Of a stretch of 64,000 bases of DNA, positions 1 through 64,000 are shown in pieces. The DNA lies in the NCBI GenBank assembly GCA_030272585.1, contig BSYQ01000005.1, positions 3,348,001 through 3,412,000 of the forward strand, in the 5' to 3' direction. How positions within the stretch are numbered: the first letter of the stretch is position 1; each line of letters starts with the position of its first letter. The DNA is from Bryopsis sp. KO-2023 (Eukaryota; Chlorophyta; Ulvophyceae; Bryopsidales; Bryopsidaceae). Made by a program: the position numbers and the translations under genes. The notes under the pieces are model-generated. The model was given only the letters and a program-made list of their open reading frames with translations. It did not search any database and was not told where the DNA came from.

Positions 1-1128
1 CACTCTGGTCCTGCCTGTGTGCGTGCATCTGGGCCCGCATCTGTTCAAAGTTAGGTTGGGGACCCCTGCCACCACTTCTGAGAGGTTCGTTTCCGAATCC
101 TGATCCAGGCCTTGATCCTGACCCAAGTCCTGACCCCGATCCAAACCCTGATCCAAACCCCGATCCATATCCTGAATCTGGGTACTCTCCATCTTCATAT
201 TCCGCACAGGATCCACGCCCTGGTTGAGGTCGGAACTCCCCAATCAGCTCCACTTCGCTGTCATCGTCTCCCCAGTGTTCCACAGGCTCCACCTTGATGA
301 ATGAGCCAGGTCCTGATGGGGCCGGTTCATACGATGCTGCTGGTGGTGCCATTCCTGACCCTGATCCAACCGGTGGTGCTGCTGCTGGCGCTGAGGATCC
401 TGATCCAGATGGCATGGGTGGTGCTGCTGGTGGTGCTGCTGGTGCTGGTGCTGGTGCTGGTGCTGGTGCTGGTGCTGGTGCTGGTGCTGGTGCTGGTGCT
501 GGTGGTAATGGAATCGAGAAGTCTGCAGCAATCTGATCCGAGATTACTATCATATTCTGGACCTCAACTTCTAGCTGAGCCAGGTTCTGTTCCAGGCAAT
601 ATCCTGTGAGCACTCCTGCTCCATACACAACAACTTGTTACCCTAACAGGAAAAAAACAATAAAACAACCGCAGCATCAGATATTCAACTGATTTAACTC
701 ACCTGTTTTAACCGATATCACCCGATGCGTATCCGAAGCCAGGTTCTGGTAACCCTCTCTCACGATTCCGGGTGGGCCTTGCTCCAGGTACACCAGCAAA
801 CGGTCCACGAGTCTGGGCAGGTACGGGTCGTTGTTCATCGCAGCTTGCAGATAACCGGATCCGAGAGTACTGCAAACCTTCAGGAACGGAACCTACACAA
901 CCAAGCAAACAAGAAATCTGTTTCCGGACAGACACCAACAGCAGCACCAACAGAAACCGCGACAACGATACTTACCCGTTCCAATCCGAAAAACCGACGC
1001 AGGGACCGGACGCAGCCATAGATTCTCTGCCGCGCGTCGGCAGGTTCTTTTCCCACCGCGGGAGGAATCGCGCCACCGAGGCTGTTAAGCTCCCGGGCGT
1101 ACCGAATAGCAGGGAACGCGTCGACCAT
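1..1128 (-). CDS. Unrecognised protein, 5' part of gene (runs off left edge)
   Basis: Three exons on the minus strand fit together in phase: 976-1128 (ATG at 1126-1128, begins MVDAFPAIRY), 703-892, and 1-615 continuing past the window edge. Introns are 83 and 87 bases with GTAAGT and GTGAGT donors and AG acceptors. The first two exons look like a folded alpha-helical domain (LVDRLLVYLEQG region). The third has a short helix (LEQNLAQLEVEVQ), then a Pro-Ala repeat encoded by a hexamer array, an acidic patch, and Gly-Ser-Phe repeats. I do not recognise the family. The low-complexity tail suggests a disordered region of a nuclear or scaffold protein, but that is inference. Support is the splice-phase consistency and uninterrupted coding; the function is unknown. 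Confidence 0.6.
437..503. repeat. Hexanucleotide array (GGTGCT)n
   Basis: About eleven perfect copies of a GGTGCT hexamer. Read on the minus strand it encodes the Pro-Ala repeat of the left-edge gene, so it is a coding microsatellite and likely length-variable. Confidence 0.85.
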
Positions 1129-1379
1129 TTCAGAAACCGAGAGAAAAAAAACAGGACCTGGGGTAAAGGGACCGAAACCGGGACAAAAACAGGGACCGAA
1201 ACAGGGACCGCAATATGCAAACAGAGACAAGTCCAAGCATAACACGAGAAAAGAAGGTGGCCCAAACGCCTCGAGGCTCGACATATATTGGAGGCAGTTT
1301 TGCGCTGGACGTCACATCTGAGTCATCGGTGTGTCAGTGAACACGGGTAGTCGGATCGCAAGTCGGCATCAGACCCACA

Positions 1380-1680
1380 CAACCGATTTTGAATGATGTG
1401 ACCGACATTGCGCCTTTCACACCGATCATGATCGGCACACCCCGATCACTGCACCGATCAAAGAAAACACGCCGACTTTGATCGGCCGACTATTCCGATC
1501 ACAGCCCCACGCCTTGATCGGATCGGGATCGTGATCGGCCGATGACGTTTTGTGATCGGATCGGTCGCCGATCCCGATTAATCGGTCCGATCAAAACACC
1601 GATCACCGATGATCGACGCCGATCATGATCGGTTTTGAAAAAAAAAAAAAAACCGACTTTTTTTGTATCACTCCAAAACA
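1380..1680. mobile_element. GATCGG-dense repeat, possible transposon remnant
   Basis: A stretch dominated by CCGATC and its complement GATCGG in both orientations, with a poly-A run near 1638. The design (one short motif repeated in both directions) is like the subterminal repeats of the hAT-like elements elsewhere in this window. Termini around 1337 and 1670 look weakly inverted (AGTGA..AGTCGG), but I could not find a target-site duplication. No gene is seen here. Confidence 0.35.
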
Positions 1681-1839
1681 CACGTTCGTGAAAACCAGAG
1701 TCCGATCCGACCCCGTTTAGACCTGTTTACAGCAGGCCGATTATTACCTATCATATCCCTAGTATGCCCTGAGGTGCATCTCTCCTGTCCTGTCGTGCTC
1801 TGTTCCTGTTCCTGCCGCCTCCCCCGAATTCCCATGCAC

Positions 1840-2062
1840 CAACATTTGGGGGGGGCCCTCTTCCACCAGCTCTAGCAGGTCTGAACATGTTTGGGGGGGC
1901 CCTCTTCTACCAGCTCTAGCAGGTCTGAACATGTTTGGGGGGGCCCTCTTCTACCAGCTCTAGCAGGTCTGAACATGTTTGGGGGGGGCCCTCTTCCACC
2001 AGCTCCAGCAGGTCTGAACATGTTTGGGGGGGCCCTCTTCCACCAGCTCCAGCAGGTCTGAA
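1840..2062. repeat. Tandem repeat, ~44 bp unit, five copies
   Basis: Five head-to-tail copies of a 44-45 bp unit containing a G7-8 run followed by CCCTCTTC, with the period read from the CATGTTT landmark at 1886, 1930, 1974 and 2019. Copies differ at a few bases (ccagctct/ccagctcc; G7 or G8). Confidence 0.9.
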
Positions 2063-2063
2063 C

Positions 2064-2250
2064 CAGTGTTGTGCGGATAATCCGAATCCCGGATAATAGT
2101 ACCCGGATATCCGGCCGGATATCCGGGATCCGCAATTATCCGTGTCCGTGGATAATAGGTTTCAGATTATCCACTTCTTACCGGGTAATCCAAGTACAAA
2201 TATCCGGGAGCCCGGATAATGCGCGGATCCCGGATATCCTAATAGAGAAA
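2064..2250. repeat. Palindromic CCGGATAT/GGATAAT repeat cluster
   Basis: Dense inverted copies of GGATAATCCG, CCGGATATCCGG and related words. The left side starts CAGTGTTGTGCGGATAA, which resembles hAT-type termini, but I found no clear right terminus or duplication. Probably a fragment of a non-autonomous DNA transposon. Confidence 0.4.
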
Positions 2251-2304
2251 AAAATCTGGTCGAGAATCTATCCCCGCAACTATGGATCAACTGTAAGCGT
2301 AACC

Positions 2305-2603
2305 ACGACTCGCTACTTCTGCATAACTCATTCGCAAATACATTCGCATTGCGCTACACAACAATCTCCCCTCTCGACTCCCGACTCTTGACTCACAAAT
2401 TGGCTTTCCTTTGGCCTTCACACTTCACACACGGCAGCAGTGCGAGCGACAAGTGTCGCAGCAACTGTCTTTGTGAGTTGATGGCGGCTCTTGTAACCGT
2501 AAGCACGACTCGCTACTTCTGCATAACTCATTCGCAAATACAGTCGCATTCCGCTACACAACAATCTCCCCTCTCGACTCCCGACTCTTGACTCACAAAT
2601 TGG
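2305..2603. repeat. 99-bp direct repeat, two copies
   Basis: Copies at 2305-2403 and 2505-2603 begin ACGACTCGCTACTTCT and end CTCACAAATTGG, with only a few mismatches, separated by 101 bp. The second copy overlaps the 3' end of the ORF at 2528-3040. Could be short LTRs or a segmental duplication; neither is proven. Confidence 0.75.
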
Positions 2604-3040
2604 TTTTCCGGCAGCTGCTCAGAGGGTCCCTCAGGTTCAGGTTCATCTGCGGTTGGAAGTGTAGCTTCAGGCAAAATCTCCTGTGCAGGATCAGGTGCTG
2701 GAAGACTTGCAGCTTCGAACGTTCTGCTCAGATCTAGATCAACCTCGTGCATGGTTGCAACCTCCTCTCTGAGCAGGTCCAGATGAGGCAATAGCTGGCG
2801 ATCACGAAGGAGTTCTGCAAAAGACAGAATGTGAATGTGAGGGCAGAGAGAAGAACAACCTAATTTGAACCTGATGCTGGACTGCTCACCTGTTGAAACG
2901 GCTGACTTAGTAGGCGAAGATCTAGGCGGAAAATAGAGGTTAACAGTCTGAGAGTTGCAGTAGTCGCGGACTAGCTGGAATGGGGTAGTTACGTGAAGTT
3001 TCAGAGAGAGGCTGAAACGTAACGAAAGTGTTCGAACCAA
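2528..3040 (-). CDS. Small two-exon hypothetical ORF
   Basis: Minus-strand exons 2890-3040 (5' limit not determined, no ATG seen in frame) and 2528-2814 join in phase over a 75-base intron (donor GTGAGC, acceptor TTTTGCAG). Splicing removes an alternative frame and leaves a helical stretch (ELLRDRQLLPHLDLLREEV) followed by a Pro/Glu-rich tail. The final ~25 codons lie in the 99-bp repeat, so the natural C-terminus may have been replaced by repeat insertion. The layout (helix then Pro-rich tail, intron at the same codon phase) loosely resembles the third exon of the left-edge gene. Function unknown; may be a gene relic. Confidence 0.35.
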   Translation of the reverse strand: MVRTLSLRFSLSLKLHVTTPFQLVRDYCNSQTVNLYFPPRSSPTKSAVSTGEQSSIRFKLGCSSLCPHIHILSFAELLRDRQLLPHLDLLREEVATMHEVDLDLSRTFEAASLPAPDPAQEILPEATLPTADEPEPEGPSEQLPENQFVSQESGVERGDCCVAECDCICE

Positions 3041-3291
3041 GGTTCAGTATATTCAGTGTCAGATCTCAGAGGGGCTGAGAGTTTAAGACGGAGTCGGAAG
3101 TCAGACTGAAAGGAGCTTCAGTCTGGATCTCAGGTTAAGGGTTATCAAAGGTTATCAAGGGTTAGTTGGAGCTCTGGCTAGAAGTGCCGAGCTGAGAGAT
3201 GATAGAGACGTTTTGGAGACAGCTAGTAGATAGCTGTAATTTGTAAGGTTAGGAGATGGGCTGGGAGTTTCTAGAAGCTATGGGCTGAGAG

Positions 3292-3299
3292 TATAAAAG
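3292..3299 (+). promoter_or_regulatory. TATAAAAG box in LTR-like DNA
   Basis: A canonical TATAAAAG lies in a stretch (about 3230-3480) with the look of a solo LTR or Pol II promoter. No ORF of known family follows, and no partner LTR was found. The rest of 3060-3755 shows no recognisable gene. Confidence 0.3.
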
Positions 3300-3867
3300 G
3301 CTGGGAATCGTTGTGAAGAACAAGCTTGTTGAAATATAGATTTCAGTTGTATATATACTCTCGTGTCTCAGAACTGTTTCCGGGAATTGTCGGTCCTCTC
3401 CCAACGTGTGAGAAGAGCGGAATAGGGACGGCTGGAAATATCCAGGCCACAAGAGAGATTCCGTTTCACCTGTAGGCACCATGTAGGGGTATTCCATGTC
3501 CCCCAGGTTGGTGCTCCCCTTCCTGGTCAGTCCTGGAGGTGTCACCTGAATGGAATCGAATATCGGGTCGATGCGCCTTTCGGGGGGTTGCCCGCTCGGT
3601 ACGCTCGCAAGAAAAGTTCGACTTCGCTCCCTGTTCGACTTCACCGCACCGTGCGCCTTTGTATCGTGGTATCTTGTTGTTTTTTCGCCTGCAGTGCTGA
3701 TCGATTGCGCCTGATGTACGTGGAACTGAAAGCACGGCAGTATGTGGTGAGCAGTCATGGGCTGAACAGGACAGGGTTCTGTGCAGGTTCTGTGCACCCT
3801 GTGCAGGTCTGTCCTGTGCAGCGGAATTGCACAGGACAGGATAGGACCGACTGTCTATGCTGTGCAC

Positions 3868-4323
3868 CAGAGATAGGACTTGGGCCAAATTTTTGGTCCG
3901 ACTCCGGTCCGGTCCGGTTACGGTCGGGTTACGGTCACCGTACTACGGCCGTAACTCCGTACCGTAACCGGAGTAATATGTTGTTTTTACGGTACGGAAC
4001 AGGTACGGTATAACTACGGTAGGCCCTAAATCACCGTGAAGTAGCGTGGTTCAGTGCTAAAGCGTTAGGCTGCAGTCAGTAGGGTCGCGGGTTCGAATCC
4101 CCCTGGGTTCCTTTGGAATCGCGGGACCCTGCGGGGGTCACTTTCTACGGTTTACGGCCGTTACGGTCGTTACGGTCCGGTACGGAGCGGTACGGAGTGG
4201 TACGGTGCTACGGTTACGGCCGTAAAAGTACGATTTTCTGACGAAAATTGTACTCCGGTTACGGTCCGGTTACGGTGGTTACGGTCCGGTTACGGTGACC
4301 GTAACCGTAAAGTCCTATCTCTG
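3868..4323 (+). mobile_element. hAT-like non-autonomous element with tRNA-type promoter, copy 1 (456 bp)
   Basis: Perfect 14-bp terminal inverted repeats CAGAGATAGGACTT / AAGTCCTATCTCTG, flanked by an 8-bp direct duplication CTGTGCAC (3860-3867 and 4324-4331). Subterminal regions are packed with TTACGGT/ACCGTAA words in both orientations. CAGAG-type ends plus an 8-bp duplication are diagnostic of the hAT superfamily. No transposase is encoded. The centre holds tRNA-type box A and box B. Compared with copies 2 and 3 it lacks 9 bases (TTGTTACGG) near 4150. Because the host DNA itself is rich in CTGTGCAC, the duplication here is weaker evidence alone than in the other copies. Confidence 0.88.
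4041..4111 (+). promoter_or_regulatory. tRNA-like sequence with Pol III box A and box B (copy 1)
   Basis: Box A-like TGGTTCAGTGC at 4047-4057 and a perfect box B GGTTCGAATCC at 4090-4100, at tRNA-like spacing. The loop CTGCAGT between them could be read as a GCA anticodon loop, but the anticodon and acceptor stems do not pair properly and there is no T-run just after it. So it is a tRNA-derived internal promoter rather than a functional tRNA. Confidence 0.6.
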
Positions 4324-4624
4324 CTGTGCACAGATCGGACCTGTGCTGCACAGGTGAGCAGACCTGCACAGCACAGCACAGAACTGCACAGAACTGCACA
4401 GAATCTGCACAGAACTGCACAGAAACTGCACAGATTTTGCACAGAATCTGCACAGAATCTGCACAGAACTGCACAGAACTGCACAGAAACTGCACAGATT
4501 TTGCACAGACCCTGTCTGTGCTGTGCTGTACAGGTCTGTGCACCTGTGCAGCACAGGTCTGACCCTGTGCACAGAACAGACTGTCTGTTCTGTCCTGTCC
4601 TGTGCACAGGGGTCTCAGCCCATG

Positions 4625-5628
4625 TCTGGTGGTGAGGCTCCGGAACCGGCTCCGAAACCGAACAGATCTGTTCCAGCCCGGGACGGTGGTTGATCGGGAT
4701 GCCGCCGAGGTGGTTTTCCGGCATTTAACGTCGCTGAACACCTATTTTTCTGCTACCGTGTGTGAAGTGTTCAAATCCGGTCCAAGAAAGGTCAAATCCG
4801 GTCTAGTAAAGGCCACCACTAATTTCTGCCGATTCCAACAACTTAATGTGCAAAGTTCATCAAAACTAAAACCCCGATTGATGAAAGAGTGCACACAAAT
4901 CCTAGATATCAAAATCACCAATCGACCCTAGATAGCCCATCAGAAACACCTAATCAATACACATCAAACTTGAAATGTGTTGTGATTATGAAAACGGTGT
5001 CCTGTGAGATGAGGGCATATGTTTATTAAAGGAGAGAGTTGTGCCCCGATGGGGAAAGAAACGGGATCTGTGAATGACTCAGTGTAGAGTCAGGCCTGGT
5101 GGAAGTGTATTGTTACAAGGCTGAGAGGCGGATATGTTTTTTGTGACGTTGTTGTAAAAACATTTTGTGGATAGTCTCCGAGACTACGCATGGGGATATC
5201 CTCCTTGATTTAACTCACATCGAACTTAATCATAACTGCGAATAAAGCTCTGAAATTTTGCCCTCGAAGTCCATATGTGTGGGGTATTGTTTGCAAAATT
5301 GGGAAGTAATGCAATCCTTACTTGGCGTTCAGATATTTAGCTGGCATGCCACAAGATCGAATTACTGTAATCGTTCAATTTGTTTTTATGCTGAGGAATG
5401 TATTGTCGGATGATTGTCCCTTTTCCCTTTCTGAGTTGCGCACACTCTCCAACTTTTATTTCCGAAGGTCTTTCCGCTGAAAAAAAATCTAGATTGACAA
5501 AGCTCCAAGGGGAAAGGGCAAGGCTGTTTTTCCCCTTGGGAATTCTTGAGGCGGAAGGAATGCAAACACTAACTTATGCCAGGTTACATTCTCTGGCGAT
5601 GTGCATTGAATTGGGTGAATCATGTACA
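4625..5628. other. Intergenic, no gene seen
   Basis: Moderately A+T-rich DNA between the nested transposons and the 3' end of the IQCH gene. No coding exon or RNA gene recognised. The last part is probably the IQCH 3' UTR. Confidence 0.5.
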
Positions 5629-8600
5629 TTACAAAGGTTTATTTGCAGTTTGCAATCGCTCCGCCAAATACTTCACAGTCATTCGGATGCCATTGAACGA
5701 TTTCGCATCGCCATCGCCGTCCGTCAGCCCTGAGCTCAGACCCAACTGTTTCCTTACGCCACCTACTTGGCCTGAGATGAAGTCGAGCACATCGCTGAGC
5801 TCATTGAATGCCTCGAAAGGGGACAAACCCACGCACAGCACCCCCAACACACCCGTCGCGAATCCATCAGCCACGTTGAAAGCCGTCCCGATCCGATCCT
5901 GCACACACAGCCGAAAGCTCAGATAAGCTGAAATCAGAAGCAAGTCTTCGCACGAAAAGGTTGCTCGCAGCCCCGTTGAGTCTGGTACTGCCAGATTTGT
6001 TTCGAAGTGCGCGATTTCGAGCTACTTTTGGGTCTTTGTTTCCCACCTGCATGTCGAAGCACATCCCATGCACGCGACAGCAGTGGAAAAATGACGCATA
6101 CTGCAGCTTTTGCAAGAGTGGGTGGGCAAGCCTGTCCAAAGACACATAGAATCGCCTTTGGAGCGTAGATTCGCTCACAGGGCTCTCGCTCTCCTTCACG
6201 AGGCCGTCAATGTATTCTGGATTTCTATCTCTGTCCCCATCCCCATCCCCTCGTTCCACCGCCAGCTCCCTTCTCAGTTTTTCTTCGAACGAAGCCTCAG
6301 ACTCTTCGTCATCGGGTATAAGATACGCTCCTATTTTGGGGTCAAATTCTCCGGCAGTTAAAAAGTCGAAGAGTTGGAAAGACGTGAGGGCTAGCGTTGG
6401 ATAGGGCGAGAGGTTTGTCGCCCACATTTTCAGTTGTCCGTGTTCCTGCAAGACTACAAACGAGATTCCAAGGTGTCCTATTATTCCCAGGTCTCTGGAA
6501 ACCATTCCAATAGCCACGGCAGCATCATACAGCGCCATGTGGGGAACGGAGCATTGTGGGAACGAGTTTCCAACTGGAATGTGGGCTGGACAGAACACCT
6601 GGGGAACACACTACGTATAGTTTCTGATTCTGGTTGTGTGCATAAGCATCGACTGCAGAACTGGTGCTGTCCAAACCTGCTCGTGTGTAGACAACACCCT
6701 CACACTTCCAACGGGCTCAATGAAAATATTCACCGATGGACATCCTGTTGTGGAGGAGGGTATTGCTTCGAGCACAGCCCCTCGAACGCGAATCTGCTTC
6801 ACGAATGCGCGGTAGTTTGGAAAGACATCCTTCCTCACGATGGTCAGTTTTTTGGGCAGGGACTTCGTTAAACATGCTGTCACTTTGTGGATCGCAACAT
6901 CTGCAGCCTCTCCAAGCACGTGAGCGGTCATTGGATCCCCCATGAGCACCATGTACCTTAAAAAAACCAAAGCTCTTAGCGAATAGCAAGGCGATAGAAA
7001 AATAGAGACCGTTCAAAGAACTCCCTCGCAGACGAATCAACCTGTCAAGAGCTCCCTTTGCTGCATCTATTTCGTCTACATTGAAATGCGCGACGCCACG
7101 CCCGCCAACTTCATCATCTATGTTGATGGACCAGCAGCGATGCTTGGGATTCTTGACAAGTGTTTCCGCAACACCCTTTATCAAAAACCCATCGTTGCGC
7201 GGCCGACGACCTCCACCACTGGAGCCTGGCAATCCGTCCGAAACAACGAGGTGGCCCGCCGCATCGATGTTAAAGCTCGTATCTGGGAAAAACACAAGCA
7301 CCAATTTATAGATGGTGAAGAACCTGGACTCCCTGTTGCAACTGTCTCGATGAATTGGGCGACTCTTGATGGAATGGAAAAGAGCTCACTTGGCGTCAAC
7401 GGAGATATCTCCACATCGGCAACTGCGTCGGGGATTGCTTCAAATATCTTCCCTGGAGGTGTGTTAACTCCAGCGCTCTGAAACACTGCCCTGGCCCCTG
7501 ATTTCAACGCCACCGCTTGTCCATAGTGAGGGTGGGACGCCAGCAGCGGGATTTCTAAGGCGACGCTCAAGCTAATGTCTTCATCTCCAACCATGCTCGG
7601 AACGATGTATGCTGGTCTTCCGTGGGTGAAGTTTCGTATCCGATCCAGTGCCCTCGGAGAGCTCAGCAGCTTTCCAGTAAGGGACATTTGGGAAGGGAGT
7701 CGGCATGCATTTTCAGGGTGAATGATACTGCACACAACAAACTCAACCATCTGTAGACGTCGAAGAAAGCGCAAAAATGGGAAAAGTGCGAACCGCAGCA
7801 GACCCGCCACCTGTATCTGTTTGCTGGCTGCTCAACTCCTCCCACTTCGAGCAGTTTTCGCCAGTAGCCTTCGACTTCTGTGTCTACGGCAGCGGCGGCT
7901 ACGTACACCACGTCGACATTTGTATCCGCCACATCACACAGCCTGGCCATTTGAAGGATTTCCTGCTGTTCTGACTTGTGACTGTTCCCCCCAGACACGG
8001 AAGCCACGTGCACGACAACGTGGTGATTTCTTTGAATATCGGGCCAAGTCGCCAGGAGCCTGTCTTGAAGAAGCTGGAACTTATGGTCACGTTCCTCCCT
8101 TGCCCTGTGGAAACACGGATACTGAGGAAGCCAATCAACTGCACCTCTATACTTCCGCTTTTCATTATTTTGTCGTGTTTCTAAAAAGGCACAATTTCAC
8201 CACCGACGTTCTTCACACCTTTGCCCCCGTACTTTCTCATTTTGCTTATTGCAGCATTTCGATATCGATTGAGTCTCCAGGCTTCCTGAATCTCTTTGGC
8301 AGCTGCTCTCATCTTGTCAATTCTGGGGGCGTGCGATCTGGATCGATACCCTCTGTAGTGGGCTTGTATCATCAGAGCAGCCTCCTGCTTGCCATGGATA
8401 CCTTTGAATCGCCTACAGAACGTATGATGTTAGAGCCCGAGGTAAGGAATCTGCTAGGTCAACTTATCATACCAAAGCGTCTCTTCCAGTGTTGCTTCAA
8501 ACGCTGATATGGAAAGATCGATAGAACATCCTTGAAGATAGGCTACCTTCCAGGTTGTTTTAGGATTAGAGCAACTTCTTGTATGTTGCTGATACAAGCA

Positions 8601-10757
8601 AGCAGCTCTTCCATGGGACACGGCTCTCCAGCGACCAGCGTTGCATTTGCAGCCTCCGCAATCGTTTTCCCATCAATCAGGGCGATAGGCACAGCATACT
8701 GGCAGCAGACGCCCTCCAGCTGAAGAAGCAGATCAGCAACGTATGGCCAAATTCTGGTGTACGTCCGGTGGAAAGATAAAAATTCCGGCGTCGAATCCAC
8801 GGTCACACCATGGCGGATCATGATTTGATGCAAACTGTGTGCATCCATAAGCTCCTCATATTCTCTTGGACCTGAATCATTGAGCTCGCGCTTAAATACA
8901 CCTTGAATCATAACTCTCTATCAGCTCCCTCCAAATACATGGCCAGAGAGTTCACCTTTGCGAATCCCTTCTCCACCATGACCTGAAGCGGGATCACCCC
9001 CAATGTGTTGGCTGTTGAGGCCAGTCTTTTCCCCGATCCTCGCTCTGCTTGGCATCACAACAGGCGTCAAGACATCCAGTTTATACGCCATAGCCCCTTG
9101 CGCCGTGACGCTGTCCTCAAGTGCCGATGTTGGCATCCTCTTCTCAAAACGCTGTTCGAAGGGATGCATGTATGCTCGCAACGTGCGAACTACCCATGAC
9201 CCGCCGGATATGGTGCTGCCGATGTCGACGTAGTGAGGAAGGAGGCCTCGATTGACGAGATGCAATATTCCTTTGTGAATTTCCATGCTGGAAATATCGG
9301 TGGGGGCCGTTTCGAACGGGTCATCTCTGATAAACCTGGGGAGGATGACGGACGGGGGCACTGGCAGCCCTTTGACGACGGAGCAAAACGGGTTGGGGTC
9401 GACAGGGCTGGATCTGGCACGATCGTCTCCCTCGAGGGGCGTGGGGATTCCATACCGTTCCTGAAGAAAAAAGATGCGATGGTTAATTGCACTTAAGCTT
9501 TCAGTGGTCCATAGTCAGACGGACGTTCGGCTGGTACGTTCGACTCGCTCATACCCAACCTTCTGGCGTTGGAAACCTCATATACCTTCAGGTACTCACG
9601 TGCAGCTTTGGACGTCGGGTTTTCAATGCAACGCGAGCCGAACTTCTCTCTCCCAGCGTCCAATCCCATTGCCGCCTGTTTTCTATGTTTTGCCACCCAT
9701 GGGGCAGGAGTGTTTGAGAACCGCGTTCTTGGAATTTTTGGCGGCGGTCTCATTTTCACGTTCGCATCTTCGTTTTCCAATTCCAAGTTGAAAGTTTCCT
9801 GTATGTACAGGAAACTCTTGTCTATGCATAAGAGCAAGCAGAATTCGTGGGTGAAACCGTGGCGCACATTCAAAAACGATGTCTCGCTGAAACGAGAAGC
9901 CACTACCTTCATTTTTTGCGCAAGGCCATCTTCTGCTCTTCGAAGGGCCACCTCGACATCAGCAACCGAGGTCCATTCGTTCAAGGAGGCGCGCACATTT
10001 CTGATTTCTGATATCGCCTGCACCCCACAATACTGTTTGTGTCCAGCTTCTTCCACCCATTTATGCACACCCCAGGCAACTGTTCGATCGACGCTACCCT
10101 GCATTGTTTAGTTTGCGTGTGGGATCAACTTGTTTCTACCTCATCGAGCACGAGTTTTGTCTCCCCCTTGCCCTCGGCCAAATCGCCCATTTTGACTTTG
10201 AGTTGCTCAACACCGTCTCTTTCGCGGAGAATTGGGCTTATTCTACCACCACCAAATCTTTTCTCGACGGTTGGAGCTCCCGCAATGGTTTGTTTTTCTG
10301 TTGCGCGGAATGTTGAAATCCGCCCACCAGAAAACGATGAACCGTCGGGCCTTTCATGCCGGCCCGCAGTCATTTTCGACACACCCGTAGAACTCACGTG
10401 ATTGCTGACGTGTCCGCACAAAACCTACCTTCTCCAAACCAGCAAACTCGTTGCCAACAACAGCAATCACCTTGCCAGAAACCTCTTCCACTTTTGAAGT
10501 TGGTTCGTGTTGTGTTTTTTTTTCTCTGTTGCACCTCTAGAGCTGCATTTTCGTAACGATGTTTGCTCTGCAATCGAGTGCTGCGTTGGAAATGGGGTTC
10601 ATGAGGTCACCCCCTCGTTCCCGTCCCGCCTTTTCAAAGACAAGGGCATCCGCAGGTGGGATCACCGAATAACTGCTGTCGCTCTCCCGCGAGGCAATTT
10701 CTTGAAAGATAGCGCGACGCTCCGTAGAATTGCGCTCGAAGGCAAATCGGAAGTTTT
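5629..10757 (-). CDS. IQCH: IQCH-like protein (IQ motif protein H), multi-exon
   Basis: A long minus-strand gene ending with TAA at 5629-5631. Recognisable blocks, N to C: an IQ motif (IQAHYRGYRSR, near 8370), followed by the conserved IQCH core (HVVVHVASVSG, ARLCDVADTNVDVVYV, 7850-8130), the block AYIVPSMVGDEDISLSVALE (7560-7620), FIEPVGSVRVLS (about 6700), and MVSRDLGIIGHLGISFVVLQ to MWATNLSPY (6400-6510). These match the C-terminal ATP-grasp-like half of IQCH in the known order. Exons are short. The N-terminal part (exons near 10430-10510 and 10563-10757) reads as coding, but the link between them is uncertain because one junction leaves an in-frame TAG, and I did not find the start codon. 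IQCH is found in organisms with motile flagella and in animals acts in sperm; here a role in the flagellum, possibly calmodulin binding, is inferred. Confidence 0.82.
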
Positions 10758-11457
10758 CTTAAAAAGTTATGCAGTAGGTTTCTTGGACAGTGTGTGCATC
10801 GTCTGGTTCAGTGCCTGTTGGGGTTAATCCCCAGGGATGTTGCTTGTACTTTGTTTGAGGGAAGTTTGACTTTGGTAGCAGGAGCTATTTTTTCCTTTGT
10901 CTGCAACCTTTTGTTGTTGAAAGCGAGGTCAAATTCTTCTTTTAGCCTTTTTTTTCGGTTCGAATGGATCTTTTTACATTTGAATATTCCATCAAGTGTT
11001 CTGCTACTGTTGAAGATTATTCAGTAACATTATGAGAGGGGTGGGAATTATTTAATTATTAATTAAATCGTGAGGGAGGAACTAAAGTGGAAAAAAAATG
11101 AATCCATCCTATAAAAAGAAAACAAGCATTGCATTTTTTGGAAGGGGGGGGGGGGGGGTTAGGTCACCAGAGGAATTTTCTTGTGCATATTTTTTTTTTC
11201 TGTATTGAATTTCATCGAGTCTGAAAACCCCCATCTGTTAGATACAAAAAATGTTCCCCCCCCCCCCCCACACACACACACTGCTGAAACAACGATAAAC
11301 CAATTTCTCCATTACTTGAATAGGGTTTTGTGAATATCGTACAATAGAGGGATTTTCTGGGGTGTCAGCGATTTTGAATTTCCACATGAAGGACTGGACA
11401 AACAGGCTAATGTGTGATTTTTTTCCCCCTGCTCAATTTTTTTTTCTTCTTTTTCAG

Positions 11458-12203
11458 AGCCTGAGGCCAAGACTACAAAAAGCAGTCTTGAGGTTATGAG
11501 GAAATTCTCGGAGCAATATGCATCCAGGTACATAATCGGACCAGAAAAAAAAGAAAACACTCCTCGTTTATAGGCCTTACCGGCAGATGTTAAAAATACA
11601 GGAAATCACACAACCAAAAGAAAGGGTGGTTTATCCAATCACGATTTTTTCTCCCTGCCATTCCCAATTCCACGGTTTTTTCTTCTGCATATTATTTACT
11701 ACTAAGTATTTTATTATGATTTTTTTTTTTTTTTGGGGGGGGGGGGAAGAGAGAGGCTGCTCCTTTTCCTGTCATCTTTTTTCTCGATTGAACTATATGA
11801 AAACAGAACAGTCTAATAAAAGCAGCAGAGCCTTTCTTTTTCCTTTCCTTCTTCTTCTTCTTCTTTCTCATTTGCCATGCTTACCTTTCCTGATTTCCCC
11901 TGCCCCCTTTTTTCGGAATTTTGCAGGAGCGATACTTTCTTTTGTGTGGATAAGTCCGTGACGGCGGTGGTCATCAAGGGGCTTGCCGAACATAAGGATA
12001 CTCTGGGAGCGCCCCTGTGCCCCTGCAGGCACTACGATGATAAAGAGGCCGAGGCCAAGAACGGCTTCTGGAATTGCCCCTGCGTGCCGATGAGGGAGCG
12101 CAAAGAATGCCATTGCATGCTTTTTTTGACGGAGGATAGCGATTTCTCGGGCCCCGACCAAGCCATCACCATGGATGAAATCAAAGATGGTCTCGGAGAG
12201 TGA
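11458..12203 (+). CDS. ftrC: Ferredoxin-thioredoxin reductase, catalytic beta chain (5' exon missing)
   Basis: Two exons join in phase: 11458-11527 (SLEVMRKFSEQYAS) and 11927-12203 (stop TGA). The product carries all seven cysteines of the family: FFCVD, LCPCRHY, NCPCVPM and ECHCM, which bind the [4Fe-4S] cluster and form the redox disulfide. The enzyme passes electrons from ferredoxin to thioredoxin in the plastid stroma, activating light-regulated enzymes. The first visible exon starts in phase 1, so at least one upstream exon (start codon and plastid-targeting leader) must lie before 11458; I could not identify it in 10760-11457. In many algae this subunit is plastid-encoded, so a nuclear, intron-containing copy is informative about the lineage. 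Confidence 0.93.
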
Positions 12204-13791
12204 TTCTGTTTTTTTTTTCCCCTCCCTTCCCCCTCCAAAAAAAGATGGAAAAGAAATTATGTGACTGAAAAAAAAAAAAAAGAAATTGAAGGTTTTTTGG
12301 GGGTGGGATGAATCAGAGGAGAAGTGCGGGAAAGAAATTGGAGAAGAAAAATGAGTCTGTGAGGGGATGGGGGAGGGGGGGGGGGGGGTGTTGAGTGAAA
12401 AATGAGCCGGATTCTTGTTTTGTTTCGTTTTTTGAATGATTAGGGTGGATTCGTTTTTTTGAAAGTAATGAGGGTTGGGCTGGTTGATGTCGCAACACAG
12501 AGGAGGAAAAAAAAATGCTGATGTTTGATTTGCGGTTTGGTTGATTCCATACAGATTGTTTTTTGTTTTTTTTTGGTGGGCGTACACCTGCCTGTCAGAC
12601 AAAGAGATCTTAAAAGGGATACTTTGCTTTTTTGGACTGTTTTCTTTTTTTGGGTGGGCAGGGGGTGAAAGCAACACAAAAATTTTGCAGGGAGAAGGTA
12701 TTGAAAAGAAAGTGTAGGAAAAAAAAAAGGATGCGAGGAAGAAGAATTTTTGTGTGTGTTGATGTGTCTTTGTCTGCCAACACTGATGCCAGTTTTTCTT
12801 TTGTGTATTTTTTTGGAAGAAAAGACGAAAGCAAGTAAAGTTTTGCTGTGAAGAATGTTTTTTTTACCACAGATTTGATGTGCAGTGGTGGCAAATCCAC
12901 ATCTGATATTGAAATTGCAATAGGCCAAAAGGCCGAGTGCAGCCCATTCTCGGATATGTTTTACCAAAATTAAAATAGTTTTTTTGAAAGTTGAACTGGT
13001 AGGCTCCTCCCTTAAATAGATGCTTCTTTCTTGTTGCTTTCTTAATTCCCTTCACTGAGAGGCATCCGAAAGTGAGAAATCTGAATTGAAGTGAGGTCAA
13101 TTCTACAAAATACAAACAAGAGAAATCATCCCCCGCGTTCCACTGGATTCTAAGTCTCCCCCCGCCCCTCTTCATGAACATACCCAACACAAAAGAGCAA
13201 GGCTGGTAGAACTGCACCATCACCAGCCCCCTTGAGAAGCTCACCAGGACACCTGGGCCTGTCATAATTCAAAAAGCTTTTTGGATACTGTTAATGTGCC
13301 CATTTTTGTATTTATGGGTTGACTGGATGTTAGTCTGGCGCAAGGATAAGACGTCTATCACCAAAATGAGGACACCTTTTTTGTAAGGTCACGATCCGCT
13401 TGTCAAGAAGCAAGTCTGTGAAACACCTTGAATTTAAAAACACCCAACCACCCAACCTCCCCAGGCCAGCTTGCAAACAAATTACCAACAAACTCAGCCA
13501 AGATTCCAGCTGGATGAAACCAGACTTACTAATCCATAACGGTCACTCCTGTATGTCCGCGTGCGAGTTTTGGCCGGTACAATTGTGCCCGCGACCTGGA
13601 CCTGTCTGCTTTCTGAAGTGCTCCAGAGGATATCATTGGAGCTCCCTCGATTTTTCGTTGCCACGGGGAATAGAATATACGTGCTTTCCTTGCACCCACC
13701 GCCGATTCTCGAGACAGGAAAGAGTTAGCAAAACACAGCGCCACCGTCTCGACAAGAAAGTCCAGTTCAGGGTCGGGGGCGCTCCGAAGAG
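12204..13791. other. Intergenic, homopolymer-rich
   Basis: Contains many T, A and G runs (for example G10 near 12376) and no recognisable coding exon. The final ~100 bases should contain the GT31 promoter and 5' UTR; no clear TATA box seen. Confidence 0.5.
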
Positions 13792-16700
13792 ATGGGTCCT
13801 CGAGCGGCCCAAGCCCAAGCCTCGAGGAACATGCGACTGACAGTGATTGTCGCTGGAGTCACGGTTGTCATCCACGTTATCATCTACTGGCAGAGCTTGC
13901 TGCTCACACAAGTCCCCGGGTTCATGTTGCACCCTCCAGGGTTCGAGCAACGTTTGTACGAAGGCATAACTGATATAGAAACGCAGCTCGACGCCGTAGT
14001 GGAAAGGGTGGGGGGTGGGGGGTGCGCAGCGAAAGATTCGCTCGAAGATATCCGTGCGGGGTTGGGGAGGTTGTTGGAGGAGTGGAATCGAAGCGGAAAG
14101 CTGTTGCGTGGAAGTAGTGGAGAAGCTTCGTCCTTGAATCCGCAAGATTCGTTCCGGGGTGATGCCGTCTTCGCGAGCTCCGAAGTGGAGGAGAAAGTCA
14201 GCGCTCTTATCAAGAACTCTGAGGAAGCAGTGCACCTCGGACTGCAGGACAGACCAAAAATCAATGTCCTCATTGGCGTGATAGTAAGTAAGGGAACCCA
14301 AGGAGAAAGAAAAAAAAACTAACCTTCCCAGATATTTGACGTTGTTTCTTTCTTCAACCCCAGAGCATATCGGTGTCACCTGCAGTCAGACTAGCAAAAA
14401 AAAACACAGACAGGATTTCAACATTCTCTTCGGGAAACTTTTTTTTTTTTTTTTTGGGGGGGGGGGCTCCTCGGAAAGTGATTTTGTGAGTTCCCAAAAA
14501 CGGTGCAAGGCAGATACTATTGTAGAGTTATTTGGCTGGGTGTGGTGATTTTGTTTCGTGATTTTTTTTTCTTTCCATGCAGACTGGCTTTAATGACCCT
14601 GGAATTCGAATCGGCACGACTTCTGAGAAGTATGACTACAAAAAGCGAAGGAAGGCGCTCAGAGACACATGGTTTCCCACCAAAGAGGAAAGAAATAGGT
14701 CAGTAAAATCATTGTTTCTCTCTGTTTCTTTAAAATAAAAAAAAGAAATAAATCCTTCAATCATGGGCAAAACTTGTCAGAGTTGGCTTACACCAAGCGT
14801 GCCCTTGCGGAATTGACTTTGTTTTTCTCCCCCTCCCCATTCCCCCCAAAAAATAGAAAAAAATAAATTAATAATAAACATAAAAATAATAACAATGATC
14901 CTGGAACTCGTTCCATTTTTTTTTTCTTAAAGTTCAACCTTTACTGTAATTCTTTTTTTTTTTAGATGATCTGGAAGACTGCGAAAAAGAGAAATTTTCA
15001 TAGAGCTCGCTGGCAGACATAATAGATATGGTACCTGCAATGTCCAGAAAGCTGCTAGCATGTCTAAATAGCTGCTTGAACATCTCTAGGAAGGCGAGTG
15101 CAAAGTCTGAATGCCAAAACACTTAGGAGATATTTTTTTCCCTGACCAACCCCTCCCTCCCTCCCTCCCTAGTGTAATCCATAAGAAAAACAAAAACAGA
15201 ATTTGAAAATTGCATGAAAAGAAAAAGAAAAACCTAGAAGAAGAAGATGGTTAGCAGATGAGATTATTAATATCTATCCTCAAAACGAAAATTTTTGGGC
15301 CAGAATCAAATTTCTATGTAATTATTATTTTTATTATTTTTTTTTCTTGATAACAAAAAATGAGTGTTATTGTGGGTTTTTCTGGGTGGTCTTGCATGAA
15401 ATCATCAGCTGTGAACCTGTTAAATCCTTTTTTCATGTCCCCTTTTTTTTGGGGGGGGGGGAAGGGGAAAAAGCAGCAAGTGGTGGATCCTGGTCGTAAC
15501 TTCTAACGGTTTTGTTTCTTTCTTTTTTGCATTTTTTTGGGGGGGATGCTTGATCAGACTAGAGAATAGCAAGGGCACTGTGGTCCGCTTCATCGTGGGC
15601 CATTCGACAGACTGGATAGAGGAAAGAGCAATGGACAAAGAGGAAAGCCTCTATCAAGATTTTATCAGACTTCCCATCACGGTATGGAGCCTCGCCGTCC
15701 ATATGGACATATATATAATTTTTATTTTTATTTTTTGCTGCAAAGCCTCCTCTGGCTCGTCTGGCTATCTATTTTAATTTTTTAAACTTACTATTGTTAA
15801 AACATTTTTCTGCCCCTCGGAAAAACGAAAAAAAAAGCTATATCCCAGCACTGAATTCAAACAGGCACAACTGTCGATTCGACCTCCAAGAAATTGTGAG
15901 GAGCTTTTTACTTAATTGGCAAACCCCAATTTCGGCAAGCAAATCCCTCAGGCGATTAGTAATCATTGCTCATGCCCCTACTCAATCCCAATTAAATAAA
16001 AAAAATGCATGAAAATTTTGACACGTACATAAATATTTCCCTGTTTTTGGTTTTAATTTGATTTTTTATAATTGGGGATGCTTTCCCTTTCAGTTGTCAA
16101 TAATTCCTCAGACATATTTCTACAGTTTTTTTTTTCTTTATTTTTTTCCAAATCTCGCCATTCTTAACAGGAATCGTATACTGGTCTTACCAACAAAACC
16201 AAAATGTTTATTACGACCGCTGCAGCCCTGTACGATGCCGACTGGTATATGAAAGTCGACGATGATGTCTACTTGATGGTGGAGCGAGTTCTCTTAGCAG
16301 CAAAACAATGGGCCAAGATGGGGGCAGGTAAAAAAACATAAATTTTATCATCTATTTATATGTACATATGTTTTTTTTTACATTGCATCATATCATATCA
16401 CGTAAATTTTTTATGTGTTTGTGTTGATCGCGATTAATTTTATTTTTTTTTACTTTTTTTTATTATCGAGAAAAGGGGTGAAAAAGAAAAGGTCTGGGGT
16501 GAAAAAAATTTTAATTGCCTCATCGCAAACTGAAGATTCCAATAATGACAGATTAAAAACAGAATACAGAATTAAATTTAATTTTTAATTATTCGAAACC
16601 TGAAAATGTAAAACCCAAACATAAATAGATATATATATACATATGTGGAGTGAAATATGGCTGTGTCAGCAGGTTACATTGGGTGCATGAAACATGGGCC

Positions 16701-17579
16701 CGTCTTGCAGAACGAAGGCAATCGGTGGTACGAACCCCAGCATTTGCTAATTGGGAAGGAGTACTATCTGCATGCGTATGGCTCCATATATGTGCTGGCC
16801 AAGAGGACTGTGGAGAATGTGGTCGTCAAAAATTTTCATGACTTGCGGTCTCTGGCTAGCGAAGGTGCTATGACTCCCAACTTTTTTTTACAAAAGAAGA
16901 AAACGTTGTGTGCCTGACTGCCCCCCCCCCCCCTTTCTCAAGTGCGTAGATATTGTTCAAAGGCAAAGGGGGGGGGGATTCCCTGGTTTTAGTATAATTC
17001 TTTGTTTTTTTTTGTCACCACTCCAAACTCCCATTGCATAATTCTCGCATGTTTTTTCCCCCCAGTTTTTAAGGGGCAACGATATTTTTGAAATCAATTC
17101 TGTCGACTAAGATATTTTTTCCACGATCGTAGTTTGAATGTTGCATTTTCCACCTCAACCCCCAACCTTTCCCCCCCCCCCAAAAAAAAAACCTGCTCCA
17201 CAGATGTGTAGTCCCTTAATTCCTATCACTACGAGACAGATTTCAAAACATTTTCATGGATCATTCTCTTCTTTTAAAAATTAGATATCTACATCCCCTC
17301 TTTTATTGTTTCGTTGTATTTTTTTTTTTAGATACGACCGTTGGAGCGTGGATGTTGGGTCATAACGTGGTGCATTTCGAAGACATGAGGTTATGCACTT
17401 CGAGATGCTCTCCGAGTGCCGTCGCACTCTTGAGAAACGAATGTGCCGGCCTATGCAACCCTCTAAAAGATTTATATTCCGCATATGGCTCGAGATCGTG
17501 TCGATTTCCCACGGTCGAACCCCTACCTTACATGCAATCCTATTTCGGTCACGACCATTTCGACAAGATGCACGTGTGA
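13792..17579 (+). CDS. GT31 family glycosyltransferase (beta-1,3-galactosyltransferase-like)
   Basis: Six exons fit in phase to 442 residues: 13792-14283, 14583-14698, 15558-15681, 16171-16327, 16673-16864, 17332-17579. The start ATG leads into a short cytoplasmic tail and a signal-anchor segment (LTVIVAGVTVVIHVIIY), as in Golgi type II membrane enzymes. Conserved GT31 blocks follow: RRKALRDTWFP, VVRFIVGHS, the metal-binding KVDDDVYL (DxD-type, fourth exon), WYEPQHLLIG..YYLHAYGSIYVL, and DTTVGAWMLGHNVVHFEDMRLC near the C-terminus. These match plant-type GT31 enzymes that add beta-1,3-linked galactose to proteoglycans or glycoproteins. The exact acceptor cannot be told from sequence. Introns have AACTAAC-like (14322) and T-rich acceptor tracts. 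Confidence 0.92.
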
Positions 17580-18022
17580 CACGAAGAGAAAAAAATAATA
17601 AACTTAAACAAGAAAAAAGATATCTTTTTAATGTCTTTTTTGTTGGGTTTTTTTTTTTTTTTTGGTATTTCTTTCGCATAGATTCAACATAGTTTTTTTT
17701 CTCTCTTTTTTTAAGGCCTTTTTAGTTGTCATGTAAAAAAAAAAAAAGATTGGTTCCATCCTCAACCCCCCAAAAAGATTGAATCTGACCTCAATCGAAA
17801 CGGAGAGATGTACATATTGGGGGAGGGAGGGATGAAAAAAAAGGGAATGCCACGTTCAAACTTCAATCGTAAAAAAAAAAATCAACGAAGAGAATGGATA
17901 GCCTGAAGGGAATTGGCTCAATGACAGTCAGTCTGAAGAAGATGCATTCTGATATCTCAATCTCAGACCTCCACAAAAACTAAATACACAATCATATCCA
18001 GGTTCGCCACAGAATTCGGTTC
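17580..18022. other. GT31 3' flank, no gene seen
   Basis: T-rich and A-rich runs, likely the GT31 3' UTR and spacer before the miniature LTR element. Confidence 0.5.
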
Positions 18023-18165
18023 TGTTGGAACGACCCAATCGAAGTGAGGCTTTATAGTACAGATCTGGGTTTGTAGTACAGATCTGTCCACCAGTTTTAG
18101 GATATAGGGTGAACACTCGGTTGTCTGTTTGTCTTTTGTAACCTTCTCGTTTCCCCAAAGTAACA
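18023..18165 (+). repeat. Left LTR of TRIM-like element
   Basis: 143 bp, base-for-base identical to 19161-19303 by eye. Contains TTTATAG, a possible TATA-like box, and two short repeats of GTAGTACAGATCTG. Confidence 0.88.
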
Positions 18166-18178
18166 TGGTTTCGGAGCC
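18166..18178 (+). promoter_or_regulatory. Primer binding site of TRIM-like element
   Basis: TGGTTTCGGAGCC immediately after the LTR, complementary to a tRNA 3' end GGCTCCGAAACCA. The same 13 bases follow the 5' LTR of the large retrotransposon at 38905. Confidence 0.75.
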
Positions 18179-18252
18179 AGATTCGCTCTGGGAAAGTGCG
18201 CTCTAGGGAGGGCGCAAGCTGTGGAGTAAGTCGCACAAAGAGTGCGCAGTAA

Positions 18253-18940
18253 GTCACATCGCAAAACCCAGGCGATGCCCAGACCTTCACGGAGATGACA
18301 GTGCCGGATGCACTGGCCTTTTTGCGATCAAGGAAGTCACATCGCAAATCCCAGACGATCCCCAGACCTTCCCGTAGCGGAAGTTCGAAGCAAGTCACAT
18401 CACAAGGTCTGGCCTTTTGCGCCCAAGGACCACGAGCGTACGTCAAGTGCGACTGGCAAGGGACGAGAAGACCTCGCGAAGGGTGGGTGGTTATGGGCAG
18501 CACCATCCGACGCAAGCGCTAAGGAGAAGGAGCGCGCCAAGCAGCATGTGCTCATGACTGCCACGTATCTTTCCCTGAAAAGACCTCGCGAAGGGTGGGT
18601 GGTTATGGGCAGCACCATCCGACGCAGGCGCGGAAAAGACAGGAGCAGGCTCGGCACCATGTGTCTATGGCGGACAAGCGCTATTCTCGGAAGCTCGAAG
18701 ACCCGTCGTAGGGGCCACGACGTAAAGCACATTGGCACCCTTCTCTCACAGCACGCATTCGGTGGTGACGACACATCTCGTGATTTCCTCGGTACCCTCG
18801 AGACTGATGATCTACTGGATCCCTCTTCGCACAGATTCCACTACTCTCCAACTCAGGATATGTAGCCACAGTGAAGAATCACTGGGATTCCACTACTCTC
18901 CAACCCAGGATATGTAGCCACAGTGAAGAATCACTGGATC
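18253..18940 (+). repeat. Internal tandem duplications of the TRIM-like element
   Basis: Three sets of diverged duplications: a CACATCGCAAA..CCCAGACCTTC unit near 18253 and 18347; an AGACCTCGCGAAGGGTGGGT unit at about 18470 and 18580; and a GATTCCACTACTCTCCAAC unit at about 18835 and 18888. An open frame (18308-18865) crosses them but matches no Gag motif that I know. Confidence 0.7.
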
Positions 18941-19160
18941 TCCCTTAGAGCCAAGTCAGAAGACAGTCAGTGTGTACAGGGAAATGGTTTTCATGCTGTT
19001 TTTGTTCCGCTTATTTGTTTGCGCTTATGAGGAAAATAAGGTTTTGATTGAGGATGAGTATCATCCTGTCAGAAAAAAAAAAATATGGGCCCACCACGCA
19101 TTTCATTGTGGGGAAACTTGAACAGAGTTCAAGGGTCGGAGTTTTATGCGCCGTGAAGCG

Positions 19161-19303
19161 TGTTGGAACGACCCAATCGAAGTGAGGCTTTATAGTACAG
19201 ATCTGGGTTTGTAGTACAGATCTGTCCACCAGTTTTAGGATATAGGGTGAACACTCGGTTGTCTGTTTGTCTTTTGTAACCTTCTCGTTTCCCCAAAGTA
19301 ACA
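19161..19303 (+). repeat. Right LTR of TRIM-like element
   Basis: Identical 143-bp copy of 18023-18165, followed by the GTTC target duplication. Confidence 0.88.
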
Positions 19304-19307
19304 GTTC

Positions 19308-20301
19308 TGAAAGCACCACCAACTCTGCTTATCAACCCCCAGCCAAGAACGAGGTGGGGAGGCCCCCTCTTCAGTTAACACCATCATGAGTTCAATTTTT
19401 GTTTGCTCGATTTCCATGGATCACTGGGAAGCCGCAAAACCTATGCGGATGCTGAGGCCTTCCCAAGCAAGGAGTCGGGAGCGTTTGAGATACCCACAGT
19501 TTTACTTCTGGTGTTTTCCTACACAATCATATTAGTAGTGATTGGAACCAGCGTTAACAAGCTGGATTTGAAGATGGTCTACCACACTGTGCACCGGCTT
19601 TATTGTGTCAGTGTCTGTAGGAGGGACCGTGATGCTTCGAGGCCTGTGAAAACATGGTGTTGGTGTTGGTTGGAGAGTTCTGGTCTTTTCTCAACCTTTC
19701 TGTTTTCCCCCTTGAAACGCAGGGCTCCTTTTCACCATTGGATGTTTTTTAGTGATCAAAGCTTGACTATCGATAGCTTGCTCGTAGGATTTACATGAAG
19801 TTCATGAAAGAGCATGTTTGCGCAAACTTCTTGCAACTTTAACTTTGAATTCACGAATCCGGGCATCAGCCAAACCTTAAGTGTGAGCAAACGGGAAGGA
19901 AGGAAAGCCAATAAAATCTCTGGATAGAAAAGAGCTGCCAGTATCCATCAGAAGTAAAGGAAAAGTAAAGTAGAAACTCGGCAAAAGAAGCATGAAGGTT
20001 GCTCAATAAAGAAGGCCGCGCGGCAAAGAGAAAAGAAAAAACCCAATAAAGCCTAAGAATCCGATGATACCATGGAGGTGGCGTTTGAGAGGTCTTGGGG
20101 TTTTCGAAGCAAGTTACATATCCAATTGGTTTTCGCATGGATCGTGGAGAACAAATTCTGACCGGGTCCTTAGAATTACGATTTGGCGGGGGTACGAATC
20201 CCACTCTCCACATTTTCATTTTCACACAACAAAGAGCACCATCCTGCCTCGGCTTCTGCAGTCTTTCTTTCAAATGAAGTCAAAGAGCTCAACAAAATGC
20301 T
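19308..20301. other. Intergenic, no gene supported
   Basis: A plus-strand open frame at 19403-19798 has a hydrophobic stretch, but no family match, splice support or coding bias that I could defend. Nothing else recognised. Confidence 0.4.
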
Positions 20302-22390
20302 CACTCTGCTCTTTGCACAATAGATGGGTTGTTTTCAGCCTCAAAGACGATCTTTGAAAATTATGCAAAAGCTAAAATGAAAGGACGAGGGGCGCCGGAA
20401 GGATGACGAGAAAGAGCTGAATTAGATTAATTTACATTTAGAACAAAGGAACGACTAATGCACAAATCGATGAACGAAGATGGTGAAGTTCAGATAAAGC
20501 GAGCATTCACAAGTCCTTGTTGGACACCTGCATTACAAAAGATCTTGTCATTGCATGCACAAAAAATAGCAAACCTTCGAGCAGGGTCCCTTGCCTTTCC
20601 CCCACCCCCAAAAAAAACAAAAAACAAAAATAACTTCAAAAATAAACAAAGTACACGAACACAGCCCAAGAGTGTCCAGTGCTCTTCAGATTTGCTTAAA
20701 AAAAGTGCCAACTGCAACAATTAAAAAAAAAAAATAACTTATTATTTCTTTTTTCCAATTTTTAGGTTTTTAAAATTGAAAAAGCACCTGTCGTGGATCC
20801 AGTACGTCAAGGATATGTTGAGTTTTGAATGTTACCTTCCATTTGTTCTCCCTCAAGGCAATGAAAGTCTTGAAACAAATCTTGATGTAGTCCCAAGGCA
20901 GGATCGGGTTCAACCCACCAAATTCCTCCTGTTTTTTTGAACGAGCAAAATGAACGAGATGAGAAAACATGGAATGGAACAGTCTGAAGCTCCAAGATTT
21001 CACCCCACATTATCAAATCAGGTTTGTGGGATTCATTTCTGATGGTTTCAATAAAATAAAAAAAAAACAAGAAAAAAAAACAAAGCTGACTTTTTTTCGC
21101 AGGTTTCAGCACTTTTCTGAGATATAATTGGCATGAATGTAATGAAATTAAAAAAAATGTCAAGGTGGCTTACATCCTTGTCAGTGGGGGATTGTGGCAA
21201 AACAAAATAAATAATAAATGATGGGGGGTTTGAAAAATTGAAAAGAATGGGTCTAATTGTATTTCTCATGTGGTTATTTCCTCAACAGTTTTTCTTTCAT
21301 ACCTCAAAAGACAGGAACACGACGATTGGAATCACATTTATCATGAAAAGCACCTTCAGGCAAAGCAAAAAAAAGTAGAAAAATTCACATTAAAATCCCA
21401 AGCATCAAAGAAAGAAGACAGAAACAAATCAAGAATGCCGAGCAGCAAATTGATCGAAACTCCCCATTCACGTTAAATTGGCGAGAACAAAAATCTTGCA
21501 ACCACGCATATCGTTGCTTTCTACTTAAGATTCTCCGTCCCGTTCGAAAATCATAGAGAAAGCATCAGTGTAACTGTGGATATTTGTGCATACCCCCCCC
21601 CCCCCCCAAAAAAAAAGCAGAGAGGGAAAGATCACCCTTCTGAAATTAGAAAGGAACAATTAAAAAAATTCATACCCCGACGAGCGGAAACAGCAGCACA
21701 GCGATTGGATGTATATGTATTAAATCCTGATCAATCGTTCAGAAACAAGCACCACCACCAGGTTAGTCACCCCCATTCCCCCCCAATGCAATGAAATACA
21801 AGGAAATACAATGAAAAAATATGAATTAATTAATTAAAAAAATAGATATCCATGTTTCTATCAAACAAAGCACTGCCACACATAGGGAAAATCTGAAAAA
21901 GAACCTGCAGTTTTGAAGAATTCATGAAAAATAAAACGGAAGCATTTTTTTTTTTCTTGCACCAAGAAGGGTTACATTTGCAATCTACAGCTCAAGCTCA
22001 GTTGCAAAACTGAAACTGAAAATTCTGTCCAGCGAGTGTTGAGGTGTCTAATCCATCAACTTTTAAAATCACCGGCTATTGAATCCAGGCCAGAAATGCT
22101 CACCTGCAATCCATGGACTGTATACCAGAACACAGCACACAGGAAGATCCTGTTTTTTGTTGATAAAAAAAAAGAAAAGTGAGAATAAAAACAAAACAAA
22201 GGCTCAACGCGTGCTTTTTGAAAACGAGGGGGAACCTCTCGCTTCCAATTCTGCAGTACTTTGGAACTACAATACGTTTCAAAACCATCCGTGCGGCCCC
22301 TGTTACGTTTTCTCACCCTGCGAGGACGCCAGCCACCGTGCGTGGAGTTATCCTCCTCCGTTTCGCGCTCTCTGGCAAAATCCCTGGCAT
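20302..22390 (-). CDS. Candidate gene, possible type II membrane protein (exons incomplete)
   Basis: Minus-strand coding fragments that may belong to one gene. A start exon from ATG at 22390 (MPGILPESAKRRRITPRTV) splices in phase to an exon near 22104-22155 that encodes a hydrophobic stretch (IFLCAVFWYTVHGLQ), giving a basic tail plus membrane anchor. A later exon near 20826-20935 encodes EEFGGLNPILPWDYIKIC and more. A terminal exon at 20302-20350 ends NNPSIVQRAE with TGA. The exons between are not resolved and the family is not recognised; a Golgi-type membrane enzyme is one possibility. Confidence 0.3.
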
Positions 22391-22449
22391 CGCTTCAAAG
22401 CCACTCTATAGAGTCCAGACACTCGAGAAAAAGAGTCACACTTCCTAAC

Positions 22450-23227
22450 ATTGGTCATTCCCCCACGTTTTGTCTCGTTCGCTCCGACGTGCGAATGCAC
22501 CAGTCAGACCCATATCAAAGCGCTGTACGATATTGAGCTCTTTCTCGTTCCTGTGGGATGCTACGAGTGAATTTTCCTTTTTTTCCGTGAAGCCCTGGTG
22601 CGTGCTTCTGATCTCTAAAGTGGTGACGGTGGTCTTTTTTTGAATTTTCGAGTGGGGGTGTCGGAGCGATGGCGAATCGAACCGACCCCTTGGCAAGAAG
22701 CGTCCATGGGACAAACCCACAGGTGAAAATCCATAATAATCACTTCTATGAAAGATTCTTTTCATCTCTTTTCATAGAATTGCACCCTTTCCACATGAAA
22801 TGCAATGTCTTCTTTGCCCTCATATGTGGAGATTTAATGAAAAAACTTGAATGCTCTGTGCAAAGGGCTGTCGATTGTATGTATGTATATGCGATCTGGA
22901 ACTGGGCGTTCGCACACCCATGTCCATCGATGCAAAAACTTGATGCTTGATGGGATATTGTTGTTCTTGTTTTTTCGAATGGGCTCCATCCAAGGCTGCA
23001 ATACTGGATACCCTCATCCTCTGTGCCATTGATGAACCCCCTCCCCACAATTAGTCAAGAATTATTATTTCCTCACTCTCCCTCTTGCCTTTTTTTCGTT
23101 CGATGTCCCCCCACTAGTTGCCTCTTGCTTTTGAAAGATGGTGCAAAAGTCCGAGGTTTGAAAATCTGAAGATTGTGTTTTTGAATTGGTCGGTTGGTTG
23201 GGCTGTAACGAACGAAAAGAATAAACG
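22450..23227. other. Spacer between divergent genes, no gene seen
   Basis: No recognisable exon. Probably holds 5' regions of the candidate minus-strand gene and of PRP38. Confidence 0.4.
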
Positions 23228-25417
23228 ATGCAGAATTTGGTGGAGCAAATTCTTCGAGCGAAGATTTATCAGTCTCGGTATTGGAAAGAGGAATGCTTCG
23301 GTCTGAGCGCCGAAACTCTGGTCGACAAAGCAGTGGATTTGAATCACGTGGGGGGTACGTTCGGGGGCCAAAGAAAACCCACCGATTTCATGTGCCTGGT
23401 GGCAAAAATGTTGCAAATTCAACCCGACAAAGAGATCATCGTGGAGTTCATCAAGAATGAAGACTACAAATACGTTCGATTGTTAGGTGGGAGGTGGTTG
23501 GATATTTCAACAACAGGAAGATGACCCAGTGTGCTTTCTTGTGGAGTGTTGAAGAAGAAAAAAACCTCATTCTTATTTTTATGTTTCACCTAATTTTTTC
23601 CTGAGTGCTTTTTTTTTTCTCCTCATTGGCGTCCAGACCTTTTTTTTGTAGAAAACAAGACATGTTTTGATTTTTTTTGGGGGGAGGTGCGACTCAAAGA
23701 GTGTGTCCCCAAAAGTGTGAGATAAAAAAGTTTGACCTGGGCTCAAAAGGTGTGTATTTGAATTGCACAGGGGCATTTTACCTTCGGTTGGTAGGCAAGG
23801 CTTTGGAGGTGTATCAATATCTGGAGCCCCTCTACAACGATTATCGACGGGTGCGCAAAAGACTGGCTGATGGAAATTATGCTCTGACGCACATCGACGA
23901 AGTGATCGATGACATGCTCCAATCTGACTACATGTTCGATATTGCTTTGCCCCGACTGCCTTCCAGGTTAGATAAACATCTTCTTTGTGTCCAGTCTTTT
24001 TGTGGATTTATAAAAAAAAAATAATTGCCTCGAAGATTTGCTCATTTGAGTCATGATGGATTTTGATTCCAAAAAAACCCGTGCAGTTTCTATTTTTTTC
24101 CTTTCTTCGTCTTCTTTCATTTTTGACTACTTCTGGTATATTTTTGATTTTGATTTTTTTTGTTGGGGGGGGGGACCAAAGGTTGCATCAATTGTCTTAA
24201 TAAGAGATCCACCACCACCACCACCTTGCTTGACTGACTCACCATCTTCCAATCTTCTGTTTTTTCTTCGTGAATTCAGGCTGGCACTGCAACAAGCCGA
24301 CATGTTGGAGGCTCGGATATCCGTCTTGGCGGAGGATTTCGACGAAGCTGCATTGGAGGCCGAAGCAGGAGAAGCTGCCGTGAAGCTGGCCGCCCTCGAA
24401 GCCAAAATGGGACATGGTTCTGAGCGAGGGCGGGATCGAGACAGGGATCGAGATCGAAGGGAAGAGAGTCGGGACAGGGACAAGGAACGAGAAAGCGGAA
24501 GGGACAGAGATAGAGACAGGGACAGAGAAAGGGAAAGAAATCGACGAAGGTCGAGAAGTCGGGAAAGGGACAGGCACCCACGAGACGATCACCATGATCG
24601 ACGGGAGAGAAGGTCAGTGCAACCCCCCCCCCCCCCCTTCCCTCCTCCCTCCACCTTTCGCTTTTTTCAAGCCCAACTTGGTACTACTGAGTAGAAAAAT
24701 CTCTGACCCTCCCCCCTCCCCCTCGATCCGATTGATTTGATTTATTTTCTTGCTGGTGCTCGGTGGCAGACATTTCGGTGGTGATTTTGAAGTTGTTTTG
24801 ATGCTTGGGGGTAGGAGGAGCCGAAGCAAGAGTAGAGATAGGCACAGGGATTATGATCGACACAGGGAGCGGAGGGAAAGAGGCCGGGGTGACAGGGACA
24901 GGAATGAAAAACGACACTGGAAATCACCACCCTCCCCAGATGATCGCCACAGGCGAAAACGAAAGGTCTGGGATCAATAGCAACTCCTTAACACAGAAGC
25001 AAAAAAAAAATGGCATGGTTGCGAATTGCTGTTTTCTTTCCTGTTTTCTGTTTGTTTTTCTCATGCTGGATGGTGTAGCGGTGGGGTATGGTTGCATAGC
25101 CTGGATGTTTTGCATTTGAGAATCAATGAGTTGAATGGAAGAAATCTGAACGACTGATTCCGTCCATGGAAATTACAAAAAAATAAAAATAGGAGTGTAG
25201 TTCCACCACACTTTTTTCTTTTTTGTCAACCCTCCCCCTCCTTGAAACAAAAATATTTACAGGAATTTTTTTTGACTCTCTTTAAAGCGATGGTGTGCTG
25301 TTGCTAAGCTGTTTTTGGTGATCTTTTTTTCACTTGCAGAAACATGAACAAGTTGACCCTGAGATCGAGGAACAAAACGCCCTTCGAGCGAAACTTGGCC
25401 TCAAACCACTCAAGTGA
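23228..25417 (+). CDS. PRP38: Pre-mRNA splicing factor PRP38
   Basis: Five exons join in phase to 338 residues: 23228-23486, 23771-23966, 24280-24612, 24815-24965, 25340-25417. The start MQNLVEQILRAKIYQSRYWK and the block GGTFGGQRKPTDFMCLVAKM are hallmark PRP38 sequences, followed by YLRLVGKALEVYQYLEPLYNDYR. A helix-rich linker leads to an arginine-rich RD/RE and RS tail (24420-24965). The last exon encodes a conserved C-terminal motif (NALRAKLGLKPLK). PRP38 is a component of the U4/U6.U5 tri-snRNP and is needed for spliceosome activation in the nucleus, consistent with the intron-dense genes around it. Exon ends were set by homology and codon phase. Confidence 0.95.
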
Positions 25418-25866
25418 ATTAAGGTTCTTTTCGATCAGCTGTCGCATAGATGTTTCGAAGGAAGCCTTGAAAAGCAATGGCCAGGAAAAAGGAAAAAAAA
25501 AGTTACCTCTGCATGCTCTCCATGATGTAGAGATTTGCACTGCAGGTGTTCTTATTTTGTGTTGGGTATCTTTTGTCTTTCGTTTCGTTTTTTTCTGTCG
25601 TTTTTGTTCTTTGGGTATTCTCAGTCCAGGTTTCTTGGGCATTAGAAGGAAATAGAGTTTAGGCACTGTGACCGAGCAATCAGTTTTTCTGTTTTAATTT
25701 TGTATGAAAGCCAAAGAAACTGGTAGACTTTTTATTAGCAACATGCTCTGATGTCCCATACTCAGGCCCTGTCTTTCAACCCAATTCTGGATGCCAATCG
25801 ATTTCTCATTTCACCTTAATTATTGCTTTTGGTGTGTGGCCTGTTAACTGGGCAATATATTTATAT

Positions 25867-25902
<36 letters not shown>

Positions 25903-26490
25903 AATTGAAAGTAGTTCACACAATGCCAAACGGCTGAGTGTAGCCCGTTCACGGAAATGTGTTCTAGGCTGACTCAGAAATAAACCATCGTAGCGGCACA
26001 GTGTCCACACCTACCCCTCTATACCCCAAAACGTATACAAAAATTTCAGTATTGCTAAGGTAACGTTTAGGTCAACACAACCACCATCTTTCACAAAAGA
26101 TGTACACAGAGAAGCAATCTATGTAACCTCGGAAAGCCTGTTCACACCTCACAGCACCTAGAAACGCATCGACAGCCTCGGGGGGGTCGGCGGTCCCAAT
26201 CGACGCGTCTCATCGTTCCCTGTTTTGATATCACTTCTCAACTTCAATTTCAAGGTCACAAGTTTACTTTAGCCATTCTCAACTGTAAAAAGGTTCCAGA
26301 TTCCACAGTTTTTAAACAAACTATGAGAAATTCAATCATAAAAGATCTTTCAATCAAATATATAATATGATCAAGATTTAATTGAGAATTAATCAGATTC
26401 GGATTAGATTTTATTATCAAGTGTGAATATTGGTGATTGGAAAAAACAAGGAAAAAGGAAAAAAAATTGAATGTGGCCCACTGGCGTTTT
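25418..26490. other. Intergenic, no gene seen
   Basis: PRP38 3' flank and A+T-rich spacer with an AG microsatellite at 25869-25899. No coding exon recognised. Confidence 0.5.
25869..25899. repeat. (AG)n microsatellite
   Basis: About 15 uninterrupted AG dinucleotides. Confidence 0.95.
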
Positions 26491-26496
26491 TTTCGA

Positions 26497-26662
26497 CACC
26501 ACACTTGTGAAAACCAGTGTGGTGCCATACGGTGGCCCCGGGCGTTACTATCCCGGGCTTCCGAAACCCCGTTGACCTGTTTATACTGGTCGGGGTTTTC
26601 GCAAGCCCGGGCTCTCGCGTAACGAGGTGCTGAGCACCCGCGGAACCCAAAGAGCATGCTCT
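26497..26662. repeat. Run of five hairpins
   Basis: Consecutive inverted repeats: CACCACACT/AGTGTGGTG (26497-26505/26516-26524, perfect 9 bp); paired CCCGGGC words (about 26526-26558); a long stem 26552-26611 (about 20 bp with one mismatch and one bulge, GCTTCCGAAA/TTTTCGCAAGC side arms); GGTGC/GCACC near 26626-26638; and AGAGCATGCTCT at 26651-26662. Lies downstream of the 3' end of the U2 RNA gene (which is on the minus strand). Could be a structured RNA or a foldback transposon. Confidence 0.7.
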
Positions 26663-26929
26663 TCAAGATGCTTCTTCCTAAAATGTTACCAGCCAAGTGG
26701 CCTGCGAATGTATCGCATGCTGCTGCTTGCTTAGTGCGTCACGCACAAAAAAATAACACACGGCTATCACACGCTTCTCTGGAAAAGGGGTCTGGTGGGG
26801 GTTTGTGTTATACTATAACATAGTATGGTAAGCGACTTTTGTAGTGTTGTGAGGGATTTGATACAAACTCGAGAGTAGTGCTTCAGGAATCGAACCCGAA
26901 AGAGGCCAGCGCACCAAGTTTTGAATCCT

Positions 26930-27120
26930 GGGTGCACAATCGCAGTGGTAGTGGAGAACCGTGACTATGCCGTGCAGGGCGGGTGCAAGCACCCGTTACC
27001 CCCGCACCCGATGAAAAATCAGGTTAATCGTCGACGGGATTCGTTGAATCCCATATCAGCGATCAAACTGATAAGAACAGAAACTACACTTGATCTTAGC
27101 CAAAAGGCCGAGAAAGGTAT
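26930..27120 (-). ncRNA. U2 spliceosomal RNA
   Basis: The minus strand reads ATACCTTTCTCGGCCTTTTG then GCTAAGATCAAGTGTAGT, the near-universal U2 5' end. Next come stem IIa (TATCAG..CTGATA), a perfect stem IIb (GGGATTC AAC GAATCCC), an Sm-type site (GATTTTTC), stem IV (GGGTGCTTGCACCC) and the 3' end at GTGCACCC. About 191 nt, normal for U2. All domains are intact, so this looks functional. The branch-point-pairing sequence reads GUAGUU rather than the usual GUAGUA. Confidence 0.95.
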
Positions 27121-28972
27121 GGTTTGCAAGCAAAAGGGCTTCACCAATGTGGACAGGTGAGGTTTGTCTTTCAAAGTGCGTGAGAAGCGGGTGCAACCAA
27201 AAGAGCGCCAGATATCACGTGACCCCCTCCGTCGCACTCGTTGAAACAAACCAAACCTAAAATTAAAAAAAAAAAAAAATTAACTATTTTTCTTCGTGAA
27301 AGAGGGGTCACTTGCCAAAATTTCGTCTGCCTTGGACAACTTCGGGATTGAATCGCTTTTTTTGGGGGGAAATGAAACCTGGCTGGGGAATGGGCGAGCC
27401 CATTGAGCAACTGCACGCTGCCAATATTTCTTTGGGGGATCGTTATTTCCTTTCCTCATAATTAATTTTTTCCAACGTGGCTTTCGTATGATTCATCCCC
27501 TTTTTTAAAATTCGTAGTTTTTTTATATTGTGGAAGACTCCAGAAACACAGATTTTGGCCCAGATTCAGTGGTGCTAAAATAATGCTGATATTCAAGGGG
27601 GAGAGCTGTGGATGCTCAGGAGGGCTGCTGAAAGTCGGCTATTTGGAGGTGTTTTATTAGTAGGAATCAAACACCCCATCATAACAATGATAATCACCGT
27701 TCACAATCGTTCACCGTTCGCAATATATGTATTGTTTAAAAAACAATCCGAAAAATCACCGTTCATAATTCAAAACACAAGCTAAAGACTGGACAGCATT
27801 AACCAGTACCAAACTGAAAAATCCAAAAAACAATAACTGAGGAAGCTGTGGCAATCTTACTGAAAATCATGCAAAAAAAAGCCACACAGAAAGCTTCATG
27901 AATAATATACGAAAACAATCTTGCAAAAAAGAAAATCAGTTTAAAAAGTAGCAAAATTTAATGCAAATCGAGATCTTGAATAAAACAACCCCACGAGTTT
28001 GGTTTTTTTTCCTTTATCTATGATTTGCTGACCAAAGTTCGGATAAAAAAAAACAAAGAAAAAAACACCTCGACAATGTCAACGAGTTGAATTTTTTCAA
28101 GAAAAAAACAAAATCGCTAGCATTTTTTGCAGCCTGTGGGGCGTTCGGCTCCAAATACCGTAACACAACACTCTAATGAAACACATGCACAAAGCAAACA
28201 CAGTTTCTCACCTCGGAGTATAAATGAAATTCTTTTTAATAAATATAGATATATAAACAAAATGATTCTGGATATTTAGCAACAGTCAAACATTAGCAAG
28301 AAGGATCAAATGATGAACCCCCCCAAAACAAAACAAGATTCACAACATCTATATGGAAAACAGGTTTCCGCATGGAGCAATTCTTTTGACCAACCCAGTA
28401 GCAAACAAATTGAATTTTTCAAAACTGAATAAGGGATGCTTTCAAACTCTTTAATCATATTCTCGTTTTTCTTAATTGAATAATTATGCAACTTTGCATA
28501 GCGAATTTCACGGTTCAATTCTCTCCAATAAAGGTTTCCAGAATCCGATTCCGATAAATGGCTAAGGTTTCCAAAAAGAGTCCACATATTTTTTTCCTTT
28601 TTTTGTGTAGTTGAAGACTATCTTCCACCATTTTTTTATTTTTTTTTGCATAAATGTTGCCACAGAAACCTTACCTTTGCTTGCATCCTCCTGCAAGCAC
28701 CACAAAAAAGCAATGACCCTCGTCAGTAGTTGATTCTTTGAAAAGATCACACAAAAAACACAAGTTTGGATATAAGCATTTGCCTCTATTATGCCAAAAA
28801 AACCCAGTCAATCTAATGATAAAACAGACATCTGTTGCAACCACAAATAAATCCTGGGCAATGAACCTTAGAAAACCAAATAAGAAAACAAACTGATTAT
28901 ATCTCTACCGTTTCCCAGAAATACGACAATCCATATCCACGCATAAAGGGAAATGAAGTCACCTCCTCTTTC
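27121..28972. other. A+T-rich spacer, no gene supported
   Basis: The first ~60 bases should contain the U2 promoter; GTCCACATTGG on the minus strand at about 27145-27155 is only a loose match to the plant snRNA upstream element. Minus-strand open frames at 28306-28587 and 28562-28750 are A+T-rich and match no family I know. Confidence 0.4.
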
Positions 28973-29776
28973 TCAGTCAGTCTCCTTCTCCTCCTTTATT
29001 TTCTCAATGCTTTCCTCGATCCACTCTTGAACATGTGCCACATTCGCATAAACGCCAGGATGCTCCAGACCGCAGCCCAGCCCCCAAGAAACCAACCCCG
29101 CTAATTTACCCTCCACGAAAAGGGGAGCACCCGCAGAACACATATCTTTGCCAACTTCCCCAGCGCACACCATATCGTCCGTGACTTCGATCTCGGTGTA
29201 TGTTGCGTTGCACTCGCTGCGGGGCACCAACGGGACTTGAACTTTCTGGAGTTCTTTCGACAGCGAAAACCGACTGCCGGGCTCGAGAAAATCCCACCCA
29301 ACAGCCACCCCATCCCCACATGGCGATCCTTGCTGGAAGCATTTTTCGTCTTTGTGCATCTCGACCGGCTGGTGTTTGGACTCCCCATCCAACACCACCA
29401 GCACGAAATTAAACCATGTCACCCCGCTCTGCTTGTCTTGACGGAATCGTGGATGGAATATCGCTCCGTCCTGCGCTTTAAACGATTCGAAACGCCCCTC
29501 GTCGTTTCCTTCCCTCATGAATCGATTGATATGGATCGCAGAATCTCTGCGGCCTCCGTGGTGTCGCATACACACAGCGGCCGTGAGGATCACGTTCTTT
29601 GCGACAAGGACACCGTTGCAGTGATGCTTTCCAGACCGCCGCCGCCCAACCCCCTCTGTTCCGGGATATCTGAGCGACGCCACGGCCGGGAATTCACCAG
29701 GTTTGACTGGTTGGGTGCCCACCGATTCCGCCGGCGGCACCCCGATCCACAGCAACAAGAGTGCGAGCAACAACAT
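28973..29776 (-). CDS. Trypsin-fold (S1) protein lacking the catalytic triad
   Basis: An intronless frame of 267 residues. I chose the ATG at 29774-29776 because it opens directly into a signal peptide (MLLLALLLLWIGVPPAESVG); upstream in-frame codons have no ATG. The S1 fold is clear: PGEFPAVASLRY, the Cys42-Cys58 region (HHCNGVLVAKNVILTAAVC), DDMVCAG, PLFVEGKLAGLVSWGLGCG, PGVYANVAHVQEWIE. But the histidine of the TAAHC motif is Val, the aspartate of the DIAL block is Phe (NFVLVVL), and the nucleophile serine of GDSGGP is Ala (SAGAPL). All three triad residues are gone, so it should be a secreted or lumenal non-enzymatic serine protease homologue, perhaps a binding protein. The frame is intact, which argues against decay. 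Confidence 0.88.
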   Translation of the reverse strand: MLLLALLLLWIGVPPAESVGTQPVKPGEFPAVASLRYPGTEGVGRRRSGKHHCNGVLVAKNVILTAAVCMRHHGGRRDSAIHINRFMREGNDEGRFESFKAQDGAIFHPRFRQDKQSGVTWFNFVLVVLDGESKHQPVEMHKDEKCFQQGSPCGDGVAVGWDFLEPGSRFSLSKELQKVQVPLVPRSECNATYTEIEVTDDMVCAGEVGKDMCSAGAPLFVEGKLAGLVSWGLGCGLEHPGVYANVAHVQEWIEESIEKIKEEKETD

Positions 29777-30839
29777 TCTTGCCTGCCCAAGCCACAAACG
29801 CAACTTTGTTCCCAACGCACGCAAGGTTTCCAGAAGGGAAAGAGGAGCGTTAAGGAGATCAGTTTCTGAACTTTCCCACCGATTGTGTCGATGAACACGA
29901 TTTGGCCTTTGGCAGGCTGCATGGTGGCTTGCGTCACCCCAACGCTTTAAGAATTAAAAAAAAATTAGATTAAAATCCTTATATAAGGTTTCGATTTGCC
30001 CAGCGTGTCTGGTACCTTACCAGGAAAAAAAAAAGTACTGTATGATGATTCGCAATTCCTGGTGGCTTGATGTTTGTTATTCTCTCTCTCTATCCAGAAG
30101 AGAGGGCAGCAGTGTGCATGCCCATTTGGAATAGAGGCCATAAATGCTCGATCTTGGCCGCATTCGACCACCTCTCCCTTCTTTTGGGAGGTTGGTCCCC
30201 CCAAAAGTACCAAAATGAATCAGTGTTGGTTTTGGCTAACCCTAACTTATTGGAATTTCCAGAGCAAAACAAAAGGGGGCAGGGGGGAAAAAGAGAGAGA
30301 CAAGAGAAAAAAGTTGGAACGAAAAAATTTATGGTTTTGCTTCGATAGTCCCTTTTTTGATTAATGTATACTACGTAGTGGCGTGTATACATGATGAAAA
30401 TCGAAACTCAATAATAACAGCAACAATCACCGACATGTGAAAACCTATCAACGTGCTTACAGGAAGAAACTCACACATCAGCCACCTCCAGTTTCAGATG
30501 GAACGCGAAACAGCAAACAATCCACCCCTCAAATTCATCACAAAAGGCCAAAATTCCCCACAGGACGAATTAAGAAAAACTACCTGCAGTCCACCCCAAT
30601 ATCAGTTCGCCGACATAACCAATCTTCTCATCCAAACTAATTATTCCCTATGCCTCCAAATTTAACATTGCACGTATATGAGTATTACATGAGGTATCCC
30701 CAGCACCTCCCTCCCCCCCCCCCCCCAAAAAAAAAGAAATAAAAAATCACAATGCAGCGTACAGGAAGTGCCAATGGCGTATGTTCGAATTTACACAATC
30801 TTGTGATGGAGACCATGTTTCCAGGAATAGCTGCAGCTG
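29777..30839. other. Intergenic, no gene seen
   Basis: Contains a C15/A9 composite run (30712-30735). No coding exon recognised; holds the VPS53 3' flank. Confidence 0.5.
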
Positions 30840-33800
30840 TTATTTGCTGTCGGATTGGGAAAGCTCTGCCGCTGATCCAAAGCGACCAGGTATCAAATTG
30901 ACTGCTGCCGTCGACATTCGGCCCAAGCTCTCCCTCGTTCTGGCCGCCGCTTCTTGCATCGTTCGACTTCCTGAAAATCCAAAACCAACCATTTAATCAT
31001 TTTTTTTACTTTTTTTTCATGTTAATTTTATTTATTCCCAGATTCAGGAAAGGCTTCTCTGAATCATATTTCTAGAGAAATTATATTTCATTACCCTACA
31101 TGTTTTTCGAATTGTTTTTAATTTAATAAAATTTGATGTTACAAAAAAGATGCAATCGGAAAAAGATGTAACCTTCCTCAATATATATTCTGAGATCCAA
31201 CAGATGCACGTTCAAAAAAGCACCACGTAAAAAAAATTAAGCAACGTTCAGGAGAAAAAAAAAAATGGCTGGAAAAATTGATTACCTTTGAACAGCCCTC
31301 CCTTGGGTGCATTCATGGAAAAGCCTCCAACAGCGAATGGTCTGTTTTGGGCAGCTGGAGCCCCTCCGCTGGAAGCAGCTGCCGCTGCTTCGGCCGATCT
31401 TGCCGGAAGTCGATTTTGGTACGTTGCAACCAGATCGGTTTGCTGAAACTTCTTCATATTCTGTAAAAAAGCAGTTCTTAATCTTAAAGCGACCCTGCTT
31501 TTTTTTTTAACAGATCGTGGTGGTGTTTCCTCCTCTGAAAAAATGCCATGTCAGGCAGGCCTTTCTGTTTTGAACCTCATTTTTCTTCTTCCCTACATCG
31601 ATCGATCCACTACAACACCAAACTTTTTATTTATTTTTCACACACACACAAAAAAAAAAAATAAAATTTGACAATGACTTTGCTTTTGGAAATTTGCGGA
31701 CCTTCAGATCCAAGACTCTCTGGAAATCTGCGACGTTCTGGGCAGTTTCAGGCATCAACACGAGATAATTTTCCACCAGGTTTTCAGGTTTTGATTGCAC
31801 GACTTTGACGAGGCTGATGGTGAGCCCCATTTCCCTCTCAACGTAAGCATTATAAGAAGCCACAGGAATATCACTGCGGTCCGAGGTCAAAGGAAATTCC
31901 AGCAGACAACTCTTGATGGCTTCCCCATCGATGGCCAGCTGTAGAGCCCCACGGAAGCTTATCCTTAAAAAAGCGAAAAAAAAAAGAAAAGAAAAACAAC
32001 TCAGCAAACTATTTTTCATGACTCTGTTTCTTAGAAGAGATGATCCCCAGCACCACGGCGAAACTGATTTTGATTCTTTGACTATGACTTTTTAATCGAC
32101 GGTTTTTTCTTTTTGGTATGTATCAAAATGTAGTCCATTTTTTTTTGTGCTGCTCACCTGCGAAGCTTGTAGATGGTTTCTTGAATTCGAGGGACGAAAG
32201 CATGCACCATTTTATCACAGAAAAAGACGAATTCCCCCTCATCCAAGCTCTCGGCCAACCTCGGTCCACACCCTCTCAAAACGTTCCGGATCGTGCTGAC
32301 ATAATTCGACTCATCGCCCGTTTCCTCGCTGTCCCATCTATTTAGAGAAAAAAATCCCTTAAAACTGAATGCATATTCTCACACGCATGTATGCATGAAA
32401 TGTATGATAAGAATCCCCCCAAAAAAGCAGGTGACTGTTAGATTTATTTTGGATCGAAACAAAGCGCTTCATGGGGATGTTTGAGAAAATCTCGAAGCCG
32501 CCACTGTTGATATTTAGCGCTTTTTCTCATAGATGTGGATTATTGAAAACCTCCAAAATAAAAATAAAAATTTGTCCACTTGTGCAAGCTTATGGGTGCA
32601 GTGTGGAAGAGAATGGAGGGAATATTTTCACTGGCTTCGATCACAAAGGTAGCAAAAAACAACACCACATGCTTTCCAACAATCATTTTTTTTTCTCATT
32701 TTCAATCTTCCATTAAAGATCAACTTTTTTTTTAAATTGAAATGTTCTGCACCCTCACCTTAAACGTGTCATTTCTACCAGGGCACTTTCCAGCCTCGTA
32801 TTAACACCAAGCACCAAAACCGACAGACATTGAGCACTCAAACTGTTGAATGCATCTTCTTGAGCTTCAAAATTGACCTTTTCTCACAAACAAAACAATA
32901 CACATGTGAAAATTTTACACTTCTGCTTTAAAAAAAATAAAAATGGTGCAGACGATGGCACTAAAAGCGATTCTCACTGGGAATCCAACTTGTTGCAAAG
33001 CTAAGGCCCTGTATTTTATTTTTTATTATTTTTTCACCTGGTCAGCATACATGGGCTGCACGTCCCTTTGAATGGCTCGCTCCAGAGTGCCTGCTGTGCT
33101 TGCACAATAAGCTGCCGTGTGCAAAACGCTGCACACCACCTCTTCCTCTTTTTCCGGAAGTTTGATCTGCCATTCGGAGCCCAACAGGGGCCCCGCGAAG
33201 CTTGTCTGACCCGTGGCAGTTTTTGGCAATCGCTTCACCAATTCGCCACAGTATGCGTCCAGAACTTTCTGAATTTGGAAGTTAGAAGAGGGGGGGGGGG
33301 GCAAAAAAAACAAGACGACGCTTAGACTGCATTGAGGTTTTCTGATAATTGGGATAGTGATATCTTTTCATGTCTTTTCAAGGGAAGCTTCCGCCCGCAC
33401 TTTTCAAGGTAAATTTCCTTTTCTGGACTTGAACAACTATATATCATGGGTTTCACGAGCAGGTCGCAAAAAAAAAAAATGAAATGATTGTGGGAGCGAG
33501 TGCGTGGGTACTTTAGTCGGATCGACTCTCAGCACTGGATGGAGGTATTCTCTTTTTTTTTCCGTTTTATGTGCTGCCTTTTTCCTTCCTTCAGTCTACT
33601 GTGTAGGACCATCAAAACTGCCCACATACATTTTGAAAAATCGGGGAAACAAAAAGGAGAAAATCGGCCTCCAACTCAATTCACTTGTATTGAAAGTAAT
33701 GCAAAATTATTCAACAACAGATTAAAAAAAATGAGAAACATATCCCATTGATACATCTATATGTGTACCTGGAACGCATTTGCCAATAGAAACAGAGGCT

Positions 33801-36800
33801 CCCCTCTGGAAATGTACTTGGCACATCGCTGAAGAGACCCTTGGATTCTGAAAAAAAGTTTGTTGGCGCTTTGCAAGACGTTGGAATCCTCGATGGGTTT
33901 CCATTGGCGATCCGCTTCCTCTTTCACACAGGCTGACATGTGGTTCATCATTTCTTGATATTCTTCCTCCACATAGTACCTGGATGAACCCCCCCAGGAT
34001 TGATTTTTTTTTCAATCAAACCCGACAGTCGGGCCTCAAAATAGAGTTCGGCAAAGGGGCCCCCCAGAAAAAAGGGGAAAAATTAAAAATACATAGGGAG
34101 TCCAAAAACGTGGATTTGAATTCGGGTGTCCCCAAACAATGTCTAATGAATTCTTGTGACAGGGGAAAAAGACTCTGATGGAATCTACTCTGATGGTTGA
34201 TATTGATATTCTCACCTCAGGTGTTTTTCGAAAACGGCAGATATGCTGCCTTCGAATGCCAGTCTTGCTTGCCTCAGATTGCTTTCCTCTTCTTCGTTTC
34301 TCGTTTCCTCGTCTTCACCATTTCCCCCTTGTGCCTGGCATCCAATCCAATATGCGGTAATCATATACTCTGAGTTTTTTTTTCTTTTTTTTTTGGGGGG
34401 GGGGGGCACACACACACACGTGTGTGCCGATGATCGAGATATCATTGCGAACAGAGACCAGCAATAGCTGGGAAAAATTGTAAAAAATTGTAAAATTTTG
34501 AACATCGACTGACTGGAGCCCTCCTCCTCCAACCCAACACACAGTGGGAATACCTGTTTCAGAGTGGCTGCCAGTCTCCTTCGAGCATCTGCTGCTGCCG
34601 AATTCTCTTCCCCTCCATTTACTTCCTCATCCTCTGTGGAACCCTCCTAAGTCAGGAGCACAAATGAGTAATAAGCCTTGCCCTTTTCTGAAGAAAGGAT
34701 GAAGCTGAGGGATGTGCGTTTTTTTACTTATTTTCCAATTTGTTTTTGGCAGGGCTTTCAAATTATGTGAACCGACACGAGAAGATACGTTGAATTTTTG
34801 AGGGAAAGCGCACAGGGTCTCACCTCCATCAGGCCACCTCCAAATCTTGCAAGCATTTCACGTTCGAAACGGTTGGTGTCCACCACAGCTTTGAGCAAGG
34901 CAGCGACGTTATCCCTCATATTTTCTACCTACCCCCCCAAAAAAGAGAGAAAAGAAATTAAAATTAAAGCATATTTTTAGACTGAATGAAACACAAAACT
35001 AACAGATGGGGAGGAAAAAAAACCCAAAGGGGAAGCACTGCACTTGAGAGGTGGTATCGAAATCCCTCTCCCCCCCCCCCCCCCCTTTCAAAAAAAAGGA
35101 AAAGTACGGATTCAAAAAGTCACACAGAGCATGATTTTTTCCCCTTCACATATCTCCACTGTTCCTCAATTTTTATATCAACTCAGCAAACACTGTTTTC
35201 CTGGCACCTATTTCACTTCTTCCCACAGGTTCAAAAAAAACACCTACCCCATCTTCATTCCTCTCAATTCACCCGCCTAAAAAAAATGTTTTCTTTTTTA
35301 TCACAGCACTGTCGACCACAAGGACAAAAACCTTTTTTTTTTTTTTCAACTGCTGGCGTTCATTCCGCTCACCTGATCCAACACTTCCGCCAGCTGTGAT
35401 TTGGTCACTTTACAAAACGACATGGATACCAATTGGGGAACTCTCCAAGACTGAGGAAACACTGCCCACAGCTCCGGCCGATCGTCCAATCTCTTTTTCA
35501 ACCATTGATGCCTTCGATCGGTTCGCTCCAGCTTCGCAACTTCCCCCAAAGTGCCATAAATCTGTTTATAAACGCTCATTTCCTTATCGCACACGATCCC
35601 CACCAATTCATCGGCCACCTGTTTTCATATTAACAAACATAAAAAAACAAAAAACACTCACCCACCCATCCACCCACCAAAAAACAACGATAGAACAATG
35701 AAACTAATGAAAGAAACAACCAAAAAAATACAGCAATCAAAGAAGGATTTAAAAAGATACCCTGAGAATTTGAAACCAGAAAACCACCTTGGCCACATTT
35801 TTGTTTCAGTCTTGGAAACTACAAACTTTTTTTTTTCTTGGCCACATTTTATTCCAGTCTTGGAATCTAAAAAAAAAAAAATCTTTTTTTTTTTCTTTTC
35901 GATCCAGATTTTTTCAGTGAAGAAGTCTACCTTGGGACCAAGAGCATCCACAACATGACATCCATTTGCCAATCTTTCCAAAGTTTCGGCGCTGGGTTGA
36001 GAATCGGCCACTCCAAGCATGGTGCGAAAATCATCAAACACGCTGCCTTTCAGGGCCACTCTGATGGATTCCAGTTTCCCTGTGAGCTCGGCGACTTTGG
36101 GAATGTGTCCGTATTGTTCGAAATATTTCGAAAGCTGGGCCACCGCTTCCAGCAAATGCGCACACTCCCTGTAATTGTCCCTAGAAGAAAGCAACTCCTC
36201 GAGGCTTTGAATGGCTTTCGTCAACATCGCCAATCGCCTGTGTTTTTTTTTGTTCAATGATTTGGAAGTCAACAAAAACAACACAAAAATCTCTCAGAAA
36301 AAATTAAAAACCACCAAAAAATTCCCAGGAAAAGAAAAATTTAGGCTGATACATGGTGGTTTATTGTCGGGAGTGCGAATTTAAAAAAATACTGTTAAAG
36401 GTTGATAAAACAAAACTCTCTAAACACAATCAACTGCTTCTATTCTTCTTTCCCATTACTTTCTTTTTTGCCACATATTTCAAAGAGGTGAAAGATCCCT
36501 GTTTTCTCAAAAAAGAAAAAAAGACCCCACCCCAAAATTTTTATTTTTTATTTTTTTTATTTTTTTTTATTTTTTTCCGCACCTCAGTGCTGTGATTGCG
36601 TGGGTCAGATGCTGTTTTGCATAATCAAGCTTTTTGATGTCTCTACATATTTCTTGGACCATGGCTTCGCTGTCTTCAGCTTTCCGTTGGATCTCTTGGA
36701 TTTTCCCAAACAGTTCTTGAATTTGAGATTGAACGATGCCCAGCTCTTGCCTTTCACCCCCCCAAAAAAATAAAATAAAAATAAAATAAACAAGTACAAG

Positions 36801-38503
36801 CCTGAAAAAAAAAATTGGAGAGCCCAACATTTGCTTGAATTCATACAATGTGGAATATGCACAGGCAAGAATTTATGGAAGGGGGAAAACATATACATAC
36901 AAACACAGATATATATATGTAGATATACTCTTTTTTGCTACATATCTGAAAATGTCGTTTAAAAACGAAAACAGCTGGAAGAAACCATTTTTAGCCAAGT
37001 TCCAACTATTCAATCAGTTTAATTGTGGTGTCGAATTTATTTGTTTCGATCTCCCCCCCAAAAAAAGAACAAAATCCACATAATCCACATCACTGATGCT
37101 ATCACTGTTTTCCTTTTTTGTTTTTCTGTTCCCAATTTTTACCTTGCTCGGCTTTCAGAGCTGCTTTGCTGCCGGACGGCATCAAGAATATCATGGTCGA
37201 CCCTTCGTATCTGAAATTAAAAGAAGAATATTTATAGAAAAAATAAATAAAAAAGTTTTGGAGTGCACCTGGACATCATGTCGTTTGAAATTCTGAGTCG
37301 ACCTATCCACACATTTCTGTGAGACGGGATGCCACTCAGCAATTTATTATTTTTTTTTCTTTTTTCTTTTTGCCTCGTGGGAAATTCTTAATATCGGAAT
37401 TGCAAGAACATATTCATCATTTGTGGCCACAGTCCAGAAGTCCAGCGCGAAGTGTTAAATATTAGGTTTCATTTTAATTTGTTTCAAATGCAGAACACTG
37501 TGATAAATAACCCTTCCATAAACTGAAGAAAAAAGTAAACATAACAGTGCTGATAAATGTCCCAAAATACAAACTTGATATTTATCAACCTTAGTAAACA
37601 ATGAAGTATGTTTTAAGGGAAGGGTGGCTTCTGCTCAAAACTACACTTCCAATCCGCTAATTATTGATACCATACCCTTTTTTTTGGGGGGGGGGGTGGG
37701 GGGTGGGGGTGGAAATGTGAATCCTTTTTGTTTATCAGCCCCGATACAATACATTGCAAAACAAGCGGTAAAAGAACAGATGGCAGATTCAAAAAATTTT
37801 GACCCACCTTTCTTCGAAGAGCTGATACGAGATCATCCAACGATCCAAGCGAAGCTTCTGCTTATCCGCAAAAAAAAAAAGTTTTTAAAAACAGGTTATA
37901 ATAATGGATATGAATATATCAGCGTTCTGGATGAAGGTAGTGAGTCTTTCCTTTCTCCCCGTGAAGCTCAACTACTCGACAAAAGAAAATGACTAACTAA
38001 ACTAATAATAAATAAAACATGATTGCTGTGATGTGATTTGTTCTGGTTGATCGTTTTTGGGCTCTTTTTTCGAACAAATCCAGTTTTTTTTTCATTGTTT
38101 TCAGTAAGTGTTTTCTAAGATTTTATTTTATAAAAATACGCATATTTTTGTGATCCCTTTAATTAAGAAAATAACACTCTTTCGACATATTTAAAGAACA
38201 AGGAATAAAGAAATTACAAACTAAAATCCTGACAATAAGGAATTTGAATAACGACACCGGTTTCTGACAGGCAGCACAAACGCCAGCCGCTGCTATCTTT
38301 ACAAATTCTCAAGTTTCACTCCTTGGATCTCTTGAAGAGAAGCACCACCACTCACCAGTCGGAAACAGCTTATTGATGAAGTCGACAGCGTTGAAATCCT
38401 CGCGGTCGAATATATCGCCTTTCACTCGCGTCGATCCTACCCTCGAAAGACCCCCCGCTGGACTATGTGCACTGGATTCCTCGAAAGCCGAAGAGGTTTC
38501 CAT
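30840..38503 (-). CDS. VPS53: Vacuolar protein sorting-associated protein 53 (GARP/EARP subunit)
   Basis: Sixteen exons join in phase to 870 residues: 38356-38503, 37808-37857, 37143-37210, 36583-36750, 35931-36237, 35373-35618, 34824-34928, 34554-34646, 34216-34334, 33769-33979, 33038-33268, 32759-32877, 32158-32337, 31702-31963, 31286-31460, 30840-30970. The N-terminus has the VPS53 signature [18 protein letters not shown], then [15 protein letters not shown] and [40 protein letters not shown], and [15 protein letters not shown] low-complexity acidic insert lies in exons 8-9, and an Ala/Gly-rich tail in the last two exons. VPS53 is a core rod subunit of the GARP and EARP tethering complexes that receive endosome-derived vesicles at the trans-Golgi and recycle cargo. 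A retrotransposon sits 143 bp upstream of the start codon. Confidence 0.96.
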
Positions 38504-38646
38504 CGTCGTTCGTGTTTGCTGCGAGAAAGGGGGAAAAAAGGGTGATAATTCGAGAGGAGTTGCTGTGAGTCAGTCATGCAAACATCGCCCTTCAAAAAAG
38601 CAATTTTGAGGAAGCCACAATGAAGAGGAAGACGCCGATATACTAT

Positions 38647-38904
38647 TGTTCCACACAGACTGATTACAGTCTGATTATCGGAAATAGATTGTTGTGAGGA
38701 AGTTAGACGATCGAGAGGAGGGAAGAGTTAGATCGATGTGAGGAAGTTAGGTTACTGGAATGGATGTGAAACGACACTTGACAGAAACTAGGGAAGGTAT
38801 TTATCGGGAAGGAAACCCGGAACAATCTAACAGTGTAAGAAAGACTCAAACGATCCACAGCTCGTTTCACGCAAGGATTGGGAAAACATGGGTTTCACTG
38901 TACA
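38647..38904 (+). repeat. 5' LTR of the retrotransposon
   Basis: 258 bp, identical by eye to 44264-44521. Contains GTATTTATC as a possible TATA-like box. The Gag start codon lies within its last 17 bases. Confidence 0.95.
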
Positions 38905-38917
38905 TGGTTTCGGAGCC
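38905..38917 (+). promoter_or_regulatory. Primer binding site of the retrotransposon
   Basis: TGGTTTCGGAGCC directly after the 5' LTR; identical to that of the TRIM-like element at 18166-18178. Predicts a tRNA ending GGCTCCGAAACCA, perhaps a methionine tRNA. Confidence 0.8.
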
Positions 38918-39178
38918 GAAGACGTTACTGGGCGCAACGCTACCAGAACGAAAAAAAAAGTACTCTCACCTCTCTCGCTCGCTTGGCTCACCATTTTCTT
39001 TTGGACGACCTGCATACGCACAGTGGAAGGAGGATTTTTCACGACAGCCCAAGACAAGGCGCTGGCAGAGTCCGAAAACGCAAAAATGAAGCTAAGGGAG
39101 AAGGTGATGTCTCTCTCAGAGCAACTCCTCGCCGAGAGACGACTACGCGAACAACCCTTCCAGTGGTATATCCGCGAT

Positions 39179-39643
39179 CAGAGATAGGACTTGGGCCAAA
39201 TTTTTGGTCCGACTCCGGTCCGGTCCGGTTACGGTCGGGTTACGGTCACCGTACTACGGCCGTAACTCCGTACCGTAACCGGAGTAATATGTTGTTTTTA
39301 CGGTACGGAACAGGTACGGTATAACTACGGTAGGCCCTAAATCACCGTGAAGTAGCGTGGTTCAGTGCTAAAGCGTTAGGCTGCAGTCAGTAGGGTCGCG
39401 GGTTCGAATCCCCCTGGGTTCCTTTGGAATCGCGGGACCCTGCGGGGGTCACTTTCTACGGTTTACGGTTGTTACGGCCGTTACGGTCGTTACGGTCCGG
39501 TACGGAGCGGTACGGAGTGGTACGGTGCTACGGTTACGGCCGTAAAAGTACGATTTTCTGACGAAAATTGTACTCCGGTTACGGTCCGGTTACGGTGGTT
39601 ACGGTCCGGTTACGGTGACCGTAACCGTAAAGTCCTATCTCTG
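39179..39643 (+). mobile_element. hAT-like element with tRNA-type promoter, copy 2 (465 bp)
   Basis: Ends CAGAGATAGGACTT / AAGTCCTATCTCTG with an 8-bp duplication TCCGCGAT (39171-39178 and 39644-39651) in unique coding DNA, which makes the hAT assignment secure. Identical by eye to copy 3. Inserted in the Gag region; box A at 39358-39368 and box B at 39401-39411. No protein-coding capacity. Confidence 0.95.
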
Positions 39644-41730
39644 TCCGCGATCGGGGTGAAAAACCACCCCCTGACGAACCGACACCTCCACCCAAACTGG
39701 AGCCAACCTGGGACACCCCTCGTGCCAAAGACCCACTCGTCAAAACGGCGGGGTGGTTCCCTTTTTTTCGACTACCTACAGGCCAGGGCAAAAAAACCGA
39801 AAACTGCGCCAAATGGGATACCTGTCTCACTCTTTTCACCAGCGCTTTTTTCCAGGCCACTTCATCGCTGTCCACGGCAGTGCGGACCTTCTTCCACGAC
39901 CCTTTCGACGTTTTTGGCGCCATGCCCAGACGGACCCGCCTTTGGTTCTCGTCCCGCCTGGATGTGCTGTCGCAGCTATTTGGGGCGTTACTGGCGTTCT
40001 TCCTGGTGAACGTCCTCGCTTTCGTTTACCTCAAGCTCTCGAGTGTCATCAAAACGATCAAGGGGTCTCTTCGAACTTTGGGGAAGCTGCCGGTCGTCAC
40101 ACTCGCGACCACCACTGGCGAATGGATTTTGCGATGGATGTGGAGGAGTGTCGTTTCGACGCCCCAGACGACGGAACTCCAAGCACAGCTTAAAGGGCTT
40201 CAGGACACGGTGGCTGCGCTCCAAGCAGACAGGGATCAACAGTGTGGCTACTGTGGGTGGAGGGGCCACTCGGAAAAAAACTGTAGGAAGAAAAAACAAA
40301 CAACAAAAATTGCTAACACTGTAAAAAGCACTTCGCAGTACGCAGCAGCTTCCCCACCACCATCCCTTCTCCACACCCCCATCACCATTCACAACTGTCA
40401 ATTAAAATCCTGCCTGATCGATACCGGATCTCAGGCGTCCCTCCTTCCTCTCTCCATCGCCAAGAGGTATGGGATCCCCTACAGTTCTACCCTCCAAACG
40501 CCACAGCGCATCGAAGGTTTCAACGGCTCCTCTAGCGTCGTCAGTGGGGAAGCTTTCCTGCCTACCGCTGTCGGAGTTTCGAACGACACAAGCCTCGTCA
40601 CATGGCTCGTCACAAATGCGACGACCACTCCAATTCTGGGCATCGATGGGATAAAGGCGCTCAACATCTCGGTGAACGCCAACCTTGGCGAAATTTGCCA
40701 AACCACCACAGGAGCGACAATTAAATGTCATGTGGTAACTTCTACTAACCCAACAATTGCACCTCAACAAGGCACTGTCCACCTTACCCAACTCTGGCCT
40801 GTACACCAGGGAACTGGACTCTCCAGTAAGAAAACCTGCATTCAGCTTCAAGCAGGCAAACCCTATATTCTGGAACCGAAAAAATGGACTCGGCTTTACT
40901 TACCCTATCGAATGGACGTCGCCGGCCAGGCCACCGTCACGCCTGCACTACACCGACCTGGACTCGTCACAGGCGCATTGACGACTAAGGCTGGCCACTT
41001 CCGCGTCGACGTCTGGAACTCGACGGATCGCGTCCACCAGCTCACGGCCACCACACCTCTCATCAACATCCACGGCGCCCAACACCATGTCGTCAACCGC
41101 CTCGACCGCCCCAAAGTCCACGCGGTCACCCTACCAGACACACCCAACCTTACAGGCGACGCCATTGCTACTGATATCATGGAACGTTTCCCAGACGTCG
41201 GCGACCTCAGCACGCACCCTATCAACGCTAAAATGAGGGCGCTCCAAATACGACCGGACGAAATGGATTGGACGAAACCAGGCGATGCAGGACTACGAAC
41301 GGAATACTCTGTCGACAAGGTCGTTGACAGAAACGCAGTCACCAAACAACTGGAGCTCTATGTCGACCGTGGGTACCTTTCCCTCTCACCTTCATCAGAA
41401 TCAGCGTTTTTCAACCCATTACTTCCCATCGCCAAGGACGACGGCACCTATCGTTTCACTAACGACTTTCGACGGCTCAACGGATATTTCAAAAAGTTGG
41501 GCATGGTTTTCTCCGACCCATGGCGCACCATATGGAAAGTAAAGGCAGACTGGAAAGTCTATGCAAAAATCGACCTCAAAGACGCGTTTTTTGGGCTCGC
41601 CATATCACCTGAGCTATCGCCACTTTTCTCCTTCACCTGGCAAGGGCGGCGCTACAAGTGGAATCGTCTCCCCCAGGGATGGTGTTGGAGCCCGACTCTT
41701 TTCTCCGACAGAATCACCAGCATCCTCGGG

Positions 41731-42195
41731 CAGAGATAGGACTTGGGCCAAATTTTTGGTCCGACTCCGGTCCGGTCCGGTTACGGTCGGGTTACGGTCA
41801 CCGTACTACGGCCGTAACTCCGTACCGTAACCGGAGTAATATGTTGTTTTTACGGTACGGAACAGGTACGGTATAACTACGGTAGGCCCTAAATCACCGT
41901 GAAGTAGCGTGGTTCAGTGCTAAAGCGTTAGGCTGCAGTCAGTAGGGTCGCGGGTTCGAATCCCCCTGGGTTCCTTTGGAATCGCGGGACCCTGCGGGGG
42001 TCACTTTCTACGGTTTACGGTTGTTACGGCCGTTACGGTCGTTACGGTCCGGTACGGAGCGGTACGGAGTGGTACGGTGCTACGGTTACGGCCGTAAAAG
42101 TACGATTTTCTGACGAAAATTGTACTCCGGTTACGGTCCGGTTACGGTGGTTACGGTCCGGTTACGGTGACCGTAACCGTAAAGTCCTATCTCTG
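41731..42195 (+). mobile_element. hAT-like element with tRNA-type promoter, copy 3 (465 bp)
   Basis: Same ends and length as copy 2, with an 8-bp duplication TCCTCGGG (41723-41730 and 42196-42203). Inserted in the reverse transcriptase palm, a few codons before the YADD box. Box A at 41910-41920 and box B at 41953-41963. Same orientation as copies 1 and 2. Confidence 0.95.
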
Positions 42196-44263
42196 TCCTC
42201 GGGCATTTGGACTGCGTCATATACGCCGACGACATTTTACTCGGCGCTCCCACTGCAGCGGAACTACACAAGAAACTAAACGACCTATTTTCGGTTCTCC
42301 AGGAATATGGCTTAAAGGTCAACTACCAAAAAGTCACATGGCTCGCACAGGACGTCGAATTCCTCGGTTACCACCTCCACGACGGCCAATGGTCCCATAA
42401 ACCTTTTCTCAAGGAAAAACTGGCAGAACTCGGCCCTATCAACGACACCACTGACCTCGCCAGGATCATTGGTATCTTCTCTTACTGCAGGAAAACCATA
42501 CCCAAGCTGGAACATCACCTCGACACCCTCAGAAAGCTCCTGGCCGCATACACCGATGCCCCCGATATTGCACAATGGAGAACCGACGTCCAGAAGGAAC
42601 TCCAAACATTCATCGCCTACGCCGTCGACCACCAAACAGATCTCGCCCTCCCAGGCCTCACAGCTCGCACCTTCACACTCGAGACCGATTGGTCCGGCGA
42701 CCACGCGGGCTACATTTTATTCGCCCAAGACACTCAAGACAAAAACCACATCATCGACTTTGGGAGCACTCGTCTCACGGAACCCACATCGTCGTTCCTC
42801 GGCGAGCTGAAAGCCGTCAAATGGGCCCTCCAAAAAACGGCGGCGTATCGCGGTAACACCCCCACCACCCTCCGAACAGACAATCAGGCCCTCGCCGAGC
42901 AAATGCGAACAGGAGGACTCGGAAAAAACGACAAACGGGTCGGCCGACTGTGGGCCTGGATCCTCGGTAACGAAACCCACACCACATTTGAATTTTTACC
43001 TGGGTCCACTAACGTCGCTGCGGATCTTCTTAGTCGGCCCACAGCCAAAAACACCACCACCGTCAACACAACCACCACCCCTACCACACCCCACCAACAA
43101 GCCTGGCATATCCATCGCAAGGAGCACTGGGGAGTCCACAACACACACCTCCAAGCCCGCCAGGCCGGGCACAATATTCCCAAAAAAATCATTGCCGAAG
43201 TCGTCGACACCTGTCCCACCTGCGCCATTTTTCGTCCACTCACCCACCGCCGTCCCTGGGGCAAACTGCCCTACGGTGATTCGCCTGGCACTGTCCTTCA
43301 TTTGGATGTTATAGGCCCCCTCACGCCGGCCCCCACTGGAGAAAAATTCATCACCTGCGTCGTCGACAGTTGCACTCGGCGCAGCCAAGCTACGGCCTCC
43401 TCCACAGTGACGTCGGACACTATCGTGACAGCTTTGGATCTCTGGGGCAGCAAACACGGCTACCCTGTGCTCCTCATCCTTGATGGGGCCGGCTACAACA
43501 GCTCTCACACCCTACGCACCTGGAGCACGCACAAAGGTGTCGAACTGATCTATACACCACCCCACAAACACAATTCAAATGGTTTGGTTGAGCGTTTTCA
43601 TCGCACCCTCGAAGACAGGGTCAGAAAATTTATGCACAACAGCCCTAAACCCTGGCCTCAACACCTCGAAGCCGCCGTGCACGCCATTAATACAACGCCG
43701 AACACCACCACCGGCGTCTCCCCCCTACAGCTTTGGACCAGCTCGGCGGCCACCCAATGGACCGCAAGAGAGAAAGCGGACAAACAGCGGGCCTATCGCA
43801 ACAGTTTGCGAAAAACAGTCCCCCAAGAACTTCACCCAGGCGACCTGGTCTGGCATTATGACGCAGTCCAAGCAGCAAAGCGAGAAGACAAGCTTCAGCC
43901 CCACTGGCGGGGCCCCCTCCGATTGGTCACACAACTAACGGGCTCCCTGTGGAGCACAGCCGAACTCACGCCACGAACGGGCCCAGGCCGCCGACCTCGC
44001 GGCATCTACCACCAAGATCATCTGCAACGATGTCATGGACGTCAACCTTGGCATGCGGCTGACGATTTCGACTGGCCCCCCAACACGTAGGCCTACTATC
44101 TCATTTTTTTTTTTTTTTTCTTTTTTCGGGTTCTCAGACAGTCCCCTCCAAGGGTTGCACGCAACCAGATTTTTCTACAGCCTTATCTTTTTTAGTGATG
44201 ACTCGTCATCCCTATTTTTCTTTCGGAGTCTCTCACAGTGGAAATCAGGCGAGGTTGGGCCCA

Positions 44264-44521
44264 TGTTCCACACAGACTGATTACAGTCTGATTATCGGAA
44301 ATAGATTGTTGTGAGGAAGTTAGACGATCGAGAGGAGGGAAGAGTTAGATCGATGTGAGGAAGTTAGGTTACTGGAATGGATGTGAAACGACACTTGACA
44401 GAAACTAGGGAAGGTATTTATCGGGAAGGAAACCCGGAACAATCTAACAGTGTAAGAAAGACTCAAACGATCCACAGCTCGTTTCACGCAAGGATTGGGA
44501 AAACATGGGTTTCACTGTACA
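44264..44521 (+). repeat. 3' LTR of the retrotransposon
   Basis: Identical copy of 38647-38904, followed by the CTAT duplication. Confidence 0.95.
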
Positions 44522-45087
44522 CTATTTTGATTGGTTGGCCGAAAGCCTTTAAATCAAATCAATATGAAGGAGAAAATTTTCTGGAAGACTTCCAACCCCC
44601 TTTCCCCCAAAACGAGATGAACAAAAAAGCAGTTCTTGCCATTTCACAATGTATATGTCATGGCAAGAAAGTAGTAATACTGTACAATACAAGAACGATT
44701 GTAAATGCTCTCCTGGTGAAAGCACTTTCTTGCACAAGTCAATGTTTAACTGACTGCAAAGTTTGCAATGCCTCAACAAACAAAAACTCCTTTCAAAAGA
44801 AAATGGAGTCGGCTGCAAGAGGTGAACGCTTGTTGAGGTTAATTGGGAATAATCCAGACAAATATAAAGGGTGTGCCCAACAATCATTGCAATCTCACAG
44901 CAATGATGGCCTCTTTTGTGTGCAACCCTACTGCTGGTACCAGTGTGGGTGTATGTTTTCGTATATGAGGAAGGAGACAGTTCTTGATTCTTTTAACAAA
45001 CAAACACACATCGGAAAGCAAGCTCTTGACAATCCTCCTCCAGCCGCACCAGCAGTAGGGTTGCTTGGAAATTGGGGTGTGTTTTAA
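44377..45087 (+). CDS. Cysteine-rich ORF starting inside the 3' LTR (hypothetical)
   Basis: An open frame of 236 codons whose ATG and first ~48 codons lie in the 3' LTR and continue uninterrupted into unique flanking DNA. The flanking part is rich in cysteine (CICHGKK, CTSQCLTDCKVC, CVQPYCWYQCGC) and ends in a stop at 45085-45087. I recognise no family. It may be a chance frame, or a host exon or older element into which the LTR inserted. No splice evidence. Confidence 0.3.
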   Translation: MDVKRHLTETREGIYREGNPEQSNSVRKTQTIHSSFHARIGKTWVSLYTILIGWPKAFKSNQYEGENFLEDFQPPFPQNEMNKKAVLAISQCICHGKKVVILYNTRTIVNALLVKALSCTSQCLTDCKVCNASTNKNSFQKKMESAARGERLLRLIGNNPDKYKGCAQQSLQSHSNDGLFCVQPYCWYQCGCMFSYMRKETVLDSFNKQTHIGKQALDNPPPAAPAVGLLGNWGVF

Positions 45088-47308
45088 AAAACAGAGCTGT
45101 TGCCTACTGATTTTCATCTACCCAATAGTGCAAGGGAACGGTAGTTCTCCTCAACAATATAATTCGAAGTTTTTGTTTGTCTGTAAAGAAAGGGAGGAGT
45201 GGTGGGTAGAGTTTTCAGGGAAAACGATTTTGTACAAATGGTTCAGCTATGCCAGAACAACTTCTCAGTTCAGGTTTTTTTATTGGGGAGAGACAAGAAA
45301 GGAAATGCTTAGTTGCATCCTCTGTTACAAACGGAAATCAACATGATAAAAGAGAAAGGCGAGTGGGATGAACACAATAGATCCCCTTTTGATGCAGTTT
45401 TTCTGTTTTTCTCTTTGTGATTTCTACTGCCATTGACAGGTGCAAGCAAATAACACGGAAATTTCAGAATTAAAAAAAAGTGGCTTAGGGAAGGGAAAAA
45501 AAGTTCGTCCCTGATGTAACAGAAAACCTCCCAGCAACAATTGCATATAACCCCTCCTGAACAGTTTTGACAAAAAAAACCACAAATAAACAAACAAACA
45601 AATGTTGGATGATAAATGAACAGCACAGTGAACAATGGAAAAAAACAAATCAAACAGCACCAAAAATAAACACACGAAATTTTATAAATTTTGGGCTATG
45701 GAGCAAATCGGAAAAAAAAAAATCAAATCGGATTCCAACATTCCACCCCCAGCCCATATCCTTTTACATCACTCAGCTTCTTGCTTCTTTTTTTTTTTCT
45801 ATTCTGTTTTCTTCTTTAAATCTCTCCCTTTTCTTCCCTCACTCTTTTTTTCACTCATTTATGATTTCTATTCCCCCCCCCCTTTTTTTTTTTGGAACTC
45901 CCTTTTCGCTCAGAAATTTTTTGAATCAAACACATCCAAACGCACCATATCCGAATTTTTGCTTTCCCCTCCCTTCTCTATTTTACCCCCTTTCCCCCCC
46001 TCATATACTAATAGTTCAACTTTTTTTTTTCCATGAATTTTTCTCAAGCTGAATTTTAGCTCCCAAAAAAAAAAAAAAAAAGAGAACCACGAGTAGCAAA
46101 AGAGGAAGATTTGAAAAAAAAAAAGAAAAGGAAAAAGAAAAAGAAAAAGAAAAAAACACAAAGAAAATGATCCACATTGAAAAGAAATCTCTCTCCCTAA
46201 AATAAATGAAACCAACAAAAAAAAACAGCCCCGAAGTACCTTCATTGACACCAGAAAACAACTTCTCTAAAAAGAAATTGAGCCTTGCCTAATCTGCAAA
46301 GCTCCGATAAAGAGCATTAGTAACCAGTTCAGGTCGGGGCCAATCATTGTTCCACGTTCTTTGCACTAATTGTTTTTTTCGTTGATTTTTCTTCGCTTTC
46401 TGTTTTTTCACACTTTTTTTTGTTTGCTTTTTTTCTTTGATTGCCGAGGGCAACCCCCCCCCCCCCCAAAATTCTTAATTTTTCCAAATAAGATGGGAAC
46501 ATTGCCTTCTTTTACAGAAAAGTCTAAGCGTGTTGCTAATTTACCTGTTTCTTTTTTTTTTCCTTTTTTTCCCTCACTCTATTCTCACACTTTTTTTCCC
46601 CCTTCTTCATCCTAAAGGTTGAATAAAAGGAAATCCGAATGAACAACTAGGTCTTGTTGTGATTCCTCTTTTCACCACATTTAGCCAGTTGATGTTTTGG
46701 ACAGACATACAACTTATGTAAATATTTCCACCCGTTCTGACTTTCAGTTCCCTCTTTCACCCTTACAACTACACCACAGCTGGGTCTATTATTAACACGG
46801 AATTAAAAAACAAGAAGAAAAAATTCCACAATTTTTTCTTCTCTCTTTTTCTTTTTTTTTTTCCTTCCTCAGTCATTTTTACCATCACGGAGGAGGAAAG
46901 AAAACATCTCCCTTTTTGTTTCTCGATCTTTCTTTTCTTTTTTGCTCGCAAAGGGATTTCTTTTTGTGTGTTTTGTTGTTTTTTTTTAAAGGGGGGGGGG
47001 GGAGGCGAGGAGAGGGGGTAACCACCCTTCAAACTAACACTGCATCTATTTGTTTGTTTTCTCTCTCTCTCTCTCCTCATCAATTCTTTGCATAAGAAAA
47101 AAGAAAACAAAAACAAAGAAAAGATTCGAAAAGTGGAAGAAACAAAAAAGCCAAAGCCAAAAGAAAAGACATAAAAACAAACAAATACTGAAAAGATACC
47201 CATCGATTACCACATTTTTTTTATAACCCTCCACCCCCATTGGTGTTTTTTTCTTTTTTAGGGGGGGGGGATGCGACCCCCCCCCCCCTCCCCCCGGACT
47301 GTCTATCT
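45088..47308. other. A+T-rich, homopolymer-rich spacer
   Basis: Long A, T, C and G runs and low-complexity purine or pyrimidine tracts; the long frames here are translations of these tracts. No supported gene. Confidence 0.55.
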
Positions 47309-48902
47309 CTACATTTGAAGTTCTTGATTCTGCTTGGCCATGACATCATCGATCGCTTGCACCAAAGCCTCAGGATCGAACAAAACATCCCCATCGCCAT
47401 CCCTCACCGACTCCACCTCCAACACCATCCCCACCCCCAGCTGCTCTATTCCCTGCATATCCACCGGAATAAACCCCCCTCTGGGCACCAACATCGCTGT
47501 TATATACGCAGATGTAGGGTTGTCCAGCGACCGACTGTTCCCGGCATATTGCCGATTCAGTGCATCCACCACCGCTTGCGCGACATCCGTAGCCCTCATG
47601 GGGCCATCATGCAGGCGGCATGCCGAGGTCTCTCTGTCATGCCTGCCATTCAAGATAAGAATCTTGGGGACGGTTCTCGAGGCAATCACCTCGCCCATGC
47701 CATCCAGGATGAGCGACGGACAGATGCTGGTGTACAAAGAACCCATGCCGTAAATGATGGTGTCCGCACGTTCGAGTTCGGACAGGGCCATTCGGTTGGC
47801 TGGCAGGAAGACCTCGTGCTCTCGATTCGTGCCTTCGCTGGACATGTAGAAAACGCGCTGGATGGGGGAAGGCAAGACGGGGCCGTCGCACAGCTTGTCC
47901 ACCACCGAGGCTTGGTCTTTTTTGCCCTCCACCGTGGGATGAGAAATTTCGTTTTGCCCTCGCAAGAACGTGCCGTCTTCCAGTTCCGCCCCCAATGTTA
48001 TCCTCTCTTCGGTTTGAATCGCCGGCAAAACCTGAGGAGGGGATCGGACGGAATTTTTCTTTTTTTAATTATTTTTGAAATTTGATTTTGTGTTGCATCA
48101 ATTGAGGAAGAAAATGTACTATGGGATGCCATATTCGCATACCCAACATTTCAAAAATAAAGAAACTACAGTGCCGGCCTTTGGAATGGGAAGAAAAAAA
48201 GACGAAAACGAATCAAGATGAATAACCATTTGCCACTTGCCAAGTAAAAATAAAAACAATCGTTTAACGATGGTTGATAAATAAATAAACGATAATAAGT
48301 AATCGCCTCACCTGGGATCCTTCTGGAATTCTCGCCACCCTGGCGAAAAGAAATATCGCGGCATCCAGGGATCGAAAAAACAATCGCGCCCCCGCGAAAA
48401 AGAAGTTCCCCACACTTCCGTTTCTGAAATCGAACATTTGGGTCACGTGCCTGAGAATTTGACTGTGGAAATACACCAGGAAAGCCCGAATCGTGTGTTT
48501 GTAAGGCTCCGAAACTCCATCCCACAAGGGGTGGCATCCTTCGACGATGGAATACCACTCTCGCTTGGCCTCCTCTCCGTCGTCTGTTGGCAAGCGGTGC
48601 CCCAACAATCGCCTGACTGCACGGGCCTGGGAAGAAAATAACAACCAAACGATTTGACAATGTGGAATAGTTGCTCCGTCCAGACGGAGCAATTGATGCA
48701 TCGAGGGTCAAAGTAGCTTGCAAAAAATAAAATAAAAATGGAATGGAATGAGCGACGTGGACCCATCGCAACCTTTCAAAAAACCTTGTTGCAAATTGCT
48801 TCTCTAAATTAAGGTTTTCAATAAAGTCATTCTTTTCAACATTTTTTTTTCTTTGATTCCTTTTCAACTCGTTTTAATTTAATTTTTTAATCCTTTTCCA
48901 GC

Positions 48903-48942
<40 letters not shown>

Positions 48943-51023
48943 ATGTGTTTTTGTTTATTCGTTTGTTTTGTCGAGACGAGTGCGTCAAAATTGCAAAATC
49001 GACTGTTGTGCGACATGCGGGCCCTTCATAGTTCTCGTATTTGATTTTAGATAAAAAAAATCCTGACCTCAGAATCGCTGTCATCTGCGAGCCTTAGGCA
49101 TCTGGACCTGATGTCCCCGACAGCTGGGCCTCCTAGTACCCTAACAATTTCAGCAGTGCTACCCCCATCATCCGACACGGGCAAAATATGAGATACTGAC
49201 GTTGTGAACTTCATAAGTTTACCTGCAGCAGGAAAAAAGAAAAAGTCTTTGGAAAAAAAAATCAAAACCAAAAAAAAAAATGTTAGAAAAAGAAAAAACT
49301 CAAGAATCGGATGATATGATGAGATCTTTATTTATTTTCTTTTCCAGGTGTTTTTCTTCAATTTCTGGGGTTTTTTCTTTTTTTAACTTGCTGGCTTGAT
49401 TATACTTTTCGACATTGCAACAATGGAACCGCTGTTAAGATGTTGTCAGTGCAAAAGACTGTTTCAAATAGTTTTTGGAAACTGCTGTCGAATCGATGTA
49501 GGGTTTGCACACCCTTCCTCAAAATTTCCTTTACAAAACACTGGGAAGTAGAATTATTGATTTCAGCCGAGGAAATCCACTGACAGCATCCAGCTATCCA
49601 CTGGAAAAGCCTCCTACCCTCCCAGTCTTTTTTAGTAAGGTCACGGATCTCAGGGACGACCTTGAGGATTAGTCATATAGATTTTCCGCGTTCGCGCTGT
49701 GAAAAAAGTCTTTGCTTCCTGCTGTGGCGCCACGTACCAGCTATGCTGTTGAACGCCGTCCCGCCGCTGAACACGACGAGCTTCGGCGACACATTATTGC
49801 CTTCCTGGCTGCCTGGCATCGAGCGCGGCGAAGTATTGCCGTCGCACACATTGTCGTCGTCCCAAGTCTGAAAAGATGAAACGGAATCGACGGTGTGGTT
49901 CTTGCTCGTCGAGGATACAGCCGTGTCGAAACCGAGACCTTGAGCTGGGCGAAGAAAGAAAAAGAACCAAAAAAAAAACACGAAATAAATCGATGATTTG
50001 AAATGACAGGAACAGCTAAAGTGGGTGCCCGTCCCAAGGAAAGGTCCTACTTGGGCGCGTTTGCTCTGTGCGCTACACGAACAAACAAAAACGGAGGGAA
50101 AGTTTCCTGACGATTCTGGCGCGAAGTGGCGAAACGATGCGAGCGCTACTCGTCGTTCCTCCCTTCGAACAAAGGAGAAAAAACAAACAAGTTTCAAGGA
50201 ACCGGAAAGAATCTCCTTCCGGTCAAAGATTCTCGAGAAAACCGAAAAGCACAAGATAGCCAGATTCTCCCCAAAACGAGCATACACCATGGGCGAACGA
50301 TTTGCTTCACTCCCCACACGTTTTACTTTTGGGTTACACCCCTGCATGGACTCCTGTTTACCGTCGCGGTCTCGCGGCTCTTGACCAGATTTCGCGTCAG
50401 CGATGGCGGAACCTCCGCTCGACCTGACCCTCACGTGGCGCGAACTCCCGTTGTCCGCCAGTCCTCCACCGCTAGCTCGCAACCGTGGAGGGGCTCCGCT
50501 TCCCGAAACTGGAGGCGACACCGATTGATGAGGACAGGCGGGTGTTCGCATATCTCCCTCCCACACAAACTGTTGTTCTTTCTTCTTCTTTTCGTTATCT
50601 TCCCTTTCCCCCCGACCAAGAAACCGAGGGGCACCCGAGCGCAGACCACGACTCTTTCTTTCAGAGGGGAGCGTTCACAGCAGGTTCGCTTTGATTTATC
50701 TGTCCCTGTTTTTTCTTTCTTTTTCGAATCACTCCCCTCGTCAGTAGGTTTCACTCGTTTATCCAAACGCGATGGCGGCAGAGTCTGTGGTGGTGGAGTA
50801 AAACCGCGGGGGGGAGGACCACAGTGAAATCAATCCTGACTGCGAGGTGGTGTCGAGTCACATCTTAGAGGTCCACCCCCCCAAAAAAAACCCACAAGGG
50901 GGGGAGAGGGGGGAAAAAAGACGTACCCGCAAATCCAGAGGCCATTCCGCAAAGGAGATCGTTCGAGAGGGGGGTGTGTTGGGTATCCCTTTGGCGCGGC
51001 ATTCTTGCTCCTCTCCGTCCCAT
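47309..51023 (-). CDS. UPF0052/CofD-like family protein
   Basis: Five exons fit in phase to 498 residues: 50927-51023 (start ATG, least certain), 49738-49944, 49068-49222, 48312-48626, 47309-48031. Family blocks in order: KLVVFSGGTAFNSIAG (nucleotide or phosphate binding), HILPVSDDGGSTAEIVRVLG then GPAVGDIRSRCLRLADDS, AVRRLLGHRLP, FRNGSVGNFFFAGARLFF, RGQNEISHP, and DTIIYGMGSLYTSICPSLIL. This is the eukaryotic relative of 2-phospho-L-lactate transferase CofD and the bacterial YvcK group. The enzymatic role in plants and algae is not established. The 982-base first intron and the alanine/arginine-rich N-terminus leave the start open; a targeting leader is possible. Confidence 0.88.
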
Positions 51024-52127
51024 GCACAGAACAAGATTCGAAGCTCGCCACGCCGATTTTCGCGAGCCCCCGACCCTCGATTCGCAGAGATTCGTTCCTG
51101 TTTTTTTAGTCCCTGTGTGCTGGGGTGTACATTTTTGCTTCTTTCTTTACTTCCGACTTTTTGTTATGGTTTCCGACGCGAACTTCTATTTGTGTCGCTG
51201 TCGTGTCTTGGTGACGCTGTTCGCGACACCGACGGATGATTCGATTCTTTCGAAACGTCAGTGGATACCTTGTTGCAGGTAACTTCTCCGCAAATCTCAC
51301 CATCAATCCAAAACGAAATGTATGGTGTGGGGGGGGACAAATGATGATGCAGTTGGTCGATTGAGTTGAACTCTACTGAGTATGTAGCAGAACCAGAAAA
51401 AACCCCTTGATGTTGTGAGCAGCTTTCCCAATTTTCAGCATCGAAGGGTCCAGGAGACAAAAAAACAAATTATCAAATATGAACATGGGTCAGTCATCAG
51501 TCCAAAGGCTACCTTCAAAAAAAAGGGGGTGACTTCGCTGAAAGGCCATTGACACATTCATGATGCATTCATCACGATCAGCTGGGAGTTCCCAGCTTCA
51601 ACGCTCAGTACAATAATTCCTGGACTTTTACCAATTTAGTTCTCTTATCGGCCTGTTTAAGATGGGGTGGTGCTCACAGAAACAACTGTCCACAATTTTT
51701 AAGTTTTTTTCCATTGTTTCAGTTTGAGCCAAGGGAAGAGATGGAGATCTTAACATGAATGGGGCATTGGTTTCACCGTTTTTTCGAGTCTTCCATGGTG
51801 ATTTAGGAAAAAAAAATATAATATTTACAAAGGCATGCAAATAGTTGTCCCAAAGATCGAGACAAGATTAAATACCTACAAATACTCGACCAAATCTAAG
51901 TTTTGGTCACCCTGCTGACACCCATCAAAGAATCTAGCTGCTACCGAGAAAAAAAAATAAAATTCATAAGCTTGTGTTTTTCTTGCGGAAATCCATGTCC
52001 CTCTTCTCTATATATGTTTTATGATACATTTCCTTTTTTTTTTTTTTTTTGTAAGAAAAAAATTCCCCCCTCCTGCTAAAATTTTCATCATCTCTGTGTC
52101 TGACCTGGTACCCCATTTTCTAACTAG
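51024..52127. other. Spacer, no gene seen
   Basis: T-rich DNA between the UPF0052 5' end and the BCS1-like 3' end. No exon recognised. Confidence 0.5.
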
Positions 52128-53985
52128 CTATTCCTCTTGAGAAGATTTTTCTGTCAATTCTTGTATCAATTGTTGGAGACCTTCGAAGAGCTCCGGGACA
52201 GTGTCACAATCAGCACAGAGGGTTTCCAATGCAGCTGGTGACACAAGCTCCTCTGGAAACATACCCAAAAAGACCTGTCGATCATCATCACCCAACACCC
52301 CATAGTACTGCTCCACCATGCAGATGGCCTCCTTGCTCCTGAGCAGCCCCAAGTACAGTTTCTTGTTGATCCTGCCTGGTCTGACAAGAGCAGGGTCCAG
52401 TTTCTCAGGATGGTTGGTGGTCATGATCACAATGCGGTTTGGACAATCCACTACCCCATCCAGCACATTCAGGATCCCTGCCAGGTTCAGGTCGTCTGCC
52501 GCCTGCAGGAATTTTGACATCCCCCCATTCCCGATTCCAGGCATCTTGACCGTCAAGGGTCGCAACTCATCCTCGGCAGCTCCACCAGTGCCAGCGTCCT
52601 TCTTTCCCTTGCCCGAATCACCACCAGACTTTTTGTCGGCCTCGAACTCGCTGGCGTGGCGCTTGGTGGGGGTGGGGGGACCCATGAGGTCTGCCCAGGA
52701 AAAGGTGGAGTTTTTCTCGTCCCTCTTGTGCACCACATCAGCGGCGGCATCTATATCCTCCATCACGAAGATGGTCTTCTTGAAGGGCAGCTTGTAGGTC
52801 CAGTCATCACCCTCCACTCGACAGGCCTGGTCGAACACCAGATCAGTGAGCTCCTGGTTGGTTTTCACTCGGGCAAGCGGGATGGACACGATGTGCCGTT
52901 TGGTGTGGTGGGCCAGCGCCTTGATGAGGGAGGTCTTCCCGGTCCCTGGGGGTCCGTGCAGCAGCAAGCCAAGCTTGTGGGGGTAGCCAGGGATGGCAAA
53001 CTTGCCCGTTTTCATGGTGAAATGATCCAACAGCTTCAGGAGGATATCCTTCTCAGGGTGGAAGAACGATTTGAACGATTTCTCATCCGACAGCGCGTAG
53101 CGCTTGAACAGCATGCTGGAGGAGGCCCCATTCTCACCCTCCCCACTGCCCGTCCCCGCGAAAAGGGGGGTGTACAGGTAGCGGGTATCATCCTTCTTCT
53201 CGCCTTCCACCCGCTTGTAGTGCTCCAGGGCTCTATCCACGAAATCGTCGATCAGCGTCTGGCCATCCTTTGCGGAGGAGGAGAAAGCTAGGGACACCAC
53301 CCATTTGGAGCGCTTCTCGTCGCATTCCTCCTTCCTGCGACTCATGTTGAAAAACACCCCGGCGGCCACCTCGATGTCCAGGTTTTCGGGCGGCACCACC
53401 TGGACCTTGTACCGCCGGATCTCGCTGCTGCGGTGATCATAATCGTCCTCGGAATCGTAGTCCGAATCGTTATCGCGACGATCGCTCCCCTCCTCGTCTT
53501 TCCCCTTGGGCCCCGTCACCAGCTTGAACTTGGCCTCCTTGAATTTCTCGATCACGTCCGGGAGCGTGTCTAGATACATCAGCACCGCGTCTTGCAAAAT
53601 CTGCCGCCACCAAAGAAAAGTCACACTCCGTCTCAACCTTGTGTAAGCTTCGTGAAAAAAGAAAACAGTCTTGCCAAAGTTTTTTTTTTTTTTTTGCGGA
53701 CACGAGCTCACCGAAACAACCTCCTCTCACCTTGTTTCTGGAGTTGTCCGGGTCGTACCAGTAGTACCCCTCAGCGGTGGCATACTCGATACTCCTGTTA
53801 TACCCTTGCGGATTCTTTCTGGACAATAGTTTCTCCAGCCATTCCTTAAGTTTCTCGAAGTGCTGGGTCAAGTGCGTAAGCAGCGTCGGCACCAGCAAAC
53901 ACAGCACCACGTCCAAAAACATGTTCCCGCTGCTCAGCTTGTTCATCATTCCCAACTGTGTCAGCATACTGCGGTCGAACTCCAT
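52128..53985 (-). CDS. BCS1-like AAA ATPase
   Basis: Two exons, 53731-53985 and 52128-53600, join in phase to 575 residues. The N-terminus has a single hydrophobic segment (MFLDVVLCLLVPTLLTHL), then a BCS1-specific beta-rich region. The AAA module follows: Walker A GPPGTGKTS, Walker B IFVMEDIDAA, sensor 1 IVIMTTNHPEKLDPAL, and the arginine-containing RPGRIN. An insert rich in Lys, Gly and Ala (about 52570-52700) separates Walker B from sensor 1. BCS1 in mitochondria moves folded Rieske protein across the inner membrane for complex III assembly; plants also have many BCS1-like paralogues at other membranes, so which this is cannot be told. The membrane anchor with a long acidic linker (DSDYDSEDDYD) is unusual for the mitochondrial orthologue. 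Confidence 0.9.
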
Positions 53986-55457
53986 CTTTAAAGTCGCTTC
54001 TCGATAATAAACACACACCCCCCGTTCGGGGGCGCTTAAGTAAGCAGACCATCCGGAGTCGGCACGAAACGCAGGGGGAGCCACCGGGAAGTCACCGCAA
54101 TGCCGTACGGCCTCCCTCTTTTTTCCTCAGTGGAAGGGCCGAATATGTTTTGATTTGGCAGATGAACGGTGCAAACAGCCTGGCATTTCCACACAATACC
54201 AATTCTTCTACTCAACTGGGTCTTTTTCGGCGGTCCAGACCGGCACCATTACATCAACGCAGTCGATATTCGATAGTCGGTGATCTTTCAATGTTTTTTT
54301 TGTTTCTGTTCGGGAAATATTGAAAAAATGTTACATTGATAGAAGATCATATCACTGAGAGTAAAGAAAAGAAGATTTATGAACCTCCATAGTGAACAAC
54401 ACACACCAGTTTTTTTGTTGTGGTAATTGAGGACTGTAAAGTCTTTAAACTTGGGCTCTTACAAAAACACCCATTCTTTCTTACAACAACAGTCAAGTGT
54501 CTCTTCATCACTTTGTTTGTCAATAAATACCGAAACAGATGTATTGCTCCGGTCTAAAATTAACTCTGAAAATATCTGGAATGGTGGGGTCTTGTCTGAC
54601 ATCATCTACCCCACCTCTTTCCCACCGTCAATCTTCTCTTTTTCTTTCCAATTTTATGACAGTTCCCTATCTCCACAGCCAGTGTGGTACCACTGATTCT
54701 TCTTACCCAAAGATTTCTGTACTCTCTCATCTGAAAACTGACACCTTGTGGGCCCATTATGTACTAGGGACCATGTGGGGTTTTGGAGGTGATTGTCTTG
54801 CTAGAGGATTGGAAAATATTTTGACAGGAGCAAAAGTGGCTCATCAGGCTATCTAATGATAGGTTGATTGACCACAATAATGGAGAACATCTTTGGGAGA
54901 TACATGACTAACAAGGCACCTCGTTCTTGGAACAATAGATATGACATCTGGCCCTTGCACCCTTTTTATTGTTTTGAACGAATGGGGCAGGGGAATGATA
55001 TCATTCATGAATTGAGAAGCTGGATGAAACAGGACCGGAATCTTTTTACACAAAGGAAAAATCATCACCCTGCATGCTTCCCTTACCCCCTTAAAATCAG
55101 TGGCAGCACAAAAACAAAACAAAACAAATTTCCTCGTGTGTTGATGTGGGCAGCGACGCTCCACCGATGACAGCAGACAAAAAACAAACACAACAGCTTA
55201 AACAACTAGAGTCCCCATCAACGCATTGTCTTGAATACCACAGGTAACGAACCAGTCGTGGATACTGGAGCTGGGAATTACTGTAATTGACATTTGCTTT
55301 CCTCATGCTTTCCCTGCATATCATGTTCAACCCTCGCAGCCTCCCACCCCCCCCCCAAAAAAAAACTAAAACAAGCTTTACTTTGTTGGACAGCATCAGT
55401 CCCGTACATGGATGCACAACATGCATGCATGTGCATGTACATGTACATGCACATCTC
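53986..55457. other. Spacer, no gene supported
   Basis: Short plus-strand frames at 54427-54856 have no family match. A C10/A9 composite run lies at 55347-55365. Confidence 0.4.
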
Positions 55458-58400
55458 TTATGGATTCACAACGTATGTGGGTGCCACCAGAAACCCAAAC
55501 ACATTCCCACCCAACCATTCAAGTCGTGATGTCCTTTGATGGGCTCGACGCTGAGTGACCAACAGATCCCTGATGTCTTCCACAAGCTCCCGATTGAGAT
55601 TGAAGTAATTGTGGCGGATGCCATGCACGTTCGCATCCATGAAACTGGTGTCGATCACGTCCATATCGAACGGCTCCCCCGTGAAGGCGTCTGTTACTTG
55701 GTCGGTCACTCGCCCCAGGTTCTTGAGACGCATCCCCGATGTCCAGCCTCTGAAAAACTTGACCGCTTTACGTTTCATGAATTGAAATTTTCGGTTCGTT
55801 TGTGGGGTTGCCCCAAAGACCGAAAACACGAAACGATATTCCTCCAGAACCTGCAATTGACAAGAAGAGGTCTCTCAATATATTTCGTTTTTGAAATGAC
55901 GGAGGGGTGGGCATTGATCAGTCAAATGCCAGTGGATGTCTGGCGTTTTCATTGAAGGATGGTGTCGATAAGAATATGCTGGATTCCCCAAACTAACAGG
56001 CAAGAGCCCGTAGCCGTCACACCATACTTGCTCAAGCCTCCACCGTTTTCGGTTGTCCTCTCCTTGGTCGTTTTGAGTTTCGTCTGGGTTGGTCGAAGGC
56101 ACCTCGGATTCGGAATGATTTCGATTTCTCTCCTGCCCTGACATGGCGCTGTTGCTCGATGTGCTGTGTTTCCTCTTGAGTTTGTTTCTCTTCCGCACGA
56201 TAAGAAAATCGATCAAAAAATTTGCAACCTCGGCAATGTACAGAGCATGATCCGTCCGATCCCCATAAATCGTTATCAATGGGCACAAGCATCTCAGTCT
56301 GTGGCCCAGATCCTCACGAAAAGGCTCCAACTCGTAGTCGGGGCTCAGGAGCGTGACTGTCGCGATGCGAAGGGGGAGCATCCCCGGCTGTGTGGGGCCC
56401 ACACCAGGAATGATTTTTGCTAAGCGAGGGGTGGCAGCCATCAGGACTCGAACCCCCAAACTGTGAGTCATGATGTGGACCCGGGTGAAACCGTCCGCTG
56501 CGAGGAATCGCATGAACTCCAGAAAAGCAGTCACGGTCTCCTCGGCTTCAACGCTGTGCAGCCTCGCCTGTCGGGGGGAAAAAAAAAGTCGATTTTTGAT
56601 TTGGCCAGATCTGGTTCCTGACGAAACCACCCCGATTGATTTTAAAAGGAGAAGAAAAAAGCTGATTTTTGATTGATTTTGATTTTGTTCAACTTGGTGA
56701 AGAGTTGTGATGAAAATGAAAAGAGGTTTTTTGCTTTTTTTGTTAACCAACCTGGACGTATGAGAACTCAGAGCCCCCAGGCCAGCTGAACGTGATCGGC
56801 TTGATATATGGTGGGAGGTTGCTCAAGGCCAGGAATTGTCCGAAAATTCGAGAGGCATCGCTCACTGCTGCATTGAATCCATGAATGAAAATCAGCGCTT
56901 CGTTTCTCCCAAACCTGAAAACAAATCATCCGGGCATTTTCAATTTCAACCAAACGCACACACACACACATATCTGCAAAACTTTCAACAATTCAGGACG
57001 AAAATTCTCCCCGAGAGACAAAGAAAATCCAACCTTCGGTGTCTGAAAATTTTCAGGGCCCAGTTTATGATTTTAAGAAATCTGCTGGAGTTGAAAAAAT
57101 CGTATTTTGGGTTTTAACCCAAATTTAGAATGTAAACGGTTCCAACATTCAATCCGGCTAATATCTACTAGCTAGTTCTCGTACTTGGTTTTGGGCTCCC
57201 ATCCAATAACATTGAGCGAGGTGGTGGTCCAATCGCTCGGAGCCGGCAATCCGTGATAGTCCGCCATGCTTTTGGCTTCGTCATTTTCCTTCAGCCGGAT
57301 GTTGATGCTTGCTGGTTTGACTTTTGAGTCGGAGGTGTCCACGTTCTCATACCCAGAGACAACCAGCCCCCTGTTGGGGTCAGCGCTGACCTGACATGGA
57401 AAACAAATATCTGCAAAAAGAGTTGATAAAACTCGAATCAACATTACAAAAAGCCAAGAAACCATCGCTTTCGTTTCTTTTTTCCCCTCAGCTTTTCGTT
57501 TCTTTTTTTGGTTTGATATGTACATCGTATTGCTGGGGTTCCGGAGGGTTTTGGCAGAGTCCGTCCGCCAAAGGGACGAAATCTACAAAACGTTTTAGCC
57601 ACCCTAAAAAAGCTGATTACAGCAAAGTTTGAAAAAACCTCCCAACAAAGATTGGTTTGATTCAGCCCCTATCGATTCTTCCATCAACAAAACCTTGCAT
57701 CCCTGAAATGTTCACTTTCAGGAGCCAGCAACTCCCACACCGGTTAAAAAAGCACGATGAGTTCTGCACGATCCAACGATTTAAAGAAATGACTTTACCA
57801 CGATAGTGTCCTCCCGGATCTCTGTTCTGGCATTTCGTTTCAACGATGGCGACCTTTCCATCCGCTGGATCATCCAGGACCTATCAGAATCGCTCAATCT
57901 CCTGTCCATCACCGTCTGAACCCCCCTCGGCTCTATCGATTCGACATCGCCTGAATCCAAGCCATCCCTGGACTCATGTGTTTTGGATCCGTTGCTTTTC
58001 CAGCTGGTCTGACTGGAGGACAGTCGGGCCGATTGGCGACCAGCATTGTCTCTAAACGATGTGAATCTTTGGGAAAAGGGTTCTCGGGGGTGCCAGACGT
58101 GAGGTCCATCCAAGAATGAAACTCGGGGGTAATCTTTGAAAAACACTCCGCTGACGCTGCATTCGACGCTCAGCATGCCATAGAGCAGCTGTATCACAGG
58201 ACAGTATGTGTCTTTGAACAGGGGGGATGAAAAAAAAACCATCAAGAAAAAAAAAGAAAAGCAGATGATGGCATCTTGCAATCCCGTTTTAACCCTTTTT
58301 CTTTCTTTTCATAATTTTCCCAGGAATCTATCGGATAATTTCTTTTGTTCCACGGCATTCAACAGCACCCTGCCACACAATTCGGTTCCCAGGACAGCAT

Positions 58401-61400
58401 TCGGCTGAAATATGTATTTTTATTTAAAAAAAAATTGAAAACGGCATGAATTTTCGACAAAAAATCGCTGTATTGTGTTGCACTCACTTCCCCATCTGGA
58501 GCGAAATTCGGACAGCACAGTCGTTTGTCCAAGGGGTCTGCGCGGTTCATGAAATACCCTATTCTGAAATTCTTGAACCCACTGGAGGACCCTTTTTCTC
58601 TGCTTTTGAACGGTCCGATGGGCTTGCCCCACCTCCACAACCCCACCAGGTGTTCGCCGTGATAATGCGTATCCCACCACTCACCGAAACCATGAGGTCG
58701 ATTTTCGCTGTCCACTTCCCCAACATACATCACCTTGAATCGATCCGACCAGATCCTGATATCGGAACACTTGCAAAAGTCAGTTGATATCGAAACAGTT
58801 CCAACAATCAGTTGAGCGGGGTTCTCTCTTTTTCGTGCCCCCCCCCCCCCCCTTTTTTTTTGATACAGTGGAAACAAAAACGAGAAAAAATACGAACCGC
58901 AAGGCAAAATATGGTCTCCGATGCTCGATCCTTTTCGGACATTGTACACCACACATCACCGATCGAAAGCCAAAGGAAAACATAAGTTGCAAAGAAAAAT
59001 GGAAACCACCCTCTCAATAACGTATTTTTTTTTTGGCTGATGGAAATACCTTGGCAAAAAGCGAGTTGCTTTTCCAACACACTCGTACGCACACCAATGC
59101 AGGGGTGCTTCAAAACGATCACAAAATTCAACAAGCAATTGGGGCTCCACCCTTTCTTTGGGAAGCGGTGTCACGACCGGAGCTGTCAAAAACCAGTTTT
59201 TCTCTTGCCAAACTGCCCCCCCCCCCCAAAAAAAAAGAAAAGAAAAAAAAAAAAACACAACACAAGAAAAAATTCACACACTCCATTTTACACCATTAAA
59301 TGAAATTTGACAGAGTCTAAAAGAGAAAATGATAGGACACAGAGAAGAAACGACCCTTTTCGTCGTATGATTTTTCTTAGTTGAGAAGAAAAAAAAAAGG
59401 AGGAAAGACAGCATCAAAGAATAAAGAGTTATTCGAACAATTTTTTTATCGCATCGTTTGGACAATTTTTTTTTTTGATTCAATTTCAAAAGAAAGCGAG
59501 GTCTTGTGATTGTTGTTTTTCGCTGCTTCTATGTTTTTCATTAAGAAAACAAGATGGTATATTTTAGCGAATGTGTTCATATCTTATTTATATATGCGCA
59601 AGCGCTTTTATATCGTGTTGGGAAACCAACAGGACGTGACCACACCTGGTAAGAAATTTACTTGGTAAAGTCGAATAGAAACGACAGCAATCATGACCAC
59701 AACGTAGGTACCCTGTTGGTAAAGACCGCACCACAGCAAAAGTTTCAATCGAACTCCTTGGGATCCATTCACTTCAAGACCCCAATTTCAAACATCCCCC
59801 CCCCCTCCAGAAAAAATGAACAAAAACATAATTAATTAACTAAATTAAATGAAAAAATAAAAAATAAAAAACATATTTATATATGTACAAAAGTCTGATA
59901 TGAGCTAGATATAGAGATTGTGATGATACGGCGTTTTAGTTTTTTTCTTTCTGAGTCAGTCTATAACACATTTCCAGGCTGCACTCGGCGTTTTGGCCTT
60001 GTACAAACAAATTTCTATTTCAGTTTCAATTTCAAAAAAAAAAAATGTACAGAAGTGGAATTACAAAACCCCCCAGGAAATTTGAGCATATGGTTTGTGG
60101 GTGCATGGAAACAAGGATTTTTTCGGACCTGCACAAAAGATTGAATTCGCCACGATTCGCCAGCATCACCATGAATCCTTTGATAAATGATCACCCCTAC
60201 CATGGCGACAATGGCCAGTTGAGTGATGTGCAAAGCGGTCTTGTATTGATGGACGACCTACGAAACACTCCCTCAACATATAACCCTCCGTCTCATCATT
60301 CCAAAAGCCTCTATTGAGGAAAGAAAAAAACAAACAGTCCGCAAAAAAAAAAAATGTGCAACTACGATTCAAGCACGAACTGGTTCATTTTATTGAAAAA
60401 TCCTTGCCACTTTTCTGTTCGTTTTTGTTTTTGTTTCTGTTCTTTTCTGTTAGAAGGCTGAAACTCCAGCATATGTGGGGACATATCATAGCTGTGTATG
60501 CGTGGATCTCACCTGATATTTGACATAGTAAAACAACAGAACTACGCTGAGGCCCCAAATGATTCCAGTAAAACTCCCACTGGCTGGGGACGTTCCAAAA
60601 AAAGCGTCATCAAAATTCCACATGAATTCGATCGCCAGCGTTTTGCTTTCAAACTTGATCGACACGAATCCCCATAGTAGTATTAAGCACAAAAACAATG
60701 TCCAGGTCAACAAGGGACGTGTTCTCATGTACGCCCCTCGATATCTGCAAAAAGACGAAAGATAAACAAATTTAAAAATGAAGAGAAACTGAGCGCAAGA
60801 TAAATTTTGCAAAAAATAAACATGCCCAATGTAGATCTAGTGGGGGCCAAACAGGAAAAGAGAAAATTAGTTGTTGAAATCATGAATTTGTGTAGTTCTT
60901 GTCTTTCTTGTTGGATTACGTTTATTTATAAAGCGGTAAAGTTATCTGTGCATGTGCAACTCTGTGCAAATTTCCCTCATGTTACACATGGAATATTGAT
61001 TTTCTGTCTTTTTGTATGTTTAGACATACATTAGATTCAACTGTTCCAAAGAGAATATTTTTCATTTTTCCTCGCTGTCACCCGATTTTTTTTTACAGAA
61101 AAAAAATAAATATGTATCAGCAAGGGATCTCTAGATTTCAACGGATGTATCGATCTCGATGTGCTTTTATTGTAGTAACATTATGACTAAGTATCAATAA
61201 TGCACCTGACTACTAAGTATCATATCCTTGAATCCGTACTCCCGGCCGAAAACACCACCACAGCGAAATTAGCTGCTTCAGGCCGTTGTAATTTTCTTCG
61301 TGCTTGTGAGCTAAGCACGAAAAACGAAGGAGGGCGAAAATAAGAGTGCGCGAAAGTGTCGAAGCGGCCGAAATGATGTCACCATTCCCCATCCGACTAG

Positions 61401-61926
61401 GTGGAGGTCAAGTAAGGGGAGATTGGTGGGACCCTGTAGAGCTCCTCTAAGGACACCGGTGGTGGCGTTGGTGTTGGCGTTCGCATGCACAACGGCATCG
61501 AGAGGTAGCCCTCCGTTTCTTTCGCGCCTGTTCTATTTTCGTGCGCTGCTTCGGATTACGACTAAAAAGGGTGACAGAAACAGAACGGCGATTGCAAAGT
61601 CGCGCGAAAGATTTGCGTTTTACAGTAAACGTGCTGAACAGCGATACGTTGGCAAGTCTCGACTACACCACGCGCGCGCGAAAATATGCAATATGACGAC
61701 AGTTAACTGTCGGCTTCATCGAAAGGAAAAAACCCAGTAAAAGTCGTTTCTTTAGAGCACTGCATTACTGCCCTCACTTCCTCAAGCTCTTTCGCGACTC
61801 CATCAGAGGCATCGTCTCCGTCAGATTGACGCCGTAAAAGATTTCTCCAAAGCCCTCGCACTCGAACGAAGGGGGCTCGGACGTGATGTCCTCCAGGAGC
61901 GGTTCCGCAGCACCTGGGGCCTCCAT
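55458..61926 (-). CDS. Membrane-anchored DUF900-type alpha/beta hydrolase with MORN-like motif
   Basis: A multi-exon minus-strand gene. The first exons fit well: 61778-61926 (ATG, MEAPGAAEPLLEDITSEP), 60513-60744 and 60129-60239, with hydrophobic segments (LLTWTLFLCLILLWGFV, IIWGLSVVLLFYYV, ITQLAIVAMVGVIIY). A MORN-like repeat (YVGEVDSENRPHGFGEW, about 58710) follows. The hydrolase domain comes last: ALIFIHGFNAAVSDASRIFG (about 56890), the nucleophile region IMTHSLGVRVLMA (about 56480), acid IYGDRTDHAL and histidine GIRHNYF near 55620, consistent with DUF900 (PF05990) serine hydrolases. Exons between 57170 and 59190 read as coding but not all junctions are resolved, so two genes rather than one cannot be excluded. 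Substrate unknown. Confidence 0.72.
60745..61777 (-). other. First intron of the DUF900-hydrolase gene
   Basis: About 1 kb between exons 1 and 2 (donor GTGAGG, acceptor TTTTTGCAG). No exon or RNA gene recognised inside. Confidence 0.6.
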
Positions 61927-62570
61927 ACTTCGTTTTTTTCTTTCGCTGCTGGGGGCAACAATCGCCGACGCAGCGCGACCGCGGCTCGGTAAGGTACGAT
62001 CGTTAACGCGCGTGCTTCCTCCTCCAATCCCAGTCTGAACGAAACGGCCCTTTCAGTTTCTTCCCTGGGCTGTTTTTCACGCAGGAGAAGCCAGCATGTT
62101 GCGCGCGTTCTTGAGGAAACCCCTCTCACTCACACACACGACATTCCCTGGACAGACATCGTCCCCGCAGTCAGTATCAACTGTCAGTATCTTTGGGACA
62201 GGGAATCGATGACTCATCGATGATCGTGATCTAGCCATTACATTCGGAGCATGACCATGGAGCCCCGTTTCTCGCAGCGTTACTTTTTTTCTTTTTTCTT
62301 GGGAAAGACAGACAAACGACAGGAAGAGAATCTGGCATCGGTGGTTTGCTCGAAACGCTTCGCGCGTGGTCGAGGTTTTCGCTGTGTGCTGCTTGGAGGT
62401 GGAATTCGAGGGAGGGCTAGTGTTGCGGGTCTGGCTTTTGTTGTTGATCGTGAAAGGACGGTGGGGTTGGGTCCATATTCTTTTGCGGGGGGGGCGAGTT
62501 GCGTTGAAAAGTCGAGGGGGGATTGTTAAACGAGTACGAGGAACATCGCAGGTCGCCACTGGAAGGTAGG
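61927..62570. promoter_or_regulatory. Divergent intergenic region between hydrolase and XRCC4
   Basis: 644 bp separate the two divergent start codons, so the promoters of both genes must lie here. I see no clear TATA box on either strand. Confidence 0.5.
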
Positions 62571-63805
62571 ATGCACGTCAAAACGGTGTGTCGAGAGGTT
62601 CGCGCGAACGGCGGCGATGTCCCGGTTTTATACGTGTTCGTTGCCTGGAAAGGTACTTCGTTTGACGTTCAAGTGACGGACGGCTCCGATGCGTGGGAAG
62701 CCTTTGACTGCGCATGTCCGCGGAATACAGCCGTGGGCGAGGAAGCTTGGTTGATCAACGCCGAAAAAGCGCTCGTCTTAGGCGAAGGAGGCTACGATTT
62801 TGAAACTGAGCGGAAATCCGACGGCTCCCTGGAGCTCCGGTGGTTTTGGCAATTGGAGCACGTCGCGCCGTCGACGCGAGCGATGGGGCGTTGCGGGTTG
62901 AAACCGTCTCAGAATGTCAAGGAAACAGTGCAGGGAATATTGCGCCTGGCTTGCGGCTCGTTTGATGCGATGCGCGGTGCGGTTGAACGGATGGTTTTGG
63001 AAAAGAGCGCCTTGGAAGCGCGACTGGACGAACTGAGGCAGGTGTTGGAAAGAAGGGTGGAGGATTGGGAGGCTGGAGAGGGGCAGATGTTCGAACGGTT
63101 CGCGACCTTGATCAACTCCAGCAGAGCGCGCGCGCAGGAACTCGAGGGGAAGCTGGACTCCGCGACAAGAGGTTGATAAACGAGCCTTCCACCCGTTATT
63201 TATCTGGTCGCGGCACGTTGTACGATATGAACCAGTGAATTCTTGGAAATCATTGATTTATTGATTGATTGATGTGCTGCAGTGAACCCTATCCTCAACA
63301 GCTGGTGCCTTTCTTGCTGATAAAAGGAAATGGGAAAGGGAGTTGATGATTGCAAAAGTTCAACCCCGAATTTCAATTTCTTGTCTGTTCAGGTGGTTTC
63401 GAAATAAAACAGGGAAATCGAGACGATGAAAACAGTGACCCTTATGACGCAATGACTGAAGATGACTCACTGCCAGACCCACCATCCCCTGAGATGACCA
63501 AAACAGCAATGGACCCGAATACAGGTGGATCCCCCAAAGTGATCGGGACATCTGTTCGAACTGCTGGACCAGTGATCGAGACATCGGTTCGAACCGCTGG
63601 ACCAGTGTTCGAAGCCATGGATGCGGGTTTCGTTCAGGATGACCAACGACAAGGTGGTGGTGGTGGTGGGAGTAGCACCTTTGATTTCATGAACATGGAT
63701 ACGCAACCCATCAGAGATGGTGGTGGTGACGGGGGTTTCGGGGCTGACAGAGCTGCACGGGTTCGTGCCAGGGTTAGAGCAAGGCCAGTGGGGCGGAAGA
63801 GGTGA
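62571..63805 (+). CDS. XRCC4: XRCC4, DNA ligase IV-associated repair factor
   Basis: Two exons, 62571-63171 and 63393-63805, join in phase (donor GTTGAT, acceptor TGTTCAG) to 337 residues, close to the usual XRCC4 length. The N-terminal ~110 residues form the beta-rich head (VLYVFVAWKGTSFDVQVTDG, ELRWFWQLE). A long coiled coil follows (ERMVLEKSALEARLDELRQV), ending in the family-like RFATLINSSRARAQELEGKL. The second exon is a disordered acidic tail starting NRDDENSDPYDAMTEDD, with a short duplicated motif TSVRTAGPV and a basic end. XRCC4 holds DNA ligase IV and, with XLF, bridges broken ends in non-homologous end joining in the nucleus. The start is the ATG at 62571 because no other ATG lies upstream in frame. 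Confidence 0.88.
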
Positions 63806-64000
63806 TTGTATTGAGCTTGATCAATGCGAGGGATGCAGGGTGGATTGGGTGAGGGGCTGAACGCTTTGGACATTTTGATTTTGCTTGTTGTTTTCGACCG
63901 GAACTCTGCGAGTTGTTTGGGGGTGCACATGGAAGGCGATTTTTAGTGGATTGCTTGTATAAAAGGGGCAGAACAAAAGTTTTAGAAGGGCGATATTTGT
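63806..64000. other. XRCC4 3' flank
   Basis: No gene recognised before the window end. Confidence 0.5.

What the first reader, a model, noticed from the sequence alone, without database searches (positions are those of the whole stretch)
3868..42195. A hAT-like transposon family with a built-in tRNA-type Pol III promoter
Three copies (3868-4323, 39179-39643, 41731-42195) have perfect 14-bp inverted ends CAGAGATAGGACTT and three different exact 8-bp target duplications (CTGTGCAC, TCCGCGAT, TCCTCGGG), which is a hAT signature. Each carries a tRNA-like core with box A and a perfect box B in its centre, like the head of a SINE, within a DNA transposon body dense in TTACGG words. A cut-and-paste element that could also be transcribed by Pol III is an unusual combination. 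Transcription might expose the element, make a structured RNA, or simply be a captured tRNA fragment; which is inference.
Basis: partly seen in the sequence, partly recalled or inferred. Interest (0 to 1): 0.8.

Follow-up and report, generated by a model that had tools for sequence, protein, structure and literature searches.

The report
tRNA-promoter cassette shared by hAT transposons
Short cut-and-paste jumping elements in this genome carry a tRNA-like promoter in their middle, and related promoter pieces sit inside several different jumping-element families, as if the piece were passed between them.

Summary
The three window copies have perfect 14-bp ends and exact 8-bp duplications. The 91-Mb genome holds 393 forward and 397 reverse copies of the end. 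Of 55 copies examined, 51 have exact 8-bp duplications and 54 a perfect box B. Full-length relatives with a hAT transposase domain, the same ends and exact duplications exist: 8 of 10 fetched loci. The TTACGG words are end repeats of that autonomous element; in those 8 copies the core is absent. Unexpectedly, tRNA-like cores fill non-autonomous elements of three further hAT lineages with other ends: homology is clear for two, weaker for F2. One 333-bp core module is 90% identical between two lineages whose ends differ, so it has moved between lineages. Box A, box B, a TATA 38-39 bp upstream (28 in F2) and the tail are better conserved than the stretch between the boxes. No RNA fold is supported. 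Pol III transcription is untested. I rate this a new variant of a known kind.

The parts
3868..4323 (+). hAT non-autonomous element copy 1 (456 bp), family F1
   Evidence: 14-bp perfect ends, TSD CTGTGCAC on both sides
3860..3867 (.). left 8-bp target duplication CTGTGCAC of copy 1 (right copy 4324-4331)
4009..4014 (+). TATA motif (TATAAC) 38 bp upstream of box A, copy 1
4047..4057 (+). box A-like TGGTTCAGTGC, copy 1
4090..4100 (+). box B GGTTCGAATCC, copy 1
4101..4141 (+). conserved 3' tail of the core (..GGGACCCTGCGGGGGTCAC), copy 1
   Evidence: related tails in lineages F2b and F3
39179..39643 (+). F1 element copy 2 (465 bp; the commonest form, identical in 18 of 55 copies)
   Evidence: TSD TCCGCGAT at 39171-39178 and 39644-39651
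39320..39325 (+). TATA motif, copy 2
39358..39368 (+). box A-like, copy 2
39401..39411 (+). box B, copy 2
39412..39452 (+). conserved tail, copy 2
39552..39558 (+). GATTTTC, first T4 run after box B, possible Pol III terminator, copy 2 (no T4 run in 8 of 34 unique core-bearing forms)
41731..42195 (+). F1 element copy 3 (465 bp), inserted in an LTR-retrotransposon-like coding stretch
   Evidence: TSD TCCTCGGG at 41723-41730 and 42196-42203
41872..41877 (+). TATA motif, copy 3
41910..41920 (+). box A-like, copy 3
41953..41963 (+). box B, copy 3
41964..42004 (+). conserved tail, copy 3

Best explanation
These are non-autonomous hAT elements moved in trans by the transposase of the full-length F1 element found in the same genome (shown: shared ends, exact 8-bp duplications, PF05699 domain; inferred: that this enzyme moves them). 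The middle is a tRNA-derived promoter cassette (TATA, box A, box B, conserved tail) that the autonomous copies examined lack. Related cassettes sit in the non-autonomous elements of three further hAT lineages, and one module has been exchanged between lineages, most simply by recombination or template switching during repair of excision gaps (exchange shown by core/end incongruence; route inferred). Most likely working role, inferred: the cassette recruits TFIIIC/TFIIIB/Pol III, which keeps the element in open, perhaps fork-stalling chromatin, so that transposase reaches it and silencing is avoided; core-bearing elements therefore multiply better. Step estimates: hAT origin and trans-mobilisation 0.95; core homologous among F1, F2b and F3 0.95, and also F2 0.75; module moved between lineages 0.85; Pol III machinery actually binds 0.6; binding favours amplification 0.35.
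For: Exact ends and duplications. Autonomous F1: 31 rows with a 350-aa PF05699 frame among 150 scored matches. Eight of 10 fetched loci have both ends (two of them with 1-2 end mismatches) and an exact duplication, 4743-6385 bp. The short element's first 105 bp are 97% identical to the autonomous right end, its last 47-48 bp 90-94% to the left end. F2: ends CATACTATGGATC, 198+183, control 0; 1025-bp element with an inverted pair of cores, TSD CCCACTAC; autonomous 7335 bp, TSD CCACACAC, ends 96% and 87% shared, no box B or tail motif found in it. F3: 963 bp, ends CAGAGCTGGGCAGTA, TSD GTTACAGG, 94% shared over 298 bp with a PF05699-bearing element. F2b: end exactly 330 bp from the core at L009 and 6 further loci, and 2812-2814 bp from a PF05699 match at 8 loci. 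Module of 333 bp 90% identical between F2b and F3. Cross-family core scores with box B masked exceed all 500 mononucleotide shuffles for F1 with F2, F2b and F3. Boxes more conserved than spacer between F1 and F2b/F3 in 6 of 6 comparisons, p 0.005-0.032, not independent. Box B 0 of 11 columns variable in 34 sequences, adjoining 11-column blocks 8 and 9 variable. TATA at 38 bp in 34 of 34 core-bearing F1 sequences, 39 bp in the F2b and F3 copies.
Against: No expression or binding data. Rfam's tRNA model and ARAGORN do not recognise the core. RNA folds of six cores are mostly no better than shuffles (z +0.02 to -1.94; the L009 core is beaten by 7 of 200). No T4 run follows box B in 8 of 34 unique core-bearing F1 sequences, so the unit is often not self-terminating. 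In F2 the TATA is 28, not 38-39, bp from box A. With box B masked, the minus-strand F2 core is no more like F2b or F3 than shuffles (222 and 234 of 500 as good), so F2 might have caught its own tRNA piece. Twenty-two of 455 windows in F1 are as invariant as box B. F2 and F2b were first noticed through a box B pattern, so their box B is not independent evidence.
Confidence: 0.6

Rival explanations
1. Neutral filler: a degenerate tRNA-derived sequence was captured once or a few times, swapped between hAT lineages by chance, and amplified only because its host elements were good substrates. The boxes do nothing.
For: Many copies are recent and identical (18 of 55), so boxes could look conserved by youth. 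No T4 run in 8 of 34 sequences, no RNA fold. The first look of the tRNA search found 8630 candidates in this genome, of which only 63 were scored, so tRNA-like pieces may be common.
Against: Between F1 and F2b/F3 the spacer is at 44-53% identity while box A is at 64-82%, box B 91% and tail 76-88%. Related cores in several lineages, and the upstream TATA at a nearly fixed distance in three of them. Core-bearing F1 elements outnumber the core-less sibling, found at 6 loci.
Confidence: 0.3
2. The core is a free-standing SINE that inserted separately into each hAT element.
For: tRNA-like head with boxes A/B plus a conserved unrelated tail is SINE anatomy. Other tRNA-like sites occur in fetched loci (L005/L051, L008/L033, L061).
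Against: The places listed for box B plus tail (the first ones of 520) all have the match length of the F1 or F2 core; most were not opened, and the pattern cannot see F2b or F3. F2, F2b and F3 hold inverted pairs of cores, with a linker shared by F2b and F3, which SINE insertion does not predict. I saw no A-rich tail at the core border by eye; duplications at the core borders were not tested.
Confidence: 0.12
3. The elements are SINEs or other RNA-copied retroposons whose inverted ends are incidental.
For: Small size, high copy number, Pol III-type boxes.
Against: Perfect inverted ends shared with transposase-bearing elements, exact 8-bp duplications in 51 of 55 with a bias nYnnnnRn.
Confidence: 0.02
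4. The core makes a functional structured RNA (a tRNA or a hairpin source of small RNA).
For: Inverted pairs in F2/F2b/F3 could form long hairpins if read through. The L009 core folds at z -1.94.
Against: No Rfam tRNA match. Five of six single cores fold within one standard deviation of shuffles. The stretch between the boxes is the least conserved.
Confidence: 0.08

Closest known systems
hAT MITEs, such as mar in Drosophila (PMC3517528) and Brassica nigra BniHAT (PMC7385995); for both I saw the search listing and start of abstract
   Same: Short non-coding elements of the hAT type.
   Different: No tRNA-type promoter core is mentioned in the little I saw of these papers; here related cores occur in several hAT lineages.
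hAT autonomous elements with repeated subterminal transposase-binding motifs, e.g. Herves (PMC3143072, abstract and passages)
   Same: A short motif repeated near both ends, in the transposase-binding regions of Herves; TTACGG words occupy the same place here.
   Different: The motif differs; binding is not tested here.
Cassandra, an LTR retrotransposon carrying a 5S rRNA promoter (PMC10853983, search listing and start of abstract)
   Same: A non-autonomous mobile element that carries an internal Pol III promoter from a cellular gene.
   Different: Cassandra is RNA-copied with LTRs; this is a cut-and-paste hAT with inverted ends and 8-bp duplications.
tRNA-derived SINEs (recalled)
   Same: tRNA-like head with boxes A and B followed by an unrelated conserved tail.
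   Different: Inverted ends and fixed 8-bp duplications; moves as a hAT.
DINE-1 of Drosophila (PMC2374699, passages)
   Same: Abundant DNA element first taken for SINE-like.
   Different: The paper states that DINE-1 does not appear to have Pol III promoter consensus sequences or tRNA similarity; these elements have the boxes.

Membership tests
hAT superfamily | 8-bp target duplications | tested here: met
   51 of 55 F1 copies exact; F2, F3 and autonomous copies too
hAT superfamily | short inverted ends beginning CA (recalled) | tested here: met
   CAGAGATAGGACTT, CATACTATGGATC, CAGAGCTGGGCAGTA
hAT superfamily | hAT transposase encoded by an element with the same ends | tested here: met
   PF05699, E 5.7e-19 for F1 and 7.8e-16 for F2, inside elements with matching ends
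hAT superfamily | Ac-type duplication bias nTnnnnAn (recalled) | tested here: inconclusive
   position 2 T 28, C 18 and position 7 A 27, G 21 of 51: a looser nYnnnnRn bias; no significance test
hAT superfamily | transposase binds the subterminal repeats | not testable with these tools
   TTACGG density only
MITE (non-autonomous derivative) | short, high copy, ends shared with an autonomous element | tested here: met
   105 bp at 97% and 47-48 bp at 90-94%; about 395 end pairs including long copies
tRNA-derived SINE | boxes A and B of a tRNA-type promoter | tested here: met
tRNA-derived SINE | variable duplications and no inverted ends | tested here: not met
   inverted ends and fixed 8-bp duplications
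Pol III transcription unit | T-run terminator downstream | tested here: inconclusive
   a T4 run follows box B in 26 of 34 unique core-bearing F1 sequences, none in 8
Pol III transcription unit | transcript or Pol III/TFIIIC binding | not testable with these tools
   no expression or binding data held
tRNA gene | cloverleaf recognised by tRNA models | tested here: not met
   ARAGORN 0 in window; no RF00005 match at E up to 10 and 5
tRNA-derived sequence | similarity to a tRNA gene of the same genome | tested here: met
   best match tRNA-Leu for 4 of 5 cores among 12 distinct tRNA genes, all from L070, and tRNA-Ile for the fifth; best z 5.8-11.3 against mononucleotide shuffles

The most novel reading that the evidence does not exclude
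A Pol III promoter cassette acts as a portable selfish module. It rides inside deletion derivatives of several different hAT transposons, is passed between them by recombination, and is kept because recruiting Pol III factors makes the carrier a better substrate or harder to silence. It would be a parasite of elements that are themselves parasites of autonomous transposons.
Probability: 0.3. Interest if true: 0.88.

Novelty: new variant of a known kind. Interest (0 to 1): 0.72.

Why it matters
DNA transposons need no transcript of their short derivatives, so a conserved tRNA-type promoter inside them has no obvious use. Here related cassettes recur in several hAT lineages of one genome, with the promoter boxes kept while the sequence between them has drifted. 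That makes a testable case that Pol III factor binding, rather than an RNA product, helps a cut-and-paste element persist. It also gives a clear example of an interior module exchanged between transposon families with different ends, which bears on how non-autonomous elements get their unrelated interiors.

Tried and rejected
A true tRNA or known RNA family: rejected, no ARAGORN or Rfam tRNA hit; the microRNA-family hits are all below their gathering scores, and those whose alignments I saw lie in simple repeats or TTACGG palindromes. SINE origin of the whole element: rejected by ends, duplications and autonomous partner. Structured RNA: not supported. The F2 duplication was first read as 9 bp and MULE-like (note); one search corrected it to 8 bp. 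I looked for the core in the autonomous F1 copies by BLAST and box B scan of 8 copies: absent, apart from an F2 element nested in L067. The host species was not identified. Six paper searches for a tRNA-cored DNA transposon or MITE and a seventh listed nothing that I recognised as such; I judged by titles, listed abstract starts and, for PMC2374699 and PMC4524691, passages. PMC4524691 reports unclassified Solanum repeats with A-box or B-box motifs. Only open-licence papers are held.

Limits of the sample: of the loci that gave the 55 F1 copies, 12 were picked by similarity to the element or its core; those and the window were picked by place or by the 14-bp end, and the others were fetched for the transposase. 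Copies were counted only if both ends had at most 2 mismatches and lay 300-600 bp apart. The core-less 330-bp copy (L031) was dropped from the column counts (34 of 35 unique sequences used). One artefact row (F2b_L009m_517) appears in the alignment and was not used in counts. The pattern listings show only the first places.
Full report
1. The observation. The three window copies are as described: 456, 465 and 465 bp, perfect 14-bp inverted ends, three different exact 8-bp duplications. Copies 2 and 3 are identical, and copy 1 differs only by 9 gap columns. The window lies in a 91-Mb genome of 28 contigs, at C5:3348001-3412000; a U2 spliceosomal RNA gene in the window shows that it is eukaryotic. 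The 14-bp end occurs 393 times forward and 397 times reverse, against 0 for the reversed pattern.

2. Sampled copies. From the fetched loci plus the window I collected 55 distinct F1 copies (both ends with at most 2 mismatches, 300-600 bp apart). Fifty-one have exact 8-bp duplications, two of the other four differ at one base, and two have unrelated flanks. Fifty-four carry a perfect box B; the exception, L031, is a 330-bp element without the core. Eighteen of the 55 are identical to the window copy at 39179, so the family has been active recently. The duplications show C or T at position 2 (46 of 51) and A or G at position 7 (48 of 51), a looser form of the Ac-type bias that I recall for hAT elements.

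3. The autonomous partner. A genome search with the Pfam hAT dimerisation domain scored 150 matches, 31 of them in a 350-aa frame. I fetched 10 of these loci with long flanks. Eight have both F1 ends and an exact 8-bp duplication, with lengths of 4743 to 6385 bp (one left end has one mismatch, one has two); L061 shows only one end and L062 has mismatched flanks. The first 105 bp of the short element are 97% identical to the right end of the long one, and its last 47-48 bp are 90-94% identical to the left end. The TTACGG words are thus subterminal repeats of the autonomous element. In Herves, another hAT, a short motif repeated near both ends is where the transposase binds (PMC3143072, abstract and passages). 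In the window, only the three short elements match the autonomous F1 element at E up to 1e-10.

4. A second family. The tRNA-like core is not in the 8 autonomous copies. While checking this I found a different element nested in one of them (L067) with two inverted tRNA-like heads. It proved to be a second hAT family, F2: ends CATACTATGGATC (198 + 183 places, control 0), 8-bp duplications at three loci, a 1025-bp short form (L071), and a 7335-bp long form (L072) with duplication CCACACAC and an 839-aa frame with the hAT domain. The short form shares 265 bp (96%) and 377 bp (87%) with the ends of the long form; its middle, which holds the two cores, does not align.

5. Third and fourth lineages. 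A search with the core of a further element in L009 led to L093: 963 bp, ends CAGAGCTGGGCAGTA (37 + 43 places, control 0), duplication GTTACAGG. Its first 298 bp are 94% identical to the end of an element in L002 that carries a hAT domain match, and its end type lies 821-878 bp from hAT domain matches at five places. This is F3. The L009 element itself has the end CATACTATGGATCCGACACCGATA. That end lies exactly 330 bp from the core in L009 and at six further places, and 2812-2814 bp from a hAT domain match at eight places, seven of them in a 774-aa frame and one in a 307-aa frame. This is F2b; its first 16 bp are shared with F2.

6. Are the cores one thing? Cores of F1, F2, F2b and F3 (about 124 bp) are 57-75% identical between families, except that F2b and F3 are 90-91% identical. 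With box B masked, local scores of F1 against F2, F2b and F3, and of the plus F2 core against F2b and F3, exceed all 500 shuffles; the minus F2 core against F2b and F3 does not (222 and 234 of 500 shuffles as good). Homology is thus clear for F1, F2b and F3 and likely but weaker for F2. The whole inverted-pair module is 90% identical over 333 bp between F2b and F3, although their ends and arms differ, while F2b and F2, which share 16 bp of end, are only 58-64% alike in the core. Ends and cores thus tell different histories, which means exchange of the interior between lineages. All four have a TATA, a box A-like stretch, box B and a tail ending in CTGCGGGGGTCAC or variants of it.

7. What is conserved. 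Between F1 and F2b or F3, matches are 7-9 of 11 in box A, 10 of 11 in box B and 31-36 of 41 in the tail, but 14-17 of 32 in the spacer between the boxes (six comparisons that share sequences; permutation p 0.005-0.032). Within F1, box B has no variable column among 34 unique sequences, while the two 11-column blocks before it have 8 and 9; but 22 of 455 windows are as invariant, among them the ends. TATA lies 38 bp upstream of box A in 34 of 34 core-bearing F1 sequences, 39 bp in the F2b and F3 cores (both strands of one copy each), and 28 bp in F2. A TATA-like box at -31/-24 is reported for the rodent 4.5SH and 4.5SI Pol III genes (PMC10137851, start of abstract), so the place is plausible for Pol III. 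F2 and F2b were first noticed by a box B pattern, so their box B adds little; F3 was found by overall similarity.

8. What is not supported. The core is not called a tRNA by ARAGORN or Rfam. Of 12 distinct tRNA genes, all in L070, tRNA-Leu is nearest to four of five cores and tRNA-Ile to the fifth. Folds of six cores: five lie within one standard deviation of shuffles and one at z -1.94. A T4 run follows box B in 26 of 34 unique core-bearing F1 sequences, and 8 have none. So selection, if any, seems to act on the DNA promoter rather than on an RNA shape.

9. Does the core help? The core-less F1 sibling was found at six loci (18 pattern hits, three registers each, up to 3 mismatches), against a family with about 395 end pairs, long copies included, in which 54 of 55 short copies examined carry the core. 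This fits an advantage but can also be chance of which copy amplified.

10. Verdict. Pol III activity and the advantage are inference. My searches of open papers listed no such case; Cassandra, an LTR element with a 5S promoter, is the nearest parallel that I saw (PMC10853983, search listing and start of abstract).

Noticed in passing
window 26927-27120 (-): A complete U2 spliceosomal RNA gene (145.5 bits), which shows the window is eukaryotic.
   Followed up: no
window 39880-44090: Two long frames of an LTR-retrotransposon-like element (named by eye, not by a family search) stand on either side of F1 copy 3 (41731-42195); copy 2 lies just upstream. Described only.
   Followed up: partly
window 1-1766: Possibly the tail of another hAT element: an inverted end CATACTAGGGATA at 1754-1766, with a hAT domain match in a 784-aa frame just outside the window at C5:3346586.
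   Followed up: partly
C5:3665776-3768531 and C5:3115534-3144253; L070: tRNA genes in tandem arrays with a period of about 3.0-3.5 kb; L070 holds 14 tRNA genes, 12 distinct, on both sides of an F1 autonomous copy.
   Followed up: partly
L059 (C1:5124000-5126500), L067, L002, L038: Nested insertions: F1 short element inside an F2 short element, F2 inside F1 autonomous, F1 beside the hAT domain match of an F3-ended element, and F1 inside F1, with exact 8-bp duplications.
   Followed up: partly
L053 (C1:9315800-9324500): An 8.4-kb stretch bounded by F1 ends and duplication GCCAAAAC that contains an F1 core, perhaps a short element enlarged by a large insertion.
   Followed up: no
L005/L051, L008/L033, L061: Other tRNA-like box B sites, two of them repeated between loci, that belong to none of the four families by eye and may be SINEs.
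   Followed up: no
window about 4377-4496 (-): A TCTGTGCAG-type simple repeat right of copy 1 (seen as below-threshold microRNA hits), near its duplication CTGTGCAC.
   Followed up: no
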